From positions 42,761,348 through 42,825,347 of the forward strand of contig OX344764.1 in the NCBI GenBank assembly GCA_947034895.1: a stretch of 64,000 nucleotides of DNA. Reading direction: 5' to 3'. Both the position numbers and the translations under genes were made by a program. Each line of letters opens with the position of its first letter. Position 1 is the stretch's first letter. Below the pieces are notes generated by a model. That model ran no database searches. It was given only the letters and a program-made list of their open reading frames with translations, and was not told the DNA's origin. Source of the DNA: Rhytidiadelphus loreus (lineage: Eukaryota; Streptophyta; Bryopsida; Hypnales; Hylocomiaceae). Positions 1-64,000 of this stretch are shown piece by piece.

Positions 1-98
1 CCGGCCTTGCTGCGGCCCTTGCCTGCCCAGCAACCCTTCCCTGGCTGTCTGGGGGGGGTTCGGTTTGGTCTTTTTTTTCTGAATTTTCTTTGGGAAGT

Positions 99-331
99 AA
101 AACTTGGGTTAAGGGCTTAACTGACTAAAACTTGGGGTAAGGGCTTAACTGACTAAAACTTGGGGTAGAGGCTTAACTAACTAAAACTTGGGGTAAGGGC
201 TTAATTGACTAAAACTTGGGGTAAGGGCTTAATTGACTAAAACTTGGGGTAAAGGCCTAACTAACTAAAACTTGGGGTAAAGGCTTAACTGACTAAAACT
301 TGGGGTAAAGGCCTAACTAACTAAAACTTGG
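99..331. repeat. 28-bp tandem repeat, about 8.3 copies
   Basis: Eight head-to-tail copies of a 28-bp unit beginning AAAACTTGGGGTAAGG, followed by a partial ninth. Copies differ at a few positions (AAGGGCTTAACTG / AAAGGCCTAACTA). No spacer variation, so not a CRISPR. Probably a minisatellite in retroelement debris. Confidence 0.9.
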
Positions 332-458
332 ACCCGGACTTGTCAAACACCAAAAAAAAGAAAGACGGAAATTAATCCTACAAATCTTGGGGGCTAAACT
401 TTGGCTTTTCCCAAGAAGATCTTGGGAACTAAACTTTGGAGCCAAAAATGTATGGGGT

Positions 459-612
459 GCAAAGCTTCGCCGTCAAATTGGTTTTGACACCAACTCTAAG
501 ACTTGGATTGCCCCTGGGTCCAAAGCTCCGCCGTCTAAGGCCTGTCTTTGACACACACTCTAAGACTAGGGTAGTTTATAGGTTCAAAGCTTTGCCGCCT
601 TCAGGGCAGTGG
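459..612. repeat. About 62-bp tandem repeat, 2.5 copies
   Basis: Two and a half diverged copies of a unit that starts CAAAGCTYCGCCGTC and ends in an ACTCTAAGACT block. Short ORFs crossing it are by-products of the repeat. Confidence 0.6.
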
Positions 613-639
613 GGTCCACACACAAACAACACGGAAGGG

Positions 640-2655
640 TGACTATGGTTAGGACTGAAATACGAGGCAACCGTGCCCACAAAGTAAGCATAAACAAGGC
701 AAGACTTCCATACTAAAGGCCCCCCAAAGCGGCATCGCCAAGGTATGGTGGAGGGTGACTTTAGGATTACTACAAGGTACAACGAGGACACGCAAGCGTA
801 AGTAAAACTCACTCAACCCACAACAAGGTACAAGGTAAGATAGAAGGGCCCAAAGGGACCTTCGAAAGCTTGAAATAGAACAACAACAGGAGCCAAAAGT
901 GCTCCAAAAACACCGTAGAGGTTTTTTAGCTTGAAACGCCAAAAATTCCAAGATAACTTGGACCCATGGACCCAAAACAAGTATTGGGGGTGTTTTGGGA
1001 GAGAGAAGGGCCCCCTTTTATAGGTTTCCAAGGGCCCACTCCCCCCCTCGACGAGTAACCTCATCCATCCGGATTTTCATCTACATTTGAGATTTTCACC
1101 TAATTTTGGGTTTTACGCTGGTCCTATCCTCTAACTTTTGGAGTTTAGCTTGGAATTGCAAATGGATTGCACCAATGGTTTCAGAATGCCATTTTTAGCC
1201 TGAAAGACCCCGTACCCCCTATTTCTATCACAAAAAACCCATCGGAAACTAGTGCCAACTAGAGCCAATTAAAAGGGTAAAAACCTAACTTTTGGGGTTT
1301 ACCTCTTTTGGCTTGGGTAGCTAGCTAGGGTTGTTGGGGAGGCTCTAGGGAGTAAGAAAAGGCTCCTTGATGTCTTCGTTCCGACTTCATACGCTCTCGG
1401 GACGCCAGTCAACCCCGCAAAGATCTTGCCGTAATTATTAATTGGGGGGATGTTGTTAGTTTCGGCTGCTTTCCGCTATTGGAACACCATGAAATTTGTC
1501 GGGGCGCGTTATTAACGTAAAAGATGCTAGTCTAATTTTTAGTGAGATTTTACCGCAGCCTGGGTATTTTCCATGAATTTCCCAACGTGGCCTTTGGCGG
1601 TTGACTGCTCGGAAAAAGATCCTTTGGAGATTAGAAAAAACCGAGACTTTTTGGGGAACCTCTCATGGAGTCCCCCAAGCCACGTGCCAAGTCTTGGGCT
1701 ATTCTGGCACACAGTTGGTGGCGAGGTGAAAACTAACTTCGGTTGAATCACCGGCAGTCAGGGAATCTTTCACATGTGAGGGAATCTTGGCGAATGGGTT
1801 TTGCTGTGGACACCCCGACATGTTCCAGATCCAAGAACACTATCCGGCAGCTGTGGATTCCTCCATGCAGCCTGTCTGGGACAAGTAACACCTGCAAGCT
1901 AACAATTTGGATTCCTAATGTTTCATCGGTGGAATGGGGAAACTAGAACCTATCTTTGGAGATTTACGTAGGGACCTCCCTAACTCTCCTAAGACTAATT
2001 TAGCCTATCATGGTCACATGCACTAGGTTTGGGCTATTTTGGGTAAGTTCCCAGTAGCCCTATTGTTTCCCACTAATTACGGGTTCTAACCTATATACAA
2101 GTGGGTTTTATGGGTAATCTATGGATAAAAGGCTATTTATGACCAAATGCTATACTGTTACGTGACATACCTATTTTGGTTCTACACTCTTTTTTGGGCT
2201 TTTTGTAGTACTTTATGCCTTAATTTGTAATAAACTAAAAAAAAGAAAACAATGAGTCCCAAGTGACGAATTTGGGGCTCACATATAGCGGCCATCTGCA
2301 GTATGATTTGGAAAATCATGAGAACCTAGAATGTCTTGGTATCCTTGGGGACACGGTCAAAGGTTCTAATGGTGACCTAAGGGTTAAGCAGGTAGTGCCA
2401 GGTTTGGTAGGGTAGCTCTACCATCATGTGGATGTCTATCATCCGGAACTCTATAAAGAGCTTTAGTTAGTTGAGCACCATCATGTGGGCCACTCTAGTT
2501 CTAACCGTCCGTATGCGAGGGTAATGACTATTTGTGAGGACTAAGTCCTCACAACCCAAGACTAAAGAAGTAGACAGTGAACAAGACAAGTCTTGACGCT
2601 ATCGTGTTGGGGGGAATGATATTTTTTGTTCATTTTATGTATTATAGTTTTATTA
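640..2655. other. Gene-free stretch, probable retroelement debris
   Basis: I see no supportable gene. The stretch is moderately AT-rich and has only short ORFs without recognisable domains. Near 2600-2625 there is a purine run followed by TGATATTTTTTG, which could be an old polypurine tract/LTR border, but no matching second LTR was found. Confidence 0.5.
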
Positions 2656-2689
2656 TTATTTTTTTTTATATATATTTTTTTTCTTATCC

Positions 2690-2890
2690 TCCTCAAATGG
2701 AATTGATTTGGATCTATAGATAAAAAATTTGAAAAACCATCCTTCCGCCCTCAACGGAGTGAGCTTGGAACTAAAGGGAGATAGAATAAGAGAAAGAAAC
2801 CCCCCTGTCCCTCCTTGATGCAGCAAATTGGGACCTATAGCCAAAAATATTTCAAACCCGCCTTCCTCCCTCAACGGAGTGAGTTTGGAC
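2690..2890. repeat. Two diverged copies of an about 78-bp repeat
   Basis: Copies at about 2690-2767 and 2815-2890 share a CTATAGAYAAAAAATTTGAAA-like core and the word CCTCAACGGAGTGAG. A third copy lies at 4381-4465. This is dispersed repeat debris of unknown origin. Confidence 0.6.
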
Positions 2891-3225
2891 TATGTGTTTT
2901 GAAAGAAGAAAAAACAAAGAAAAAAGAAGAAAAAAAAAACAAAGAAAAGAAGTCACAAGAGGGAGGCAAGAGGACCTTTTGGGGGGTTTGACCCTTGCAA
3001 AAGTGTCTCCCGTCGTGGTAGTTGGTAGCGGTTTCTTGCCTTGTCACTAGCTCAGGGGTGGCGCCCCGATGACGGCCCAAAGGTCAAACCCTCGCCGCCG
3101 GAATTGAGGTTGTCGGTCACAGGCCACCAAGCTGCCGCGGCGGAAGACGTCCATCGTCTTGTCGGGGTGGTATATATACCTGGCCAGCCCTAAACTAGTG
3201 CCCCCTATATAAAACAAAGCATATA

Positions 3226-3256
<31 letters not shown>

Positions 3257-3309
3257 GAATAGCTATGTACAAGGGATTAAGCTCGAGATAAGCCCAAGAA
3301 GGTGAGGAT

Positions 3310-4208
3310 CTAGATGAGGGAGTTGATGGAGTGCATCGCCCTAAAGTCTGGGGTCAAGGTTCGCAGCGGCCCCTCCACCTGGAATTTGTGGTGGTCGCCA
3401 TCCGATTGACGGGTGATGACCCCCATATCATCTGCGGTGTAGTAGTTGCCAACCAGGGTGGTATGCTCCCCCGTACTTTCATCCGTACGATATTGCAAGT
3501 AGATGAGTAGTTCCCTGTCCTCCACGATGGGAGAATCCTCCTCTCTGGCCGCATTTGGTAGGCGAGGTCGGATGTTGCGGGGTTGAGGTGCCACCTCCTC
3601 CGCGTGCGGCCGCCTTCGAGAGCTTGGAAGATGTGTCAGAAGTGCCCTTTCCTGAAGTGTCACCATCTCTTCTTCTTCCTTTGGTGAGTTGACTTCAGGT
3701 TTTGCGGGCGTTGTTGGCTCTTCGACTGAATGAGGACTGTCGTCAATGTTGGGTTGTGTGAGGAGCTCCGTGAGGGCCTCCGGGGCTGGTGTACTGCTTA
3801 GTTGAGCTGAAGGCTCGGAATGCGTTGGGGATGAGAATCCCCTTGTTGGTTCTTCCGTCGTCCTCTGAGGTGAAGGCTCAGAGGGTCTGGGAGAGCTTGC
3901 GGATGAAGGGGAGTAAGGCTGGGACTCGAAAGCTGCATTCCGAGGGCCTGGCATGACTCCCATTGAGGGTGTCAGTGGTATTCCTGTGCCTCCACTCGAT
4001 GCCTTCGGTTCGCGGTGCGGTGGTATAGGTGTTCGCGGAAGATGTCCTGATTAGTTGGGAAAGGTTGTCTATTGCTAGTGACTGCAGCTCGAAATGTGAG
4101 GAAGAGAATGCCAATGCTAACTATGATGGCGAAGAAAGCGAAGAGATGGAAGAGATCCCATCTCGTTGACCAGGGCGGTGATGTAGGGGCGCCACCGTAG
4201 ATCCACAT
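3310..4208 (-). pseudogene. Overlapping reverse-strand ORFs: membrane segment plus Ser/Pro/Glu-rich tail
   Basis: Two overlapping ORFs in different frames. The upstream one (4208-3972, 78 codons) contains one hydrophobic stretch, FHLFAFFAIIVSIGILFLTF, a good membrane-spanning candidate. The downstream one (3963-3310, 217 codons) is rich in Ser, Pro and Glu and looks disordered. They may be pieces of one frameshifted accessory ORF of the reverse-strand retroelement whose protease lies at 5871-7544. No family was recognised, and the ORFs could be chance. Confidence 0.3.
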
Positions 4209-4380
4209 GCGGTCGGCAAGGCCTCAGATCCAGTTACCTGGTATGAAGGACTGTCAGACCACTGCAATCCGTGGTGGTGCTATCGGTAGCTGATGTCAGC
4301 GATACGGAGGAGGATGAAGTGGAAGAAGAGTGAGAGGCAATGATGATGACGTTATGTTATGCTATACTAATCCCCTACTA

Positions 4381-4465
4381 TCCGCCCCAAATGGAGTTGG
4401 TTTGGACCTATAGACAAGAAATTTGGAAAACCCACATTCCGCCCTTGACGGAGCAAGTTTGGACT
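4381..4465. repeat. Third copy of the dispersed 78-bp repeat
   Basis: Matches the copies at 2690-2767 and 2815-2890: an AAATGGAGTTGGTTTGGA start, a CTATAGACAAGAAATTTGG core and a CCTTGACGGAG end. Confidence 0.55.
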
Positions 4466-4913
4466 AAGAGGAAGATAGAAGATAGAAGATGATGGAAGGT
4501 AGGAAGTAGAAGTGCTTCACAGGTCGCTCGGCATAGTGCTAGATGAAGATGTAAATTACACTATTCTAGGTTTCTTCGTAGGTGACTGTTGGAACTATCA
4601 AAGGCCAGGGGCTACGGAGCACCTGGGTCAGGAATTCTTGACCAAAATGAGTGCGGAGGAAAGTAGTGAAGTTGAGCTTCTCGATACACTGAACCCGAAT
4701 GTTGAAGAGTCCTACTAGAAGGACCGCCGGTGGGTTGTACCAATCGTGGTCCATCTGCTAATCTACTGCACTTGCACATCACAACACACAGCACACAAAG
4801 ACGAGGGACTTCCTCCTATTTTTATACTAAGGTGCGAAGGCCAAGTGCAGAAATCCCAGGCTAGTCATCTGTCAGTACTCTAACTAGGTGTACAACGACT
4901 AGCAAGACTTAGT

Positions 4914-5106
4914 AACGCCCTTAAACTAGCCGTCTTTTCAACTCTATGGTATCTATTATGTCCGGTCTAGCCAGTACGAAAACGCCCTCAAACCAGTTGT
5001 CTTTTCAACTCGATGGTGTCTATTACGTCCGGTCTGGTGAGTCATAAGAGAATCCCCCCAACTAGCTGTCTTTTCAACATCTCAGGCATATATTACATCC
5101 AGTCTA
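4914..5106. repeat. About 69-bp tandem repeat, 3 copies
   Basis: Three diverged units sharing GTCTTTTCAAC, then ATTAYGTCCGGTCTRG. From here to about 5870 nothing else coding is supportable. Confidence 0.6.
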
Positions 5107-5870
5107 GCGGCATTGGATTCAATCGGGGAGTTGAGTTCAACTTCCCCTTGAAGCTATCTTCTGACAAGCGGGTGAGGCATGGGTCATATGCCAACATCAA
5201 CCCTAACCTGACATCCTAAGAAGTATAGCTGAAAACAAATCTAAACAAAGTGTTGGCTAGCGGTTAAGCTTTTCTTTTTACGTCAGATGTAGATTTCCAC
5301 GTGAGTTCATTACCTCGCGACTACCTAAGAACTAACAACCAAGTGGCTCTGAGTGACGCGTTTTAGGACCCTACGGATCAATGAAGTTAAAAGTAACTCT
5401 AAGAATTCTGGGAGTCTTGCCAAGGACCATTTTACGTTAGCATCGGTTATCTTGCGCAATAACTTATGTTTAACAACCAAAAATCCTAGTTTTGGGGAAT
5501 TCGAAGATTCCCCAGGCTTGGCTGACCAAAGGCCTTTCATTTTACACCAACTGCACCTATCCACGGAGACAATCCACAATCGGCAACCAATAGTGACAAA
5601 CTAACCTAATATCCTAGTGATTTAGTGATTTAGTGACTTGGTGATGGGTTGGAAGATTTTTTAGGGTTTTTTATGGGGTTTTTTCTAGCTCTTCAATTTA
5701 TCTTCCTTAAATTGACTAACTATTGATTTTTTGGGGCTTATGTGTGGAGGCCTAAAATGGCTTTTACATCCTATCTAACCTAAGACTTGACTCTTAAGTC
5801 AAAGAAGAGAACTGAGAGCCTCTATCGGCCCTCAGTAATTATAACCGCCTGGGCTTTAAATGCCCTGACA

Positions 5871-7544
5871 CTAGTGGAGAAGCGTGTTGAGGAGGGTAAT
5901 GGATGACATAGTGATTACCTGAGTAGGTGGTCGTCCATGGGACGTGTTGACTTCCTCTGGCAACTCAATCGTCTCTAGATTGCGAAGGTCGTCTTTCAGC
6001 GTGCTAGGGGCGCGGCGCACTTTGTACGGTGCGGCTTCTATGCATTCCATTGCCGTTGGGCTGTGATTTGCTGGTATCTCCAACTGGCTGTCATAAATGT
6101 CTAGAATCCCCTCGTCTGGGGTTCGGCATCTTGGAGGAGAATCCCTCACGGCAATGAGGGTCGTGGAGATAGGGCTAGTAGCTGGGCCAAGGTCGGTGAC
6201 TTGTGCCAGCGGATTCCAAAGGTGGTCTCTTGGATCCTCCCCGAAGAGTGTCGTGGATGCCCGTTGTGCTGGCGGCGGGGTCCGTGGTTTGGTTCGATGT
6301 TGAGGGCCGGACCAAGTAGCACAAAATTGGAATTCGTATGGTGTCCAGCAAAGAGGGCACGTCGCCTGTGATGGCTGAGCTTGTACTACTGGCACTAACT
6401 CTATGGAATCGGAAGGAGGTGTCTTGACTTGCGTTCCCTGGGGTGGTGCCGTATGAGGAGTGCCTTCCGAACTGGGACTGTTGGCCGGGGTAGGGCTGAT
6501 CTCTGATGACGGTTCGATGTCCTTCGTAGGTTCTTGACTTTCCGTAACGTCAGTCGTAGGGCTGAAGCTAGAGAAGGAGTCGGGAGAAGGCGTGTCGCCG
6601 TTGGCGTGGACGATGGTGGATGGGTCTCCTATGTCTCCCTCCAGGACGTAGACCGTTGGCGTTTCCATGACGACGTAAGCATCGTCTCCCGAGTAGGGGT
6701 GCTCTAAGAGCCATCTCTCGAGGGACCCATCGTCTTCGAACCCGTAGAGTCCCGGGCCCATGCACTTGAGTTGGCTCAAGCTAGCGGTGGGCTTGGCTTG
6801 GATTGCTTGGACTGCTGATAGTCCCAGTTCTTGGACCCCTAGAAAGGCCGGGGTGTTGGAGACTATGACAATCATGGTCCTCGCATTCTTGGGACTGTAG
6901 GTGAACGTAGGTCGCTTTTCCACCCAATTGACAATGCCTCCACACTGGCGGAGGAAGCCCCTACCTAGGAGCAGAGGGTATGAGGTGTTGGCTTCTTCTT
7001 CGAGTTGGAGGACCTCAAAGGTGAGTATGTAATCTACTCCTCCGGTTTGAACTCTGAGGTCCTTGATTCGTCCCATGGTTGGGACCGATCTCTGATCTGT
7101 ACATTTGACAGTGACCAACGAGGGGTGCATGATTTCTAGACCTAATTTGCGCATGGTGAAAGCGGGCATGATGTTGACACCGCTTACATCATCCACTAGC
7201 GTCTTTGGTATGACCTTGTCGACGATCTCTACCTCTATCTCGACAGGCTCGAAGCTCTCCCTAGGTTCTTTTAGGCCTAGTTTGGGTTCTCCCGTCAAGA
7301 GTTTTGATTCCTTAATGTCGGGACTTGGGTCCCTCAGAAATGGAAGTGACCCCACTTGATTGTATCGCCTAGTCTTCAAATAGTCATATGTAAGACTGTA
7401 AATGCTGTCGGGCAAGAAGGGCTGCGGTCCACGTGTCATGATCTCGTTGACTATGCGATTCCAGTGGACGACTACGATTTCGTCTTTCTTGTTTGGGTTG
7501 CATTGTGTCACCCTGTTTGTCTGAAGGCGCACCATCCTATGCAC
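5871..7544 (-). CDS. Retropepsin-like (retroviral-type aspartic protease) retroelement ORF
   Basis: A 557-codon ORF. Around residues 110-225 it has a retropepsin-like fold signature: LVDDVSGVNIMP at the active-site position, a conserved middle region, then YPLLLGRGFLRQCGG, like the flap-to-ILGR part of Ty3/gypsy-type proteases. The rest is Ser/Thr/Pro-rich and probably disordered. The active-site loop reads D-D-V-S-G rather than the usual D-[ST]-G-A, so catalysis is uncertain. No reverse transcriptase or integrase lies next to it on the same strand, so this is a fragment, or a gag-protease type gene, of an old element. The start is the first ATG of the open frame; an upstream start cannot be excluded. 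Confidence 0.6.
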   Translation of the reverse strand: MHRMVRLQTNRVTQCNPNKKDEIVVVHWNRIVNEIMTRGPQPFLPDSIYSLTYDYLKTRRYNQVGSLPFLRDPSPDIKESKLLTGEPKLGLKEPRESFEPVEIEVEIVDKVIPKTLVDDVSGVNIMPAFTMRKLGLEIMHPSLVTVKCTDQRSVPTMGRIKDLRVQTGGVDYILTFEVLQLEEEANTSYPLLLGRGFLRQCGGIVNWVEKRPTFTYSPKNARTMIVIVSNTPAFLGVQELGLSAVQAIQAKPTASLSQLKCMGPGLYGFEDDGSLERWLLEHPYSGDDAYVVMETPTVYVLEGDIGDPSTIVHANGDTPSPDSFSSFSPTTDVTESQEPTKDIEPSSEISPTPANSPSSEGTPHTAPPQGTQVKTPPSDSIELVPVVQAQPSQATCPLCWTPYEFQFCATWSGPQHRTKPRTPPPAQRASTTLFGEDPRDHLWNPLAQVTDLGPATSPISTTLIAVRDSPPRCRTPDEGILDIYDSQLEIPANHSPTAMECIEAAPYKVRRAPSTLKDDLRNLETIELPEEVNTSHGRPPTQVITMSSITLLNTLLH

Positions 7545-7588
7545 TTCTCACTTGCAGCCTCGTGGATTGTGATTGTCATCGTTGAAAC

Positions 7589-9605
7589 TGGTTTGAATGT
7601 TTTAATCAGAGCATAGCAAAGGAGCGTCAACAAGGTCGGTCGGTGTTGAAGCCCGCTCCTCATTCTACTAAAAAGATCCGCCGCTCAAACCGCTTGAAAG
7701 TACGTTGGGGGGAAATGGAAAGCGGAGGTGACAAAGTGAAGGTGCAAGCATCCCCGCCGCACCATGCAACGACTGATGACGATGGAGTAGCCTCAGACGA
7801 CACTAGGTCGGACTACGCAGCGAAGGCTCTAGGTAAGTTCTAATTCAGATTTGAATCCGGGCATGCTCTGTGTTGTGAAGTTAGATTTTGAAATTACAAG
7901 GGCCCAATTCAGACTAGAATGGTTGTGACATGCCCAGATGTTTGGTTACTACTGTAGCCGAACCTTTACTTAGAATTAGGGTAGCGGTGACCCCATTCTA
8001 GCCACCAATACAACAAGGGATTCCAGTCAGGTCTTTACAGGATAGGTATGTACGCATCGGATAATATGTGCTTCAATTGGGGTTATATTAGGCACCACCA
8101 TCCGTGGGCGCAATTTCCTGCCGTACCTCAAAGCTTCGGAAGTAGAATTATATACACCCCAAGGTTGTCAACTTAGAAATCCGTGAGCAGGCACTTGTAA
8201 ATCCAGAGTTGGGTAAACCTCTGAGCTTCCCAAAATTTAGTACAATCGTTGTTCTCTGTGTCTAAACTAGGGTTTGAATACTCTTCGCACAATCTGCAGT
8301 CATTCCACTTAGCAATTTATAGTTTGGACAGGGGAACCAGCAGGTGCCTTGGCTACCTGTATAGCCATTGTAGGCTTACATGTCCTCAAACACTACCTTC
8401 CGTGTACGCTTGTGGTCTGAATGTTTCGTTTGTTTGTTTGAAATGGTTTAGATTCTGTTGGAATGGTGGAGATTAATTTTCATTCAATTCCCATTTTTTT
8501 TGGCTTGAACGTGGTATGCCTAGGTTTGGGCTGGAAGAATGAGTTTGGCCGGGCCGTGCCAGAACTCTATAGCCATTTTTTTTGTTCGAAGTTGGAGCTC
8601 AATTCTCTAAACCAGTAGTTGTGGTTGAATGCGTTAGGGAAGGCTCAGAGGTTGTATTGTGCAGCCGTAGCTGCGGGTCTGAAGATCAGAAGGCGTCGTG
8701 CTCAGTGTAGCTCCGAATGCTGTCAGGGGATGTTCCTTTTTTTCGAAAAATTTCAATTTTTTTGGCTTGAACTTGCGCCATGGTTTGACTGTCGTGTAGG
8801 TTGTATGGATCTGTTTGGAAAGCGGTTCTGACTTCTGTGTGGCTTGTATGGATCCATTCTGGCACAGGTTAAAAGAGTGTGAGGTTAATTAAGTGCTTTC
8901 GACACTTGAATGTGCAGGATCTAGCTGGGGTCTTGGCTACCTCTATAGCCTTTTGGGGGGCTTACTAGTCCTCATCCATTACCTTTGTTGTACGCTTGTG
9001 GTCTGAATGTTTCGTTTGTTTGTTTGAAATGGTTTAGATTCTGTTGGAATGGTGGAGATTAATTTTCATTCAATTCCCATTTTTTTTTGGCTTGAACGTG
9101 GTATGCCTAGGTTTGGGCTGGAAGAATGAGTTTGGCCGGGCCGTGCCAGAACTCTATAGCCATTTTTTTTGTTCGAAGTTGGAGCTCAATTCTCTAAACC
9201 AATAGTTGTGGTTGAATGCGTTAGGGAAGGCTCAGAGGTTGTGTTGTGCAGCTGTAGCTCCGTTTCGGAATCAGAAGGCGTCATTTATTTCTGTGCAGAT
9301 TCTGCAAGTGATATCTGTGTCATACATTTGTGTGTAGTCATTTCCCTGTCATTTTTTGGTCATGCATTTCTGTGCTATACTGTGACTAGTCCATTAGTGT
9401 AGTAATTACCTCTTGGATTTGATTGAAATTTCATTTATTTAAGTTCACTCATTTCCATCTATTTTTTTTATTATAGATGAGTATATTTATTCTTATGACT
9501 GTGCTTCTAACATTGTGTATCTTTGAATTCTCCTGCTTGTTGTGGTAGATCTCGAAGAAACCTCTTCGGATGAGGAACTTCCAAGACAATCGACATTAAC
9601 TACTC
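7589..9605 (+). CDS. Two spliced plus-strand exons of an unrecognised gene (fragment)
   Basis: Exon-like segments at about 7589-7830 and 9550-9605. The first is Lys/Arg-rich, then acidic, and ends CTCTAG|GTAAGT, a strong donor. The second follows TGTGGTAG and reads DLEETSSDEELPRQ in the phase the first exon requires (phase 1), before another GTAAGT at 9606. The joined product is short, basic then acidic. No domain is recognised, and neither the true start nor later exons were found. The 1.7-kb intron contains a tandem duplication. Confidence 0.35.
8343..9283. repeat. Direct duplication of an about 350-bp block (offset about 586 bp)
   Basis: The block at about 8343-8700 recurs at about 8931-9283. 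The best-matching part starts at TACGCTTGTGGTCTGAATG (8405 and 8991) and is nearly identical for about 260 bp. It lies in the putative intron of the preceding gene. Confidence 0.85.
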
Positions 9606-9606
9606 G

Positions 9607-10004
9607 TAAGTGCACAAGGAAAGCGCCCTTTTCCTCCTGTATTGTAGTCCCTCCAATTCTTGATAGTCACGGCCCTTCCTAAATGCCTCCCCCAGGATAT
9701 TGGGGGCCTCCCGGACCGGGGGTGCTAGTTTGTGAGCCTAAAAGCGTGAGCCTGGGAGCCTGGGAGCGTATGAGCCTTCAATTTTGGATTTTTCTATTTG
9801 TGATTTTTTGAAATAGGACCTATTACCGTGGTTTAGAGCCTGTGCAATCTAGAGTTTAGGCTCATTTATATTTCAAGGAGATCAGAAATTTTGTATAACA
9901 GAAAACGGTAAAGAATATCATATATGAAACGAATAGAACATACCAAAGCCTCGAAAGACATCAAAACTGCAAAGAAGTAGGATAGACAAAATTCAAAGAG
10001 TAGA
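9607..10004. other. Gene-free stretch
   Basis: Intergenic between the plus-strand exons and the 3' end of the reverse-strand methyltransferase-like gene. Nothing recognisable. Confidence 0.5.
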
Positions 10005-13000
10005 TTAGTGGCCACTACTACTAGAAGATTTGGAACTAGAACTATCATCAGAATCGGATGTCTCACCGTCTGATTCTCTAGCCATATCATCTACAAATAT
10101 CAGAACACGTGGATCTACATTGGGGCCCTTCACAAAAGGTTTAGGATCATGGATAACAAGCTGCAAAGCTATTGCCTCAGCATACACTAGCAACTCAAAA
10201 GACTTCGGTGGACTAGGGAAGAATGCAGGGTCTTCAAAGAACGGTCGATGGGTGGAAATCTTCACTTTTTTTGCTTGCCTACACACTCAAATGAGACCAC
10301 ACATAAGAAAAACGTACAAAGTGAAAAAAATGAAGGTCAAAATTCAGAAGCCCAGTGATAAACTTACTTACTGAATTTTGAGGTCTTCACAACCTGGCGG
10401 ATGGGCACCTCTTCATCATCGAGACTTGGTGGAGGGGCTCTAGATTGAACAGGTATTGTCTCAACAGTCGGCGTGGTGCCAATGAATGGAGCGAGAAGGG
10501 CATTGAAAATGGCCTTATCTGCTTCCAATGCCACGATATGACGACGAGTAGCCCGGCATGCATAGACAGTCACACCTGTAGATACAGAGATATGATTTAC
10601 TAGTGGAGCAACAGAATGCAAAATATTTTAACAGTTCAATGCTAAAACAATGAGTGCTGCCTAAGGGTGACCAAAAATTAGCATCAATAGTAATGACAAA
10701 GGAGAGAAATTGATCATACAAAAAAACAAGGTATGATTGGTCAAATGGTGAAGGATAACAAACCGGTAGATGCTGTGCAATCCAAAATGATGTCACCAGG
10801 TGAGGTAGTTGCCTAAACAAGCATTTTCATTGTGGAAATTGCCTTCTCCCGAGGACCCCGCCAAGGTGAGTTCCCATTCATGGCCACGTCATTGATACCA
10901 CTGAAATTTTGCAACATGTCATCCCGAGCCAAGTTCACGCCAGCTTCAACATGTTCCTCGGGACGGCTCTGGAAAGAAAACCTGCTCTTATACGGACCAT
11001 CTAAAACTTTGACGTATAGAGAAGCCATGAAGCACATAGTCTGCATGGGAAATCATTGAAAACGATTAGTATGTTAAAGCAGAGTACAGTATATGTTAAG
11101 GCACATGCAAGCTGTAAGGCAAGGGGAATTACCGTAGTAGAGTGGTCCGAGGCACATGTCAGATGGAGCCAATTCATGCCGTGCCATTCTTTCTGCAGTT
11201 TGAAACTGAATGACTTGCAATTTCCTAGCAAGTGGCTTTTGATATTGCGGCAAAATGGGTAGATGACAAGAAGAGCTCCAACATCATGAAGATAGCTCTC
11301 TGCAAAGTCAAAGATATCTCGGAGTCCATCCTCTGAGAACTGATTCCATTGGGGGATAGAGTTCGGAGGATCAGAGACTGTCGGGACCGGTTAACCCTCC
11401 GGGACATCCACCACAATCAAGTCTACCGTAGCCTGCCCAGTTACAACGCCATTGAAAAATCTCTCCTTGTCCTTGGCGTGCTGCATTCAAAAGATAAATC
11501 AGTAAAGAATACAAGTGATAGCGGATTAAAAGAAACTAAAAAGAACCTAGGAATAGGTGGATACATCGAAGCGCAATTGGATTGAATCAATATAGACAGA
11601 AACAAGATAGTAGTTACCTTTTCTAGCATAGAAACGATGTCAGTGAACGCGTCAGGTACAGGCCCTGCATCCGATGCAATAAGACTAGAAATGGATTCAT
11701 TAAGAATGCATTGATCCACACTAGGGAGCGCATCCAAGTCATAAACTTGCGGTGGAAGTCCATGCTTCAATTTCTCTTGCATCAGAGAAAAACTTGACGA
11801 GGTGTCCTTCATGGCCACATCACTTGTTGCTTGCTCTGAAGCGGCATCCTCAGCTTTCCTCTTCTTCCCCTTGCCCTTCTTTTCCTCTTTGGCCTTTTCA
11901 GCTTTGGCCTTCTCATCTTCTCTTGCTTTCCTCTTTGCTTCGTTCTCTTCATTCTTCTTCTTCATGGATTCCCATTTCTCCTCCTTCATCTTGTCAGATC
12001 TCTCTCTCCTCTTCAAGGCCTTCTCGTCTAAGCCACCAACTTCGTCATTCTCGATCACAACAACGGGGCTGTCTTTGATAGATTGAAACAGAGCCAACTC
12101 CTGAAGAGGGGTGAAGGCGCCATTGCAATCCAGATACCATACTCCAGATTGCAAGTGGGTAGTAGGCCAATTCTTCTCCTGAGATGGAGAGAACATGCAG
12201 TCAGGTGACCTAAGTTCAAGCCACGTGGCTAGAAAAGGTGGTAAGGCAGCCTTATTGATGGCCTTCTTTGCAAAAAGCTCATTTTTGAAATACCTGCCAA
12301 AACAACAATGAATACTCATTAATCAATAAGATATCTATATAAACCCACACACAAAAAAAAAATATGAAATGAAGACATCATATTACCTGTACATGACTCT
12401 CTTCACAACAGTAGAGGACCCCTTGAAATCCTTGAACTCCTGAGATTTCTTGAATCCTTCGGGTCCCTTGAACGCTCCAGCATAGGCATGGTCCCATATC
12501 CTCATCCGCCGACTCTCTAGATAATCCACAAGAGATTCTGGCTCTACTGCCACCTCTGCATTCAATGTAATATTGTCTACCCGAATGATAGACTCATACA
12601 TCTCCACGGCCGCATCTTCAATCTATGGAATGACAATTACATGATTAAACAACGAGGGAACCATATCCGATTCCCACTCTACCGAATAGATGACTAGAAT
12701 TGATTTAGAACTAGATCGAAAAAGACACTCAAGCAAACCAGAACTAACCGAGGTAATGATGTTTGCCTTGAATGGTAGACTTGAATACAAATGTGATTGC
12801 AGAAGAAACATACCGCGGCATACCAGCAGGCCTTGGAGAGGAAAGAGTTGATCTTATCATCGTTAGCTGGTCGAGGGGGGAATCTTCGAGCCTCTCGTGT
12901 TGGAGCAGAAGAATTCATCCATTTAAGCCACTTCACTTTGTGATGGGCACTGGCATTAGCGGTGGCAATCAGTTGAAGCTTGTCTAAGGTCAGCTCTTGG

Positions 13001-15928
13001 ACTGCATACATGCTCCAGTGCCTCTCAATCTGAAAAATAGACTAGAAATTAATTATCATTGAGGACATTGATAGAGCCATTGAAAAAATGACACTGTTGT
13101 AAAATCACTAGAATAACTAACTCTCAGAGGCACTTGAATTCAATCCTAGGACAGGAGGCAGTCACCAAAATCATCTGGAACTAGAGAGTGTGATCATACC
13201 TCTTCGAGCCATGCATCACCTAATGCCGGGTTTGCCACGGAAACAATTTTAGAAAGTTTCTTATAGAGCTTGTTTGTGGCGTCCTTGGTAGCAGTCCTCA
13301 TTGCTACTGCAACCCCCAAATCAGTCTTATCCTCTTCAATAGTATCCTCGTGATACTTTCGAACAGCTGCATCTGCAGCAGCCGCTATGTCTTGCTGAAA
13401 AATCAAGAGATATTTGTTAAATTGATATGATATGACAGAATGTTATTGAAGAATCCCAAAATTTAGAAAACTAAAAAGATGGATCATAATACATTGTGCA
13501 AACAAGTTACAACACACCTGAAATATGAAGCCAGTGAAGACCTCCAAAGGCATAGAGTACCACGTTTTTCGAGCATTCAACTGGCAGAACTTGACATCCT
13601 CAACACTTAGAAGTTCCTTGAATTTCTCAAGGGGCATGGACCCGTACTTGCGAACACAATAGAGTGTATGCACAAGGTTCGTTTTCACATGGGAATTTTC
13701 AGTGTGTCTGAGTGAAATATAATGGACATGAAATTAGTACACATGAAGTATACTAGAAAACATCAAATAACGGAATGAGAAGAAAATAAATGAATTTGAA
13801 TGGGATTCAAAGTCCCACTTATTAATGTCGTGCATGACCTGCATGGCTGCACCCACACGTCCCTTGGTTTTCAACAAAATTGTGTCCACAGAAATGTGCC
13901 ATACAGGATCAGTACTATGAAGTCGATTAATATGACTCATCCAGGCGATGCGCCTGTGGTTTCCGTCCCATAAAAACAATTTAGCATCCACCAAATGCTT
14001 GAGCTCCAAATGATTGTTCAGCTCTACATTGAAGTCATCATTGACCTTGTTCCAAATGGGTCCCCACTCCGACTTCTCTACATTAGTGAAAAACCCGGAC
14101 TCTCCTTGCTCATCTAACAGTGAAGCATAAAAGACTCGAGCTCCCTCGTCAAGTCGTCATAGCCGTGAATGAACTCCTGCTCAAGTTTGATTAGATCGCA
14201 GCTCAAAGTAGGTCTCACCATGGGCATGGGTACTAGACGGCATAGGGGGACCTTTCGACGAGTGAGACCATGAGGTAGGATCCGCAAACTAATAATGGTT
14301 GCCACATAGTCCATCTTCTGAGTTCTTCGAATGGCATCCTCTCCGCCCAATAGTGGACCTCCCACCACTCCATCTTCACTGGGCATAACTTTGACAGCAG
14401 TCTCCAAATCAACACTTGATGGAAGCTCCACCTCAGTCACCAATGTGGAGATGATCAGCTGCAACGGAGGATGCATTGTAGCTCCCAACAAAGACCCCTA
14501 AACAAATAACGAGAAAAAATCATTAGAAACAGAAATAGTAATGCGAAAGTGTGGATTGTAACAAGGAAAAACAATAATCGAACCATCCGACCCGTGTCTG
14601 TGTGTCCATCTCGGTGGCGAGAGGGCCGTCATCCCTCCCCTCACGCTGGACTGGATATCGAAAAAAATTGAATGGGGACCAGCCTGGCCACCCCACCTGA
14701 GCAGTCTCTGTGGCGAGATGGCCGTCCTCCCTCCCCACACGGTGGACCCTCAACCCAAAAATATTGAACGGGGAGCAGCCTGGCCATCCCACCTAGGCAG
14801 TCTTGGTGGCGAGAGGGCCGTCCTCCCTCCCCACACGGTGGACCCTCAATCCAAAAAAATTGAACGGGGAGCAGCCAGACCAACCTTACCTGAGCAGTCT
14901 CGGTGGCGAGAGGGCCGTCCTCCGTCCCTACACGGTGGACCCTCAACCAAATAAAATTGAATGGGGAGCAGCCAGACCAACCTTACCTGAGCAGTCTCGA
15001 TGGTGAGAGGGCCGTCCTCCCTACCCACACGATGGACCCTCAACCCCAAAAAATTGAACAGGGAGCAACCAGGCCACCCCACCTGAGTAGTCTCGGTGGC
15101 AAGATGGCCGTCCTCCCTCCCCTTGCAGTGGACCCTCAACCTAAAAAAATTGAACCGGAAGCAAGTTGGCCACCCTACCTGAGCAGTCTCGGTGGCGAGA
15201 TGGCCGTCCTCCCTCCCCACACGGTGGACCCTCAACCCAAAAAAATTGAACGGGGAGCAGCCTGGGCACCCCACCTGAGCAATCTCGGTGGCGAGAGGGC
15301 CGTCCTCCCTCCCCACACGGTGGACCCTCAACCAAATAAAATTGAATGGGGAGCAGCCAGACCAACCTTACCTGAGCAGTCTCGGTGGCGAGAGGGCCGT
15401 CCTCCCTCCCCTCGCGGTGCATTGGATACCGAAAAAAATTGAATGGGGAGTTGCCTCGCGAACCCTACCTGAGCGGTCTCGGTGGAGACAACACCATCCT
15501 CCCTCCCCTTGCGGTGGACTGGAAACCCCAAAAAATTGAATGGGGAGCTGCCTCGCGAACCCTACCTGAGCGGTCTCGGTGGAGACAACACCGTCCTCCC
15601 TTTCCTTGCGGTGGACTGGAAACCCAAAAAATTGAGTGGGGAGCAGGTGGTGAACCCTACCTGAGCGGTCTCAGTGGTGACAACACTGTCCTCCCTCCCT
15701 TGGAGGTGCAACGCAGACAAAGAAGAATGCATTGGGGAGATCCTTTCCAGTCTCGGTGGCGAGGGCACCATCCTCTCTCCCCTCGGGTTTGGAATGTAAA
15801 TCAAGGAACTTATTATGATTGAAAATGAGTGCAGTGCAAATTACCTTGATTGTATCTTGGGTTGCAACTGCTCCGTCCACTTCCGCTTGGGCTTGACGCA
15901 ACAAATCTCGTGCTCTCCTAGTCTCCAT
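10005..15928 (-). pseudogene. Multi-exon gene with beta-class (CcrM-type) amino-methyltransferase domain, inactivated
   Basis: Exons inferred on the reverse strand: 15928-15845, 14497-13819, 13707-13518, 13395-13200, 13030-12814, 12622-12387, 12293-11618, 11480-11133, 11040-10764, 10575-10368, 10278-10005. They have GT-AG borders and phases that mostly agree. The N-terminal two thirds is unrecognised, with a Lys/Glu helix-rich stretch at about 12030-11860. The C-terminal part has the motif order of beta-class N6-adenine/N4-cytosine DNA methyltransferases: a VSDPPNS block (motif IV, normally [DNS]PP[YFW]) in 11480-11133, then SPGDIILDCTASTG (SAM-binding motif I), spliced in phase to VTVYACRATRRHIVALE (motif II region). 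The tail is Ser/Asp-rich. Breaks: a frameshift near 14150, in-frame TAA at 11391-11393 and in-frame TAG at 10813-10815. Motif IV has N instead of an aromatic residue. I infer the fold from motifs and order only; substrate unknown. Confidence 0.65.
14605..15800 (-). repeat. 96-bp tandem array, about 13 copies, derived from an exon end
   Basis: Units repeat at 96 bp through the middle (core GGTGGCGAGAGGGCCGTCC at 14901, then every 96 bp to 15573), with irregular edge copies. On the gene strand each unit encodes DGPLATETAQ-like residues followed in many units by CAG|GTAAGG, a splice donor. Exon 1 of the methyltransferase-like gene ends VDGAVATQDTIK|GTAATT, so the array looks like repeated duplication of the exon 1 end with its donor. 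Because 96 is a multiple of three, reading frames stay open through the units (for example 15331-14846). Plus-strand ORFs here are by-products. Confidence 0.8.
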
Positions 15929-16209
15929 GACGCCAATTTGAGAAAGCTCCAACCACGTTTTTGACTCCACGAGAAACAAGGGCGAGCACAAACTTCACTT
16001 AGTCGAATTTGAACTGCTTGCTTGTCCGTCGAGTAGGCGGAACTCACGCCTATTACTTGGCACGAGTCCAATAATACATATCCCGGTCTACTGATGTTTC
16101 CAAGGGTATATGGGTTTATGCTCTCTATTTTTATTATATTATCTCCGACGTTACAAAGTTCACAGATCTCCAACCTCAGCAATAAAACTAAATTATTTGG
16201 ACCAAGCAT

Positions 16210-17355
16210 TTCTTTTTTGCCCGTGTTCTGTGTAAGGACGACAATTTACCAATAATATTTTAATCTAAATCATGAAAAACGATTTCGAATCCTTGTATGC
16301 TATATATAATCCATTATGTGTATAGATTATATAGACTATGTGAATACAGTGATTAATCATTGGATGCTTTAGAAATTATGTGTGGCATCAGAGATCTTGT
16401 AATATCAGTATTAGAACATCTAGAGACCCCAATGAACATCATTTTTCCCATACGGCTACATGCAATGCTACGCCCATACCTCTTTCTCACATAACTGCAA
16501 GCTCATATTGCAAATGGAAGTGGGATCATATAAGGTACTTCAATGTTGCTATTGGTCGCTTGGTGCGTGTCTTCATCTTGTGTTCTTCGTGAATAATGAG
16601 ATGTGGAATTTGACTGCACGTAGGAATCTACTATATTATTTCCTCCCGTCCTTTGCAAGGATTCTACTTCTTCTACTATAGTAGATGATATCACTCTTCG
16701 ATTTTGCCTCCCTCTCTCCACGACGCGTGCCATTCTTGATCTATTCAACTCCTTCGGACTACTGAATAATAGCTTACGTTTCTTTCGCTTCACACTCTGA
16801 CTACTACATGAAAGACCATTTAAGGGCTTATTCGTTAATTTGAGACAAGTTGGGGTCTCATTTTAATGCATTCTATATTTAGAAAGAAATAAGTATTCAA
16901 TAAATTGAGACTCTTCAATAAATTAAGACTTCAAAATGTTAAAATATTTTTTTATAGATTTTTCTAGTTCTAGAAAAAGTATCTCCAACCAACAATTCAC
17001 TATTTCATTCCTTAATTTATTCATTAATATCTATATACAATAGACCATGAACTTATAAATTGAAACATTTCTTTAAATTGAGACTACCTTTAATCCCAAA
17101 AAATCATCCCCATACTTCTCACACCAAACTTTTTAAATGAAAGACTTCAACCAAATACAAATTGAAGGCACAAGTAAATGTAATATATAGAAAAGCTATA
17201 AGAAAGGGGAAATATTTTCTATTAATAGCAATAAAAATGTTACATATCTGTCACATCATTATAGAAACAATCAAAGAAACAACTACAAACACTAAAATGT
17301 AAAACCACATGGAACTTCACTTCCTAAAATAAGAAACCACCAACAGACCTACAAA
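16210..17355. other. AT-rich gene-free stretch
   Basis: Strongly AT-rich with recurrent AATAAATTGAGACT / TTAATTTGAGACAAG words, which may be remnants of a small DNA transposon. No supportable gene. It includes the 3' side of the DUF7869-like gene. Confidence 0.45.
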
Positions 17356-19632
17356 CTATTCCTCGCCTTCCATGGAAGACACTTCGTTCTCCGAATTAGA
17401 GTTAAAGGCCGTCAGGGATGATTTGATGATGTTCATTTGCATCTTCGGAATTGTAACTTTTGTAATAACTTGAGGTTGATCTTCAGCCCCCCTTCTTCTA
17501 CGTGGCTTGAAAGTTGTCATGATACAGTCTGTGTTGGACCAGCACGGAGGGATTACACGATCCTCGCGCCACACATTCCCAGCTTTAGTGTCCCATCCAG
17601 CATACGTATCCATATTGATGTGACGACTTGAAGCAGGCGTCCAATACTGGATTTGGATCAAATGAACATGTCCGGGATCTGGATTTGGATTTGTAAGAGC
17701 CCTCGCAAGCCAAAATGGTTTTGGGTCGTCATCTGCGGGGCGCACTGCAACAAAATAACCTGCAAACACATCACGATCAACACGAAATGAAGGACGTGGG
17801 CGGTCACGCCTACGTCCAATGAAAGGTGCAACCCGTGCAAACTCTTCACATATTGTACCATCTCTCTGCATTTGGTCTTCCGGTTCATTAGTGATCCTAG
17901 AAGCTGGCCAAAATCCATCTTGTAATGTCTCACGCACCTGTAGAGGGGCATCTAGGGCAGATCTCACACCTTTCCAGTAACTTTTTATAGGGTCAATCTT
18001 CCTCCTGAACTCTACAGATCGGTCGTCGTCTGACATTGCACTCCAATGAGCAATAAAACCATTCAAACCCTTTTTGATCTCAGGCAGTGCTTTCATATGT
18101 TGTGGAGGCAACGGGAGCGGACTACCGCTTGGTACTAGGGGACGCCCGTCTTCAGTCTCTGACCACAAGCGAATCCCTTTCTTGTGCAGTGGTAGCCAAT
18201 CCTTGTCGGTACAAAGATATTTATACTCCATAATCGGCCAACCACTAGAATCCATGTGGAACTTGAACTGCTGGCCCGAGGAATGACCTTCTAAAAAATC
18301 CCCACCTGTTCCCAAGTACCCGTGCACAAATCTTTTGAAGTCAGGGACTTCCTCGATGAGATGAGGAATTACCGGGTGGGATTCACAGTCCATGAAGGAC
18401 TTCATGAGTCTTGGAAGTGTCTGGTAATCATTGGTCTTCAACATGTTGCTCCATCGACCAAACAAAGCATCAATGTCTTCATATGTGTGTCCAACTATAA
18501 GGAAGTTGATGTATATCTCGCGGAAAATGCCTTTGAATACAAGTAGAGAGCAAAAAGCAAAAACCCATCGGTTCTTGTTATCTCCTGATGCATTGTCCAA
18601 TTGCAAAGTCAATATAGGCGGTAGGGGCTGAGCGGGAATAGGTTCTTGTGGAGGAACGAGGGAGTCCAAGCAAATTCCCCAGCCTGTTAGCACAGCCTTG
18701 GTTAACATGGATTGGTCATCATCCTTAGAAAATAAGATCCTTGATGTATTTTTGGGCGGTCCCTCAAGATCACGCAACAATCTAGCAATGGAGCCAATGG
18801 TGTGATTGGAGTCTGTTGGAAAAATGTCTAATCCATAGTGCGCATACCGAATGTCACCATGACCATGAGCAATCATACCGGTCACAGCAATAGGCATTTT
18901 CATGAAAGAATCCGTCACTTTAGTCTTGTGAGAAAAGTGAGGAGAAGCAGTCTTGGAGTGACCCATTTTATCATGGATGATGCAGAGCATCCTCTCAGGA
19001 TACATCACGGAATACTCTCTATTTCTGTAATAGAGTTCCCGATGTGCCTTCTGCCCTGAAAGGTGTGTGGTCAAAATTCTCTCCCATTTGTCTTGCGCAG
19101 TAGATAGAGGAGTACAAGCACCCTTCAACTGCCTATATGTATCGCACATACCACACCTCAAAAAAGTATCTCCTCGTGCCTTTGGAGCAAACTCAGGGAA
19201 AGACGCACGACGAATGTTACTCAATCCACTAGAAGAAATCGGTGACAAATTAAACACAGCATTTGCCTCATTGATTTTTGGTAATTGATCACTCCAACGG
19301 AAGGTTGATGGCAATACCATTGCAGGGACTCTTTCCCCAGATGCTAAAGTTCTTGTCTTGTGCAGCATTGCTTCAGCTTCACCTACAATCAGCATTCGAA
19401 GTGTGGCAGTAGCTTGTACAGTTTGCGTGCATGGTTTTTTCAACCCCAAATTCCCATGGGCTTTAGCTTGCATCCCAGATTTGGCCTTCTCTTTGTACCT
19501 GTAGAATGTAGCTTTCGAAATCCCATGTATTGTCTACCAAGCAGTGGGACACACTTCAAAGTTCTTCAAGGTAATCCAATCCTTCCCATCCTGGTCCTTG
19601 TGCATTTGTCGATGAACTTCAAGAAGGCACTT
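17356..19632 (-). pseudogene. DUF7869-like DDE-type transposase gene, truncated and with a stop
   Basis: A 705-codon frame (19473-17356) that continues upstream in frame to 19632 past an in-frame TAG at 19534-19536. Recognisable blocks: YRNREYSVMYPERMLCIIHD, then IHDKMGHSKT, QLDNASGDNKNRWVFAF and VGHTYEDIDALFGRWS. These resemble the acidic motifs of the DUF7869 family of transposase-like proteins (RNase H-type fold), which is common in TE-rich genomes. The C-terminal part is basic (KPRRRRG). The upstream N-terminal sequence, with TIHGISKATFYRYK, is cut at 19633, where the CACTA terminus begins, so the missing N-terminus should lie at the other end of the CACTA element. Two lesions make it a pseudogene. 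Family assignment is from memory of motifs. Confidence 0.7.
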
Positions 19633-19639
19633 CACTACA

Positions 19640-20513
19640 AGAAATGAGCCCCTTTTGTGACTGGGCAAGGGTGACTGCATGTCCGGTTTGACTGGAGAAT
19701 GACTGCTACCTCCATAATAGCACCAAAATTGAAATGGCCCCAATGCGCCAATTGCGCGGCAGTCGTCACTGCGACTACGAGATGAACTGTAAATGACGGG
19801 AGAGCTTCATCCACCGTTCTCAGTTGGAAGCGCAAACGACCTTTTCATTGGTTTCCCGGGGTATCCAACGTGGAAGACTCAGTCACGCATAATGACTGCG
19901 CAGTTTTATACTGTAACTACTTTGAACTTGAGAATGACTTGCAAATGACTTCTAGGGAAACCCAATGACTTCAAACTGACTCTTCGTGATCCTGACGTGG
20001 AAAGTGCTATGCTGATGTGGACGGGTGTATGGCACGCCTTCCTGGGCCGCGACTGCATCAAATGAAGACTGACTTCAGAAGTCAAATTCCAGTAGTGCCC
20101 AGTTAGGCTTTGCAAGAGTGGGCATTATGATGCGACTACATCATCACTTCGTCATGACTTGCAAAACACAAAGGGCCGTTTTCAAAATTGCTATGGGCAG
20201 ACCTCTACCCGCTTGGCCAAAACTTTCCTGTGCAGTCTTCGGCTGCCATTACATGTAGTACAGAACGAGGGAGTGCGTTGATTCTTACAAAGAGGAGAAT
20301 ATATACAAGCTTTGGCAACAACTTTTTACGTTATGTACTGATAGTTAAAAATGGACTTTGTGTGAGGTAAATTAGGGCATGGTATATCAATTACAAAAGC
20401 CAAGTGTAGCGTTCACAGTGGCAGTCATGCAAGTACGTGAAGGACATGCCTACGACTGTAGAATGACTACACTACTGTGCCTTCAAGTCATGAAAAAATG
20501 ATGGATGGCTGAG
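19640..20513. repeat. CACTA subterminal region with scattered AGTCA/TGACT words
   Basis: More than 20 short TGACT/AGTCA-containing words in both orientations between the terminus and the 3' end of the TNP2 gene (for example GAATGACTTGCAAATGACTT). The same words recur at 47.7-49.1, 53.5-53.6, 56.0-56.1 and 59.2-59.3 kb, all in CACTA-derived DNA. In En/Spm such subterminal motifs bind the TnpA-type protein; the equivalent role here is inferred. Confidence 0.5.
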
Positions 20514-23106
20514 CTAGTACTCCTCTAGTGCTAATAGGTTCTCTTGCACTGACAACTCGATGGCTCCAACCAGATTGACTATCTGCGATGGAACGGGAAG
20601 CCTTTGCGGAGCACTCATGCCTGCGGTCTCTGTAGTAGTGCTAATGAAGGCGTCCGTTGTGTCTACTACTTGGCGTCGTGCTCTTGCCTCCGCGCGAAGT
20701 ACAACTTTCCAACCAGGTCTTCCTTCAACATCTAAAAAAAAAACTTGTGTCACTTGGCTAGGAAAAATGAAGGGGTCCGCCATGCGAGGCAATTTGTGAC
20801 GGAAGTTCACAACAAGGAAACCGGAGTTGTCTTTAGTGTAAGTGGGATTTCCACGGTTGTCTTCTGTCTTCACCCACTCACACCGCAATAGAATGATCTT
20901 TGTATGTAGTGCACCGTAATCCAACTCCAATATATCCTTCAAGACTCCAACAGAGTTCACTACTGCTTCACCTTCATTGTCTGATGGCAATTGGAAACTA
21001 CAAGTAACCCCGCTATTGTAACTTAATAACTGTGTCGTTGTAGCATCCTCTACTCGGAAGTGGTTTCCAAATGCAGTGATACGTGTGTAGCACGTGGCTC
21101 TTTGTGAAGGCTTCTTGCTGAGGAGCAAGCAATCCATGTTCTCAGAGTTTGTCAAGTCCAAATCGGAATCCCTCACAGTACTCTGAATCCAATCTGCCAG
21201 TGCCGGTGTGTTGGGATTTTTTGCTTCTTCGATGGCCCACTTCCTGTGCACAACCAAAGAGCTTCAGGGTTTATTGCTTATAAGAAAAAGATGGCTGCTG
21301 TTTTGTATTTGCGTGAAGGTGACTTCAAAATGACTCAAATTCTGTCATCCTCAAGTTGTCTTACAGTCATTTAATAAAAGTCACAGGCAACATATGACTG
21401 CAATACATCTTGTGTGCTAATATGTAGCCGGCCTTCAGCATGGCTTCCAAGAGGTGAAGGAAGATTACCAATTCACCAACTGTATACAGAAACGCATGAC
21501 ATGTACAAGCCCTAAAGAAAAACTCACGCATGAAAATCTTGCATACTAGAAACATTCGCCAACACATACTGATGTGCTACATCACGGAGTTTTGGGCTCA
21601 TCATGTATGGCTTGCCAGCGCCTTGGAGAACCTCCTCAACATCTCCGTACTCTTCATCCTCGTCCCATATACGTCTTTGGGTGGCCTCGAATCCATGGAG
21701 GTACTCCATGACGAAATCGATGCATTCGTCTTTTAAATATCCCTCTGCCATGCACGCCTCAGGCCGTGCCATATTCCGGACGTGGTTCTTTAGCACTTTC
21801 AAGTACCGCTCTACTGGATACATCCATCGAGCACTCACCGGGCCGCACAGATCCAACTCCTTTGCTAGATGGTAGGGAAGGTGCGTCATTATGTCGAAGA
21901 AAGAAGGTGGAAACTCGATCTCCAACAACGCCATACTTTCCTCCACATCGCGTTTTAGTGATGGAAAGTCAACCGGATTGTAAGCCTTCGTGCACAAACG
22001 TCTGAATACCTTGCACATCCTTATGACCGCCAAGCGAGGACCGGGAGCCATGAGCCCTCGAAGTGCTAGTGGCATGACTTGCTGCATCATCACGTGGTAA
22101 TCATGCAATTTCATACCTCCAAAGTTCTTCTTCCTAATGCACTTCCCCAAGTTTGAAGAGTACCCGCTTGGCATCTTCAACGACTCGATGCACTTGGAAA
22201 ACTTTTCGAACTCCTCTTCGCTCATAACATATGATGCACGCGGCTTGACCATCTTCCCGAGTTTACGTGGATGCGGGGTCAACCACAGATGCGGCCTCAC
22301 GTTCCGCCTCTGTAGGTCTCTTCTCACTTTCACGGTGTTCTTCTTTCCAGTAATGGTTTTCAAAAAGTTTTTGGCCAGGTTCAGTTCACAATGCATCACG
22401 TCCAACAAGTGGCGAATGAAGAGATGCTGGGAGTACATATATAACACATTGGACGAATTAGCACTACTACATATATAACGCCATGGAAAAAAACCAATAT
22501 GATAACCGAACTTCCTAGAACCTGTGTACGAAGCGACTGCGAGCGGCAAAAACTTGACAAATTGTAAATGAAGTCCAATCAGAGCATATACGTAGAGTCC
22601 CTTCTCGACGGCTATCAGATAGTACTCAACAATCACGATTGGAACTCGGGCGCTACTGGATGTTGACTAAGACACGACTAGCAGTTGGCCAGGAGTCATT
22701 GTTTAGTCAACTTTTAGTAGTCCAAGGAATGGATAGTCACTCTTACCTTTCAATATGGCAGTTTGAAAAGAGAGCTCAGGCGCTTCACACCATGCACTTT
22801 AGAGGGGTCCCCGGCAGCACCCGGAATATTTCCAGCTGCTTTCCATGCCTCATATTCCTGTGCGTGCTGAAGTTGCTCCTCCACTGTCACTTCCCGTGGT
22901 TTGGGACGGTCTTCTATATTGCCGTTGAAGTGGTCCTTCATTTCATCAGACCTGTAGGGATGCGTTTCCGGCAGCCATTGTCGAGTACCGCCATATGTTT
23001 GCTTACTAAGCTCTCTGGAATGCTCAGCACCTAAGTCTTCACCACACCACGGACAAGCTACATACCCTTGGTGGGAGAATCCACCCACGGTGCCATACCC
23101 CGGGAA
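20514..23106 (-). pseudogene. CACTA TNP2 transposase, 3' half (TNP2 end, DUF4218, DUF4216)
   Basis: Continuation of the gene at 46131-47640 after the hAT insertion. Exons: 23106-22747 (HDFPGYG, then a zinc-knuckle-like YVACPWCGEDL), 22430-21533 (HLLDVMHCELNLAKNFL; DUF4218-like, including PVERYLKVLKNHVRN) and 21243-20514 (DUF4216-like: a RCEWVKTEDN block, then NFRHKLPRMADPFIFPSQV). Splice phases agree at the three borders. An in-frame TGA at 22750-22752 falls where the family has Trp in LPYWK. Together with the 23-kb insertion this gene cannot make a full transposase. TNP2 is the DDE-type catalytic protein of CACTA elements. Confidence 0.85.
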
Positions 23107-23114
23107 GTCGTGAA
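23107..23114. repeat. Left 8-bp target-site duplication of the giant hAT (GTCGTGAA)
   Basis: GTCGTGAA lies immediately before the CAGGG terminus and is repeated exactly at 46123-46130. Removing the element plus one copy restores an uninterrupted TNP2 frame (TIHD then FPGYG). Confidence 0.95.
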
Positions 23115-23200
23115 CAGGGTTGTTCGCTGCGACAGCGCGACACCGCGACAGACAGACGTCGCGCGACGTCTAGTAGAGCCCGCGCGACGTCACGAAAAGT
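23115..23200. repeat. Giant hAT left terminus with CGCGACGTC motifs
   Basis: Terminus CAGGGTTGTTCGCTGCGAC followed by several CGCGAC words and GACGTCGCGCGACGTC near 23156. The right end (46015-46122) carries related CGCGACGTC words, forming subterminal motifs distinct from the ACCCGCAGTCGCC arrays. Confidence 0.85.
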
Positions 23201-23282
23201 CAAATTTACCTTTGACTTTACAGGAAATTACCCCCCTCCATGTGGATGCCACATGGCATCCACTTGGCAAACTGGAGGGTGC

Positions 23283-23575
23283 GTACGGGTAGGAGAGTGC
23301 GGGTAGGGGCGACTGCGGGTGGACGACTACAGGTGGGCGAGGGCGACTGCGGGTGGGCGACTGCGAATTTTTGAGGGAGACCGCGGGTGGGCGACTGCGG
23401 GTTTGGCAGGGAGACCGCGGGTTCAGGAAGTGTTCTTGGGTGGGCAACCGCGGGTGCGCAAAAGGTACCTAGACCCGGTGGTGGACCCGAAGTCGCCCAA
23501 TTTGGACCCGCTGTCGCCCTCTCGAGACCCGCTGTCGCCCACGTCGGACCCGCAGTCGCTGGATACACAGTTGCC
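23283..23575. repeat. Array A1 of ACCCGC(A/G)GTCGCC units (left end / RING gene promoter)
   Basis: About 12 units. Those at 23283-23465 read GGCGACTGCGGGT on the plus strand, so they point out of the element. Those at 23470-23560 read ACCCGCTGTCGCC, pointing toward the RING gene at 23776. Orientation flips near 23470. Confidence 0.9.
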
Positions 23576-23599
23576 CTATCCATACTCGCCCCCCTAGAC

Positions 23600-23775
23600 C
23601 AAAGTCACTCGCCCTATATAGCCAGTAGCCCATCATCATGCTATCACCTTCATTTTCCATTGAGGCTTTCTGTCTTGCAACCTTTGTTGGCTGCATGCGT
23701 GACCCTTTCGGATAATATATATACTATTTTTTGCTATCATTTGGTTCTTAGAATTTTGCGACGTCCGCAAATCTC
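23600..23775 (+). promoter_or_regulatory. Putative promoter of the RING cargo gene
   Basis: A TATA-like CTATATAGCC at about 23614-23623 lies between array A1 and the ATG at 23776, which would place transcription start roughly 130 bp upstream of the start codon. Inferred from position and sequence only. Confidence 0.5.
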
Positions 23776-25713
23776 ATGGCAACTAGAGGTAGCAGTGATG
23801 GGTCCCTTCCGGTTTTTTCCACTGTACGCACTCCTGGTGCAATTAAGAAGGCTGCCAAAGACAAGACTAGAAAAAGGAGGGGTAACATTCACAAGAAGCG
23901 ATGGCATGTGTTGAACAATGATAACCACCTAGCTTTCAAAGAGTGGAACGAGGAGCCAGAGCCTTGGAGTATGCAGGTGTGCGAAGACTACATTGAATGG
24001 TGTCACATCGGGAAGTTCTTTCCGGCATGGCGCCATCATCACAACCGACACAATAACAAGGCAAATTTGAAGTATTGTGAAAATCCAGCTTTCATACGAA
24101 GGTGTTTAGAATTGTGGCAGGTCCTCTACAAAACCCCTTTTGTAGATAGGAATGAGGCCCCTTTGTTCATTGCTAGAGGTGCCTATGCTGAGGTCGCCTT
24201 GAACAAACAAGTTGATTGGACCACGATCAAAGAAAGTACCTACGTGGAGCGTCCAGAAGTTGGAATAATTCCAAGAGGGGTTCTCAAATTTCCGGAGGGT
24301 GGACTTGGGCCTTTTCGAAGTGATCCACAAAACAAAGAAACTCAAGAGGTGGACACGGAAGAATCAGAAGAGGATAATGATTCAGATGGCACACGGATTC
24401 CTAAGCTTGTACGAGTGAAGGAGCAGATTATCACCCCCGTCCAAGTTCCAGTTCCAGTTCCAGATCCAAATGTTCAAGCCGCTTCATCATCACGGGGAAA
24501 GAAGATGAAACATCCTGCGAAGGTGCGACGGTCCACCACGAAAATTAGATTGGCATCAGCCTCAACCACAATTGCGACTCCAATCTTGCCACCACAAGAC
24601 GCCAGCAACGTCTTCGACTTTGCTTTAAGTGACGACTCACCCGTATGTGCCACAAGTCACATTCCCATTCCACAGTCTGAATCTGATGTTGTTCACAATG
24701 CGATGACATTGGCGAAGGCTCTCGACCTCTTGAAGACCAAGGATGCACAAATTGCAACCTTAGAAGGTGATGTGAAGAAATGGCGGTCTACATGTGAACA
24801 AAAAAATGCTCTCATTTCTCAACAATCCAAAGAATTACAAGGCCTTCGAGAAAAAGAGCGTCAGACTTTCACATTGTCGGACATGGACGAAACCTTTGTT
24901 GAGCAGGATCCACATCACTTGGACAAGCTTGTTGGGGACCTCACTAGCGATGTCATTCACCTTTCTCCCCCTGCCAAGCGTACGAAGCGTTCTTCAATTC
25001 TTCCAATGGCACCACTTCCGTTCGTCTCAAGAGACTCTAGCAATCCGCACGTTGATGGTTTGCAAGGGACTCAGGATTCACTTTCGTTTCCTGCCATTCC
25101 ACATCTACAATCATCAAAGGAACTTGATTTGGCTGAGGAAAATAGAATGCTTCGAGAGAAGTTGGCAGTGTTGGCAGCGACATACTATCATTGGAAGGTC
25201 GCGTGCATTCTCTCCGTGGATCGATCTCAACAAGTTGCGAAAGAGCTAGACAAAGTTTCGAAGAACTTTGTAGCAAATGCCCCTAAACGAGAGAATGGAT
25301 TGACATCATGGGCATTGATGGAGGACATGTTTCCGGATAACATGTCCATGCTTGACGTGGCGGAAAAAAATGTCATAGACTGGGCACAAAATGGTTGGGA
25401 CCATGGAAATCAGATGTCTAGTCACTTCAACGAAAAAGACCAAAGTCTATTGTGGCCAAAGCCAGCTCATTTCGTCTTGGATCATACCAAATGCCCCATA
25501 TGTCTAGAACAATTTGGGCCAGAAGGAGGATGGACACTTGGATCATGTACACATGTGTACCATCCTCAATGTCTCATCACTCAATGTCTGATTAGACGAC
25601 GATGTGTGATTTGTGCAGCACCATTCCATGATCGCTTGTATACCATGTTCAACTTGATGACTTACATGCCACCTTCTTGGGAACACAATAGAGACACGAC
25701 GGCAGAGACATGA
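23776..25713 (+). CDS. Cargo protein 1: WCHI/LFP N-terminal domain plus C-terminal RING finger
   Basis: A 645-codon ORF beginning MATRGSS. A basic N-terminus leads into a domain at about residues 41-152 shared with two other cargo genes: YIEWCHIGKFFP (WCHI at 75-78), RHNNKANLKYC, RCLELW and QVDWTTIK. The middle is acidic and Ser-rich with a basic patch (KKMKHPAKVRRS) and a heptad-like coiled-coil stretch around 305-355. Residues 573-613 form a RING-type zinc finger: CPIC, CTHVYH, then CVIC (Cys/His ligand spacing as in RING-H2-like E3 ligases). The family role would be ubiquitin ligase; the substrate is unknown. The gene lies just inside the left end of the giant hAT behind array A1. The frame continues after the TGA, so the original protein may have been longer. 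Confidence 0.8.
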   Translation: MATRGSSDGSLPVFSTVRTPGAIKKAAKDKTRKRRGNIHKKRWHVLNNDNHLAFKEWNEEPEPWSMQVCEDYIEWCHIGKFFPAWRHHHNRHNNKANLKYCENPAFIRRCLELWQVLYKTPFVDRNEAPLFIARGAYAEVALNKQVDWTTIKESTYVERPEVGIIPRGVLKFPEGGLGPFRSDPQNKETQEVDTEESEEDNDSDGTRIPKLVRVKEQIITPVQVPVPVPDPNVQAASSSRGKKMKHPAKVRRSTTKIRLASASTTIATPILPPQDASNVFDFALSDDSPVCATSHIPIPQSESDVVHNAMTLAKALDLLKTKDAQIATLEGDVKKWRSTCEQKNALISQQSKELQGLREKERQTFTLSDMDETFVEQDPHHLDKLVGDLTSDVIHLSPPAKRTKRSSILPMAPLPFVSRDSSNPHVDGLQGTQDSLSFPAIPHLQSSKELDLAEENRMLREKLAVLAATYYHWKVACILSVDRSQQVAKELDKVSKNFVANAPKRENGLTSWALMEDMFPDNMSMLDVAEKNVIDWAQNGWDHGNQMSSHFNEKDQSLLWPKPAHFVLDHTKCPICLEQFGPEGGWTLGSCTHVYHPQCLITQCLIRRRCVICAAPFHDRLYTMFNLMTYMPPSWEHNRDTTAET

Positions 25714-26276
25714 TTTTGGGGACGAGACTTGCTTTGGAGTTGGCGAGAAGGCCTACATGATCAAGAAATGGGAGCTGCTGCCTCACAATTGAATTGGGAA
25801 ACGGACCCGCGTGAAATTCTAAGAGTGGCATTCAACCTTATGGGAAAAGGAGCTCACAATGCAGGGAAGAGGGCGTTTTTTTTCAATGCCTTGGTGGATA
25901 TTTTGATAAGACATCCCAAACCTTCAAGTGGGGTGCTCATCCGGAAGGACACCGTTGGAATTTTGAAGGTGAACAAGGGGCTAATTGTGATGAAAATGCC
26001 ACTCCAGAAGACTTGAATAGTATGGCTTACCTCGACTCAACATACGGGCCTTATTATCAAAGCCAAGCACTCGATTATCTATTGGAGTTACACTCTCCGC
26101 AAACTAAAAGGACACTTGAAGCTCTCAAGAACTTCAATGTCTTGGAATCTATTTTAGAAACAGATGGACCTGCTTCAAGGACTCGTGCTAAGAAGAAACT
26201 CGTTGTTGGAGAGTCCAATGATTACGAACAAGGTGCAACGAGTGGTTCTCATAACAATCCAATGGACTTGAACTAA
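25714..26276 (+). pseudogene. Coding-like extension of the RING gene beyond its stop
   Basis: After the TGA at 25711-25713 the same frame stays open to 26016 and looks protein-coding (NWETDPREILRVAFNLMGKG). A T homopolymer near 25877-25884 marks an apparent 1-base frameshift. The shifted frame then reads FKWGAHPEGHRWNFEGEQG and continues to a stop at 26276, ending in a basic SRTRAKKK stretch. Either the RING protein once extended to here, or this is a second small gene that has decayed. Confidence 0.5.
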
Positions 26277-27947
26277 ATATTTCTATGAGATACTTACTTC
26301 AACGGTGGTTCTAGTTAATCGTAGTAGTATACAAGATGTAAGGCCCATAGTATAAGGGCCATAGTATATCCATACTCGCACAATGTAGTACTCTAGCAAA
26401 AGTTAGGGTTCAGATGTTGGCTTCTAAAACTATACCGCCTTGGCTGTGTATTGTACTACTATGCTTATGGACAACAACCTTCTATTGCTTTGGTTTTGAA
26501 GGTTTGGGCATACTTATACATTTGTAGCCTAAAATGTAATTGGTGAAATGCAAATACATTTGTTGTAATGCCTCGCACAATGATTCCATACACGGTCCCC
26601 ACAAAATTGCTATCTTCAAATCTTTTAATGAATTTTTTCCTTTTGGATTTTTTCTCATACAACATGTTTTGGTTTACATGGAAAAATTTGATTCATTCCA
26701 TTCAGATTTTTTATGAGAAAGTTATGGACCATTTTGTTTGGCGGGCAACTTGAGTCTACAGCTTCTTCTTTTAAAAGTTGCTTGTAGGATTTGTTTCTCC
26801 AGGCAATTTCTACAATCTAAAAAAAAATTAGGTCCGGTCACATAGTTAACTTCACTTGATAGCACACTCTCACCATTTTCATTTCATTTTAGAGATATTC
26901 ATTATTTAAATTTTACAACTACATCTTACCTACTTCTACTCAACAATTTCTTAAAGTATCCAAAATTGTTTTTGAAAATTGTTTTTTTCCCACACATAAC
27001 CATAGGATCTTACACCTTACTAGTATGAGAATGTGTGGAAAAAATTTCAGAATTTTTCATCTTACAGATTGCAAGATATCCGCATTTAGAGTGAAAAAAA
27101 CAATTTTTTCAGCACATTGCTGGACTACATTATTTGACTTTTAACATTTTTCACTTTAATTTCTTGCACTACAGAGTTTTGAGCTTTAAACAAATATAGT
27201 GGAGAATTGAGTTGAGAGTCTAAATAAAAAAAAGGTTTTCAAAAAAACTTAATTTTCATTCTTAAAAAACTTGTAGAATAGAAGTACATATGAGATTGAA
27301 TGAAAATCTATTTTCTTTCTAAGATAGAATTAAAATGCACTAATCCCCACGGTCAAATTGTTGTTGCAAGCAAACTAAACCATGTCAAACTTCTTTTCTT
27401 GAACAATTGCCAAAATTGCGTTCCTAAATTAATCTTACAAGGTATTTTTCCCACCAGAAGCTCTAATTGCCCAATAAACAAGATTGTCCATAACTTTCTC
27501 ATAAAATATCCAAATGAAATGAAAAAAAGCTTTCCGGATAGACAAAATTATAATCTATGAGGGAAAAAAACTTAGAAAAATAAATTCAAATGCTTGTCAC
27601 ATTTTTTTGCTGCCCATTCTCCCCTGCTTTGGAGTTTGGACTATATGGGCATAACTTTTGTTCCCGGGCACCGATTGGAAAAAAAGTTATATTACCACAA
27701 AGGTAATCGTTTTTTCTATCTTCAAATAAAGTTTCAAAAATTCAGTCCCAAATTTCAGCCCGTAGGTACCATCTCTGACATCCATTCTTGCAAAGACACC
27801 AAATTCATAGCCCTCGTATTCAAAATATAATAAAAACATATGTACATTTCAAAAACAAAGGTGTGAATTTCTTTATTCCATAAAACCTTTGGAAAATCAA
27901 AAATTGGAAGGCCAAATTGTTTTTTTCTACCACACTAGATCCAACCA
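26277..27947. other. AT-rich spacer between convergent cargo genes, with an imperfect inverted repeat
   Basis: No supportable gene. The segments at about 26690-26755 and 27460-27535 are imperfect reverse complements over about 70 bp, with core TTATGAGAAAGTTATGGA against TCCATAACTTTCTCATAA. Several short plus-strand ORFs here are low complexity. Confidence 0.5.
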
Positions 27948-29447
27948 CTAAGCATTTTTTTCACTATTCACAAAGTCACTTTCTTTGGGCTCCGGTCTCA
28001 TTCTTTGAAGTTCCGCACAGGTGGCACCTATGCCTTCATAGGCCCACTTGCGCCATTCCTTAAAATAAAGGATGTGGCGCTCCAAGTCCAATATGCCCTT
28101 GTGCAACAACTCTTGTTTTTTCTCCAGTAGCTTCACCAAATAAAAAAGCGTTGCTCTTTCTTCTGTATTGCTACCATAATCCGGAGCTAAAGCCAAGATG
28201 CCCTCTTTTTTGGCTTCTTTTAAGGCATCATCATAATATTCCATCTCTAGCTCACGTATTTGAAGATTCAAGCTTCTCCTTTCGCTTTGATGGGACCATT
28301 TATCACGTTGCAAAAGATCAAGTTTATTTTGAAGCACCGCTAAATCATCGGAAATGTGTGCTCGACCGTCTTTGATCTTCTTGAAATAATTTACTCTACT
28401 TTTGTTTAACTTAGAGTAAATCTTCTCATTTTCAGCAACGGCGTTTTCAGTCGCCTCTAACTCCTTCTTCAACCCATCCACAACAGTTGGATTCACTGGA
28501 AGATGTTGTACCTTCTCTTTCAAATTCATAAGATCCGCTACTGTTGAAGTCAAAGCTGCTCGTGCACTTTCGATCTTAGTGCCCAACATCTCCAAATTGT
28601 CTTCCGAATCATTGTCACTACTTCCGCTAGACCCAATGTTTGCACCAGAACGGTCCACATTGATCGGTACATGAACATCTTCGCTTTGTTTTTGAATCTT
28701 GGACAATGATTGCGGCTCCTCAAGCTTCCTCTTGCCCTTCTTGTCAACTTGAATGTCTTCAGCCGCCTCTTGTTTTTCTTTGCCAATGTCTTCGTCGTCA
28801 CTCTCAAAAGAATATCCATCGTATTCGTGAGTGTGCTCATCTGAGCTAGAAGTTGAAGACCATTGAACTTGGTCATCACCAACAACCAACTTGCTAGGCT
28901 TTGCCTCTAAAAGCTTCTGATTTGCTTGAAGAAGTCCTTCTTCATCCAGCACTATCGATCTGTCTGGGCGGTCACCGATAGGAAGCTCCTTCAAGGTTGT
29001 CCAATCTACCTTTTTCTTCAATTGAACTTCAACGTACACCATTTGCACAAGATAGAAAGAGAAGTTGTCATTTTGATAAGGCTGGGACTCCAAATAGAGT
29101 TGCTGCCATACCTCCAAACACCTTCGCTGGAAGACAACACTCTTGCAGTAAGCCAAATTTGCCTTATTAGACTTCACGTGCAAAGGGTGTCGCCAAAACG
29201 GGAACAACTTGTTGATGTGGCACCAATCCACATATTTGTTTACAGTTTCATATGTCCAAGGCTCTAGTTCTACTTCCCATCCCAAAAAGGCCTTCATCTT
29301 TGGATGCAACAAGATGGGTACACGCTTCTTGCGAGGTTTGCCGCTCCTTTTAGGATCCTTGTCACGAACCGCCTTTTTGTTGAGCCGAAGTCGGTATCTT
29401 GACAAACCGTGTGGCGGTTGAGAGTCCTCGCCCTCCATAACGATCAC
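27948..29447 (-). CDS. Cargo protein 2: WCHI/LFP domain plus coiled coils
   Basis: An intact 499-codon ORF. After a basic N-terminus (KKAVRDKDPKRSGKPRKKR), residues about 43-153 match the N-terminal domain of the RING cargo gene: PWTYETVNKYVDWCHINKLF (WCHI also at 75-78), KSNKANLAYC, RCLEVWQQLY and KKVDWTTLKEL. An acidic Ser-rich linker follows (about 190-300), then long coiled-coil-like segments (about 300-470), with no RING. The gene is read leftward, convergent with the RING gene. Upstream lie the shared cargo promoter block (29661-29702) and array A2. Function unknown; the shared domain is probably an interaction or DNA-contacting module, but nothing in the sequence proves that. Confidence 0.8.
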   Translation of the reverse strand: MIVMEGEDSQPPHGLSRYRLRLNKKAVRDKDPKRSGKPRKKRVPILLHPKMKAFLGWEVELEPWTYETVNKYVDWCHINKLFPFWRHPLHVKSNKANLAYCKSVVFQRRCLEVWQQLYLESQPYQNDNFSFYLVQMVYVEVQLKKKVDWTTLKELPIGDRPDRSIVLDEEGLLQANQKLLEAKPSKLVVGDDQVQWSSTSSSDEHTHEYDGYSFESDDEDIGKEKQEAAEDIQVDKKGKRKLEEPQSLSKIQKQSEDVHVPINVDRSGANIGSSGSSDNDSEDNLEMLGTKIESARAALTSTVADLMNLKEKVQHLPVNPTVVDGLKKELEATENAVAENEKIYSKLNKSRVNYFKKIKDGRAHISDDLAVLQNKLDLLQRDKWSHQSERRSLNLQIRELEMEYYDDALKEAKKEGILALAPDYGSNTEERATLFYLVKLLEKKQELLHKGILDLERHILYFKEWRKWAYEGIGATCAELQRMRPEPKESDFVNSEKNA

Positions 29448-29654
29448 TTCGTCTCAAAAGTAGCCAACTAAGTACTATGCGGTTTAGGGTTGCAAGCCTA
29501 AACCGTAGGTGTAAAAAATGCTAAACGTAATCCTATCACATTTAACATTTACAAAAATACAATGTTCTCGTGAAACACCCTATGTCATCCAAGCGTGAAT
29601 AAAATGAGCCGTGCAAAGGGACAAAAATCCCCCCCCACAACTCAAACCCCTAGC

Positions 29655-29705
29655 TTCTGTGCACGCATTCAGCCACGTCAGTAGGTGAAAGACAGTGCGC
29701 AGAAT
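29655..29705 (-). promoter_or_regulatory. Shared cargo promoter block P2
   Basis: GCACGCATTCAGCCAC, then GTAGGTGAAAG, then CAGTGCGCA, about 210-260 bp upstream of the start of cargo gene 2. The same three words in the same order occur upstream of the kinase gene, the 36-kb gene and cargo gene 3. Confidence 0.7.
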
Positions 29706-29719
29706 GCCAGGGAAAATTT

Positions 29720-30121
29720 AATGGCGACTGCGGGTGGAGGAGAACTCTGATGTACCTGAGGTCGCCCCTAGGGCGCGTGCGGGTCCTAAGGTGGGGCGAG
29801 TACGGGTCAGCTCAGTGTTCCAGGGCGACCGCGGGTCCGGAAGTGGGGCGACTGCGGGTCAGCGCAAGTGCTCCAAGGCGACCGCGGATCCTAGAGTGGG
29901 GCGACTGCGGGTCTGGACAGGTGCTCCAACGCGACCGCGGGTCGAAGGAGCCCAAGCGAGTGGGCGACCGCGGGTCCAGGGCGACTACGGGTCCTAGGCG
30001 ACCGCGGGTCCAGGACGACAACGGGTCCACTTTGCGAAGGCGACCGCGGGTCCTGGGCGACAGCGAGTCCTGGGCGACAGCGGGTCCTGGACGACCTCGG
30101 GTCCCAGGCGACCGCGGGTCC
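29720..30121 (-). repeat. Array A2 of ACCCGC(A/G)GTCGCC units
   Basis: About 15 units, nearly all GGCGACYGCGGGTCC on the plus strand, so ACCCGCRGTCGCC on the strand of the gene it precedes (cargo gene 2). Spacing is about 17-18 bp in the distal half (29963-30121). One unit at 29753 is inverted, near the gene-side border. Confidence 0.9.
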
Positions 30122-30124
30122 ATC

Positions 30125-31884
30125 TATTAATGCATGGACTTTTCTTTTCTTTCTTAGTACATGTTTATAGATTGTGATATTTTTTTCCATTTTTCCTTGC
30201 GCTGGGAAAGTGGCGATACTAAATGTTACGGAGGGGCTCCAAGCTTCAACATTCATCCACGTACTGGATAGAAAATGTGATACTAAGTATCTAAAATTCT
30301 ATTTTCATTTACATTGTGGCGATTTCATCAAAGACTTTTCTAGAAGTTGAAGTTTTTCTAGCAATTTCATCCAAAATTTTCCTAAAAAATTCCTATAGCT
30401 TATAGCTAGCCTAAATTTTTTGTTGCTTTTGAGCACCAAATCTCAAGGGAAAAAAAAAGGATTGTGAGCTCAATTCCATTTGTGTTGCAAAATTTATGGA
30501 ATACTAGTTTATACTTTATACTATATTTGGGGAGCCATTAGGGTTGAGGTCGGTTGTGGTACAAATGGATTCCTTATTGATTATCTGAACAAAAGTTAAA
30601 TCTTTGCAATTGTTTTAGAAGAAGTTCTTGTTAACTAATTTTTTTCTTATTAATTAATTTCATTGTTAATTCTTAATTTTATTGTAAATGACTTATTTCA
30701 TTGTTAATGACTAATTTTATTGTTAATAACTAATTCAATTGTTAATAACCAATGTTATGATTATTAAGTATTAACCATTGCAATTGTAACAATAATGTCT
30801 TTGTAATTGTTTTGACATGAGATGTTCATTATGTATTTTTGGATGTAGACTCAAATTACATACTATGTTACACACACTAATTTTGGTAAATTACATGCCT
30901 AATAACTAAATTTCTTGTACGGACACAAATCTATAAATGAAAGTCATTGTTGGACTTATATCATACTCCAACCATCTATGAAAGAATGTGTGTTTTTATC
31001 AATTTGGATGACATATACCAAAAAATTGAATATGGTAGGAAAAAATTATGCTACTAGGAATAATATATATGGTAAAACCAGATTTACATTTATTATTGAA
31101 TTCATCCAAGTTTTCTCGAATTGCGTGTTTAATAAATGACAAAGATTATGGCTACATATCTTTTTTGCAATATCCACTCTTGTTTCATTGTCTCAAAAAA
31201 AAAAAGGGGTCGCAAGAAGTCAATGAACTTCCTTTTTCCAAATAAAATAAATAGGAAGAGAGCGAAAAAGGTTAAATAAATAAATAAAAACATCTCTCAT
31301 CTATTTTGAAATAGGTAAAGTACGAATAAAAAGGAAAAGTCTAAAAAAGTCTAAAATGTATGTTTCCTATATTTGAATTAGAATAAATAGGAAAAAAAAA
31401 ACAACTTGCTTTTATTTTTGGAAATAGAAAAAATAATAAGAGAATGTAAATGATGTATGGCTTACATTTTTTTAGGGATTGAAAAAACAACTATTTGAAT
31501 TCAATGACCATGAAAGTAAAACTCCTTTCAAGTGCATACTAGCACATTTTATTCAAGAAATAATACAAGTCTTCAACATCAATTACCAACTAATTTATTT
31601 TCATTTTCTTATTTTCCTTGCGTCCATTATATACTACGGAATCAAAAAGGACCAAGAACATTTGAATTCAAAAGTTGTTATACTTTGCATAACAATGTGT
31701 AAAAGGCCATATTCAATATATACAATTTGACAAATAGCCCATTGAGTAATTGTTTTTCTAAAGACAAGGCGCGTAGCATAAAATTCCTTCATATATTATA
31801 GGAAAATATTACAAAGTAAGCAACACATAATTGGCCACCAAGCTCATTGCTTGCAGCACTAAACTCTTGCTCTAGACTATCCTA
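30125..31884. other. AT-rich spacer
   Basis: No supportable gene between array A2 and the 3' end of the kinase gene. It holds an about 20-bp degenerate tandem repeat at 30640-30765 (ATTTTATTGTTAATGACTA type, about 5-6 copies). Confidence 0.6.
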
Positions 31885-33477
31885 TTACAAAGATGAGTCT
31901 CGGAACACCAATTCGGGGGGCATCATGGACCATGGTGGAGACATAAGGGAATTTGTGATCTCTATACACGTTGGTCTCTTCTTTGGGTCAGTGTTCACGA
32001 GTTCACGCAACTTCATTCCAAAGTACATTGATCCCTCGCGGTTCTTGAACAAATCCTTGTCCCAATCGTCCATATCACCAATTCTCATCCATTCGGTCAA
32101 CTTCCCAATAGAATACGAGTCTGACTGTTGCGTATATTTATACCGTTGTTGCATGATCAGTATGCTTGTATCGGAATTTGGAGGTCCATATGCATAAAAC
32201 AACTCCGGGGCAATCCACCAACGACCTTCTCGGTATTGATCCTTCTCGGCCTCAGATGGCTTTCCAAAATGTGAAGGCGCGTTTTCGTCAAAACAACTTG
32301 ATATTCCAAAATCACAAATTCCAATGTTGATTATGTCGTTTGAATAATCCAGAAAATGCAACATGATGTTCATGGGAGACAAGTCATTGTGTAGCACGCG
32401 GCACTTGTGCATGAGATTTGTCACATATACTAAAGCCCATGCCAACTTTGCCTTGTGCCTTCGGAAGAGACCAAGTTCTTTTTGTTTCTCTTCAGGAAGT
32501 CTTGTGGCTTTTTGCATTTCATGCCAGTCAATGGTTGGTGATACAGAACGATCTAAATGCCTCAACTCATTCAAATGGCCCCCATTCCACCACAAAGTGT
32601 ACGCTTCATTCGTGCGAGAATGAATGGCAAAAAACTTAATGATGCCAGGGTGGTTCAAGGGGCATGCAAGGGCCTCCATGGATCGTTGCGCTCTCCCCTC
32701 GCGCGGGTTTATTGCCTTGGATACTTTCCCAGCAAAAGCGATGTAGCTTGGAATTGTATCCATTCCTTCAATGCGTACCTTACGCACTTTTGCATACCCC
32801 CCTTCACGTTCAAAAGCACTAAGGGGCACCACTTTCGCCGTATCGGGGATCCACGTGATACACAATCCACCATCTCGTGCAAATGCTGCCTGCACCGCTG
32901 CATTTTTCCACTTAAAACCCCTTGCCGAGCCTCTTGCCAATTTCTTCACTGCGCTGGACCACCACTCCATTTTTTGGCGGAATGCCTTGATGTCTTCTGA
33001 TTCCTCTACTATCGGAAGAAACGGTCGATGTTCCTCCATCAATTTCTTGGTATTGAACATCACCGCTTTCAATGTGTTATCAAGCCATTCAAATAGTCTC
33101 GAAGAATATGTCAAGTCAATGTCTGCGAAATCATCGGATCCCTTTAGCTTGGTTAAAATCCGTGCTTGTAAATCGTTTGGCAAGGCCACACTACCAGTTG
33201 TAGGACACCTCAAATAGCTTGCCTCCAAGAATTGTACACTTTTCCCTGCGTACCACTGGAGACACGCTTCGTATGCATATCGGGTATAACTCGGGGGAGG
33301 ATAGTTGGAGTCCTTGTCATGTGCTGACTTCTGCTTCTTGCCCTTCCGTCGCTCTTGACTCCCTCCTTCTTCGTTTTCATTTATAGCTATCGGAACCTCG
33401 AAAAAAATTGGATCATCAAGGTCCAGATCCCATAAAGACTTTCTCCTTGTAGTGTTGCCTTCATGTGGAAAAGCCAT
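31885..33477 (-). CDS. Cargo protein kinase
   Basis: An intact 530-codon ORF with a protein kinase domain in the C-terminal half: glycine-loop-like GGYAKV (226-231), candidate ATP-binding Lys in AFAGKVSK (Lys251), catalytic loop HNDLSPMN (363-370, with N in place of the R of HRD), DFG (389-391) and APE within WIAPELFY (423-425). The N-terminal about 190 residues are not recognised; they start basic/acidic and contain helical WEWW-type segments. All key residues for phosphotransfer are present, so activity is plausible; non-RD loop chemistry is expected. It is encoded inside the giant hAT, read leftward, with the shared promoter block and array A3 immediately upstream. No introns are apparent. 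Substrate unknown. Confidence 0.85.
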   Translation of the reverse strand: MAFPHEGNTTRRKSLWDLDLDDPIFFEVPIAINENEEGGSQERRKGKKQKSAHDKDSNYPPPSYTRYAYEACLQWYAGKSVQFLEASYLRCPTTGSVALPNDLQARILTKLKGSDDFADIDLTYSSRLFEWLDNTLKAVMFNTKKLMEEHRPFLPIVEESEDIKAFRQKMEWWSSAVKKLARGSARGFKWKNAAVQAAFARDGGLCITWIPDTAKVVPLSAFEREGGYAKVRKVRIEGMDTIPSYIAFAGKVSKAINPREGRAQRSMEALACPLNHPGIIKFFAIHSRTNEAYTLWWNGGHLNELRHLDRSVSPTIDWHEMQKATRLPEEKQKELGLFRRHKAKLAWALVYVTNLMHKCRVLHNDLSPMNIMLHFLDYSNDIINIGICDFGISSCFDENAPSHFGKPSEAEKDQYREGRWWIAPELFYAYGPPNSDTSILIMQQRYKYTQQSDSYSIGKLTEWMRIGDMDDWDKDLFKNREGSMYFGMKLRELVNTDPKKRPTCIEITNSLMSPPWSMMPPELVFRDSSL

Positions 33478-33564
33478 GTTGTACTTAGGAACAATTCAAA
33501 ACCGTAGTTCAAAATTCGTAGATTGAAAGGGTAAAAATTCCCCCCCCAATTGAAACCCCAGCCC

Positions 33565-33612
33565 ACGGGCACGCATCCAGCCACCTGAAGGTAGGTGAAA
33601 GACAGTGCGCAA
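33565..33612 (-). promoter_or_regulatory. Shared cargo promoter block P3
   Basis: GCACGCATCCAGCCAC, GTAGGTGAAAG, CAGTGCGCA: nearly identical to the block before cargo gene 2, including a C-run on its gene side (33540-33547; compare 29629-29636). Confidence 0.7.
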
Positions 33613-33656
33613 GGCTAAAGTAAGGTGAGAATTGAAAGTGGGGCTAACGCTTAAGT

Positions 33657-34048
33657 ACCCGAAGTCGCCTCAGGGCGCGTGCGTTTGGGTGACTGCGGGT
33701 CTGAGGAGGGGCGACTGCGGGTCTGAAGACAGCGGGAATGGGCGACTGCACATTTTTGGAGCGCTGAAATGGGCGACTGCGCATCAAGGGCGACTGCGGA
33801 TCGTGGGCGACCGTGGGTACCAACTAAACCATCCCGAAACTTGCACACGCGGTCGCCCACAAAGAAGACTCTTCGACCCGCAGTCGCCCCCTACGCGCAG
33901 TCGCCCCACTGGAGATTGAATTTGCATTTTCCAGAAAATTAGTCTCCCTCCTTGACCCGCAGTCGCCCCCTACGCGCAATCGCCCTGATTCAAATGTGTT
34001 TTTTGCTTCGTCGATGACCCGCGGTCGCCCCTGACCCGAGGTTGCCCT
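33657..34048. repeat. Array A3 of ACCCGC(A/G)GTCGCC units
   Basis: The units nearest the kinase gene (33690-33820) read ACCCGCAGTCGCC on the kinase strand. The distal units (33850-34048) have the opposite orientation. One inverted unit sits at the gene-side border (33657). Confidence 0.85.
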
Positions 34049-34227
34049 AAACCAACAACCAATCTGACCCAACACTAATTAGCATCTGCAGCATATTCTA
34101 ATTGATTTTTCCTTATCTCACATCCAAAATTGGTAATAAATGTTAGGTGTCAGTTCATATCAAAGACATAGCAAGGCAATGGAAGAATTATTCTCACAAT
34201 GTGAAGGATTTCCCAAACCCTAAACCC

Positions 34228-34809
34228 CCGGGGAGGACACTCCCTATGTTTTAGCAAACTACGTGCGGCGGAAAAAGTAAAACAAGTAATACACCTTAAA
34301 ATTTAATTTCTTTTTCAAAAAAAAAATTATGGATAGATTTTACTACTTTATAAGTTTATGTTTTGAATTATTGGTATTTTTTTGTGCTAATAGTAATTAG
34401 TTATAAATTTTTGAAGAAAAAAGATACACTGTAAAGCTGAAAATAACTTTCACACCTCTATATTATATAAGAAAAAAAATTTGAAAAATGAAAAAAAATT
34501 TATATAGAATAGCTTTCTATTGAAAGTTTATTTTGGTTGAATATTGATGCAATAGTCATCTTCATGTGAGCTCTATAAATATTTTAGTTGGAGAACATGC
34601 CATTTTAGTTCATTTTTCAACCCTTTCTAGACAATATATCTTATGTTATTTGGAATTGAAATTTTTGTCAATAGAAACCTTTAGTCATTGTTAAACAAAG
34701 CTCAAAATTTTAGAATGAAATTATAGTTTATTCAAGGTGAATTACATGAATTACTTTTTCCACCGCCGCACGTAGGTACCCCAAATGTAGTGAGAGTGTC
34801 CTCCCCTAG
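34228..34809 (+). mobile_element. MITE copy 1 (582 bp, Mutator-type, 9-bp TSD CCTAAACCC)
   Basis: Termini CCGGGGAGGACACTC and (reverse complement) CTAGGGGAGGACACTC. The perfect 9-bp duplication CCTAAACCC lies at 34219-34227 and 34810-34818. The body is AT-rich and non-coding. It is almost identical to the copies at 57574-58155 and 60036-60618. Confidence 0.92.
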
Positions 34810-34947
34810 CCTAAACCCTAGACCCTAGACCTTGGAAAACAATAATACAACTTCTATCTAGAATCAAATCCTTAAACCTACATAAAATACTTACACATCC
34901 TACACGAGATGTAGTGTTTTAGACCTAAAACAAAATCATGTCTTTTT

Positions 34948-35279
34948 TGTCTTGTTGAATTTGTAAACAAAATGGAGGAAGTAACATATGATTAAAGGGA
35001 ATTAGAAACAATAAGGGAGAGGTCCCAAAAAAAACACCATCTCATAAATCATGCCCAAATAAATCTAATTACACCTCCCCACTATTAGAATGTACATAAA
35101 ACTTTCATTCGGAACTTCTTGCCAAAGGAGTGTTGGAGAGCTAATGCAAAACCTAGGATTTGTTTGTCTTGTTGAATTTGTAAACAAAATGAAGGAAGTA
35201 ACATATGATTAAAGGGTATTAGAAACAATAAGGGAGAGGGGTCCCAAAAAAAAAATTAATCTTGTGAAACATGCCCATA
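34948..35279. repeat. Two direct copies of an about 110-bp block
   Basis: 34948-35055 and 35166-35279 both start GTCTTGTTGAATTTGTAAAC and end CATGCCCA, differing by a few substitutions. Spacing is 218 bp. Non-coding. Confidence 0.85.
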
Positions 35280-35830
35280 CCCGCAGTCGCCCAAAGCGCA
35301 GTCGCCCTAGAACCCCAGGTCTGATTTTGGAAGTGATCTGGGGACCCGCAGTCACCCCCTACGCGCAGTCGCCCCCTACGCGCAGTCGCCCTGATGGAAG
35401 GGGGGAGATTGCATTTTCGAAATTTTTGGTGTCTCCCACCTTGACCCGCAGTCGCCTCCTACGCGCAGTCGCCCTGATAGAGGGCGGAAAAGTATTTGGT
35501 GTCTCCCTCCCCTTTCATATGGGCGACTGCGCGTAGGGGGCGACTGCGGGTCAAGGAGTTTGCATTTTCTCCTTGACCTGTAGTCGCCCCCTATGCGCAG
35601 TCGCCCTGATGGAGGGGGGATTTTGAAATGTGTTTCCCCCTCGAGGACCCGAGGTCGCCCTGACCCGCGGTCGCCCTGATCCGAGGTCGCCCTCACCCGA
35701 GGTCGCCCTTGAAAGACGCGAGGGATCCTTGGACCGGACCCGCGGTCGCCCCACGCGCAGTCGCCCCATGCGCTGTCGCCCTAGTATCCGTGTTAGGGTT
35801 AGCGCATGCGCCCCTGGCGACCGCGGGTAT
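35278..35830. repeat. Array A4 of ACCCGC(A/G)GTCGCC units
   Basis: About 20 units. Most (35278-35500 and 35575-35795) read ACCCGCAGTCGCC or ACGCGCAGTCGCC on the plus strand, toward the gene at 36.0 kb. A pair at 35521-35556 and the border unit at 35815 are inverted. Confidence 0.9.
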
Positions 35831-35867
35831 TTCATGGGCTGTTCCAGCCTGTGGTCCATAATTTTCA

Positions 35868-35915
35868 TAACTGCGCCTTGTAGTTCACCTACCTTGTAGT
35901 GGCTGAATGTGGGCC
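35868..35915 (+). promoter_or_regulatory. Shared cargo promoter block P4
   Basis: The reverse complement contains CCCACATTCAGCCAC, GTAGGTGAA and GCGCAG: the same order as P2, P3 and P5, in the matching orientation relative to its gene. Confidence 0.6.
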
Positions 35916-36023
35916 CAATGTTGTGGAGGTCTCGTGGTTTTTTTGGTTTCCCACAAACAGCCAACAATACAGCAGACACTTCTTGTATACTTCAATGAAC
36001 CCAAAATCTTTTCCATTAGTTTA

Positions 36024-37343
36024 GGATAGTGAGAATATCAAAGCCATTTGATGTAGAGGGCCTTGAAACGGCAATTGCATTCATTGTGGCAAAGTTGTTG
36101 AATAATAAGGATGCACACACAAATAGGTGTGAAGTCACCGAAAAAGGGTACACTAAATTCACATTTAAAACAATTAGCAATTCAAATGAAAATGATTCAT
36201 TTGGTTCTTCATTGATTCTCTTTCATTTTTGGGTGTTATAGTAACGTAGGGGGGCCTCAATTGTTATGTAGCCTATTCAAATTTAATCTTCTTGCATTGC
36301 TAATGATTAGTTATTTGGCTCCTTACAGGCTTAATGGCAGGTGTTCAATTTAGCAAGTGCTCAGAGGAAGTCATAATTATTCTCGACCATGAATATTTCC
36401 GGTAAAAATTTGTTTAGTTTGCGTTTGACTTCCTTATTGTCATCCACTTGTATTGTAGACAATGTCTTTTTAATAGGTGGGAGAATCACCATGACAATGA
36501 CTATTCTATTGGAATTGATTTGTGATCTTTGAAATAGGATTAAGGACTTTTGGAAAGGCTACAAATTGTATTGCTTTGCACATTATGGCCAATGCAATGA
36601 GTCCAAAGGCCATTTCCAAGCCAGCAAAATGGGTGAGTAAAATATTGCCCTTCATTTTGTATAGGTGATTTGAATCCTTGAATAATGAAATGAACATGTA
36701 TTAATGAACATTTCTAGTTGGATAGTTAGTGGTGGACATTTCATCTCACTATTAGTGCTTATTTGCTATAGGACAAGTGATGTGTTTGATACAAAACACA
36801 CGCGATATTGTTTGGGGAGCCAAATTTGATGAGGCCATTAGGGAGGGGTGGGCCATGATGGAAGAATATGTGTGGGTTCGGCAAGGAAAAGATTGCACAA
36901 ACCTCAGGTTCGGTTGTTCTAGTATAGAACTTGTATTATAAGATTATATGCTAAAAATACCCATATGTAGTTGTTATGTTTTAATATTCATTGATATGGG
37001 GGCCGGGAGATGCAGGGCTTTATTAGAAGAATTTGAGGATGTCGAGAAACTTTCCGAGTCTGAGAATGGATGCTTGTTGTTACAACTCATTAAGGTTAGT
37101 GCAATACCACAACACGAGTTAATATACTTGCTAGGTTGGTATTGTTTGTACCCCATTCTGTGAATATCATATGTACTAATGACAATTCCACCTTAGGATG
37201 ATGAGCACGGGACGGAACGCGCATTTACACAATCTCTGAGTGTTCAAATCAACACCACGGATATCTTTGAGCAGACCAATAATAGGTTAAATCAAGCTCG
37301 CGCAAACTTGGACAACCTTGTGCCACGGGCAAATCGTTCGTGA
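36024..37343 (+). CDS. Spliced cargo gene of unknown function
   Basis: Exons inferred from GT-AG borders and phase agreement: about 36024-36196 (weak 3' border), 36329-36401, 36538-36632, 36772-36907, 37016-37094 and 37197-37343 (TGA). The joins from 36329 onward are all in phase. The product includes AGVQFSKCSEEVIIILDHEY, WKGYKLYCFAHYGQCNE, WGAKFDEAIREGWAMMEEYV and an acidic LLEEFEDVEKLSESENG segment, ending in a Gln/Asn-rich, probably coiled-coil tail. No family recognised. The start codon is not certain: no good ATG opens the first exon, so an upstream exon is likely. It lies behind array A4 and block P4 like the other cargo genes. It is the only cargo unit that clearly has introns. Confidence 0.55.
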
Positions 37344-38605
37344 CTAGAGACATTATTGTGGTGCATCAAACGGCAGCCTTGTACCATGGCATAAGACCCT
37401 ATTTTGATTTTTGAGTTGGGATCATAAAAAGAAATAAGTTATTTATGAAGATAATAGTACTAAAGTCATGCTAGACATGTGAAATAGCAATGTGCTTGAC
37501 AAAGAACTTCATTTTACATTTCTATACTATGATTTTGCTAAACAATGCATGGATTGTTTATCTCAGATGGATGATCATATTTTGCTAAACAGTCCATGGT
37601 ATATGAATGTTTAATTGGTTAGTGCCCAATACTTTAATGGTTTACATATGTGACCCCTCCCAAAAAATATATACCCATAAATGTGACCCCCCCAATAAAA
37701 TATATACCCATAAATGTTGTGGCTTGTTATTCTTGGTTCACAAGTTTGAAATCCCTAAATATTGAAAATGTACAAATGTATGCCCTTGATTTAATCCCTT
37801 TGTTTGTAAATATGATGGCTACACTTTTAATTAATATGAAACAAGTTTTATTGTTTGGATACCTATGAATGTACAGATAAATAAAATTTGAACAAAACCA
37901 TGAAATTAGCTGGGAAATAGCTATGACAATTAATTGTGACAATTAGTTCCCAACTACACCTTCACGGTGCTTGATGAAGCACATGATGAAAGTTATATGG
38001 GAGCTCATGCTGTCACACCCAATCCTTATGAGATATTTGAACAACCATCTTACTACACCTATCCTATGCATTGTATAATTGATTATATTGAGTTTTGTTC
38101 TCTCACGCAATTTATAATGTGTCAATCACACTTGACCATAAATGAATAAAAGGTATTTATTCCTCAATTCCCAAACCCCTTCTTTTGGAGCTCTCCGAAA
38201 GTGGTCTACATTGATCAAGAATCCCACATTCTTCATAGTTGGATCTTGTTTTACAATGGATTCACCATACAAATTCAAACTAAACATAATAGAGATTGCA
38301 TTGGAAAATAAAACGCAACCATGTGAATCATGGATGGTAAATTTCTTATGTTTGATTATTTTCTTATTGAAATTGCAGAAGTGATGTTAGGGTGGGAATC
38401 CTCTTTTTGTATGTCAAATCTAATAAGTTGCAACAATAATTAATAAAATGGCTAAAGATGCATAACCCAAATTTTTAAATAAAAGATGAAAAGGTGCAAT
38501 ACATTTTTATGAAGTGCATTGGTAACTAAAATTTATGTCCACAATTTTGTGTAAAAGAACTTCAAAGTGAAAGTCTTAGAGGTTCAGAAATTCAAAATCC
38601 CGCCC
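37344..38605. other. AT-rich spacer
   Basis: No supportable gene. A twofold repeat of GTGACCCCYCCAAAAAATATATACCCATAAAT-type sequence lies at 37648-37716. Short ORFs on both strands lack recognisable features. Confidence 0.55.
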
Positions 38606-38960
38606 TGTACCTACAGTTGCCCACCCGCGGTCGCCCCACCCGCGGTCGCCCCACCCGCGGTCGCCCCACCCGCGGTCGCCCTACCCGCGGTCGCCCCACT
38701 GTAGGGGTCCAGAAATTACTCTGTGGTGCCCCACACGCGGTCGCCCATCCCCAGTAGCCCCAGACCCGCAGTCGCCCTACCCGCAGTCGCCCTACCCGCA
38801 GTCGCGCAGGACCCCAGTACTTCTATAGCCATCGACCCGCGGTCGCCCATCCCCAGTAGCCCCAGACCCACAGTCGCCCTACCCGCAGTCGCCCTACCCG
38901 CGGTCGCTCTCAGACCTGCACGCGCCCCTTCCCGCACTCGCCCCAGGGCGATTGCGGATT
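38606..38960 (+). repeat. Array A5 of ACCCGC(A/G)GTCGCC units
   Basis: Starts with an exact 15-bp tandem (ACCCGCGGTCGCCCC, about 5-6 copies, 38624-38700), then looser units to 38935, all pointing toward cargo gene 3. A single inverted unit (GGCGATTGCGGATT) closes the gene-side border. Confidence 0.92.
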
Positions 38961-39003
38961 AATTAGCTGTCTCCCCACCCGACTTCGCCACTTTCCCTTT
39001 TTG

Positions 39004-39185
39004 CTGCGTACTACCTTTCACCTACTTTACAGTGGCTGATTGCGTGCCCGGGAGCTTGGGTTTTGAGTTTCACTTACATGCGGCTCATGTTCTTGATTTT
39101 ACTCCATCACTCACTAATCGCTAGATAATACTTTGCGGTTTAGGGTTAAGTTTAGCTAAATAATACTTTGCGGTTTAGGGTTAAG
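39004..39185 (+). promoter_or_regulatory. Shared cargo promoter block P5 and duplicated telo-box segment
   Basis: The reverse complement of 39004-39052 contains GCACGCAATCAGCCAC, GTAGGTGAAAG and TACGCAG. At 39126-39186 an ACTTTGCGGTTTAGGGTTAAG word occurs twice; the same GCGGTTTAGGGTT word occurs at 29480 before cargo gene 2. Confidence 0.65.
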
Positions 39186-39222
39186 TTTAGATTCCTTGCC
39201 CCAAATCTCAAGAGCATCTCCA

Positions 39223-40731
39223 ATGGCGGACCACAAGAAGAAGACCAAGGCAAAAGGAGCCATGCACCTTAGGCAACGACGCATCCTTTTGGACCCAGCG
39301 TGTGTGGCCTACCGAGGTTGGGATTGAATTACGGGCCACTGGACCGCTAAGACTTGTAAGTCCTTCGTGGGGTGGTGCCACATCGACAAGTTATTCCCCT
39401 ATCATCGGCACTACACGAATCGGCGCAACAATACGGCCAATTTGCATCCATGCCGTAATGATGCATTTGTGCAATGTTGTATCGAAATTTATCGATACTT
39501 GTATGGCACATATTCAGTGCCCAGGAGCGAAGTCCCGTATTTCATATGTGCAATGGTGTATGCGGAACTCATTTTGTTTCGAAGCGTGGATTGGAGTTCA
39601 ATCAAGGGAGTGAAGCATGCTCGCCTTCCACCGACAAAAGACATTCCAAGGGCGGCTCTATCTGCCAATCTACGTGAAGGGCTAGGCCAGAAGAAAAACT
39701 TGAAGGAGGGAGTGCCCGATGAGCAGTTTCATTGGACGTCATCTGATTCATCTTCGGGAGAGGAAGACAACCTTGGTGAAGACCCTCCAATGCAGCCCCA
39801 AAACATGGCGATGGTGGCTTCTACTTCACAAAATTTACCTCCCCCGAGAATGGAAGAAGAGGGTGAACCAGCTAGGCAACCACAAAATCTTGATATTTTG
39901 CCTCTTGCTATGGTGAATCCGATTACAGTCCCTCGCACTGAAGAAGACGAAGTTTTGCAGTATGTGCTTGCATGCATGCAAGAAGCAGAAGATGATGTTT
40001 TTTGGACAGAGATGGAAACAGAAGAAGATGTGAAGCCTTCTTTGTTCCAATTGGATTGTGTTGATGACATGTACCGAAGTGAGGAATTTGTTGAAGATGG
40101 AACTGTCCCTGACACAGTAATGTTGGACACCAAAGTTGTTTACAAAGCTCAACTCAAGAAGCTTCTAAATGAGTTGGATGAAAAGCATCTAGAATGTGAG
40201 AAGCTTCGCAATCAAGAAACGCAAACTTTGAGTGGAGATATTGTGAATAGCTTATGTGCTGAACTTGAAAGTCGGCAAGTTCTTTTGTCAACGCAAATAA
40301 CAAAGATTTTAGACTTGGAAGCATTTTACCTTAGATTCTCTTCTCGGCATGCTGGAGGATCTAGTTCTTCTAGCAATGAGTTTGCAAAAGAACGGCTTGC
40401 CAAAATTATGGAAGCATGCAAGCTGGAGGAAGATCAGATAGACTTGGAGAAGCGAGGGGTGGAAGAAGCACGATCAAGATTAAATTCCTTGAAAGCATTA
40501 AAGGACAAAGCCCCCCTTGACCGTGTTGCAGAAATGTGTGGTTGGAAAGACGTGGCTACTAAACAAGCATTGTCTCTTACGGAAGTAGTTGACTTGAAAA
40601 AGAAGCTTGGGGTTTCTTTGTCATTGGATCCAAAATTGGAAGAACATCGGGATGCACTGAAGGCGCTTTTGAAGTTCCAAAAATCATACAAGCAATTTTG
40701 GTTGGAAAAGAAGTTGGGGAAGGATGACTGA
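39223..40731 (+). pseudogene. Cargo protein 3: WCHI/LFP domain plus coiled coils, one nonsense codon
   Basis: Start MADHKKKTKAKG at 39223; in-frame TGA at 39325-39327; the frame then stays open to 40731. The shared N-terminal domain is clear: VGWCHIDKLFPYHRHYTNRR (WCHI at residues 51-54), NTANLHPC, AFVQCCIEIYRYLY and SVDWSSIKG. Acidic linker, then coiled-coil-like C-terminal half (LDEKHLECEKLRNQETQTL and later heptads), as in cargo gene 2. If the TGA is not read through, an internal start downstream would lose the N-terminal basic tail but keep the domain only partly. It lies behind array A5 and block P5, next to the transposase gene in the same orientation. Function unknown. Confidence 0.7.
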
Positions 40732-41308
40732 TACCTTAGGAATTTGCAGTTGGAAGGTAGGAAAGTCTTGTATGAGATGGAACGTGAGGCTCATGACGCA
40801 AAGAAAAGGCCAAAATGGATGTTGAATGATTTTCATTTTTAGCACATTTTTGAGGACTATGTATATTCCATCTTATGTATATATAAAAGGATATTATCCA
40901 TTTTGAACATTCCAATGCAAGCACATTGAATTCTATGTAGTTCCTTGACAAGAGTACATAAATATAGATATGAATTTTTGGTTATTTATGTTTGCAATGT
41001 TGTGAATACTTGAATATTCTAGGAATTTTGGCAGGAAAATGACCTTGGGAGTTCGGACTTTCGGAATTAAAAGAGAATTAAAAAAAAAAGGAAAATTCAA
41101 AACTTGTCGGATTGGAAAAGAACTTGTTATTGAAGTTCAGAGCAATTGTCACGGCTAGGGTGAATTGACCTACTCATTGCCACTCCAGGGCAAACACTAG
41201 AATTTTTTATTTTCAAGGCTTATTTTTTTAGTGGAAATTCTGAATTCATAGTTTCAATTATAGGCCCCAAATTACCCCAGGGGATGTAAGAATTATCCAA
41301 ACAAATGG

Positions 41309-41575
41309 CAGTCGCCCGTTCCTGGACCCGCAGTCGCCCATTACTGGACCCGCAGTCGCCCATTACTAGACCCGCAGTCGCCCGTTCCTGACCCGCAGTC
41401 GCCTGTTTCTGGACCTGCAGTCGCCCATTATTGGACCCGTGGTGCCCACTTCTGGACCCGCAGTCGCCCTCTTCTGGACCCGCTGTCGCCCAATCTTGGA
41501 CCCGCAGTCGCCCATCACCTGACTGATTTCAGGTTTTTGGACCCGCATTCTCTCATGGGGCGACCGCGGGTCCAA
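41309..41575 (+). repeat. Array A6 of ACCCGC(A/G)GTCGCC units (transposase promoter)
   Basis: About 10 units GGACCCGCAGTCGCC spaced about 20-25 bp, pointing toward the transposase gene, with one inverted unit (GGCGACCGCGGGTCC) at 41558 on the gene side. Confidence 0.92.
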
Positions 41576-41582
41576 GGAGTTT

Positions 41583-41597
41583 TCTTGTATAAAGTTC
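41583..41597 (+). promoter_or_regulatory. Putative TATA box of the hAT transposase gene
   Basis: CTTGTATAAAG at about 41584-41594, just downstream of array A6 and about 230 bp before the ATG at 41823. Confidence 0.5.
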
Positions 41598-41822
41598 TAG
41601 GGGTACCCCTTGTTTTATCACCTTGGCTCCGTTGATAAAACTCTTGTCTTGGACCTTCGAAAGAGGCTTCATGCGGACGTTTAACTTCTTCGGAGGGCAA
41701 CAACCGTGTTTAGAAAGGTTTACAAGACCACTCTAAGCGGGTTGCTTTGTCATTACATCTTCCATAGTATTAGTGTGATTATTGTAGTCATTTTCTTTGA
41801 AGACCCAGTGTTGATCTACTAC

Positions 41823-44800
41823 ATGGCTGGACAAGGTGTTGGGAGGGGGGGGACCATGAATGATACGCGGAGGTCCACAAAGGATTGGGACCCTTGGCTA
41901 GTACCGTGTACCCCAATTGATAATTCCCCCCATGCTCGAAAATGCGTGTTTTGTGGGTGGAGCAAAGCATTTGTACGAAAGAGAGCATTGATTCACTTTG
42001 GCTATGGCGGCTCGACTACATCGGAGCGTTGTAAGGAGATTCCTAGAATTGTACGAGAAAAGTTTCGGACTAACGAGGGGCAAGTTCCAAGGTCCATGAG
42101 TTACAAAGAGATGTATGATGCACCGGCTAGATATGATGCACCAGTTAATGTTGCAGAGTCTATTGTCGCACTTGCGTTGGATGTCGAAGAAGAAGGGTCT
42201 CTCAATCCCTTTGAATCAAATGCAAGACCAAATCCTACGCCTGATTCAATAGATTCTACTGGAACAACGCTTGAGAGAAGGAGGAACATGCCATCTGTTT
42301 CTCGGCAAAGAAGCATGGATGAATCATTACAGACAGGCCGCAGACAAGAGTTGGATAGGTTGTGGGCTTCTTTCTTTTACGAGGCGAACATTTCATTTAA
42401 TGTTGTGCGCCACCTGGCCTTCGTGAATGCTGTTAAACAAACTGCAGCAGCTGGATTCGTATACCAACCGCCACCGTATAATGCGATTCACACGAAAATG
42501 ATAGATGTTAAGAAGGCATCGGTTGAAGCCATGGTCTCGGAGTGGACGAGGGTTTCAATAAGTCAGTATGGAGCGACAATTTGTTCAGATGGTTGGTCCG
42601 ATACTAATTCGCGGCCATTACTAAATATGATGTTGGTGTGTCCCGCCGGGGATGTCTTTTTGGGATCAGTGGATAGTACTGGGGAAAAGAAGGATATATC
42701 TTACACAACTGAGACGATGGCACGATACATTGAGGAAGTTGGGCCTACCAACGTTGTGCAATTGTGTACGGACAATGCTGCAGTCATGACGGGGGCGATG
42801 GCAAGGTTGGAAGAAAGGTACCCTCACATTTATAGGCAGGGTTGTGCGGCACACATTTTGGACTTACTCTTAGAAGATTGGGGAAAGGATTAGAGAGTAA
42901 AGGAGTTGGTAAAAAAGGCTTCATCAATTGTGAAGTTCATCAAGAAATACCAACATACTTTGGCGTTGTTTCGGAGATTTTCACCAAACAAAGTGTTGAG
43001 ACTTCCAAGCAAAACACGTTTTGCCACAAATTTCTTGATGATTGATCGTTTGGTAGACTGCAAGCAAGCAGTGCACAACATGACACTGGATGAGACATAC
43101 ATGACGTTCGAGTTGAGTTTGCAAAACCGCAGAAATGGACATTTCATTATGGGCAAGGCCAAACTTGCAAGGCAAGATATCCGTTCAGAAGAGTTCTGGG
43201 TTCAGTGCGACAATTTCCTCCATATGGTAGAGCCCGTGCTGCTTTGTCTTCGTCATTTTGATGGAAAAGTCCCGGCAATGCCGAAAGCTTTAGTAATGAT
43301 GACAGCCTTGAAGGAGCACATTTATTCTCTCAAGAATGCTCCATTTTTCCTTGATCCAGTGGTGGCAACACGATATGAGAAACAATTTGATGCTCGCTGG
43401 AAGTTGATGATTACTGACCTACACTATGCGGGGGCACTACTAAATCCATACTTGAGTGACGTGGAGGCTATTCATAACAATGGCTACGCGAAGGGAGCTT
43501 TGAATCGAGTCATACGAAAACTGAGCGTACCATTGAACGTGTCAGTGGTGGAAGCAATGCAGGAGCTAACTCAATTTGAAGAGAAAACAGGTGCATTCGA
43601 TCCTTTACATGAGGCTCCCGATATCATTGAATGTCAATTATTGCCTCATCAATGGTGGAATCGTGTGGAGGGCAATGCTCTTCCAAAAATTGCAAAGCGA
43701 ATTCTCGGTTTGACGTGCTCTGCATCTTCGTGTAAAAGGAATTGGAGCATGTATTCCTTTGTGCACAATAAAGTGCGAAACCGCTTGGCCACGACAAAGG
43801 CAGAGACATTGGTGTATATCTACGCGAACAACAAACTTGAACGTCAAAAACGTGGACACAACCCAGCCATTTTTTACGACCAGATGCTTGCAGATGGAGA
43901 CGATGAGGACGAGCGTGATGGGCCTTTGTCTTCAGGGGAAGAAGACGACATTGTTCCTGATTTTATGAGAGAACGCGAGAACCGCAGGGATGAAGAGGAT
44001 CGGTTGCGCAACAATCCTTGGAATGCAATGGTTAGGCCGCCACATAGTCCTCCACGACCAATATATGGGAATACATTTGATTTTAGTGACGATGGGTATG
44101 TTTCTCCGGGAAATTCACCTGTACGCAGTCCACCGCAGAACGTCGTGCACAATATGGATGCAATTTCGCCGACACATGCATCACTGAGGAGGGAAAGCAC
44201 CCCCGACAACAACGACGAAGGTGTACCTATTCCCATGGCACCCGTAGAGGAAGAAGCTAGATCTCCAATATCAACTAGTTCGCCTCCAAATATGGCCCGC
44301 AATTTAAGAAGCAATGCACAAGTTCCAATGAGAAGTGAACATGAAGAAGAGGCCATCGAAGTCAATGAAGTTGTACACGAGGGAATACCAAATCCCGTTG
44401 TATTGAACGCATCTACCTTCGGAACAACTGTTACTACAGATGATGATGATGATGTGCCATTGGCATATGTTATGAATCGAAGTCGGAATGTGCCGTTGAA
44501 TCCAGAGACGACTACAAATGTGGCAACAGTGAGGAGGTCTATCCCAACCCTTCCAACAAGGCCACCGGTGCGTGGAGGTGCTCTACGGACGATTGATGAA
44601 GAAGTTCACGGCTCAGCTCCACAACCCACTCAACCTTCATCCGTGTCTGGCCCTGGCGAATCATCATTAGGAATCCAGGGGCGCAACAGTAGAGGCCAGA
44701 AAAGGCGTATTAGGAGGGTTGACGAGAGGGGACCTCGAAACCCTAAACGACCCACTCAAATTGTCCAACGGTGTACCATTGGAGCGGGATGTTCCACCCA

Positions 44801-45098
44801 GAATGTTGGACAATCAAGTAGAGGAGGGCGACACCCTGCATCCAACATGGATGGAACTACGGATGCGTTGAGGCTCACGAAACGACTTGTGCAAACTGAA
44901 GGGTTCAGTGGTGTAGATACAGAAGTTCGAAATCTGAACTCAGAGGTAGAGCGTGAGGTACAAATCGAAGTAGTAACAAGGGAAAATGATGAAATCGAAA
45001 GCTCGGGCGACAACAGGAGCAACGAAGAGTCTTACGAAGATACAGACCCTAATGCTGATGAGGTGCCGAGCGATTCCACATTCACGCCTGGTGACTAG
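41823..45098 (+). pseudogene. hAT transposase of the giant element, interrupted by one TAG
   Basis: A single long frame from ATG 41823 (MAGQGVGRGG) to 45098, broken only by TAG at 42891-42893. Order: BED-like zinc finger (CVFC, then His and Cys in IHFGYGGSTTSERC), DUF659-type core with the acidic residues in CSDGWSDTNSRP and LCTDNAAV, CAAHILDLLLEDWGK, then after the stop VKKASSIVKFIKK, RFATNFLMIDRLV, and the hAT C-terminal dimerisation block CSASSCKRNWSMYSFVHNKV. About 400 further residues are acidic and disordered. The second hAT (61817 onward) has Trp at the stop position (LEDWGKQDW), so TGG to TAG is the likely lesion. Needed for excision and insertion of the element; this copy probably depends on another source of transposase. 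Confidence 0.9.
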
Positions 45099-45117
45099 AG
45101 TACTAGAGAAGTAGACA

Positions 45118-45162
45118 ATAATTATAGTTATAGTTATAGTTATAATTATAGTTATAAGGTTT
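45118..45162. repeat. TTATAG microsatellite
   Basis: Six or seven near-perfect copies of TTATAG/AATTATAG just after the transposase stop codon. The rest of 45165-45625 is non-coding 3' sequence. Confidence 0.85.
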
Positions 45163-45626
45163 TAGCTTATATGTTAGGTAGCAAATCTTTGTAGTTCAAG
45201 CTTTGAGCCTTCATCCTGATGTGTAAGGATTTTGTAATGCTTCATCAAGCATATGAGCATATTAGAGTGAGGGACAAATTACCGGTTTTAAAATATATGT
45301 TGAGTTCTAATTGGTAGGCAGTTAGGTGATGACTGCAACGTGGTTATAAAAGTGCAATGCAAGTATGGCTACATTTGAAGTCCGCCTCAAAGCAATATCG
45401 ATGACTAATTAATATCATCGTTGTTGACATTATTATTGTGGCCTTATACTGGGTGAATTTTTGGGATTAGAGAAGTTTGTCCAATTTACATTTCATGGGC
45501 TCTATTATTTGCACTTGTAAATTGTAAACCCCAATATAACGTAGCACCTAATTCTGCGCTTATAAAACACCTATGTGACGTGTTACTTCAAAGACTGAAT
45601 ATGCCAAACTGAAATCCTAAACTGAA

Positions 45627-45928
45627 CCTGCGGTCGCCCTGGAACACGCGGTCGCTGTCTGCTGCTCCGACCCGCAGTCGGACCCGCGGTCGCCCTCAGT
45701 ACCCGAAGCCGCGGTCGCCCCTTCACCCGAAGTCGCCCTAAAGCCCCTGACCCGCAGTCGCCTTCAAGCCTAAACCCGCAGTCACCTCTATTTTTTCCAC
45801 CCGCGGTCGCCCCTTCACCCGAAGTCGCCCTAGCGCCCCAGACCTGCAGTCGCCCCTTCACCCGTAGTCGCCTCAATTTTTCCACCCGAGGTCGCCCAAG
45901 GCAGACCTGCACGCGCCCACACCCGCAG
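45627..45928 (+). repeat. Array A7 of ACCCGC(A/G)GTCGCC units (right end)
   Basis: About 14 units in one orientation, all pointing outward to the right terminus about 190 bp away, with no gene beyond them inside the element. Mirror image of the outward-pointing part of A1, as expected for subterminal inverted arrays. Confidence 0.9.
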
Positions 45929-46014
45929 TCGCCTACGCTGGCTGTCCACGTCAGTTCTGAAGCCCTGCCACGTAGGCAAAATCTATTTACTATGGGGTAA
46001 AATTTTTTACCCCT

Positions 46015-46122
46015 CCGCGACGCGATGTCAAGTAAACTCGACACTTCGTGACACGCGACACGCGACGTCAGACGTCATACACGACGCCTAAACCCAAAAA
46101 TATGTCAGACAAGACAATCCTG
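46015..46122. repeat. Giant hAT right terminus
   Basis: Ends ...CAAGACAATCCTG; the reverse complement CAGGATTGTCTTGTCTGAC pairs with the left terminus. CGCGACGTC-type words at 46017-46085 mirror those of the left end. Confidence 0.88.
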
Positions 46123-46130
46123 GTCGTGAA
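46123..46130. repeat. Right 8-bp target-site duplication (GTCGTGAA)
   Basis: Exact copy of 23107-23114. Confidence 0.95.
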
Positions 46131-47640
46131 TAGTCCAAAGCAACATCGCACGCAGTTGGAATGCCTTGCAACCAACATTCTTTGTCAAGTCGTGTGCGGG
46201 AACACCAACCCATAACTCCAGCAATTCCTCAACTAAAGGCTCCAAATACACGTCAAAAACATCAGCTGTGACGGATTCTCGTCCAGGAATCAACAGAGCC
46301 AACAAAACGAAGAACTTTTTTGTGCTAAGCCATGGGGGCAAGTTATAATTCAATAGCAGTACTGGCCACGTCGACCATGATGACCGGTTCTGCTTGAATG
46401 GGTTCACTCCATCTGCTGCCAAAGCGAAGTGCACATTACGTGGATCATTTCCAAAAGTCGGATCGACGTTCTCGTGGAAGTGTTGCCAAGCTTTGGAGTC
46501 GCAAGGGTGGCGGACAAGACCGTCCCCTCCTTCTTGGTTGCTCCGGTTCTCTGCAGGCCACACCATGAGCTTGGAGATGACGGGACTCCTAAACATTCGT
46601 TGAAGTCGAGGGATGATTGGGAAATGCCGAAGCACCTTCACTGGGAAGGCCCGCCGATCTTCATCCCTATATCTCCGCCCATCACACTTGGGACACCGCA
46701 GGGCATTTTCATGTGCACCGCGGAATAGAACGCATCTTTTCTCACACGCATGGATGAGGTTGAACGTTAATCCAAGTTTTGCAGTGAGGGACTTTGTGGA
46801 ATGGTACGTTTTAGGCAAGGTGTTCTTCTCAGGCAAGAGATGCTGATGCAAAATACTGAACAACTCATTGGCGCAATGATTGGTAACCTCGTGCACCGTG
46901 CATAGATTCATGAGTAACACTGTGGCGGCCAGCTTGCTAGACCTCGCCCCGTCATATAAATGCTGCATGGACTCTTCCAACACCGTAGCGTCGAAGTCGA
47001 AGTCCTCCCCCCCTCCATCCGGATCCAGGTCTGCAGAAGCCGACTTGTCACGGCATTCTTCCGCCTCAGCAACATCATCAAGGCCGATCTCCAAGCTATT
47101 TTCGTGTACAGAGTCTGCTGTAGCAAAAGCCGCTGAAACTTCTTGTTGAACTCTCTCCGCTGAAAAAGTTGGAACTTCTGCTAGGAGGGTTGCTTCCGAA
47201 TCTTCCTGTTCAAGTCTCTCCGTGGAAGACGGAGGAACTTCCTCTTCGAGGCTTGCTTGCTGAACCATCCCCGCAGTGTCAACAGTGGCATCCAGTTCGG
47301 GCGGCACCTCTAGAAGCGATGCTCCCCAAAACTGATGCTCCCATTCTTCATCCGAGGAGTCTCGCAAGCCCGGACCTCTCCAAATCCGGGCATCTGGATC
47401 TCTCCCATTCAGGATTAGGTGCTCTCGTACATTGCGGAGGCACAGTCTCTTCCGGCCCCGACATTTGGAGCATGGGCAATGCAATTTCGTGACATTGTAT
47501 TCCACGGCCCTCTTCAACTCTCTATTCCACAACCGGTCGTCTCGCAGTCGCTGCCTGTGACTATCAGAAAGCGGAAGTCTGGTTGGTATCATGCCCCTAA
47601 TGTTCCAGAACTTTGAGATCCCTGGAAGGCTGAGGTACAC
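46131..47640 (-). pseudogene. CACTA TNP2 transposase, 5' half
   Basis: Frame from ATG 47640 to the hAT insertion at 46130. The N-terminus has Cys-rich CPCSKCRGRKRL (the transposase-associated zinc-binding region seen before TNP2), then an acidic linker, then the TNP2 core: CPKCDGRRYRDED, FPIIPRLQRMF, SKLMVWPAENRSNQEGGDGL, HFALAADGVNPF, WPVLLLNYNLPPWLSTKKFF and LWVGVPAHDLTK. The frame stops shortly inside the hAT (LLWTIHD, then foreign residues) but resumes exactly at 23106 as HDFPGYG. Apart from the insertion this half is intact. It is transcribed divergently from the gene starting at 49665. Confidence 0.9.
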
Positions 47641-49664
47641 AACCGAAGTGGAAGGTTAGAAGTCGAACCATACACTGTTGGTCGTAGTCACAGGAAATGT
47701 CTTCTATGTATATAGCCATTTCGATCTATAACACAACTATATGACTGTTATATGTCTGGCATCACTTCGAAGTGACTATTATTTGTCTAGAGTTACTGAC
47801 AAGTGACTGGTATATGTCTGTCGAAAGTGCCAAATGACTGAAATATGTCACTAAAGAATGACTTTCATATATGGAGTCTGATTCTGTTTTGTATGTATGT
47901 CACTATGTCTTATACAAAGACTTTACATTGTGGTGCTTTAGACATTCACTTATAGGCCCAATTCAGAATCACTCTCAACATTGTTCGCAAAGGTTGATGA
48001 CTTTCTAGCTTCTTAGTTCGGCGGACGGTACAAATTGCGACAAAGAACCTATGCACTTCAAAATTTCCGAGAGGGGAATTGACATGTTTTTTGGATTGTT
48101 TCAAAGCATTGGAGCAATGATACTACAAAAGCATTTTTTTGGCCACAACTGCCTGCATTTATATATGCTAGCAACTCCTTCGACGTCTACAAAGGCTTCA
48201 GCCCCAACATGTTGTGCTAGCATAGCATAATTCCTTAGAGCCATTGACTCTTCCAGCAGAGTTTGGTGACTAACTTTGGGTGTGCTATGAAATTGCCCAT
48301 CCTCCACCTCATTTTGCACATTCATTGTCGGGTTTCTATAAGCCAGTGCCTACCTCATGTATCTGACTTTTCTAATTTGCCTTCAATGGCCTAGAAGCTT
48401 GACTTCAATGGCCTACAAACTTTTCTAATTTCCCTTCAATGCCGTAGAAGCCTGAAGTAGTTTCTAATTTGCCGCAAATGGCATTAAGGCAGCACCTCCT
48501 CTAACACAACCAAGCATATTTAGGAGCGTACCACTTGCTCTGCAGTGGTTGAATATGCATGAGGGTGCGGTACGTGGGGCTCGATCAATCCAAGGGAGCA
48601 ACTTTTCCATCAGAGTTTGTTGAACATCGTATTCAGAATCGATAGTCGAAATCGGTAACCCCTCTACACATCCATCAGTTGAAGTGGGTTCCCTCAATAG
48701 GCACGGTCTGACGCCGAACTGGTATCTCCATGTTGGAATCCTAACTCATTGTCCTACGTTTGTTAGTATGAAACAATGGGGTGGCTTTGTGGACTCTTTG
48801 TTTTGGCATTGTGGACCGCGTTAATCTATTCTTATGGACACAAAAAAACTGTAGGTACATCATGATTCCATGGAGGAAGATCAAAATTCTACTATGCATG
48901 CTATGCACGGACGGACAAGCTTTGGAATCGTATTTCCTAGTCCAGAACTAAAGAATGACTTGTTCGTGACTAGTACGAGTCATTCTTCAGTCATTTCCTA
49001 TGAAAGGTGACTACTACACTACTTAATCAAGTCACACAGTAGTCATACAATGCACGTTCTTGTACAACTTCACTTCTACAAGTCACGCCTTAGTAACACT
49101 GTGGCAGTCTTCACAAACTACATGAAGTACGCCTGCCGCCGCAAACACTGGGACATTAATTACCCTAAATTTGAATTAATGTTAAAAATGTTGGCTCTTC
49201 ATTCCTGTCTTAGGTGCGTAATTAAGACTTAGAGGTGGCCATCACTTGCACTCACCTGCATGCAAGGCTTCCGTAGATTAGGGTAAGAGCTTCGGGGTTC
49301 CAGTTGTCCAGTCGGAGAGTGCTGGAGCAGTAATTGCGCTCTCCAACATTTAATTGTGAGCTGCCAATTCGAACTTCCTCATTTTGCGCACGACCTACTT
49401 CAAGCACCTTCTATATAATGAGCTTCCTTGCACATTTCACTTCTACTGCGTTAGTTCTGAGAAGCAGAGGTGGAGGACCACGCCGAAGTCATTGGCCGTT
49501 TTGTTGTTGCTATTACTGGAGGCCCGGTGACAGCGGTGCGCAATTGCCGAAGGCATCCAAGAGGATCAGCGCTCCTACGGGATTCAAACGTCTATGGAAG
49601 GGTTGCAATTACAGCAATAAGGCATTGGCATTGAGGTGACTTACCGCCGAAGTAGGAGTCGTCA
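47641..49664. promoter_or_regulatory. Divergent intergenic region of the CACTA element
   Basis: Lies between the TNP2 start and the first exon of the plus-strand gene. It is dotted with TGACT/AGTCA words, often with a TATATG tail (47.7-47.9 kb), and a cluster at 48.95-49.08 kb. Short reverse-strand ORFs at 48.1-48.7 kb have no recognisable domain. Likely a bidirectional promoter; no TATA box assigned. Confidence 0.4.
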
Positions 49665-52600
49665 ATGGAGAATCCGCCGCAGGAGAAGGGTGCTTACGAG
49701 CTTCTACGGGACAAGAATGTAGCGGAGGTGCACAAGATGTTTGGGCCTGTCGTGGTGGCCAGTCGTGAATGGTGAGTTAGTCTTCGCGGTTCTTCCTCAC
49801 CCTCGACATTCTGAAGTTCCAATTCTCCGTTCATGAATGTCGTACGCGTAATACTGTAGTAAGCGCTCTTAACCACAAAAACGTGGCAAGATGACACGGA
49901 ATATCGTCCCAGGGAACCCCAGAGGGTGTTCTAAATTCCGTCTAATCCGGTTTATTGTAACTACTTCAATTTTCACTCCCCAACCGGATTCTATCTCTAT
50001 CCGGACTCTCTACCGGATCCGGATTATCACAAACACCAGATCCGTAGCTTTAACACACGGTTTTCGATACCTCTGTTTTACCTTCAGAGGGTCCTCACTG
50101 ACTTTTCCCGAGGGGTAAGGACAACACCACTCCTTGTATTTCACTAACTCTAACTTCCTAATGACACGTACCCAAAGATCTTTCCGTCACAAACAAGGAA
50201 CACACTGGCTGACCCTCACAACTTCGGACTTCTCCAGAAGCAGGTCACTCAGAATACAACCCGACTCCCCTTGCTACAACGACAAATACAAGACTTACCC
50301 GGAAACTGAGACGGGGTCCGGTACTAGCACTCCAACTTGTGTTTTGCAGACGGAACTTTCCGGGTGAGCGGGGGTTTTCCACAGACGGTTGCTTATCTCC
50401 GCACGGAACCCTCCCTGGCCTTCCGGACTCGCACCCACACCACCAACGCCGGACTCCGCACAACTTCCTACACACGCTAAAACTGCTTCTCTGGACAACA
50501 CACAGTTCACAGACCCGGGAAACCCTGAATCCGGACTCCTCCTTACCACCTCTCTACTCTGTAGCCAAAACCTTCAAGCAAGCGCCCAAGCAACCTTCAA
50601 ACTCCCAAGGAAAAGGAAACCAAGGACCCACAAAGAAAACTAAGGCAATGAATAAAAAGACAATAAAAATGCACACATATATTTACTGCTCAAAATAAGG
50701 AATAGCAAGAAAAGGAATCCAAGACCACAAGCGGTCCCTTCCTTTTATAAGCAAAACAACATGCCGTAAAACCCGCGGAAAGTGCCACTAAACACCATCC
50801 TAAACTGCCCTAAAAGTCCGGGTGGATAAGTTAACTGAAACTTACTCCTGAAAATCCGGAATCCGGGTTCTGACTAAGACCCGGAACTCTAAGTCTAACA
50901 AAAAGATAACTAAAAACACTATCAGTCTAACTATCTACTTTCCCTTCCGCTGTTTCTTTGAACTACTGTCAAACCCTAACTGCCCCCGGGTGCTGGTCTT
51001 GCCTTGGGGTGTACGGAGGGACGCTCGGGTGATGATCGACGTCTTCCGGACCGGAGGACTGTCAGAATCCGTCTCGTCCGTATGGACGAGAGACCGGTTC
51101 GCCTTCTCCAACGACTTCGGATCTTCCACCACTTCTGCTTCTTCTGCTTCCGGTTCCTCTGCTTCCGCCTCCTCCGATATCTCGATGGGATCCGGTGTAG
51201 GTAAGGGCATCGGTGGAGTAGGTTCGATATCCTCGAACTGCTCCGGATGCGTCCGTGCCGGATTCTGGACAAGGTCGATCCGGGCATCCAAACTGCTCCG
51301 GACCGGCATATCCTGTCCCAGAAATCCGGATGAAGGCCCCCCTTGAGTGACGATGTTTATCAGTGACCCAAACTGACCTGTCCGTTTGATGGGCGAGATG
51401 GGAGGTTGCGTTGCTGGAGTTGCGATGACATCCGGAACTTCCGGAAATCCCCCGAAGTCGAGAGGCTTGTTCGGATCCATGTTCGTCATCATGGACCGGA
51501 ACTCCTTCAACGATGCCTCCATCCTTCCGGACATCTCCACCATCACCCGGACTATCTTCGTGTTGGTGAGGGCCGCAGACGTCTTCTGCATTTCATCATA
51601 CAGCGCCACCTTGTGGTAGAGATCCGCCGGACTGACCATCCATTTCTGGAAGGTCTGGAACGCTTGGTACGCCTTCTGCGTCGCCCCTTGAGACTGGTGC
51701 AGCTCTTCTTCCGTCCAGATCAGCTTCCCCTTGAGCGCGTCCCGTTCCGTCTTCAGGTTCCGGATTTCCGTCCTCATCTCGTTCCATTCCGACTCGGCCG
51801 GTAACGCCTTCAACGCGTCCACCAGGTTCTCCGGTTCGCACTTCACCACTTCCGCGGACCGGAGTACGATCTCCGTCAGCCTGTCGTGGTAATCCTTGGC
51901 GGTCCGGATCCAGTCTTCTCCGCATTCGAAGAAGCGGGGTCCTTCCCACTCTTGTTTATCCTGGATGAGAAAGGGACCCGGGAGTTTACCTCTGGAAGCC
52001 GGAAGTGTCGACTTCCGTCTTTTGCTTCCCGACGCCTGCTCCCGTTCCTCCTTCTCCCTCTGCCTCGGTTCCGGTTCCGGCTTCTCTTCCTTGATCTCCG
52101 GCTTGACTTCCGGCTTGGCTTCTTCCTCCTCATCCTCAGACTCCTGCGTTTCCTGCTCCTCGTCGTCAGAGCAGTGGCATTGGAGCATGATGAGCCCGGT
52201 CTCGTAATCCGTCGCCTCGTCTTCCGTCAAGAGTTCCCGGTGCTGGTACAGGTGGAGCAGGTACGTGCTGAGCGGGTTCGGCTTGTTCTTCGCCAAGTTT
52301 CCGGTGCAACGCCCCACCACGCTCGCCACGATCCGGCCCCAGTTCACGACCCGGTCCTGAAACGCCCCAAAGATCGTGTTGGCCATGGTTACCGTAACCC
52401 GGGAACTCTTGTCCGGGTACAGAATCGGAAGCAGGAACCGCAGCAGTCGCCTGTGCCTCTCGTCCCGGCAGTCCTTGATCGCGTAGCCCTCCTTCGCGTG
52501 TGGTGGGTTCACGAACTTGTGATGGTGGTACTGGTCCGTCCGGACAGCGAATCCGCTTCCGGTTTGGGAGAACCCGTACACTTCCGCCCACAGCTCCTCC

Positions 52601-55600
52601 GTCCACTGGTCCGGATGCCCACGTACGGTCTGGTCGTACTGGTTTGGAGCACCTACCGCCAACTTCCGGAGTACCTGGTCGCTCTGGATGTTCCAGGGTT
52701 TCTTCAGCAGACCTGCACAACCTAATACAACCAAATCGTCCTCTAAATGCCGCAAGTGCAGCGGATCTTCCGGATATACCGGACTGATCTTCCGGGCTGG
52801 TACTATATACCACGTACTAACCCCTGCCATCCGTCTCACCTCTCCTATCGCGGTAACCCTAACTCACCACACTTTCTCTCACTATCAGCCAGATGCGGAG
52901 CAATTGAAAGAGGGCGAGAAATGAGGAGGAACTCGGTTTATATAGAAATCCTGCGCCCAACGTTCACTGTAATGGGAACGCAGGCTACGGAACGCCGTAA
53001 CGTATCCCTAGTCTACCGCCGCAAGCTACTGAATTTAATGCCTGCGTTCCGGGTTCCTGTGTTCCGGCTCCTGAATCCGTCCACCCGGATGTCAAGTTCC
53101 GTCATGCTTCCGTACTGGTTCCGGAACGAAGTCTAAACTAATTCTAAGTATTTATTTGTTTCCGCTAGTCTATGCCTAAACTAATTTTTTTCAATTTTGA
53201 TCTATTTTAATTTTTCTTAGTCTATTAAGGTCCGTACTAAGCTATTATGGATTCCGACAATGAACAAGATCCTTGGATTACTATACTAACAACTCCAAGA
53301 ACTATAGTCATGACTCCTAAGGACATATTAAGCAGTCACACACTTCATTTCCTCTAGTCTTGAAGCCATCGTAGACAGGTAGAGACACCACATCCGCGGA
53401 AGTCTCGAACGATTTACCGTTGTCGCCAGTATTTACTAAGGCACAGTCCCCGAGGTAGAAAAGACAGGGTTTTCTAGGGTTTCCATGTTAGAACGCACTG
53501 ACAAAGGCTACCCTTGTCACAGCCATTAATGTATATTCATTTTATAGTGCCATTGGAGTCATAGTTCATGACTGCTGACTTACATGAAACTTCGAAGAAG
53601 TCATTTTCAAGTCACAGACAAGTAGGCTTCTAGTCGCATGCCTAGAGAGGCCCAAAAAGTTAGGTGACCTGAACATGGCAGCCACGTGGATGTCCTCCGC
53701 CGCCGTTTTCATGAAGAGCTTGACCTCACTGTCGCCAGCCAAACCCTAACCATTATCAGTCTTCTGTTGGGTTCTGCCACCACATCCTTCTCTGCTCCTG
53801 TGATGCTTCTTTGCCGTCTTGCGTTCGTGGAGTTGCTTGTGAGTGTGAAAGGCATCTGCAACCTGTCGGGTGCTTGTGGAACAGGCTCGCAGATGTAGAG
53901 AAGTGGAAGCCATCGAAGTCGGTCATTACTGGGACAAAGGAAACGACAGCGGCGCGCAGGAGTTCACGGCGGCGAGGCCTTCGAGGACGGGAGGGGAGGA
54001 AGACTGAAGCACAGAAGTGCTACCGCAGGAGAAAACCTCCACATTCCCCGAAGATGAGCAGCGGACGCGGTTCTTCTTCTGAGGCGACGGAGTCCAATGA
54101 CGAGGCCATCGCCACAGGTATGATGAATCTCGCCATTGCTTGTACACATGTTGAGCGGGAAGCCAAGTCGGAGGCACCTGCCACAGGTAAATGTGGGCCT
54201 GACGCTTCTCTTCTCTTGCGTTGGAATTAGGGTTTGCAGGAGTGTCTCAAGCTCAGCCGTGGGGTCTCATTTTAGCCACCCACACTTCTTTTTGGGCTCC
54301 CAATTTGATTACAACGGCCACAATGCTACAAGTGCTTTCAATTTTGGGGGTCTTACGGTTCCTTGCGGAGGCTTGCTTAGGTGGTTCGCCTTTTTTTTGG
54401 AGGCAACTTGTTTGGAGAATGACCACTATCTCTACACGTACCCTTATTTCCTCAGCTGACCATGTTCTTTGTTGTGGGCTTGCTAGCGTGGCTTCCAATT
54501 TCTTGTCTTCTAGGCCTACCTCTTCAATTTCCTACAGTTTTATGTGGGTTGTGCCTTCAAGATTTCACTGAATTCTTTCCTCTAGGCTGTAGGACTTGCC
54601 TCCTTTTTAGAAACCCATACCCTCCGAATTTTGACTAGTATAGGCCTGTAGGCTTTATACACATGCAAGTGTTGCCTGAAGTAGATGCAAATACCTCCGT
54701 GAAAGATAACCATGATTTCTTGCCAATGCATGATGTGCAGGTGATGACCGAGGAGTGTACGACTCCTCTGAAGACGACTTGGACCTTGAAGAGGAAGAAC
54801 CTTTAGTGGACAGAAGGAGAAAGCGAGCAAAACAGTCTCTAGTAGCAACATTGCCAATGAAGCCTGTACAACCACTTCCTCCTCCACCAGCTCGGGGTGC
54901 TTATGGGCAACCTGCTTGGAATTGGGTCCCTGGACACTATGAGCACAATGCTCCAGCGGCTCCACCTTCTTGGTCTGGTGTCCCTCCAACACCGTACCTT
55001 GCATTGTGGCCGAAACCTGTTGCCTCACAAGATAGTGAGGACCGTTTTTCAAGGCGAAAAAGAAAAGAAGATTACGACCTCGCCAGTCTCCATCGTGCCA
55101 CAAAAGGAGCCAAACCCAATCGTGTGTATGTGCTCGAGGGTGGGGAAGTGGACGCAAGCTGTGAGGGCAAGAATTCCTGGGACGCAGCACTTCGGGAATT
55201 AGTTCCCAAGATCATTGATATGAGTGTGGTGGATTGGGCGAAGCACCCGCCGCACACGCTGAAGAAGCTCCGAGACGCCCTTGATAGCGAGTTCGAATAC
55301 CAGGGGCATCTCCTAAGCATGCAAGGCTTCCGCACTGCAGTGACAAAGTTTCTGAAGTCGGAGCGGTCGCGACTAAAAGTGCGTTATCTGAGAGGCCAAG
55401 AAAAGCCCCCTATAAAGGTGGATCCCAATCAATGGAAACGGCTAATTCAATATTGGAATACAGATGCGCAAAAGGCCAAGGCAGAGAAGATGGCTGCAGC
55501 ACGCCAAGGTGTCAAGAACTATACGTTGGTGGGGAGGAAAGGGAAGGCTGGGAAGGAAGCAATGTTGGTAAGTCTACAAGCAAAATTGAGAGTCGGTCTT

Positions 55601-55760
55601 TCCTTTATGTTCGTCCAGTTTCTGGTTGCTACTGCCATGTTTGTATAATTTTGAATGCTTCACGTTACTTGGGCAGAGGGCAGGCCGCGAAACGAGTCCT
55701 GGAATTACGGATTTTGCCGAGGGAAGGCAGGCGGCCCAGGGTGGAGGATCTCCAGTTCCT
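49665..55760 (+). CDS. CACTA second gene: Transposase_24-like (TnpA-type) protein
   Basis: Exons 49665-49771 (MENPPQEKGAYELLRDKNVA), 53885-54117 (starts LADVEKWKPSKS; Arg/Lys-rich), 54741-55567 and 55677-55760. Phases agree at every join (2, 1, 0), which is why I link 49.7 kb to 53.9 kb across a 4.1-kb intron holding an insertion. Exon 3 has an acidic start, a Pro-rich middle, then KFLKSERSRLKVRYL and PNQWKRLIQYWNTDAQKAKA followed by a K/A-rich helix, resembling the Transposase_24 (Ptta/En/Spm) DNA-binding-type proteins that partner TNP2. The last exon is Gly/Gln-rich and may splice in phase to the next segment at 56222. Divergent orientation relative to TNP2 is unlike En/Spm, where both come from one transcript. 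Confidence 0.6.
50935..52839 (-). CDS. Intact ORF of an inserted element: gag-like or structural protein, unrecognised
   Basis: 634 codons, no introns needed. A folded-looking N-terminal about 220 residues (ELWAEVYGFSQTGSGFAV, DERHRRLLRFLLPILYPDKS, GRIVASVVGRCTGNLAKNKP) is followed by a very acidic/basic charged stretch (EDEEEEAKPEVKPEIKEEKP), a coiled-coil segment (about 350-400) and a Pro/Glu-rich tail ending SSKKQRKGK. It lacks protease, RT or DDE motifs. The layout resembles gag-type or accessory proteins of plant elements, but I do not recognise the family. A TATA box (CTATATAAACC on this strand, about 52935-52946) lies about 100 bp upstream. An in-frame second ATG at 52830 (MAGVST) is an equally good start. 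It sits in an intron of the CACTA plus-strand gene. Confidence 0.65.
   Translation of the reverse strand: MRRMAGVSTWYIVPARKISPVYPEDPLHLRHLEDDLVVLGCAGLLKKPWNIQSDQVLRKLAVGAPNQYDQTVRGHPDQWTEELWAEVYGFSQTGSGFAVRTDQYHHHKFVNPPHAKEGYAIKDCRDERHRRLLRFLLPILYPDKSSRVTVTMANTIFGAFQDRVVNWGRIVASVVGRCTGNLAKNKPNPLSTYLLHLYQHRELLTEDEATDYETGLIMLQCHCSDDEEQETQESEDEEEEAKPEVKPEIKEEKPEPEPRQREKEEREQASGSKRRKSTLPASRGKLPGPFLIQDKQEWEGPRFFECGEDWIRTAKDYHDRLTEIVLRSAEVVKCEPENLVDALKALPAESEWNEMRTEIRNLKTERDALKGKLIWTEEELHQSQGATQKAYQAFQTFQKWMVSPADLYHKVALYDEMQKTSAALTNTKIVRVMVEMSGRMEASLKEFRSMMTNMDPNKPLDFGGFPEVPDVIATPATQPPISPIKRTGQFGSLINIVTQGGPSSGFLGQDMPVRSSLDARIDLVQNPARTHPEQFEDIEPTPPMPLPTPDPIEISEEAEAEEPEAEEAEVVEDPKSLEKANRSLVHTDETDSDSPPVRKTSIITRASLRTPQGKTSTRGQLGFDSSSKKQRKGK
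52933..52948 (-). promoter_or_regulatory. TATA box of the 52839 gene
   Basis: TTTCTATATAAACCGAG on the gene strand, about 95 bp upstream of the ATG. Confidence 0.65.
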
Positions 55761-56913
55761 GTAAGTGCACCAGTGCACGACGACTGTAAACCTGCGATCG
55801 TTCTCAAAAAAAATTCATAGCCATTGACCTCCTTGTACAGCTTGTTCCATGTCACGTTGTAAAACCGCCTTACAGTTTCTTCTGTTGCGCTTGCATTGGT
55901 TGCATCTGAGTTGTGAAGTTCTTGTCTATGTTAAAAAGGCAGATTCAACTCTCCCTTTCTGCCTTGGCCGAATCATCCTACGTCTGGTCCTCGTGTCATC
56001 CATCGAATCCAACTGTGTAGCTGTCTGGTAGCTTTGGCCAATGAGTCATATGCCAGTCGCGTTGAAGTCGCTCAGTAGTCCCGTCCAGTCGCGTCTAAGT
56101 CATGTTCAAGTCGCGTTCAAGTCGTGAATGAGTTGTGCTTGCGTTCGCAGATATATTTCGAGACTTGGTGCTAACATGGGAATGCTTCTTGTGACGCTGT
56201 TGCACAATTGTGGGTGCATAGATGGGTGGTCCAGGTGAATCATCACGTTGGTCAGCCATGGACTCTTGGAAGAAAGACGTGGACGGGAAGTTCGTTCAAG
56301 TTCTGGCTGTCTCTGCCGCCAATGCGACAGCACTTGATGAACTGCGTTCCATGTTTCAGAGTTTCATGAGTAGATCTAATGAGGCGGACGAAGGCAGCCC
56401 CTCAATCAACCAGTCAGCGCTTGAAAATCAAGATTCACGTGGGAAGCAATCGGTTCAAGCTGCTGGGATGTTGCGGAATTCGAAGAAGAAGGTAGTGGGC
56501 ATGGATTCCATCATGGGGCATGCTCGCGGGGTTCGGTCGAAGAGAAATCATGTGTCCAAACAGAAAGCGATTTCGGAGAAACTTGTGACAGCAAAGGCTG
56601 CCGACCTCACCCTTTCTTCGTCAGACTCTGAGCTTACATTGCTGGACAGAAGAAAAATGGACTTTGTGGTGGATGCTGATGGAAAGTTCAAGGTAATGCA
56701 AAGGGGTATTCAGGAGCCCGTCAATGATCAGGTAGGCTCGGCTATTCCAAAACTCGATGTGGTCCCGGAGGCGATGCCTGACCTTGATCCAACATTGACA
56801 AAGGATTCTAATGAGGCGAGTCCTCAAAGTGAAGATGACGTGTATGGGCTTCCGCGGCCGAGAAGTAAGAACAGCATCGACCACTCTTCGGCCAACATTG
56901 CGCGCAAGTCTGG

Positions 56914-57475
56914 AAGTGATGCATCTGAGAAGCAAGCCAGCGATGCATCTGAGAAGCAAACCAGCAATGCATCTGAGAAGGAAGAGAGCGATGCATCTGA
57001 GAAGGAAGACAGCGATGCATCTGAGAAGGAAGACAGCGAAGCTAAAGAAGAACTAGCCATCGAAGTCGCATCCCCAGAAGCTCCAAATGTACTAGAAGAT
57101 GCACCTGTTGTTCCCCCAGCGGTGAAGCTAAAGGCCCCAGAAGTGAAGGCCCTAGCGGTGAAGGCTCTGGCCCTAGAGATGAAGGTGAAGGCCCCAGACG
57201 TGAAGGCCCTAGAGGTGAAGGCCGCAGAGGTTGTCGCCGCAGAGGTCAAGGCCGCAGAAGTGAAGGCTGCAGAGGTCAAGGCCGCACAGGTGAAGGCCTC
57301 ACAGTTGAAGGCCGCACAGGTGAAGGCCGCGGAGGTGAAGGCCGCGGAGGTGAAGGCCGCGGAGGTGAAGGCCCCCGAAGTGAAGGCCGCGGAGGTGAAG
57401 GCCCCCGAAGTGAAGGCCGCGGAGGTGAAGGCCCCCGAGGTGAAGGCCGCAGAGGTGAAGGCTGCAGAGGTGAAG
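56914..57475 (+). repeat. Coding minisatellites: SEK(E/Q)-type and VKA(A/P)E repeats
   Basis: Two in-frame arrays. At 56914-57045 a 27-bp unit encodes SDASEKQ/E-type repeats. At 57124-57475 a 15-bp unit (GTGAAGGCCGCGGAG) encodes about 23 copies of VKAAE/VKAPE. Predicted to form charged or helical, low-complexity protein. Confidence 0.85.
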
Positions 57476-57573
57476 GAAGATTCGGGAAGAAACTCTGAGA
57501 AAGGGAGTAACGCTGTCGTAGTCACAGGAAATCCTTCTCAGAAGAAAGTGCGAAGGCCACCTAAGTCCCCGAC

Positions 57574-58155
57574 CCGGGGAGGACACTCCCTATGTTTTAG
57601 CAAACTACGTGCGGCGGAAAAAGTAAAACAAGTAATACACCTTAAAATTTAATTTCTTTTTCAAAAAAAAAATTATGGATAGATTTTACTACTTTATAAG
57701 TTTATGTTTTGAATTATTGGTATTTTTTTGTGCTAATAGTAATTAGTTATAAATTTTTGAAGAAAAAAGATACACTGTAAAGCTGAAAATAACTTTCACA
57801 CCTCTATATTATATAAGAAAAAAAATTTGAAAAATGAAAAAAAATTTATATAGAATAGCTTTCTATTGAAAGTTTATTTTGGTTGAATATTGATGCAATA
57901 GTCATCTTCATGTGAGCTCTATAAATATTTTAGTTGGAGAACATGCCATTTTAGTTCATTTTTCAACCCTTTCTAGACAATATATCTTATGTTATTTGGA
58001 ATTGAATTTTTTGTCAATAGAAACCTTTAGTCATTGTTAAACAAAGCTCAAAATTTTAGAATGAAATTATAGTTTATTCAAGGTGAATTACATGTATTAC
58101 TTTTTCCACCGCCGCACGTGGGTACCCCAAATGTAGTGAGAGTGTCCTCCCCTAG
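57574..58155 (+). mobile_element. MITE copy 2 (582 bp, 9-bp TSD GTCCCCGAC)
   Basis: Same element as copy 1, same orientation. A perfect 9-bp duplication lies at 57565-57573 and 58156-58164. It is inserted in coding sequence; the frame on both sides fits once element and one duplication are removed. Confidence 0.93.
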
Positions 58156-59199
58156 GTCCCCGACGAAGGTAAAAGCCCCTCCTGGACTGGGAAACTGTCT
58201 TGGAATTGAGGTGAGAATACCCAGTGAAATTTCCCCGCGGATGGTTCTCATTGAACATGGTCCTCCGAAATTAATAATCTTTAATGTGCACGGGACACTG
58301 TTGGACTGCAGTTTGCTGGCAGAGCAAAATCTGAACTGTTGAATCCGTAGTCATAAAAACACTGAACTTCAGAGAGTTGTTTTTAGGCCTTGGGTGAAGT
58401 CATTCTTATGTAGGTGCTTTTTGAACTTCTCTGTTGCATTCTGGGGTAGCAAGAGTGGGGCGTATATGGATGACGTTGTTCCTCCATTGCTGGAAGGATT
58501 GAAGGGTGTTGGCACTGCTAGCCCTCTTTTTTCATGGTCCGCTAGAAATTGCGAGGTTGATGAATTCGAAAATGGCGAATCAAGTGAACTCCTGAAAAAA
58601 CTTTCGGCAGTGTACGCAGCTTGGCCCAGCTTCAGTGCAGCGAATACGCTCATCGTAGACAATAGGCACAAACGGGTCGCTTGCAATCCATCTGCGAAGT
58701 CATTACTACTCCTTTCTATGTGAAGTGGGTGTGCACCCTGGCAGATGACGGGGACTACTTGAAACGGACCTTGTGGCCACTATTGGAGGCCTGGCGAGAA
58801 TACCCAGACATTGCAACCTTCCGCTCAGCACATCCGGAAATTGTGAACGAATCCATGCCACAAATGTTACAAAGACGACGAAGTGGACATGCTTATCAGT
58901 TTGTTGACGTTGGGGAAGGTGAGGGGACTAGCATACCACGAGGTTGCAGACATCATGGCGTCCCCTCACCTTCCATTGAACAGTGTAGGTAAGATTTTGT
59001 GCATTGTGTGTGTAGGTGAAGGTGCAAAAGCGGGAGACAAGGACAAAGAATGCACCCACAGCGGAGAAAAAAGGCGAAGGGTAGTCTACAATGAAGGTGG
59101 ATTCATAACCACCTGTCAATCAATTTTGGGTGCTTGTGGGCTTGAAGTTACATTTCAGTTGTTTCGAAGTCATCATGGAGTGAAGTAGTAGTTACATTG

Positions 59200-60009
59200 T
59201 ATTTTGAAGTCGTAGAGGAGTCACTGAGAAGTCATGGTCACAAAACAAGTGACGTTGGAGTCACACAGAAGTCATGGACTAATGATGCGCACTCATTAGG
59301 GGAGTGTCATTAGCTTTGAAGCAAGTTCAGCCCTGAACTGGTTAGTGTTTTTTTTGCTTTCAGAGTGCCTTTTGCGCGTCGAACATGCAAGCCTTGGAGC
59401 CTTGATTCTTCGTATTCCACATGGTCTCCTTTAGCAGTGCCTAAACCCATTTGTTTCCTCAATTAATTCTTTGGGCAGGTCACAAATAGTGCCTCATATT
59501 TTTTTGGCAGGTCATTCATTTTTTCCATATTTTTTTGGCAGCACTTTTGATGTTTTAGTAAGCGCCTACCTTCTTGGCCCCGGGTTGGCTTCAACAGTTC
59601 TATATTTTTTTCCATAGAGCCAAGCTCCAAGAACTCCCCATTTTTTTCCACATCCCATTTGTTGTTGACATCTCCAGACTTTAGAGCTCCCCACTACATT
59701 CCCATTTTTTTCCATGCAGCGTAGCTTTCAAAGCCGCTCCCTATTTTTTTCTACGTAGGTAAACCGCTTTCATAGTTTTAAACTGTACAACTTGAAAAGC
59801 AATTGTGATGTATGTTTCTTTGCCAATGCAGAGAAGGCAAAAGTTGTAGTTAGTTGTATATAGTACTGTCACTAAAACCGCTATCTTATATACTTACTTT
59901 TGTGGGCGTGACTTCGAATCATGGCTTCAAATCACGTCTGATATCTGTACTAAGGTTGTGAACGCCCATGTGGCTTTTCCAAAAAGTAGCTAATTAGTGT
60001 CTTGTTGCA
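59200..60009. other. Intron-like stretch with T-rich repeats
   Basis: No gene. AGTCAC/AAGTCAT words lie at 59.2-59.3 kb, then a T-rich low-complexity part (59470-59760) with repeated CCATTTTTTTCCA. Ends in a good acceptor (TCTTGTTGCAG) at 60009. Confidence 0.5.
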
Positions 60010-60035
60010 GTTCAATCTCAGTGACGAAGTCTTTC

Positions 60036-60618
60036 CTAGGGGAGGACACTCTCACTACATTTGGGGTAACTACGTGCGGCGATGGAAAAAGTAATACATG
60101 TAATTCACCTTGAATAAACTATAATTTCATTCTAAAATTTTGAGCTTTGTTTAACAATGACTAAAGGTTTCTATTGACAAAAAAATTCAATTCCAAATAA
60201 CATAAGATATATTGTCTAGAAAGGGTTGAAAAATGAACTAAAATGGCATGTTCTCCAACTAAAATATTTATAGAGCTCACATGAAGATGACTATTGCATC
60301 AATATTCAACCAAAATAAACTTTCAATAGAAAGCTATTCTATATAAATTTTTTTTCATTTTTCAAATTTTTTTTCTTATATAATATAGAGGTGTGAAAGT
60401 TATTTTCAGCTTTACAGTGTATCTTTTTTCTTCAAAAATTTATAACTAATTACTATTAGCACAAAAAAATACCAATAATTCAAAACATAAACTTATAAAG
60501 TAGTAAAATCTATCCATAATTTTTTTTTTGAAAAAGAAATTAAATTTTAAGGTGTATTACTTGTTTTACTTTTTCCGCCGCACGTAGTTTGCTAAAACAT
60601 AGGGAGTGTCCTCCCCGG
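60036..60618 (-). mobile_element. MITE copy 3 (583 bp, inverted; 9-bp TSD with one mismatch)
   Basis: Reverse orientation relative to copies 1 and 2. Flanks AAGTCTTTC (60027-60035) and GAGTCTTTC (60619-60627). It splits the last exon of the FCP1-like gene; the frame resumes afterwards. Confidence 0.9.
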
Positions 60619-61062
60619 GAGTCTTTCTCATGAACCCGCGATCTATAAGACAGAAGCTGGCTGTGGGAAGCATTAGTGGATTCCCGCCTGAACACAGGTT
60701 CTACTTCCACCATATCCCCCCAGCATGGTATAAAGTGGACGTCCGTGAAATTCTGCACCTCGGAGTGGCGCTCATGTATCCCCTGAAAGAAGTAGAGCAA
60801 GAACGCATTGAAGATGCGAAGGGGACCTGTGCTATATGGGACCAGAAGTACATTAAGCTCTTTCATGATGTGGGCCAAGCGTAGTTTGCTCGCTTGCAGG
60901 ATTCAGGGACTGCTGGAGTTCTTGCCAGTGCGGGACTCTTCCAAGTGAAGTCTGGTATTGTAAATTGACGCTGTTATATAATGAACTTCAAAGCACTTAG
61001 AATACACTTTCATTTCTTCAATTTGTAGGATTGAAGGTGATCAATTGAATTCAGGGTTGTCT

Positions 61063-61500
61063 ATCCGGACGTGACGTTGGCTTTTTACGTCCGGATGTCA
61101 TGACGCGTCCGTTCGGACGCGTCAGAGCTCGTGGCCGATATTGACGGGACCATCCGCGGCGCGGATGAAGTCTGTCCAGTCTGCGACGGCGTCGGGCCGT
61201 CTCCTGGACGGTCATTCCGTCGCCGAATGGACATCCGTCTCTTAGACGGAGAGCCCATCCGTCCTCTGGACGGTGATCCATCCCCTGGACGGTAGGCCGT
61301 CCCCTGGACGGAGAGCCCGCCTCTGGACGAAGAGGTCGTCTCCTGGACGGAATTCTCGTCTCCAGGACGGTAATCCGTCCCCTGGACGCGAATCCGTCCT
61401 CTGAACGGGAAACCGTCCACAGGACGGGAATCCGTCCCGTCCCCTGGATCGGAATATCGCTAGACGGGACAGTCGCCGCTTGGACGGTTTAGAGTGCGGG
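61063..61500. repeat. Subterminal array of CCGTC(C)CCTGGACGG units with palindromes
   Basis: More than 20 GTCC/GGAC-containing half-sites. The typical unit is CGTCCCCTGGACGG. An inverted repeat ATCCGGACGT / ACGTCCGGAT lies at 61063-61096, and a hairpin with arms GACGCGTCC and GGACGCGTC at 61102-61123. Short reverse-strand ORFs here are repeat by-products. Confidence 0.88.
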
Positions 61501-61551
61501 GCTGCGGGTTTAGGGTCCACCCCATCAGCCGGATGTCCGTCTAGTTGGCTT

Positions 61552-61580
61552 TAGGGTTTAGGGTTTTAGGGTTTTAGGGA
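61552..61580. repeat. Telo-box / short TTTAGGG-like run
   Basis: Three to four tandem (T)TTTAGGG words just upstream of the second transposase gene. Telo-boxes (AAACCCTA) are known plant promoter elements; an interstitial telomere remnant is the alternative. Confidence 0.6.
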
Positions 61581-61816
61581 GGGCTTCAAGGTGTATATTA
61601 AGGACTTCCACCTATTCAAGATTACTTTCCCTTGCTGATTTTGCCTTTCATGTCTTGGTTGGAGTACAACCATTGCGGTAGAGCGAAGTCCAAGAAGAGT
61701 GTGTTGTGGTGGCACTTGTTGTGAGAGCAACAAGTGTTGTTGCCACATCACATTTCAAACAGAATACTAATCTTTTTTTTGGTGCAGGGGCAGGTAGAGG
61801 AGGACAGATAAGAGCA

Positions 61817-64000
61817 ATGGGTGGAGGAAGATCACAGTGGGAACCTTGGTGCACACTACGGCCAGATGGAAAAATTGCTTGCAAGTTTTGCGAAACTTTG
61901 CTAAGCTACCGAAAGGATCGGTTGCTTTTCCATTTGGGATACAAACGAAACGACACCGTCCAGGGAGTGAGAGCGTGCACTAAAGTCAATGCAGCCGTGA
62001 AGGTAATGTTTTGGAATTGTGGAGGACATATACCTACGGACACTTCGCATGGACCTGGACGCAACGTGGAAGTGACATCACCATCAACGATACTACCAAG
62101 TGTAGTACGTGGCGAGCAACAACCTGATGCTTCAATCTCAACAAATGATGGAGGAGAAAACACTAGGGGGCAAAGCTCTCAAGTACGATCATCGGAGGCG
62201 CCCATTCCTAATTTGACCCACAGTCGATCGATGAGGCAATTGTCTGTACAAGATGGAATGAACGCATCAAACAAGCAAGTACTAGACAAGAAGTGGGCTA
62301 AGTTTTTCTATGAAGCCAATATACCATTCAATGTAGTGAGGCATCCTGCTTTTTTGGATGCAGTGAAATCAACATCAGAATCGAGAGTTGGCTACAAACC
62401 TCCAGCGTACCATGCACTTCGTACAAAGCTCATAAAATCTACAAAAGATGAAGTGGCAGCAATTGTAGCAAAGAAGACAAGGGCACCAATCCACAAGTAT
62501 GGCGTTACAATATGCTCTGATGGATGGGATAATGTGACACATCGACCATTGATGAATGTCATGTTGGCATGTACAAGTGGAGAGGTATTTCTTGGATCGA
62601 TAGACACAACAGGCGAATGCAAAGATACTACTTACATGGCTAATTGCATGGGTGATTACATTGACGGGGTAGGGGCACAGAACGTGGTACAAGTTTGTAC
62701 AGACAATGCAGCAAACATGTTGGCCGCTGGCGCTCTGTTAATGCGTAGATTTCCACACATATATTTTCAAGGGTGTTCAGCACATGCACTTGACCTTCTA
62801 CTTGAAGATTGGGGAAAACAAGATTGGATTACAAGTATGGTCAAGAAAGCCAAGTCAATTGTGAAATACATTCGAACGCATCACATGCCACTTGCAATCT
62901 TTCGACGACATTCTCCTAATCACGTTTTGAAAAATCCCGTTCAAACACGCTTTGCAACCATGTTCCTCATGATCGAACGTTTGGTGGAGGTGAGGGAAGT
63001 GGTAGAATCAACAGTCCACAATCCGCAGTGGAATGAGTACACGCGGAGATTGGCATCCAGTGAAAAGCAAAGAAAAGCTAATGATGTGCGACGATATGTG
63101 CGAACAGATGAATTTTGGAGGAGATGTTTAAACTTTGTACACATAGTGGAGCCCGTGTTGATCGCTCTTCGAGAGTTTGATGGAAAGCACCCGTGCTTGG
63201 ACAAGGCATGGCTTGTGATGAAAAAGGTGGAAAAGCATGTTTTATCTTTGAGGGATCCACCATTTTCATTAGAGCCACGGTATGCAATTTCCGCCATCGA
63301 TGATTTCTACAAGCGCTGGGACATGCTGAGGACGGATTTGCATTACGCCGGGGCTCTATTGGATCCCTTTTTACTTGACGAAGTCTTGCTAATGGATGAT
63401 GATGAGGCAAGAGAAGCCATATTGAGAGTTCTACGCAAATTGGCGGTTGGAGATCAAGCATTTGCGTCAGCTTTGTCTGAGTACCAAGCATTTAGAGATC
63501 GGCGAGGCATTTTCAGTGGACTCCCTGATGTAAACACCTTGAATTTGCAGCCTCACGAATGGTGGGACCTTCTCAGAGCCGGTGCTTGTACACTTGCACC
63601 GATTGCCAAAAAGATCCTCGCACAAGTGTGTTCTACATCGTCATGTGAACGCAATTGGAGCATGTATTCGTTTGTCCACAACAAATCACGCAATAGATTG
63701 ACATCTGAGCGTGCTGAGGAATTGGTTTACATTTATACCAATTCCAAGACTCTAAGAGAAAGGGCTGCAGCAAATCCGACAAGGTGGTACACTGAAAACA
63801 TGATGTTAGAGGATTCCATGACATATGAATCTGATGGTCTAGACCGTCGTTCGGTTCGCTCTAATCCAGATGATGACGATTCAGATGATAGTTCCAATGA
63901 CGATGACGAGCCACCGTTTGATAGATTTGGTGGGTTTGGAGGAGTGCGTCCTCTAATTGATGCATCCGTATTTGACTTTGAAGAGGGGGATAATAACGAC
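61817..64000 (+). CDS. hAT transposase, open to the window end (at least 728 codons)
   Basis: Uninterrupted frame from ATG 61817 to 64000, continuing beyond. BED-like zinc finger: Cys22, Cys25, His39 and Cys54. DUF659-like core: FFYEANIPFNVVRHPAFLDA, CSDGWDNV with Asp235, CTDNAA with Asp296, HALDLLLEDWGKQDW, VQTRFATMFLMIERLV. hAT dimerisation region at about residues 604-630: CSTSSCERNWSMYSFVHNKS. Acidic tail at the window end. Upstream of the ATG the frame is open back to a TTTTGGTGCAG acceptor at about 61789, so a 5' exon is possible. Related to the giant hAT transposase throughout but without its stop; it could act in trans only if it recognises the other element's ends, whose arrays differ. 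Confidence 0.9.
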   Translation, partial: MGGGRSQWEPWCTLRPDGKIACKFCETLLSYRKDRLLFHLGYKRNDTVQGVRACTKVNAAVKVMFWNCGGHIPTDTSHGPGRNVEVTSPSTILPSVVRGEQQPDASISTNDGGENTRGQSSQVRSSEAPIPNLTHSRSMRQLSVQDGMNASNKQVLDKKWAKFFYEANIPFNVVRHPAFLDAVKSTSESRVGYKPPAYHALRTKLIKSTKDEVAAIVAKKTRAPIHKYGVTICSDGWDNVTHRPLMNVMLACTSGEVFLGSIDTTGECKDTTYMANCMGDYIDGVGAQNVVQVCTDNAANMLAAGALLMRRFPHIYFQGCSAHALDLLLEDWGKQDWITSMVKKAKSIVKYIRTHHMPLAIFRRHSPNHVLKNPVQTRFATMFLMIERLVEVREVVESTVHNPQWNEYTRRLASSEKQRKANDVRRYVRTDEFWRRCLNFVHIVEPVLIALREFDGKHPCLDKAWLVMKKVEKHVLSLRDPPFSLEPRYAISAIDDFYKRWDMLRTDLHYAGALLDPFLLDEVLLMDDDEAREAILRVLRKLAVGDQAFASALSEYQAFRDRRGIFSGLPDVNTLNLQPHEWWDLLRAGACTLAPIAKKILAQVCSTSSCERNWSMYSFVHNKSRNRLTSERAEELVYIYTNSKTLRERAAANPTRWYTENMMLEDSMTYESDGLDRRSVRSNPDDDDSDDSSNDDDEPPFDRFGGFGGVRPLIDASVFDFEEGDNND

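Follow-up and report, generated by a model that had tools for sequence, protein, structure and literature searches.

Ac-type hAT transposons of mosses, liverworts and other plants encode a transposase with a DUF659 domain and a dimerisation region, end in CAGGG terminal inverted repeats (TIRs) and duplicate 8 bp of their target, the T2/A7 rule for this duplication being that of the Ac group; their usual size is a few kilobases. A larger element, the 14.3-kb ToxhAT, holds whole genes together with a hAT-like transposase gene between its TIRs and, in the part of the report available, is described as a composite harbouring a nested type II transposase, RIP having changed its TIRs in two of the three species and no flanking target-site duplications having been found (PMC6737239). 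Subterminal arrays of short motifs are known from the CACTA element Spm/En, where they are recognised by a second protein, TNPA, which is also a regulator of the element, and the CACTA element Tgmt* reaches 20.5 kb, its one gene of 24 exons spanning 14.6 kb (PMC2613891, available in part). One review defines large eukaryotic elements as those over 20 kb, does not mention hAT in its main text and, in its available part, states that the efficiency of cut-and-paste transposition drops above about 6 kb of cargo (PMC6431247).

The window analysed here, by which we mean the whole stretch of 64,000 nucleotides from Rhytidiadelphus loreus, contains one hAT unit that begins with CAGGGTTGTTCG at 23115 and closes with GACAATCCTG, its last base being 46122. 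An earlier note on this DNA had claimed hAT termini, a perfect 8-bp duplication and a unit of 23,008 bp, all of which were borne out, with GTCGTGAA exact on both sides. Its further claim that removal of the unit restores a TNP2 frame also held: after scripted removal of the unit and one duplication, the joined flanks contain 629 uninterrupted codons on the minus strand. TNP2 is part of the interrupted target and not of the hAT element, and the evidence for an empty site consists solely of this restored frame. The gene content that had been read from the window (a hAT transposase, three WCHI genes, a kinase and a spliced gene) was recovered as well, some of the frames being broken in this copy. 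The main features are as follows.

23115..46122, plus strand: whole hAT element, 23,008 bp; an equivalent unit lies at many other places
23107..23114: left copy of the target-site duplication, GTCGTGAA, 8 bp
46123..46130: right copy of the target-site duplication, GTCGTGAA, 8 bp, an exact match to the left copy
23115..23123, plus strand: left TIR, CAGGGTTGT
46114..46122, minus strand: right TIR, CAGGATTGT in the window copy and CAGGGTTGT at 20 of 20 chosen loci
23776..25713, plus strand: WCHI-1, with WCHI domain, coiled coil and RING-H2-like finger; closed early in the window copy
27948..29438, minus strand: WCHI-2, which combines a WCHI domain with a coiled-coil-like part and has no match to RING
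31885..33477, minus strand: protein kinase, 530 amino acids (PF00069, E 3e-11)
36020..37345, plus strand: spliced gene, tentatively about six short exons, in short open pieces
39224..40731, plus strand: WCHI-3, frame interrupted near its start in the window copy
41823..45098, plus strand: hAT transposase (DUF659 and dimerisation region), with an in-frame stop in the window copy

The assignment to the hAT superfamily is based on the 8-bp duplication, the CAGGG TIRs, the dimerisation region and a C-terminal acidic residue. The transposase matches DUF659 (PF04937, E 1.4e-32), and its dimerisation region (PF05699) scores 20.7 bits, just below the cut-off of 21.4; many of its relatives contain both. 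In the window copy, an in-frame stop that lies between these two domains closes the frame. At the position where the catalytic acidic residue, taken from Hermes to be the C-terminal E, is expected, this copy has K, whereas E stands there in all four of the remaining full copies; E also occurs in 79 of 97 relatives (out of 112) matched by a motif search in which some rows were hit elsewhere. Near 41,930–42,040, in the N-terminal part, a C-x2-C...H...C spacing can be discerned by eye, with no match to the Pfam BED domain. CACTA membership was rejected on the CAGGG ends, the 8-bp duplication and the fact that TNP2 belongs to the interrupted target, and a Pack-TYPE element does not describe a unit that contains a transposase gene and whole genes. 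The six element ORFs that were scanned yielded no match to the DUF3435 tyrosine recombinase, a feature of Starships, nor any Pfam match to the protein-primed PolB or retroviral-type integrase sought as signs of a Polinton/Maverick. Scans of viral contigs found no relative of the element, on which ground a viral carrier was rejected, and no Rfam family matched the window at gathering score. A fungal host was likewise considered and discarded in view of the transposase relatives and of a plastid contig with rbcL and accD. The element thus resembles Ac-type hATs in its transposase domains, TIRs and T2/A7 duplication and differs from them in its 23 kb, its five further genes and the arrays before every gene described below; its size and organisation are new, its superfamily known. 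Great length and multiple genes are shared with Starships, Polintons/Mavericks, Teratorn and Helitrons, the enzymes of which, in the available part of the review, are different (PMC6431247).

The genome search that the earlier note had proposed, for copies with equal ends and gene set flanked by different 8-bp duplications, was successful. Across the source genome of 407 Mb, 20 of 20 chosen loci showed the two ends together with an 8-bp duplication of at most one mismatch, exact at 19 of them, whereas left flanks paired crosswise with right flanks matched equally well by chance in 2 of 380 combinations; as these loci were picked for a marker near each end, they say nothing on the fraction of copies that are complete. 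Nineteen of the units measure 21.9–23.1 kb and one 26.6 kb. Their left ends read CAGGG in 19 cases and CAAGG in one (CAGGGTTGT in 18 of 20), GACAACCCTG forms the last ten bases of the right end at all 20, and the duplications prefer T at position 2 (16 loci) and A at position 7 (14 loci). Genome-wide and with up to two mismatches allowed, the 28-mer of the left end is found 430 times and that of the right end 609 times, the controls giving 0 in both cases. At least 147 loci contain at least one of three element genes, the gene-based counts being lower bounds that draw on the top matches only. The first six copies fetched include three with both ends and a duplication (at most one mismatch), one with an eroded right end and two in which no right end lies within the fetched stretch; 30 of 68 WCHI-1 copies among the matches listed carry at least one internal stop. 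The five full copies read, which diverge by 1.3–1.9%, all possess the six genes in identical order.

The family is accordingly present as full units in at least dozens of places, and the existence of many independent copies makes a misassembly unlikely; with duplications around all 20 chosen units, it was rejected. The short TIRs and 8-bp duplications show movement of a 22–23 kb unit by hAT-type insertion, and the family's ends mobilise shorter elements without transposase too. Such elements, some of 5–7 kb, do exist, and one of 5.5 kb that was read corresponds to the large unit from which two internal blocks are missing. The element at L068 shows that little beyond the ends is needed in cis and hence, as a point against the reading favoured below, that linkage of the accessory genes is not required. 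The earlier assertion that limits the load of known hATs to captured fragments goes too far, as ToxhAT carries whole genes (PMC6737239, available part). On the same partial account, both ToxhAT and the present family enclose within their TIRs a gene for a hAT-like transposase along with several complete genes; the latter is set apart by its hundreds of ends, the duplications at 20 of 20 loci and a gene set constant in five of five copies.

Throughout the element, a 14-bp motif, ACCCGCRGTCGCCC, recurs in arrays at both ends and before six of six genes, with no occurrence outside the element within the window; the arrays are kept in all five full copies, and the internal ones resemble those at the ends. 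A two-part core box lies between array and coding region in four of the five accessory genes, WCHI-1 showing its second half, and is absent from the transposase promoter.

23307..23455, minus strand: subterminal ACCCGCRGTCGCCC array at the left end, directed outward
23485..23540, plus strand: array upstream of WCHI-1, in the gene's sense
29722..30119, minus strand: array upstream of WCHI-2, in the gene's sense
33687..33818, minus strand: array upstream of the kinase, in the gene's sense
33845-34030 and 35279-35828, plus strand: arrays upstream of the spliced gene, mostly in the gene's sense
38623..38909, plus strand: array upstream of WCHI-3, in the gene's sense
41326..41571, plus strand: array upstream of the transposase gene, with 8 of its 9 matches in the gene's sense
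45626..45934, plus strand: right subterminal array, pointing outward
29659..29689, minus strand: core box of WCHI-2, spacing shorter than in the other three core boxes
33578..33599, minus strand: core box of the kinase
35884..35905, plus strand: core box of the spliced gene
39017..39038, plus strand: core box of WCHI-3

Judged from this arrangement, one shared motif appears to control all genes of the element. Subterminal arrays of short motifs, deletion derivatives moved in trans and a size above 20 kb are also features of Spm/En and other CACTA elements, which have a different transposase, CACTA ends and a 3-bp duplication; arrays before six separate genes belong to the present element and are not described for Spm/En or Tgmt* in the available part of the account (PMC2613891).

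Three of the element's proteins have in common a W...WCHI...FP domain without a convincing match in Pfam or PDB. The stop-to-stop frame of WCHI-1 comprises 653 codons here versus 843 in three of the four other full copies, and that of WCHI-3 467 versus 556, again in three of four; a RING-like match, with E up to 0.1, is found in 17 of 21 WCHI-1 rows. In the kinase, K251, D365, N370 and D389 are kept in 12 of 12 aligned rows, which comprise the window copy and 11 of the 63 hits (relatives at 69–34% identity). The closest kinase and WCHI-1 relatives reach 69–70% identity, and an organism name is attached to none of the 63 kinase and 20 WCHI-1 hits. The exon structure of the spliced gene is a tentative prediction from the reading of the sequence; its sub-threshold match to Prok-E2_E (E 0.012, 15.8 bits against a cut-off of 25) is too low for us to claim that identity, and one PDB match has an E-value of 0.55. 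Because the gene set is fixed in five of five copies, each gene has its own array and the hits carry no organism names, the accessory genes look like parts of the element rather than host cargo. A comparable architecture is seen on another contig, at L071, where a WCHI-1 relative of 38% identity is preceded by an array of its own, different motif (11 copies at up to three mismatches, versus an average of 0.3 in 20 shuffles of the contig) and followed by two more copies of that motif and then by GACAACCCTG, identical to the right-end ten bases of the family; it is a distant relative.

Judged by the variants that recur in at least two copies, the accessory genes taken together (omega 0.38, p 0.01; S 14, N 13) and the transposase (omega 0.21, p 0.023; S 6, N 3) are both constrained, whereas singleton variants are near neutral, at 0.84 (p 0.1) and 1.07 (p 0.67); one of the four noncoding stretches in the shared-variant test is covered by the window copy only. 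In separate tests WCHI-1 alone was significant (p 0.017; 12 copies, five of them taken from a ranking on protein score, which is biased to conserved copies). The tests for WCHI-2 and the kinase (7 copies each), WCHI-3 and the N part of the transposase (6 each) and its C part (5), with 4–7 variants apiece, were not significant. Pairwise ratios are 0.28 for WCHI-1, 0.41 for WCHI-2, 0.45 for the kinase, 0.70 for WCHI-3 and 0.56 and 0.64 for the transposase parts, but they blend decay after insertion with selection, and the shared variants are the better measure. The row TPN_early was left out of the pairwise set, as its apparent stop came from trimming to a length that is no multiple of three.

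Taken together, these data make it probable, in our judgment, that the locus represents a giant hAT family, autonomous when complete, with a fixed, element-specific set of six genes and one self-recognised motif. Host genes trapped between hAT ends could instead hitch-hike in Pack-TYPE fashion, with no role for the element, a reading consistent with the near neutrality of private single-copy variants and with the capture of coding DNA reported for plant DNA transposons (PMC8903248, available part). However, the genes are whole and stand each behind the element's own array, shared variants are constrained, the kinase and WCHI-1 hits reach 69–70% identity yet are never organism-named, and L071 repeats the architecture, all of which renders such passive capture improbable. 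We give still less credence to the idea that the kinase, RING and WCHI proteins confer a trait for which the host keeps the element, as in Starships; the constraint on the accessory genes and the intact catalytic residues of the kinase agree with it, but the load is constant rather than variable and hundreds of ends with many decayed copies are a parasite-like picture. The description of the unit in the earlier note as a cargo-carrying giant hAT therefore stands as to the giant hAT and fits poorly as to a changing cargo of the Starship kind.

Two further alternatives concern how the unit moves. Smaller hATs with common subterminal repeats might have inserted into one another and later been copied as a block; the similarity of internal and subterminal arrays and the 5–7 kb elements with identical ends would suit this, but the 5.5-kb element reads as a deletion of the large unit, and since each of the 20 chosen units is flanked by an 8-bp duplication of its own at a different site, it is the unit itself that inserts. 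On these duplications nested insertion and segmental duplication were rejected, and we consider them highly improbable. It is unlikely, though less so than the foregoing, that the transposase gene belongs to the unit while most copies owe their movement to transposase supplied in trans, whether from a few active copies or from a separate, smaller hAT. The window transposase is broken, the five full copies read all lack a full-length open frame, stops or shortened frames occur in many of the copies listed, and short elements without transposase have moved; against this, 16 of 61 among the matches listed retain frames of 1137–1138 codons, stop-free across the match, and the shared variants of the transposase are constrained.

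If the family does recognise its own motif, an element-encoded protein, either a WCHI protein or the N-terminal finger of the transposase, would bind it. Bound at the ends, this protein would assemble the transposition complex; bound at the promoters, it would turn all six genes on or off, a scheme modelled on TNPA at the subterminal repeats of Spm/En. That the WCHI domain binds DNA is a guess, because neither Pfam nor PDB offers a convincing match to it. The targets of the RING protein and the kinase might be the transposase or host proteins of chromatin, the cell cycle or repair, which would let an element of 23 kb still amplify. More tentatively, and as a possibility to which we do not fully lean, there may be a streptophyte, perhaps wider eukaryote, lineage of giant hATs with a self-contained regulon, in which a WCHI reader recognises the ends and all promoters, motif and reader co-evolve, and the kinase and RING proteins work in transposition or escape from silencing. 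We know of no earlier cut-and-paste eukaryotic transposon that runs a multi-gene programme, and this would be the first if the regulon reading is true. At least dozens of full 23-kb units with their fixed set of six genes show that the efficiency limit of about 6 kb can be overcome, a suggested route being accessory proteins under one element-wide control motif. The family also brings to light a WCHI domain family and a kinase family whose hits lack organism names, and it offers a testable case of co-evolution between a transposon repeat motif and its reader. Among named relatives of the transposase are those of Physcomitrium (39%), Ceratodon (39 and 32%) and Riccia (26–29%).

The giant element at window positions 23115-46122 is a mobile unit, and all the defining hAT features that could be judged clearly place it in that superfamily. 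It starts with CAGGGTTGTTCG and ends with GACAATCCTG, has GTCGTGAA on either flank, and has a TNP2 transposase gene as its insertion target, scripted joining of the flanks yielding a single 629-codon frame. The earlier note had claimed one 23,008-bp unit with hAT ends and an 8-bp duplication, which the borders as read and the restored TNP2 frame bear out. The features of the window discussed here are as follows.

17356-19533 (-), DUF7869 protein of 725 aa, presumably a KDZ-type transposase; another mobile element, adjoining the TNP2 element
20514-22666 and 46105-47655 (-), matches to DUF4216, DUF4218 and Transposase_21, with Transpos_assoc under its cut-off; these look like pieces of one plant-type CACTA/TNP2 element split by the hAT
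23115-46122, the giant hAT
36020-37345 (+), its spliced gene, with a sub-threshold Prok-E2_E match (E 0.012)
54734-55648 (+) and 56222-57652 (+), a sub-cut-off Transposase_24 match and a decapeptide-repeat protein

Searched against the source genome, the WCHI-1 protein gave at least 68 scored matches at 98-100% (2633 candidates), the kinase at least 81 at 97-100% (1358 candidates) and the C half of the transposase at least 61 at 97-100% (1426 candidates). A common layout built from the listed matches to these genes and from 40 + 40 listed end matches accommodates at least 183 loci, at least 79 of them with two or more markers and at least 147 with one or more of the three genes; among the matches listed, the kinase is at its expected place for 33 of 68 WCHI-1 loci, against a chance expectation of about 0.07. 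Borders were then read at 20 loci picked for markers near each end. Further copies with both ends and duplications of their own, as the earlier note had expected, are present at all 20, the 8-bp duplication having at most one mismatch (exact in 19) and the units measuring 21,920-23,114 bp in 19 cases and 26,624 bp in one; in a control, 2 of 380 cross-pairings of left and right flanks were as good. T is preferred at position 2 of the duplications (16/20) and A at position 7 (14/20).

The first six copies fetched comprised three complete ones, one with an eroded right end and two without a right end in the fetched stretch. Five full copies were compared, namely that of the window, three with duplications and the one with the eroded end. 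All five contain, in unchanged order, WCHI-1, WCHI-2, kinase, spliced gene (judged on three exons), WCHI-3 and transposase, and the anticipated sharing of the gene set extends to all six genes. The full copies differ pairwise by 1.3-1.9%, and the spread of the giant hAT is therefore recent. Decay is visible in single copies: in that of the window, the transposase contains a stop and is altered at the residue expected to be catalytic, and the frames of WCHI-1 and WCHI-3 are shortened. A full-length open transposase is absent from all five full copies read. Elsewhere, open frames of 1137-1138 codons, with no stop in the match, occur in 16 of the 61 transposase matches listed.

The accessory genes could be passive cargo, a possibility on which the pattern of substitutions bears directly. 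Variants of all genes but the spliced one were divided into those found in one copy and those found in at least two, the neutral expectation for omega being derived from noncoding changes with CpG context. Single-copy variants are near neutral (omega 0.84 in the accessory genes, 1.07 in the transposase), as is expected of dead copies. Shared variants, which arose in lines still moving, are constrained in the accessory genes (S 14, N 13, omega 0.38, p 0.01), in the transposase (S 6, N 3, omega 0.21, p 0.023) and in all genes tested (S 20, N 16, omega 0.33, p 0.0008), and they differ from single variants at p 0.037 for the accessory genes and 0.003 for all. Tested gene by gene, significance is reached in WCHI-1 only; it is as a group, therefore, that the accessory genes are kept by selection, and the chief argument against passive cargo is this group-level constraint.

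Genome-wide, the left-end 28-mer occurs 430 times and the right-end 28-mer 609 times at up to two mismatches, with 0 for reversed controls. For 60 left ends, 58 exact and 2 from a separate end-match list, all on contig C1 and part of C2, we took the closest exact right end among those listed. The distance was 5.1-6.6 kb for 14, 10.9-11.7 kb for 4, 13.6 and 16.4 kb for 2, 22.4-23.1 kb for 11 and 23.7-50.6 kb for 16, and 13 had no listed exact right end within 60 kb, the long distances and misses being partly artefacts of pairing without mismatched right ends. One 5,483-bp element, with the exact duplication GTTCAAAG, is the large unit minus two internal blocks and retains the spliced gene, arrays and both ends. 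Another, L068 (G000:C1:82197978-82204615; 6,638 bp), has the same ends and the exact duplication ATCTGGAC; its outer 205 and 241 bp match the giant hAT at 88-90%, and elsewhere there are only stretches of about 65% identity to a noncoding part of it. Its interior differs from that of the giant hAT and contains repeats. From the structure of these two elements it follows that the ends are enough in cis and that the proteins are able to act in trans, and the giant hAT and its short forms constitute the usual autonomous/non-autonomous pattern.

A repeated motif, ACCCGCRGTCGCCC, is a candidate control sequence. At up to one mismatch it occurs 74 times in the window, always inside the element (expected 0.02), and at up to two mismatches 96 times inside and 0 outside. 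Its blocks occupy both subterminal regions, pointing outward, and precede each of the six genes, mostly in gene sense; the pattern is kept in all five full copies, with 92-96 sites each. Both ends of the 5.5-kb element carry arrays; the 6.6-kb L068 has them internally and at its right end, plus one isolated site near its left end. Four accessory genes also have in common a core box, TTCACCTAC...GTGGCTG..TG, located between the array and the coding region, with identical spacing in three (3 window matches, shuffles 0) and shorter spacing in WCHI-2; WCHI-1 has the second half only, and the transposase promoter has no core box.

In WCHI-1 a new N-terminal domain (W...WCHI...FP) is combined with a coiled coil and a RING-H2-like finger. 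A 21-row profile of the protein matched RING fingers in PDB, the best at E 5.8e-8, with no match there over the new domain, and 17 of the 21 rows match Pfam RING families at E up to 0.1. The new domain recurs in WCHI-2 and WCHI-3, neither with a RING match. The kinase is divergent, with K251, D365, N370 and D389 kept in all 12 aligned rows. An E2-like role for the spliced gene, if true, would be notable given that the element also encodes a RING protein. As a possible mechanism, the WCHI proteins (or the transposase finger) would read the arrays, and the RING protein and kinase may modify the transposase or host factors. The whole reading, these inferred roles included, we consider quite probable; what has been shown stands far more firmly: the unit moves with hAT ends, its short forms are mobilised in trans, the gene set is fixed and under constraint as a group, and arrays are shared.

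The best relatives have identities of 61/56/49/47/42/40% for the transposase (at least 80% query cover), 69/61/59/52/49% for the kinase and 70/69/68/65/60/46-42% for WCHI-1; these series suggest that the three genes may have been inherited together. Named mosses match the transposase at 39% over about half of the query. Entries named by organism number 0 of 20 among WCHI-1 relatives (8000 candidates scored) and 0 of 63 among kinase relatives (matches down to E 1e-20).

A more distant WCHI-1 relative (38% over residues 21-642) is encoded on L071 (CADCWO010000051.1), a 4,906-bp, eukaryotic-looking transposon contig filed under a cyanobacterial MAG, most likely through a binning error. A transposase relative, P0022, named as from a Bacilli MAG, is a similar case. 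The left end of the element falls outside L071. Upstream of the gene are 11 sense copies of GACGTCCGCGCCCC (up to 3 mismatches; 20 shuffles average 0.3) and the halves CTCACCTAC and GTGGCTTATTGC at wider spacing; downstream, two further GACGTCCGCGCCCC copies precede GACAACCCTG, the last ten bases of 20/20 giant hAT right ends. ACCCGCRGTCGCCC is absent from L071. The layout is the same and the motif differs, as would be expected if a reader protein and its repeats co-evolved, a process that PMC2613891 discusses for TNPA-like proteins and CACTA subterminal repeats.

The literature searched, mostly outside subscription journals, yielded no hAT of such size and content. Nearest are large CACTA elements and ToxhAT, which measures 14.3 kb, carries whole genes and, unlike the giant hAT, is reported without duplications. 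The superfamily is known; we know of no precedent for the size, the gene set or the regulon layout.

The assembly comprises 407 Mb in 489 contigs, five of them of 50.7-94.4 Mb, and the window is part of C4, a contig of 75 Mb. On contig C489, form I rbcL is followed by accD, and from sequence and gene order we take this contig to be streptophyte green-plant plastid. Other rbcL matches lie on contigs C394, which reads as bacterial-type, and C74, both probably bacterial contamination of the sample.
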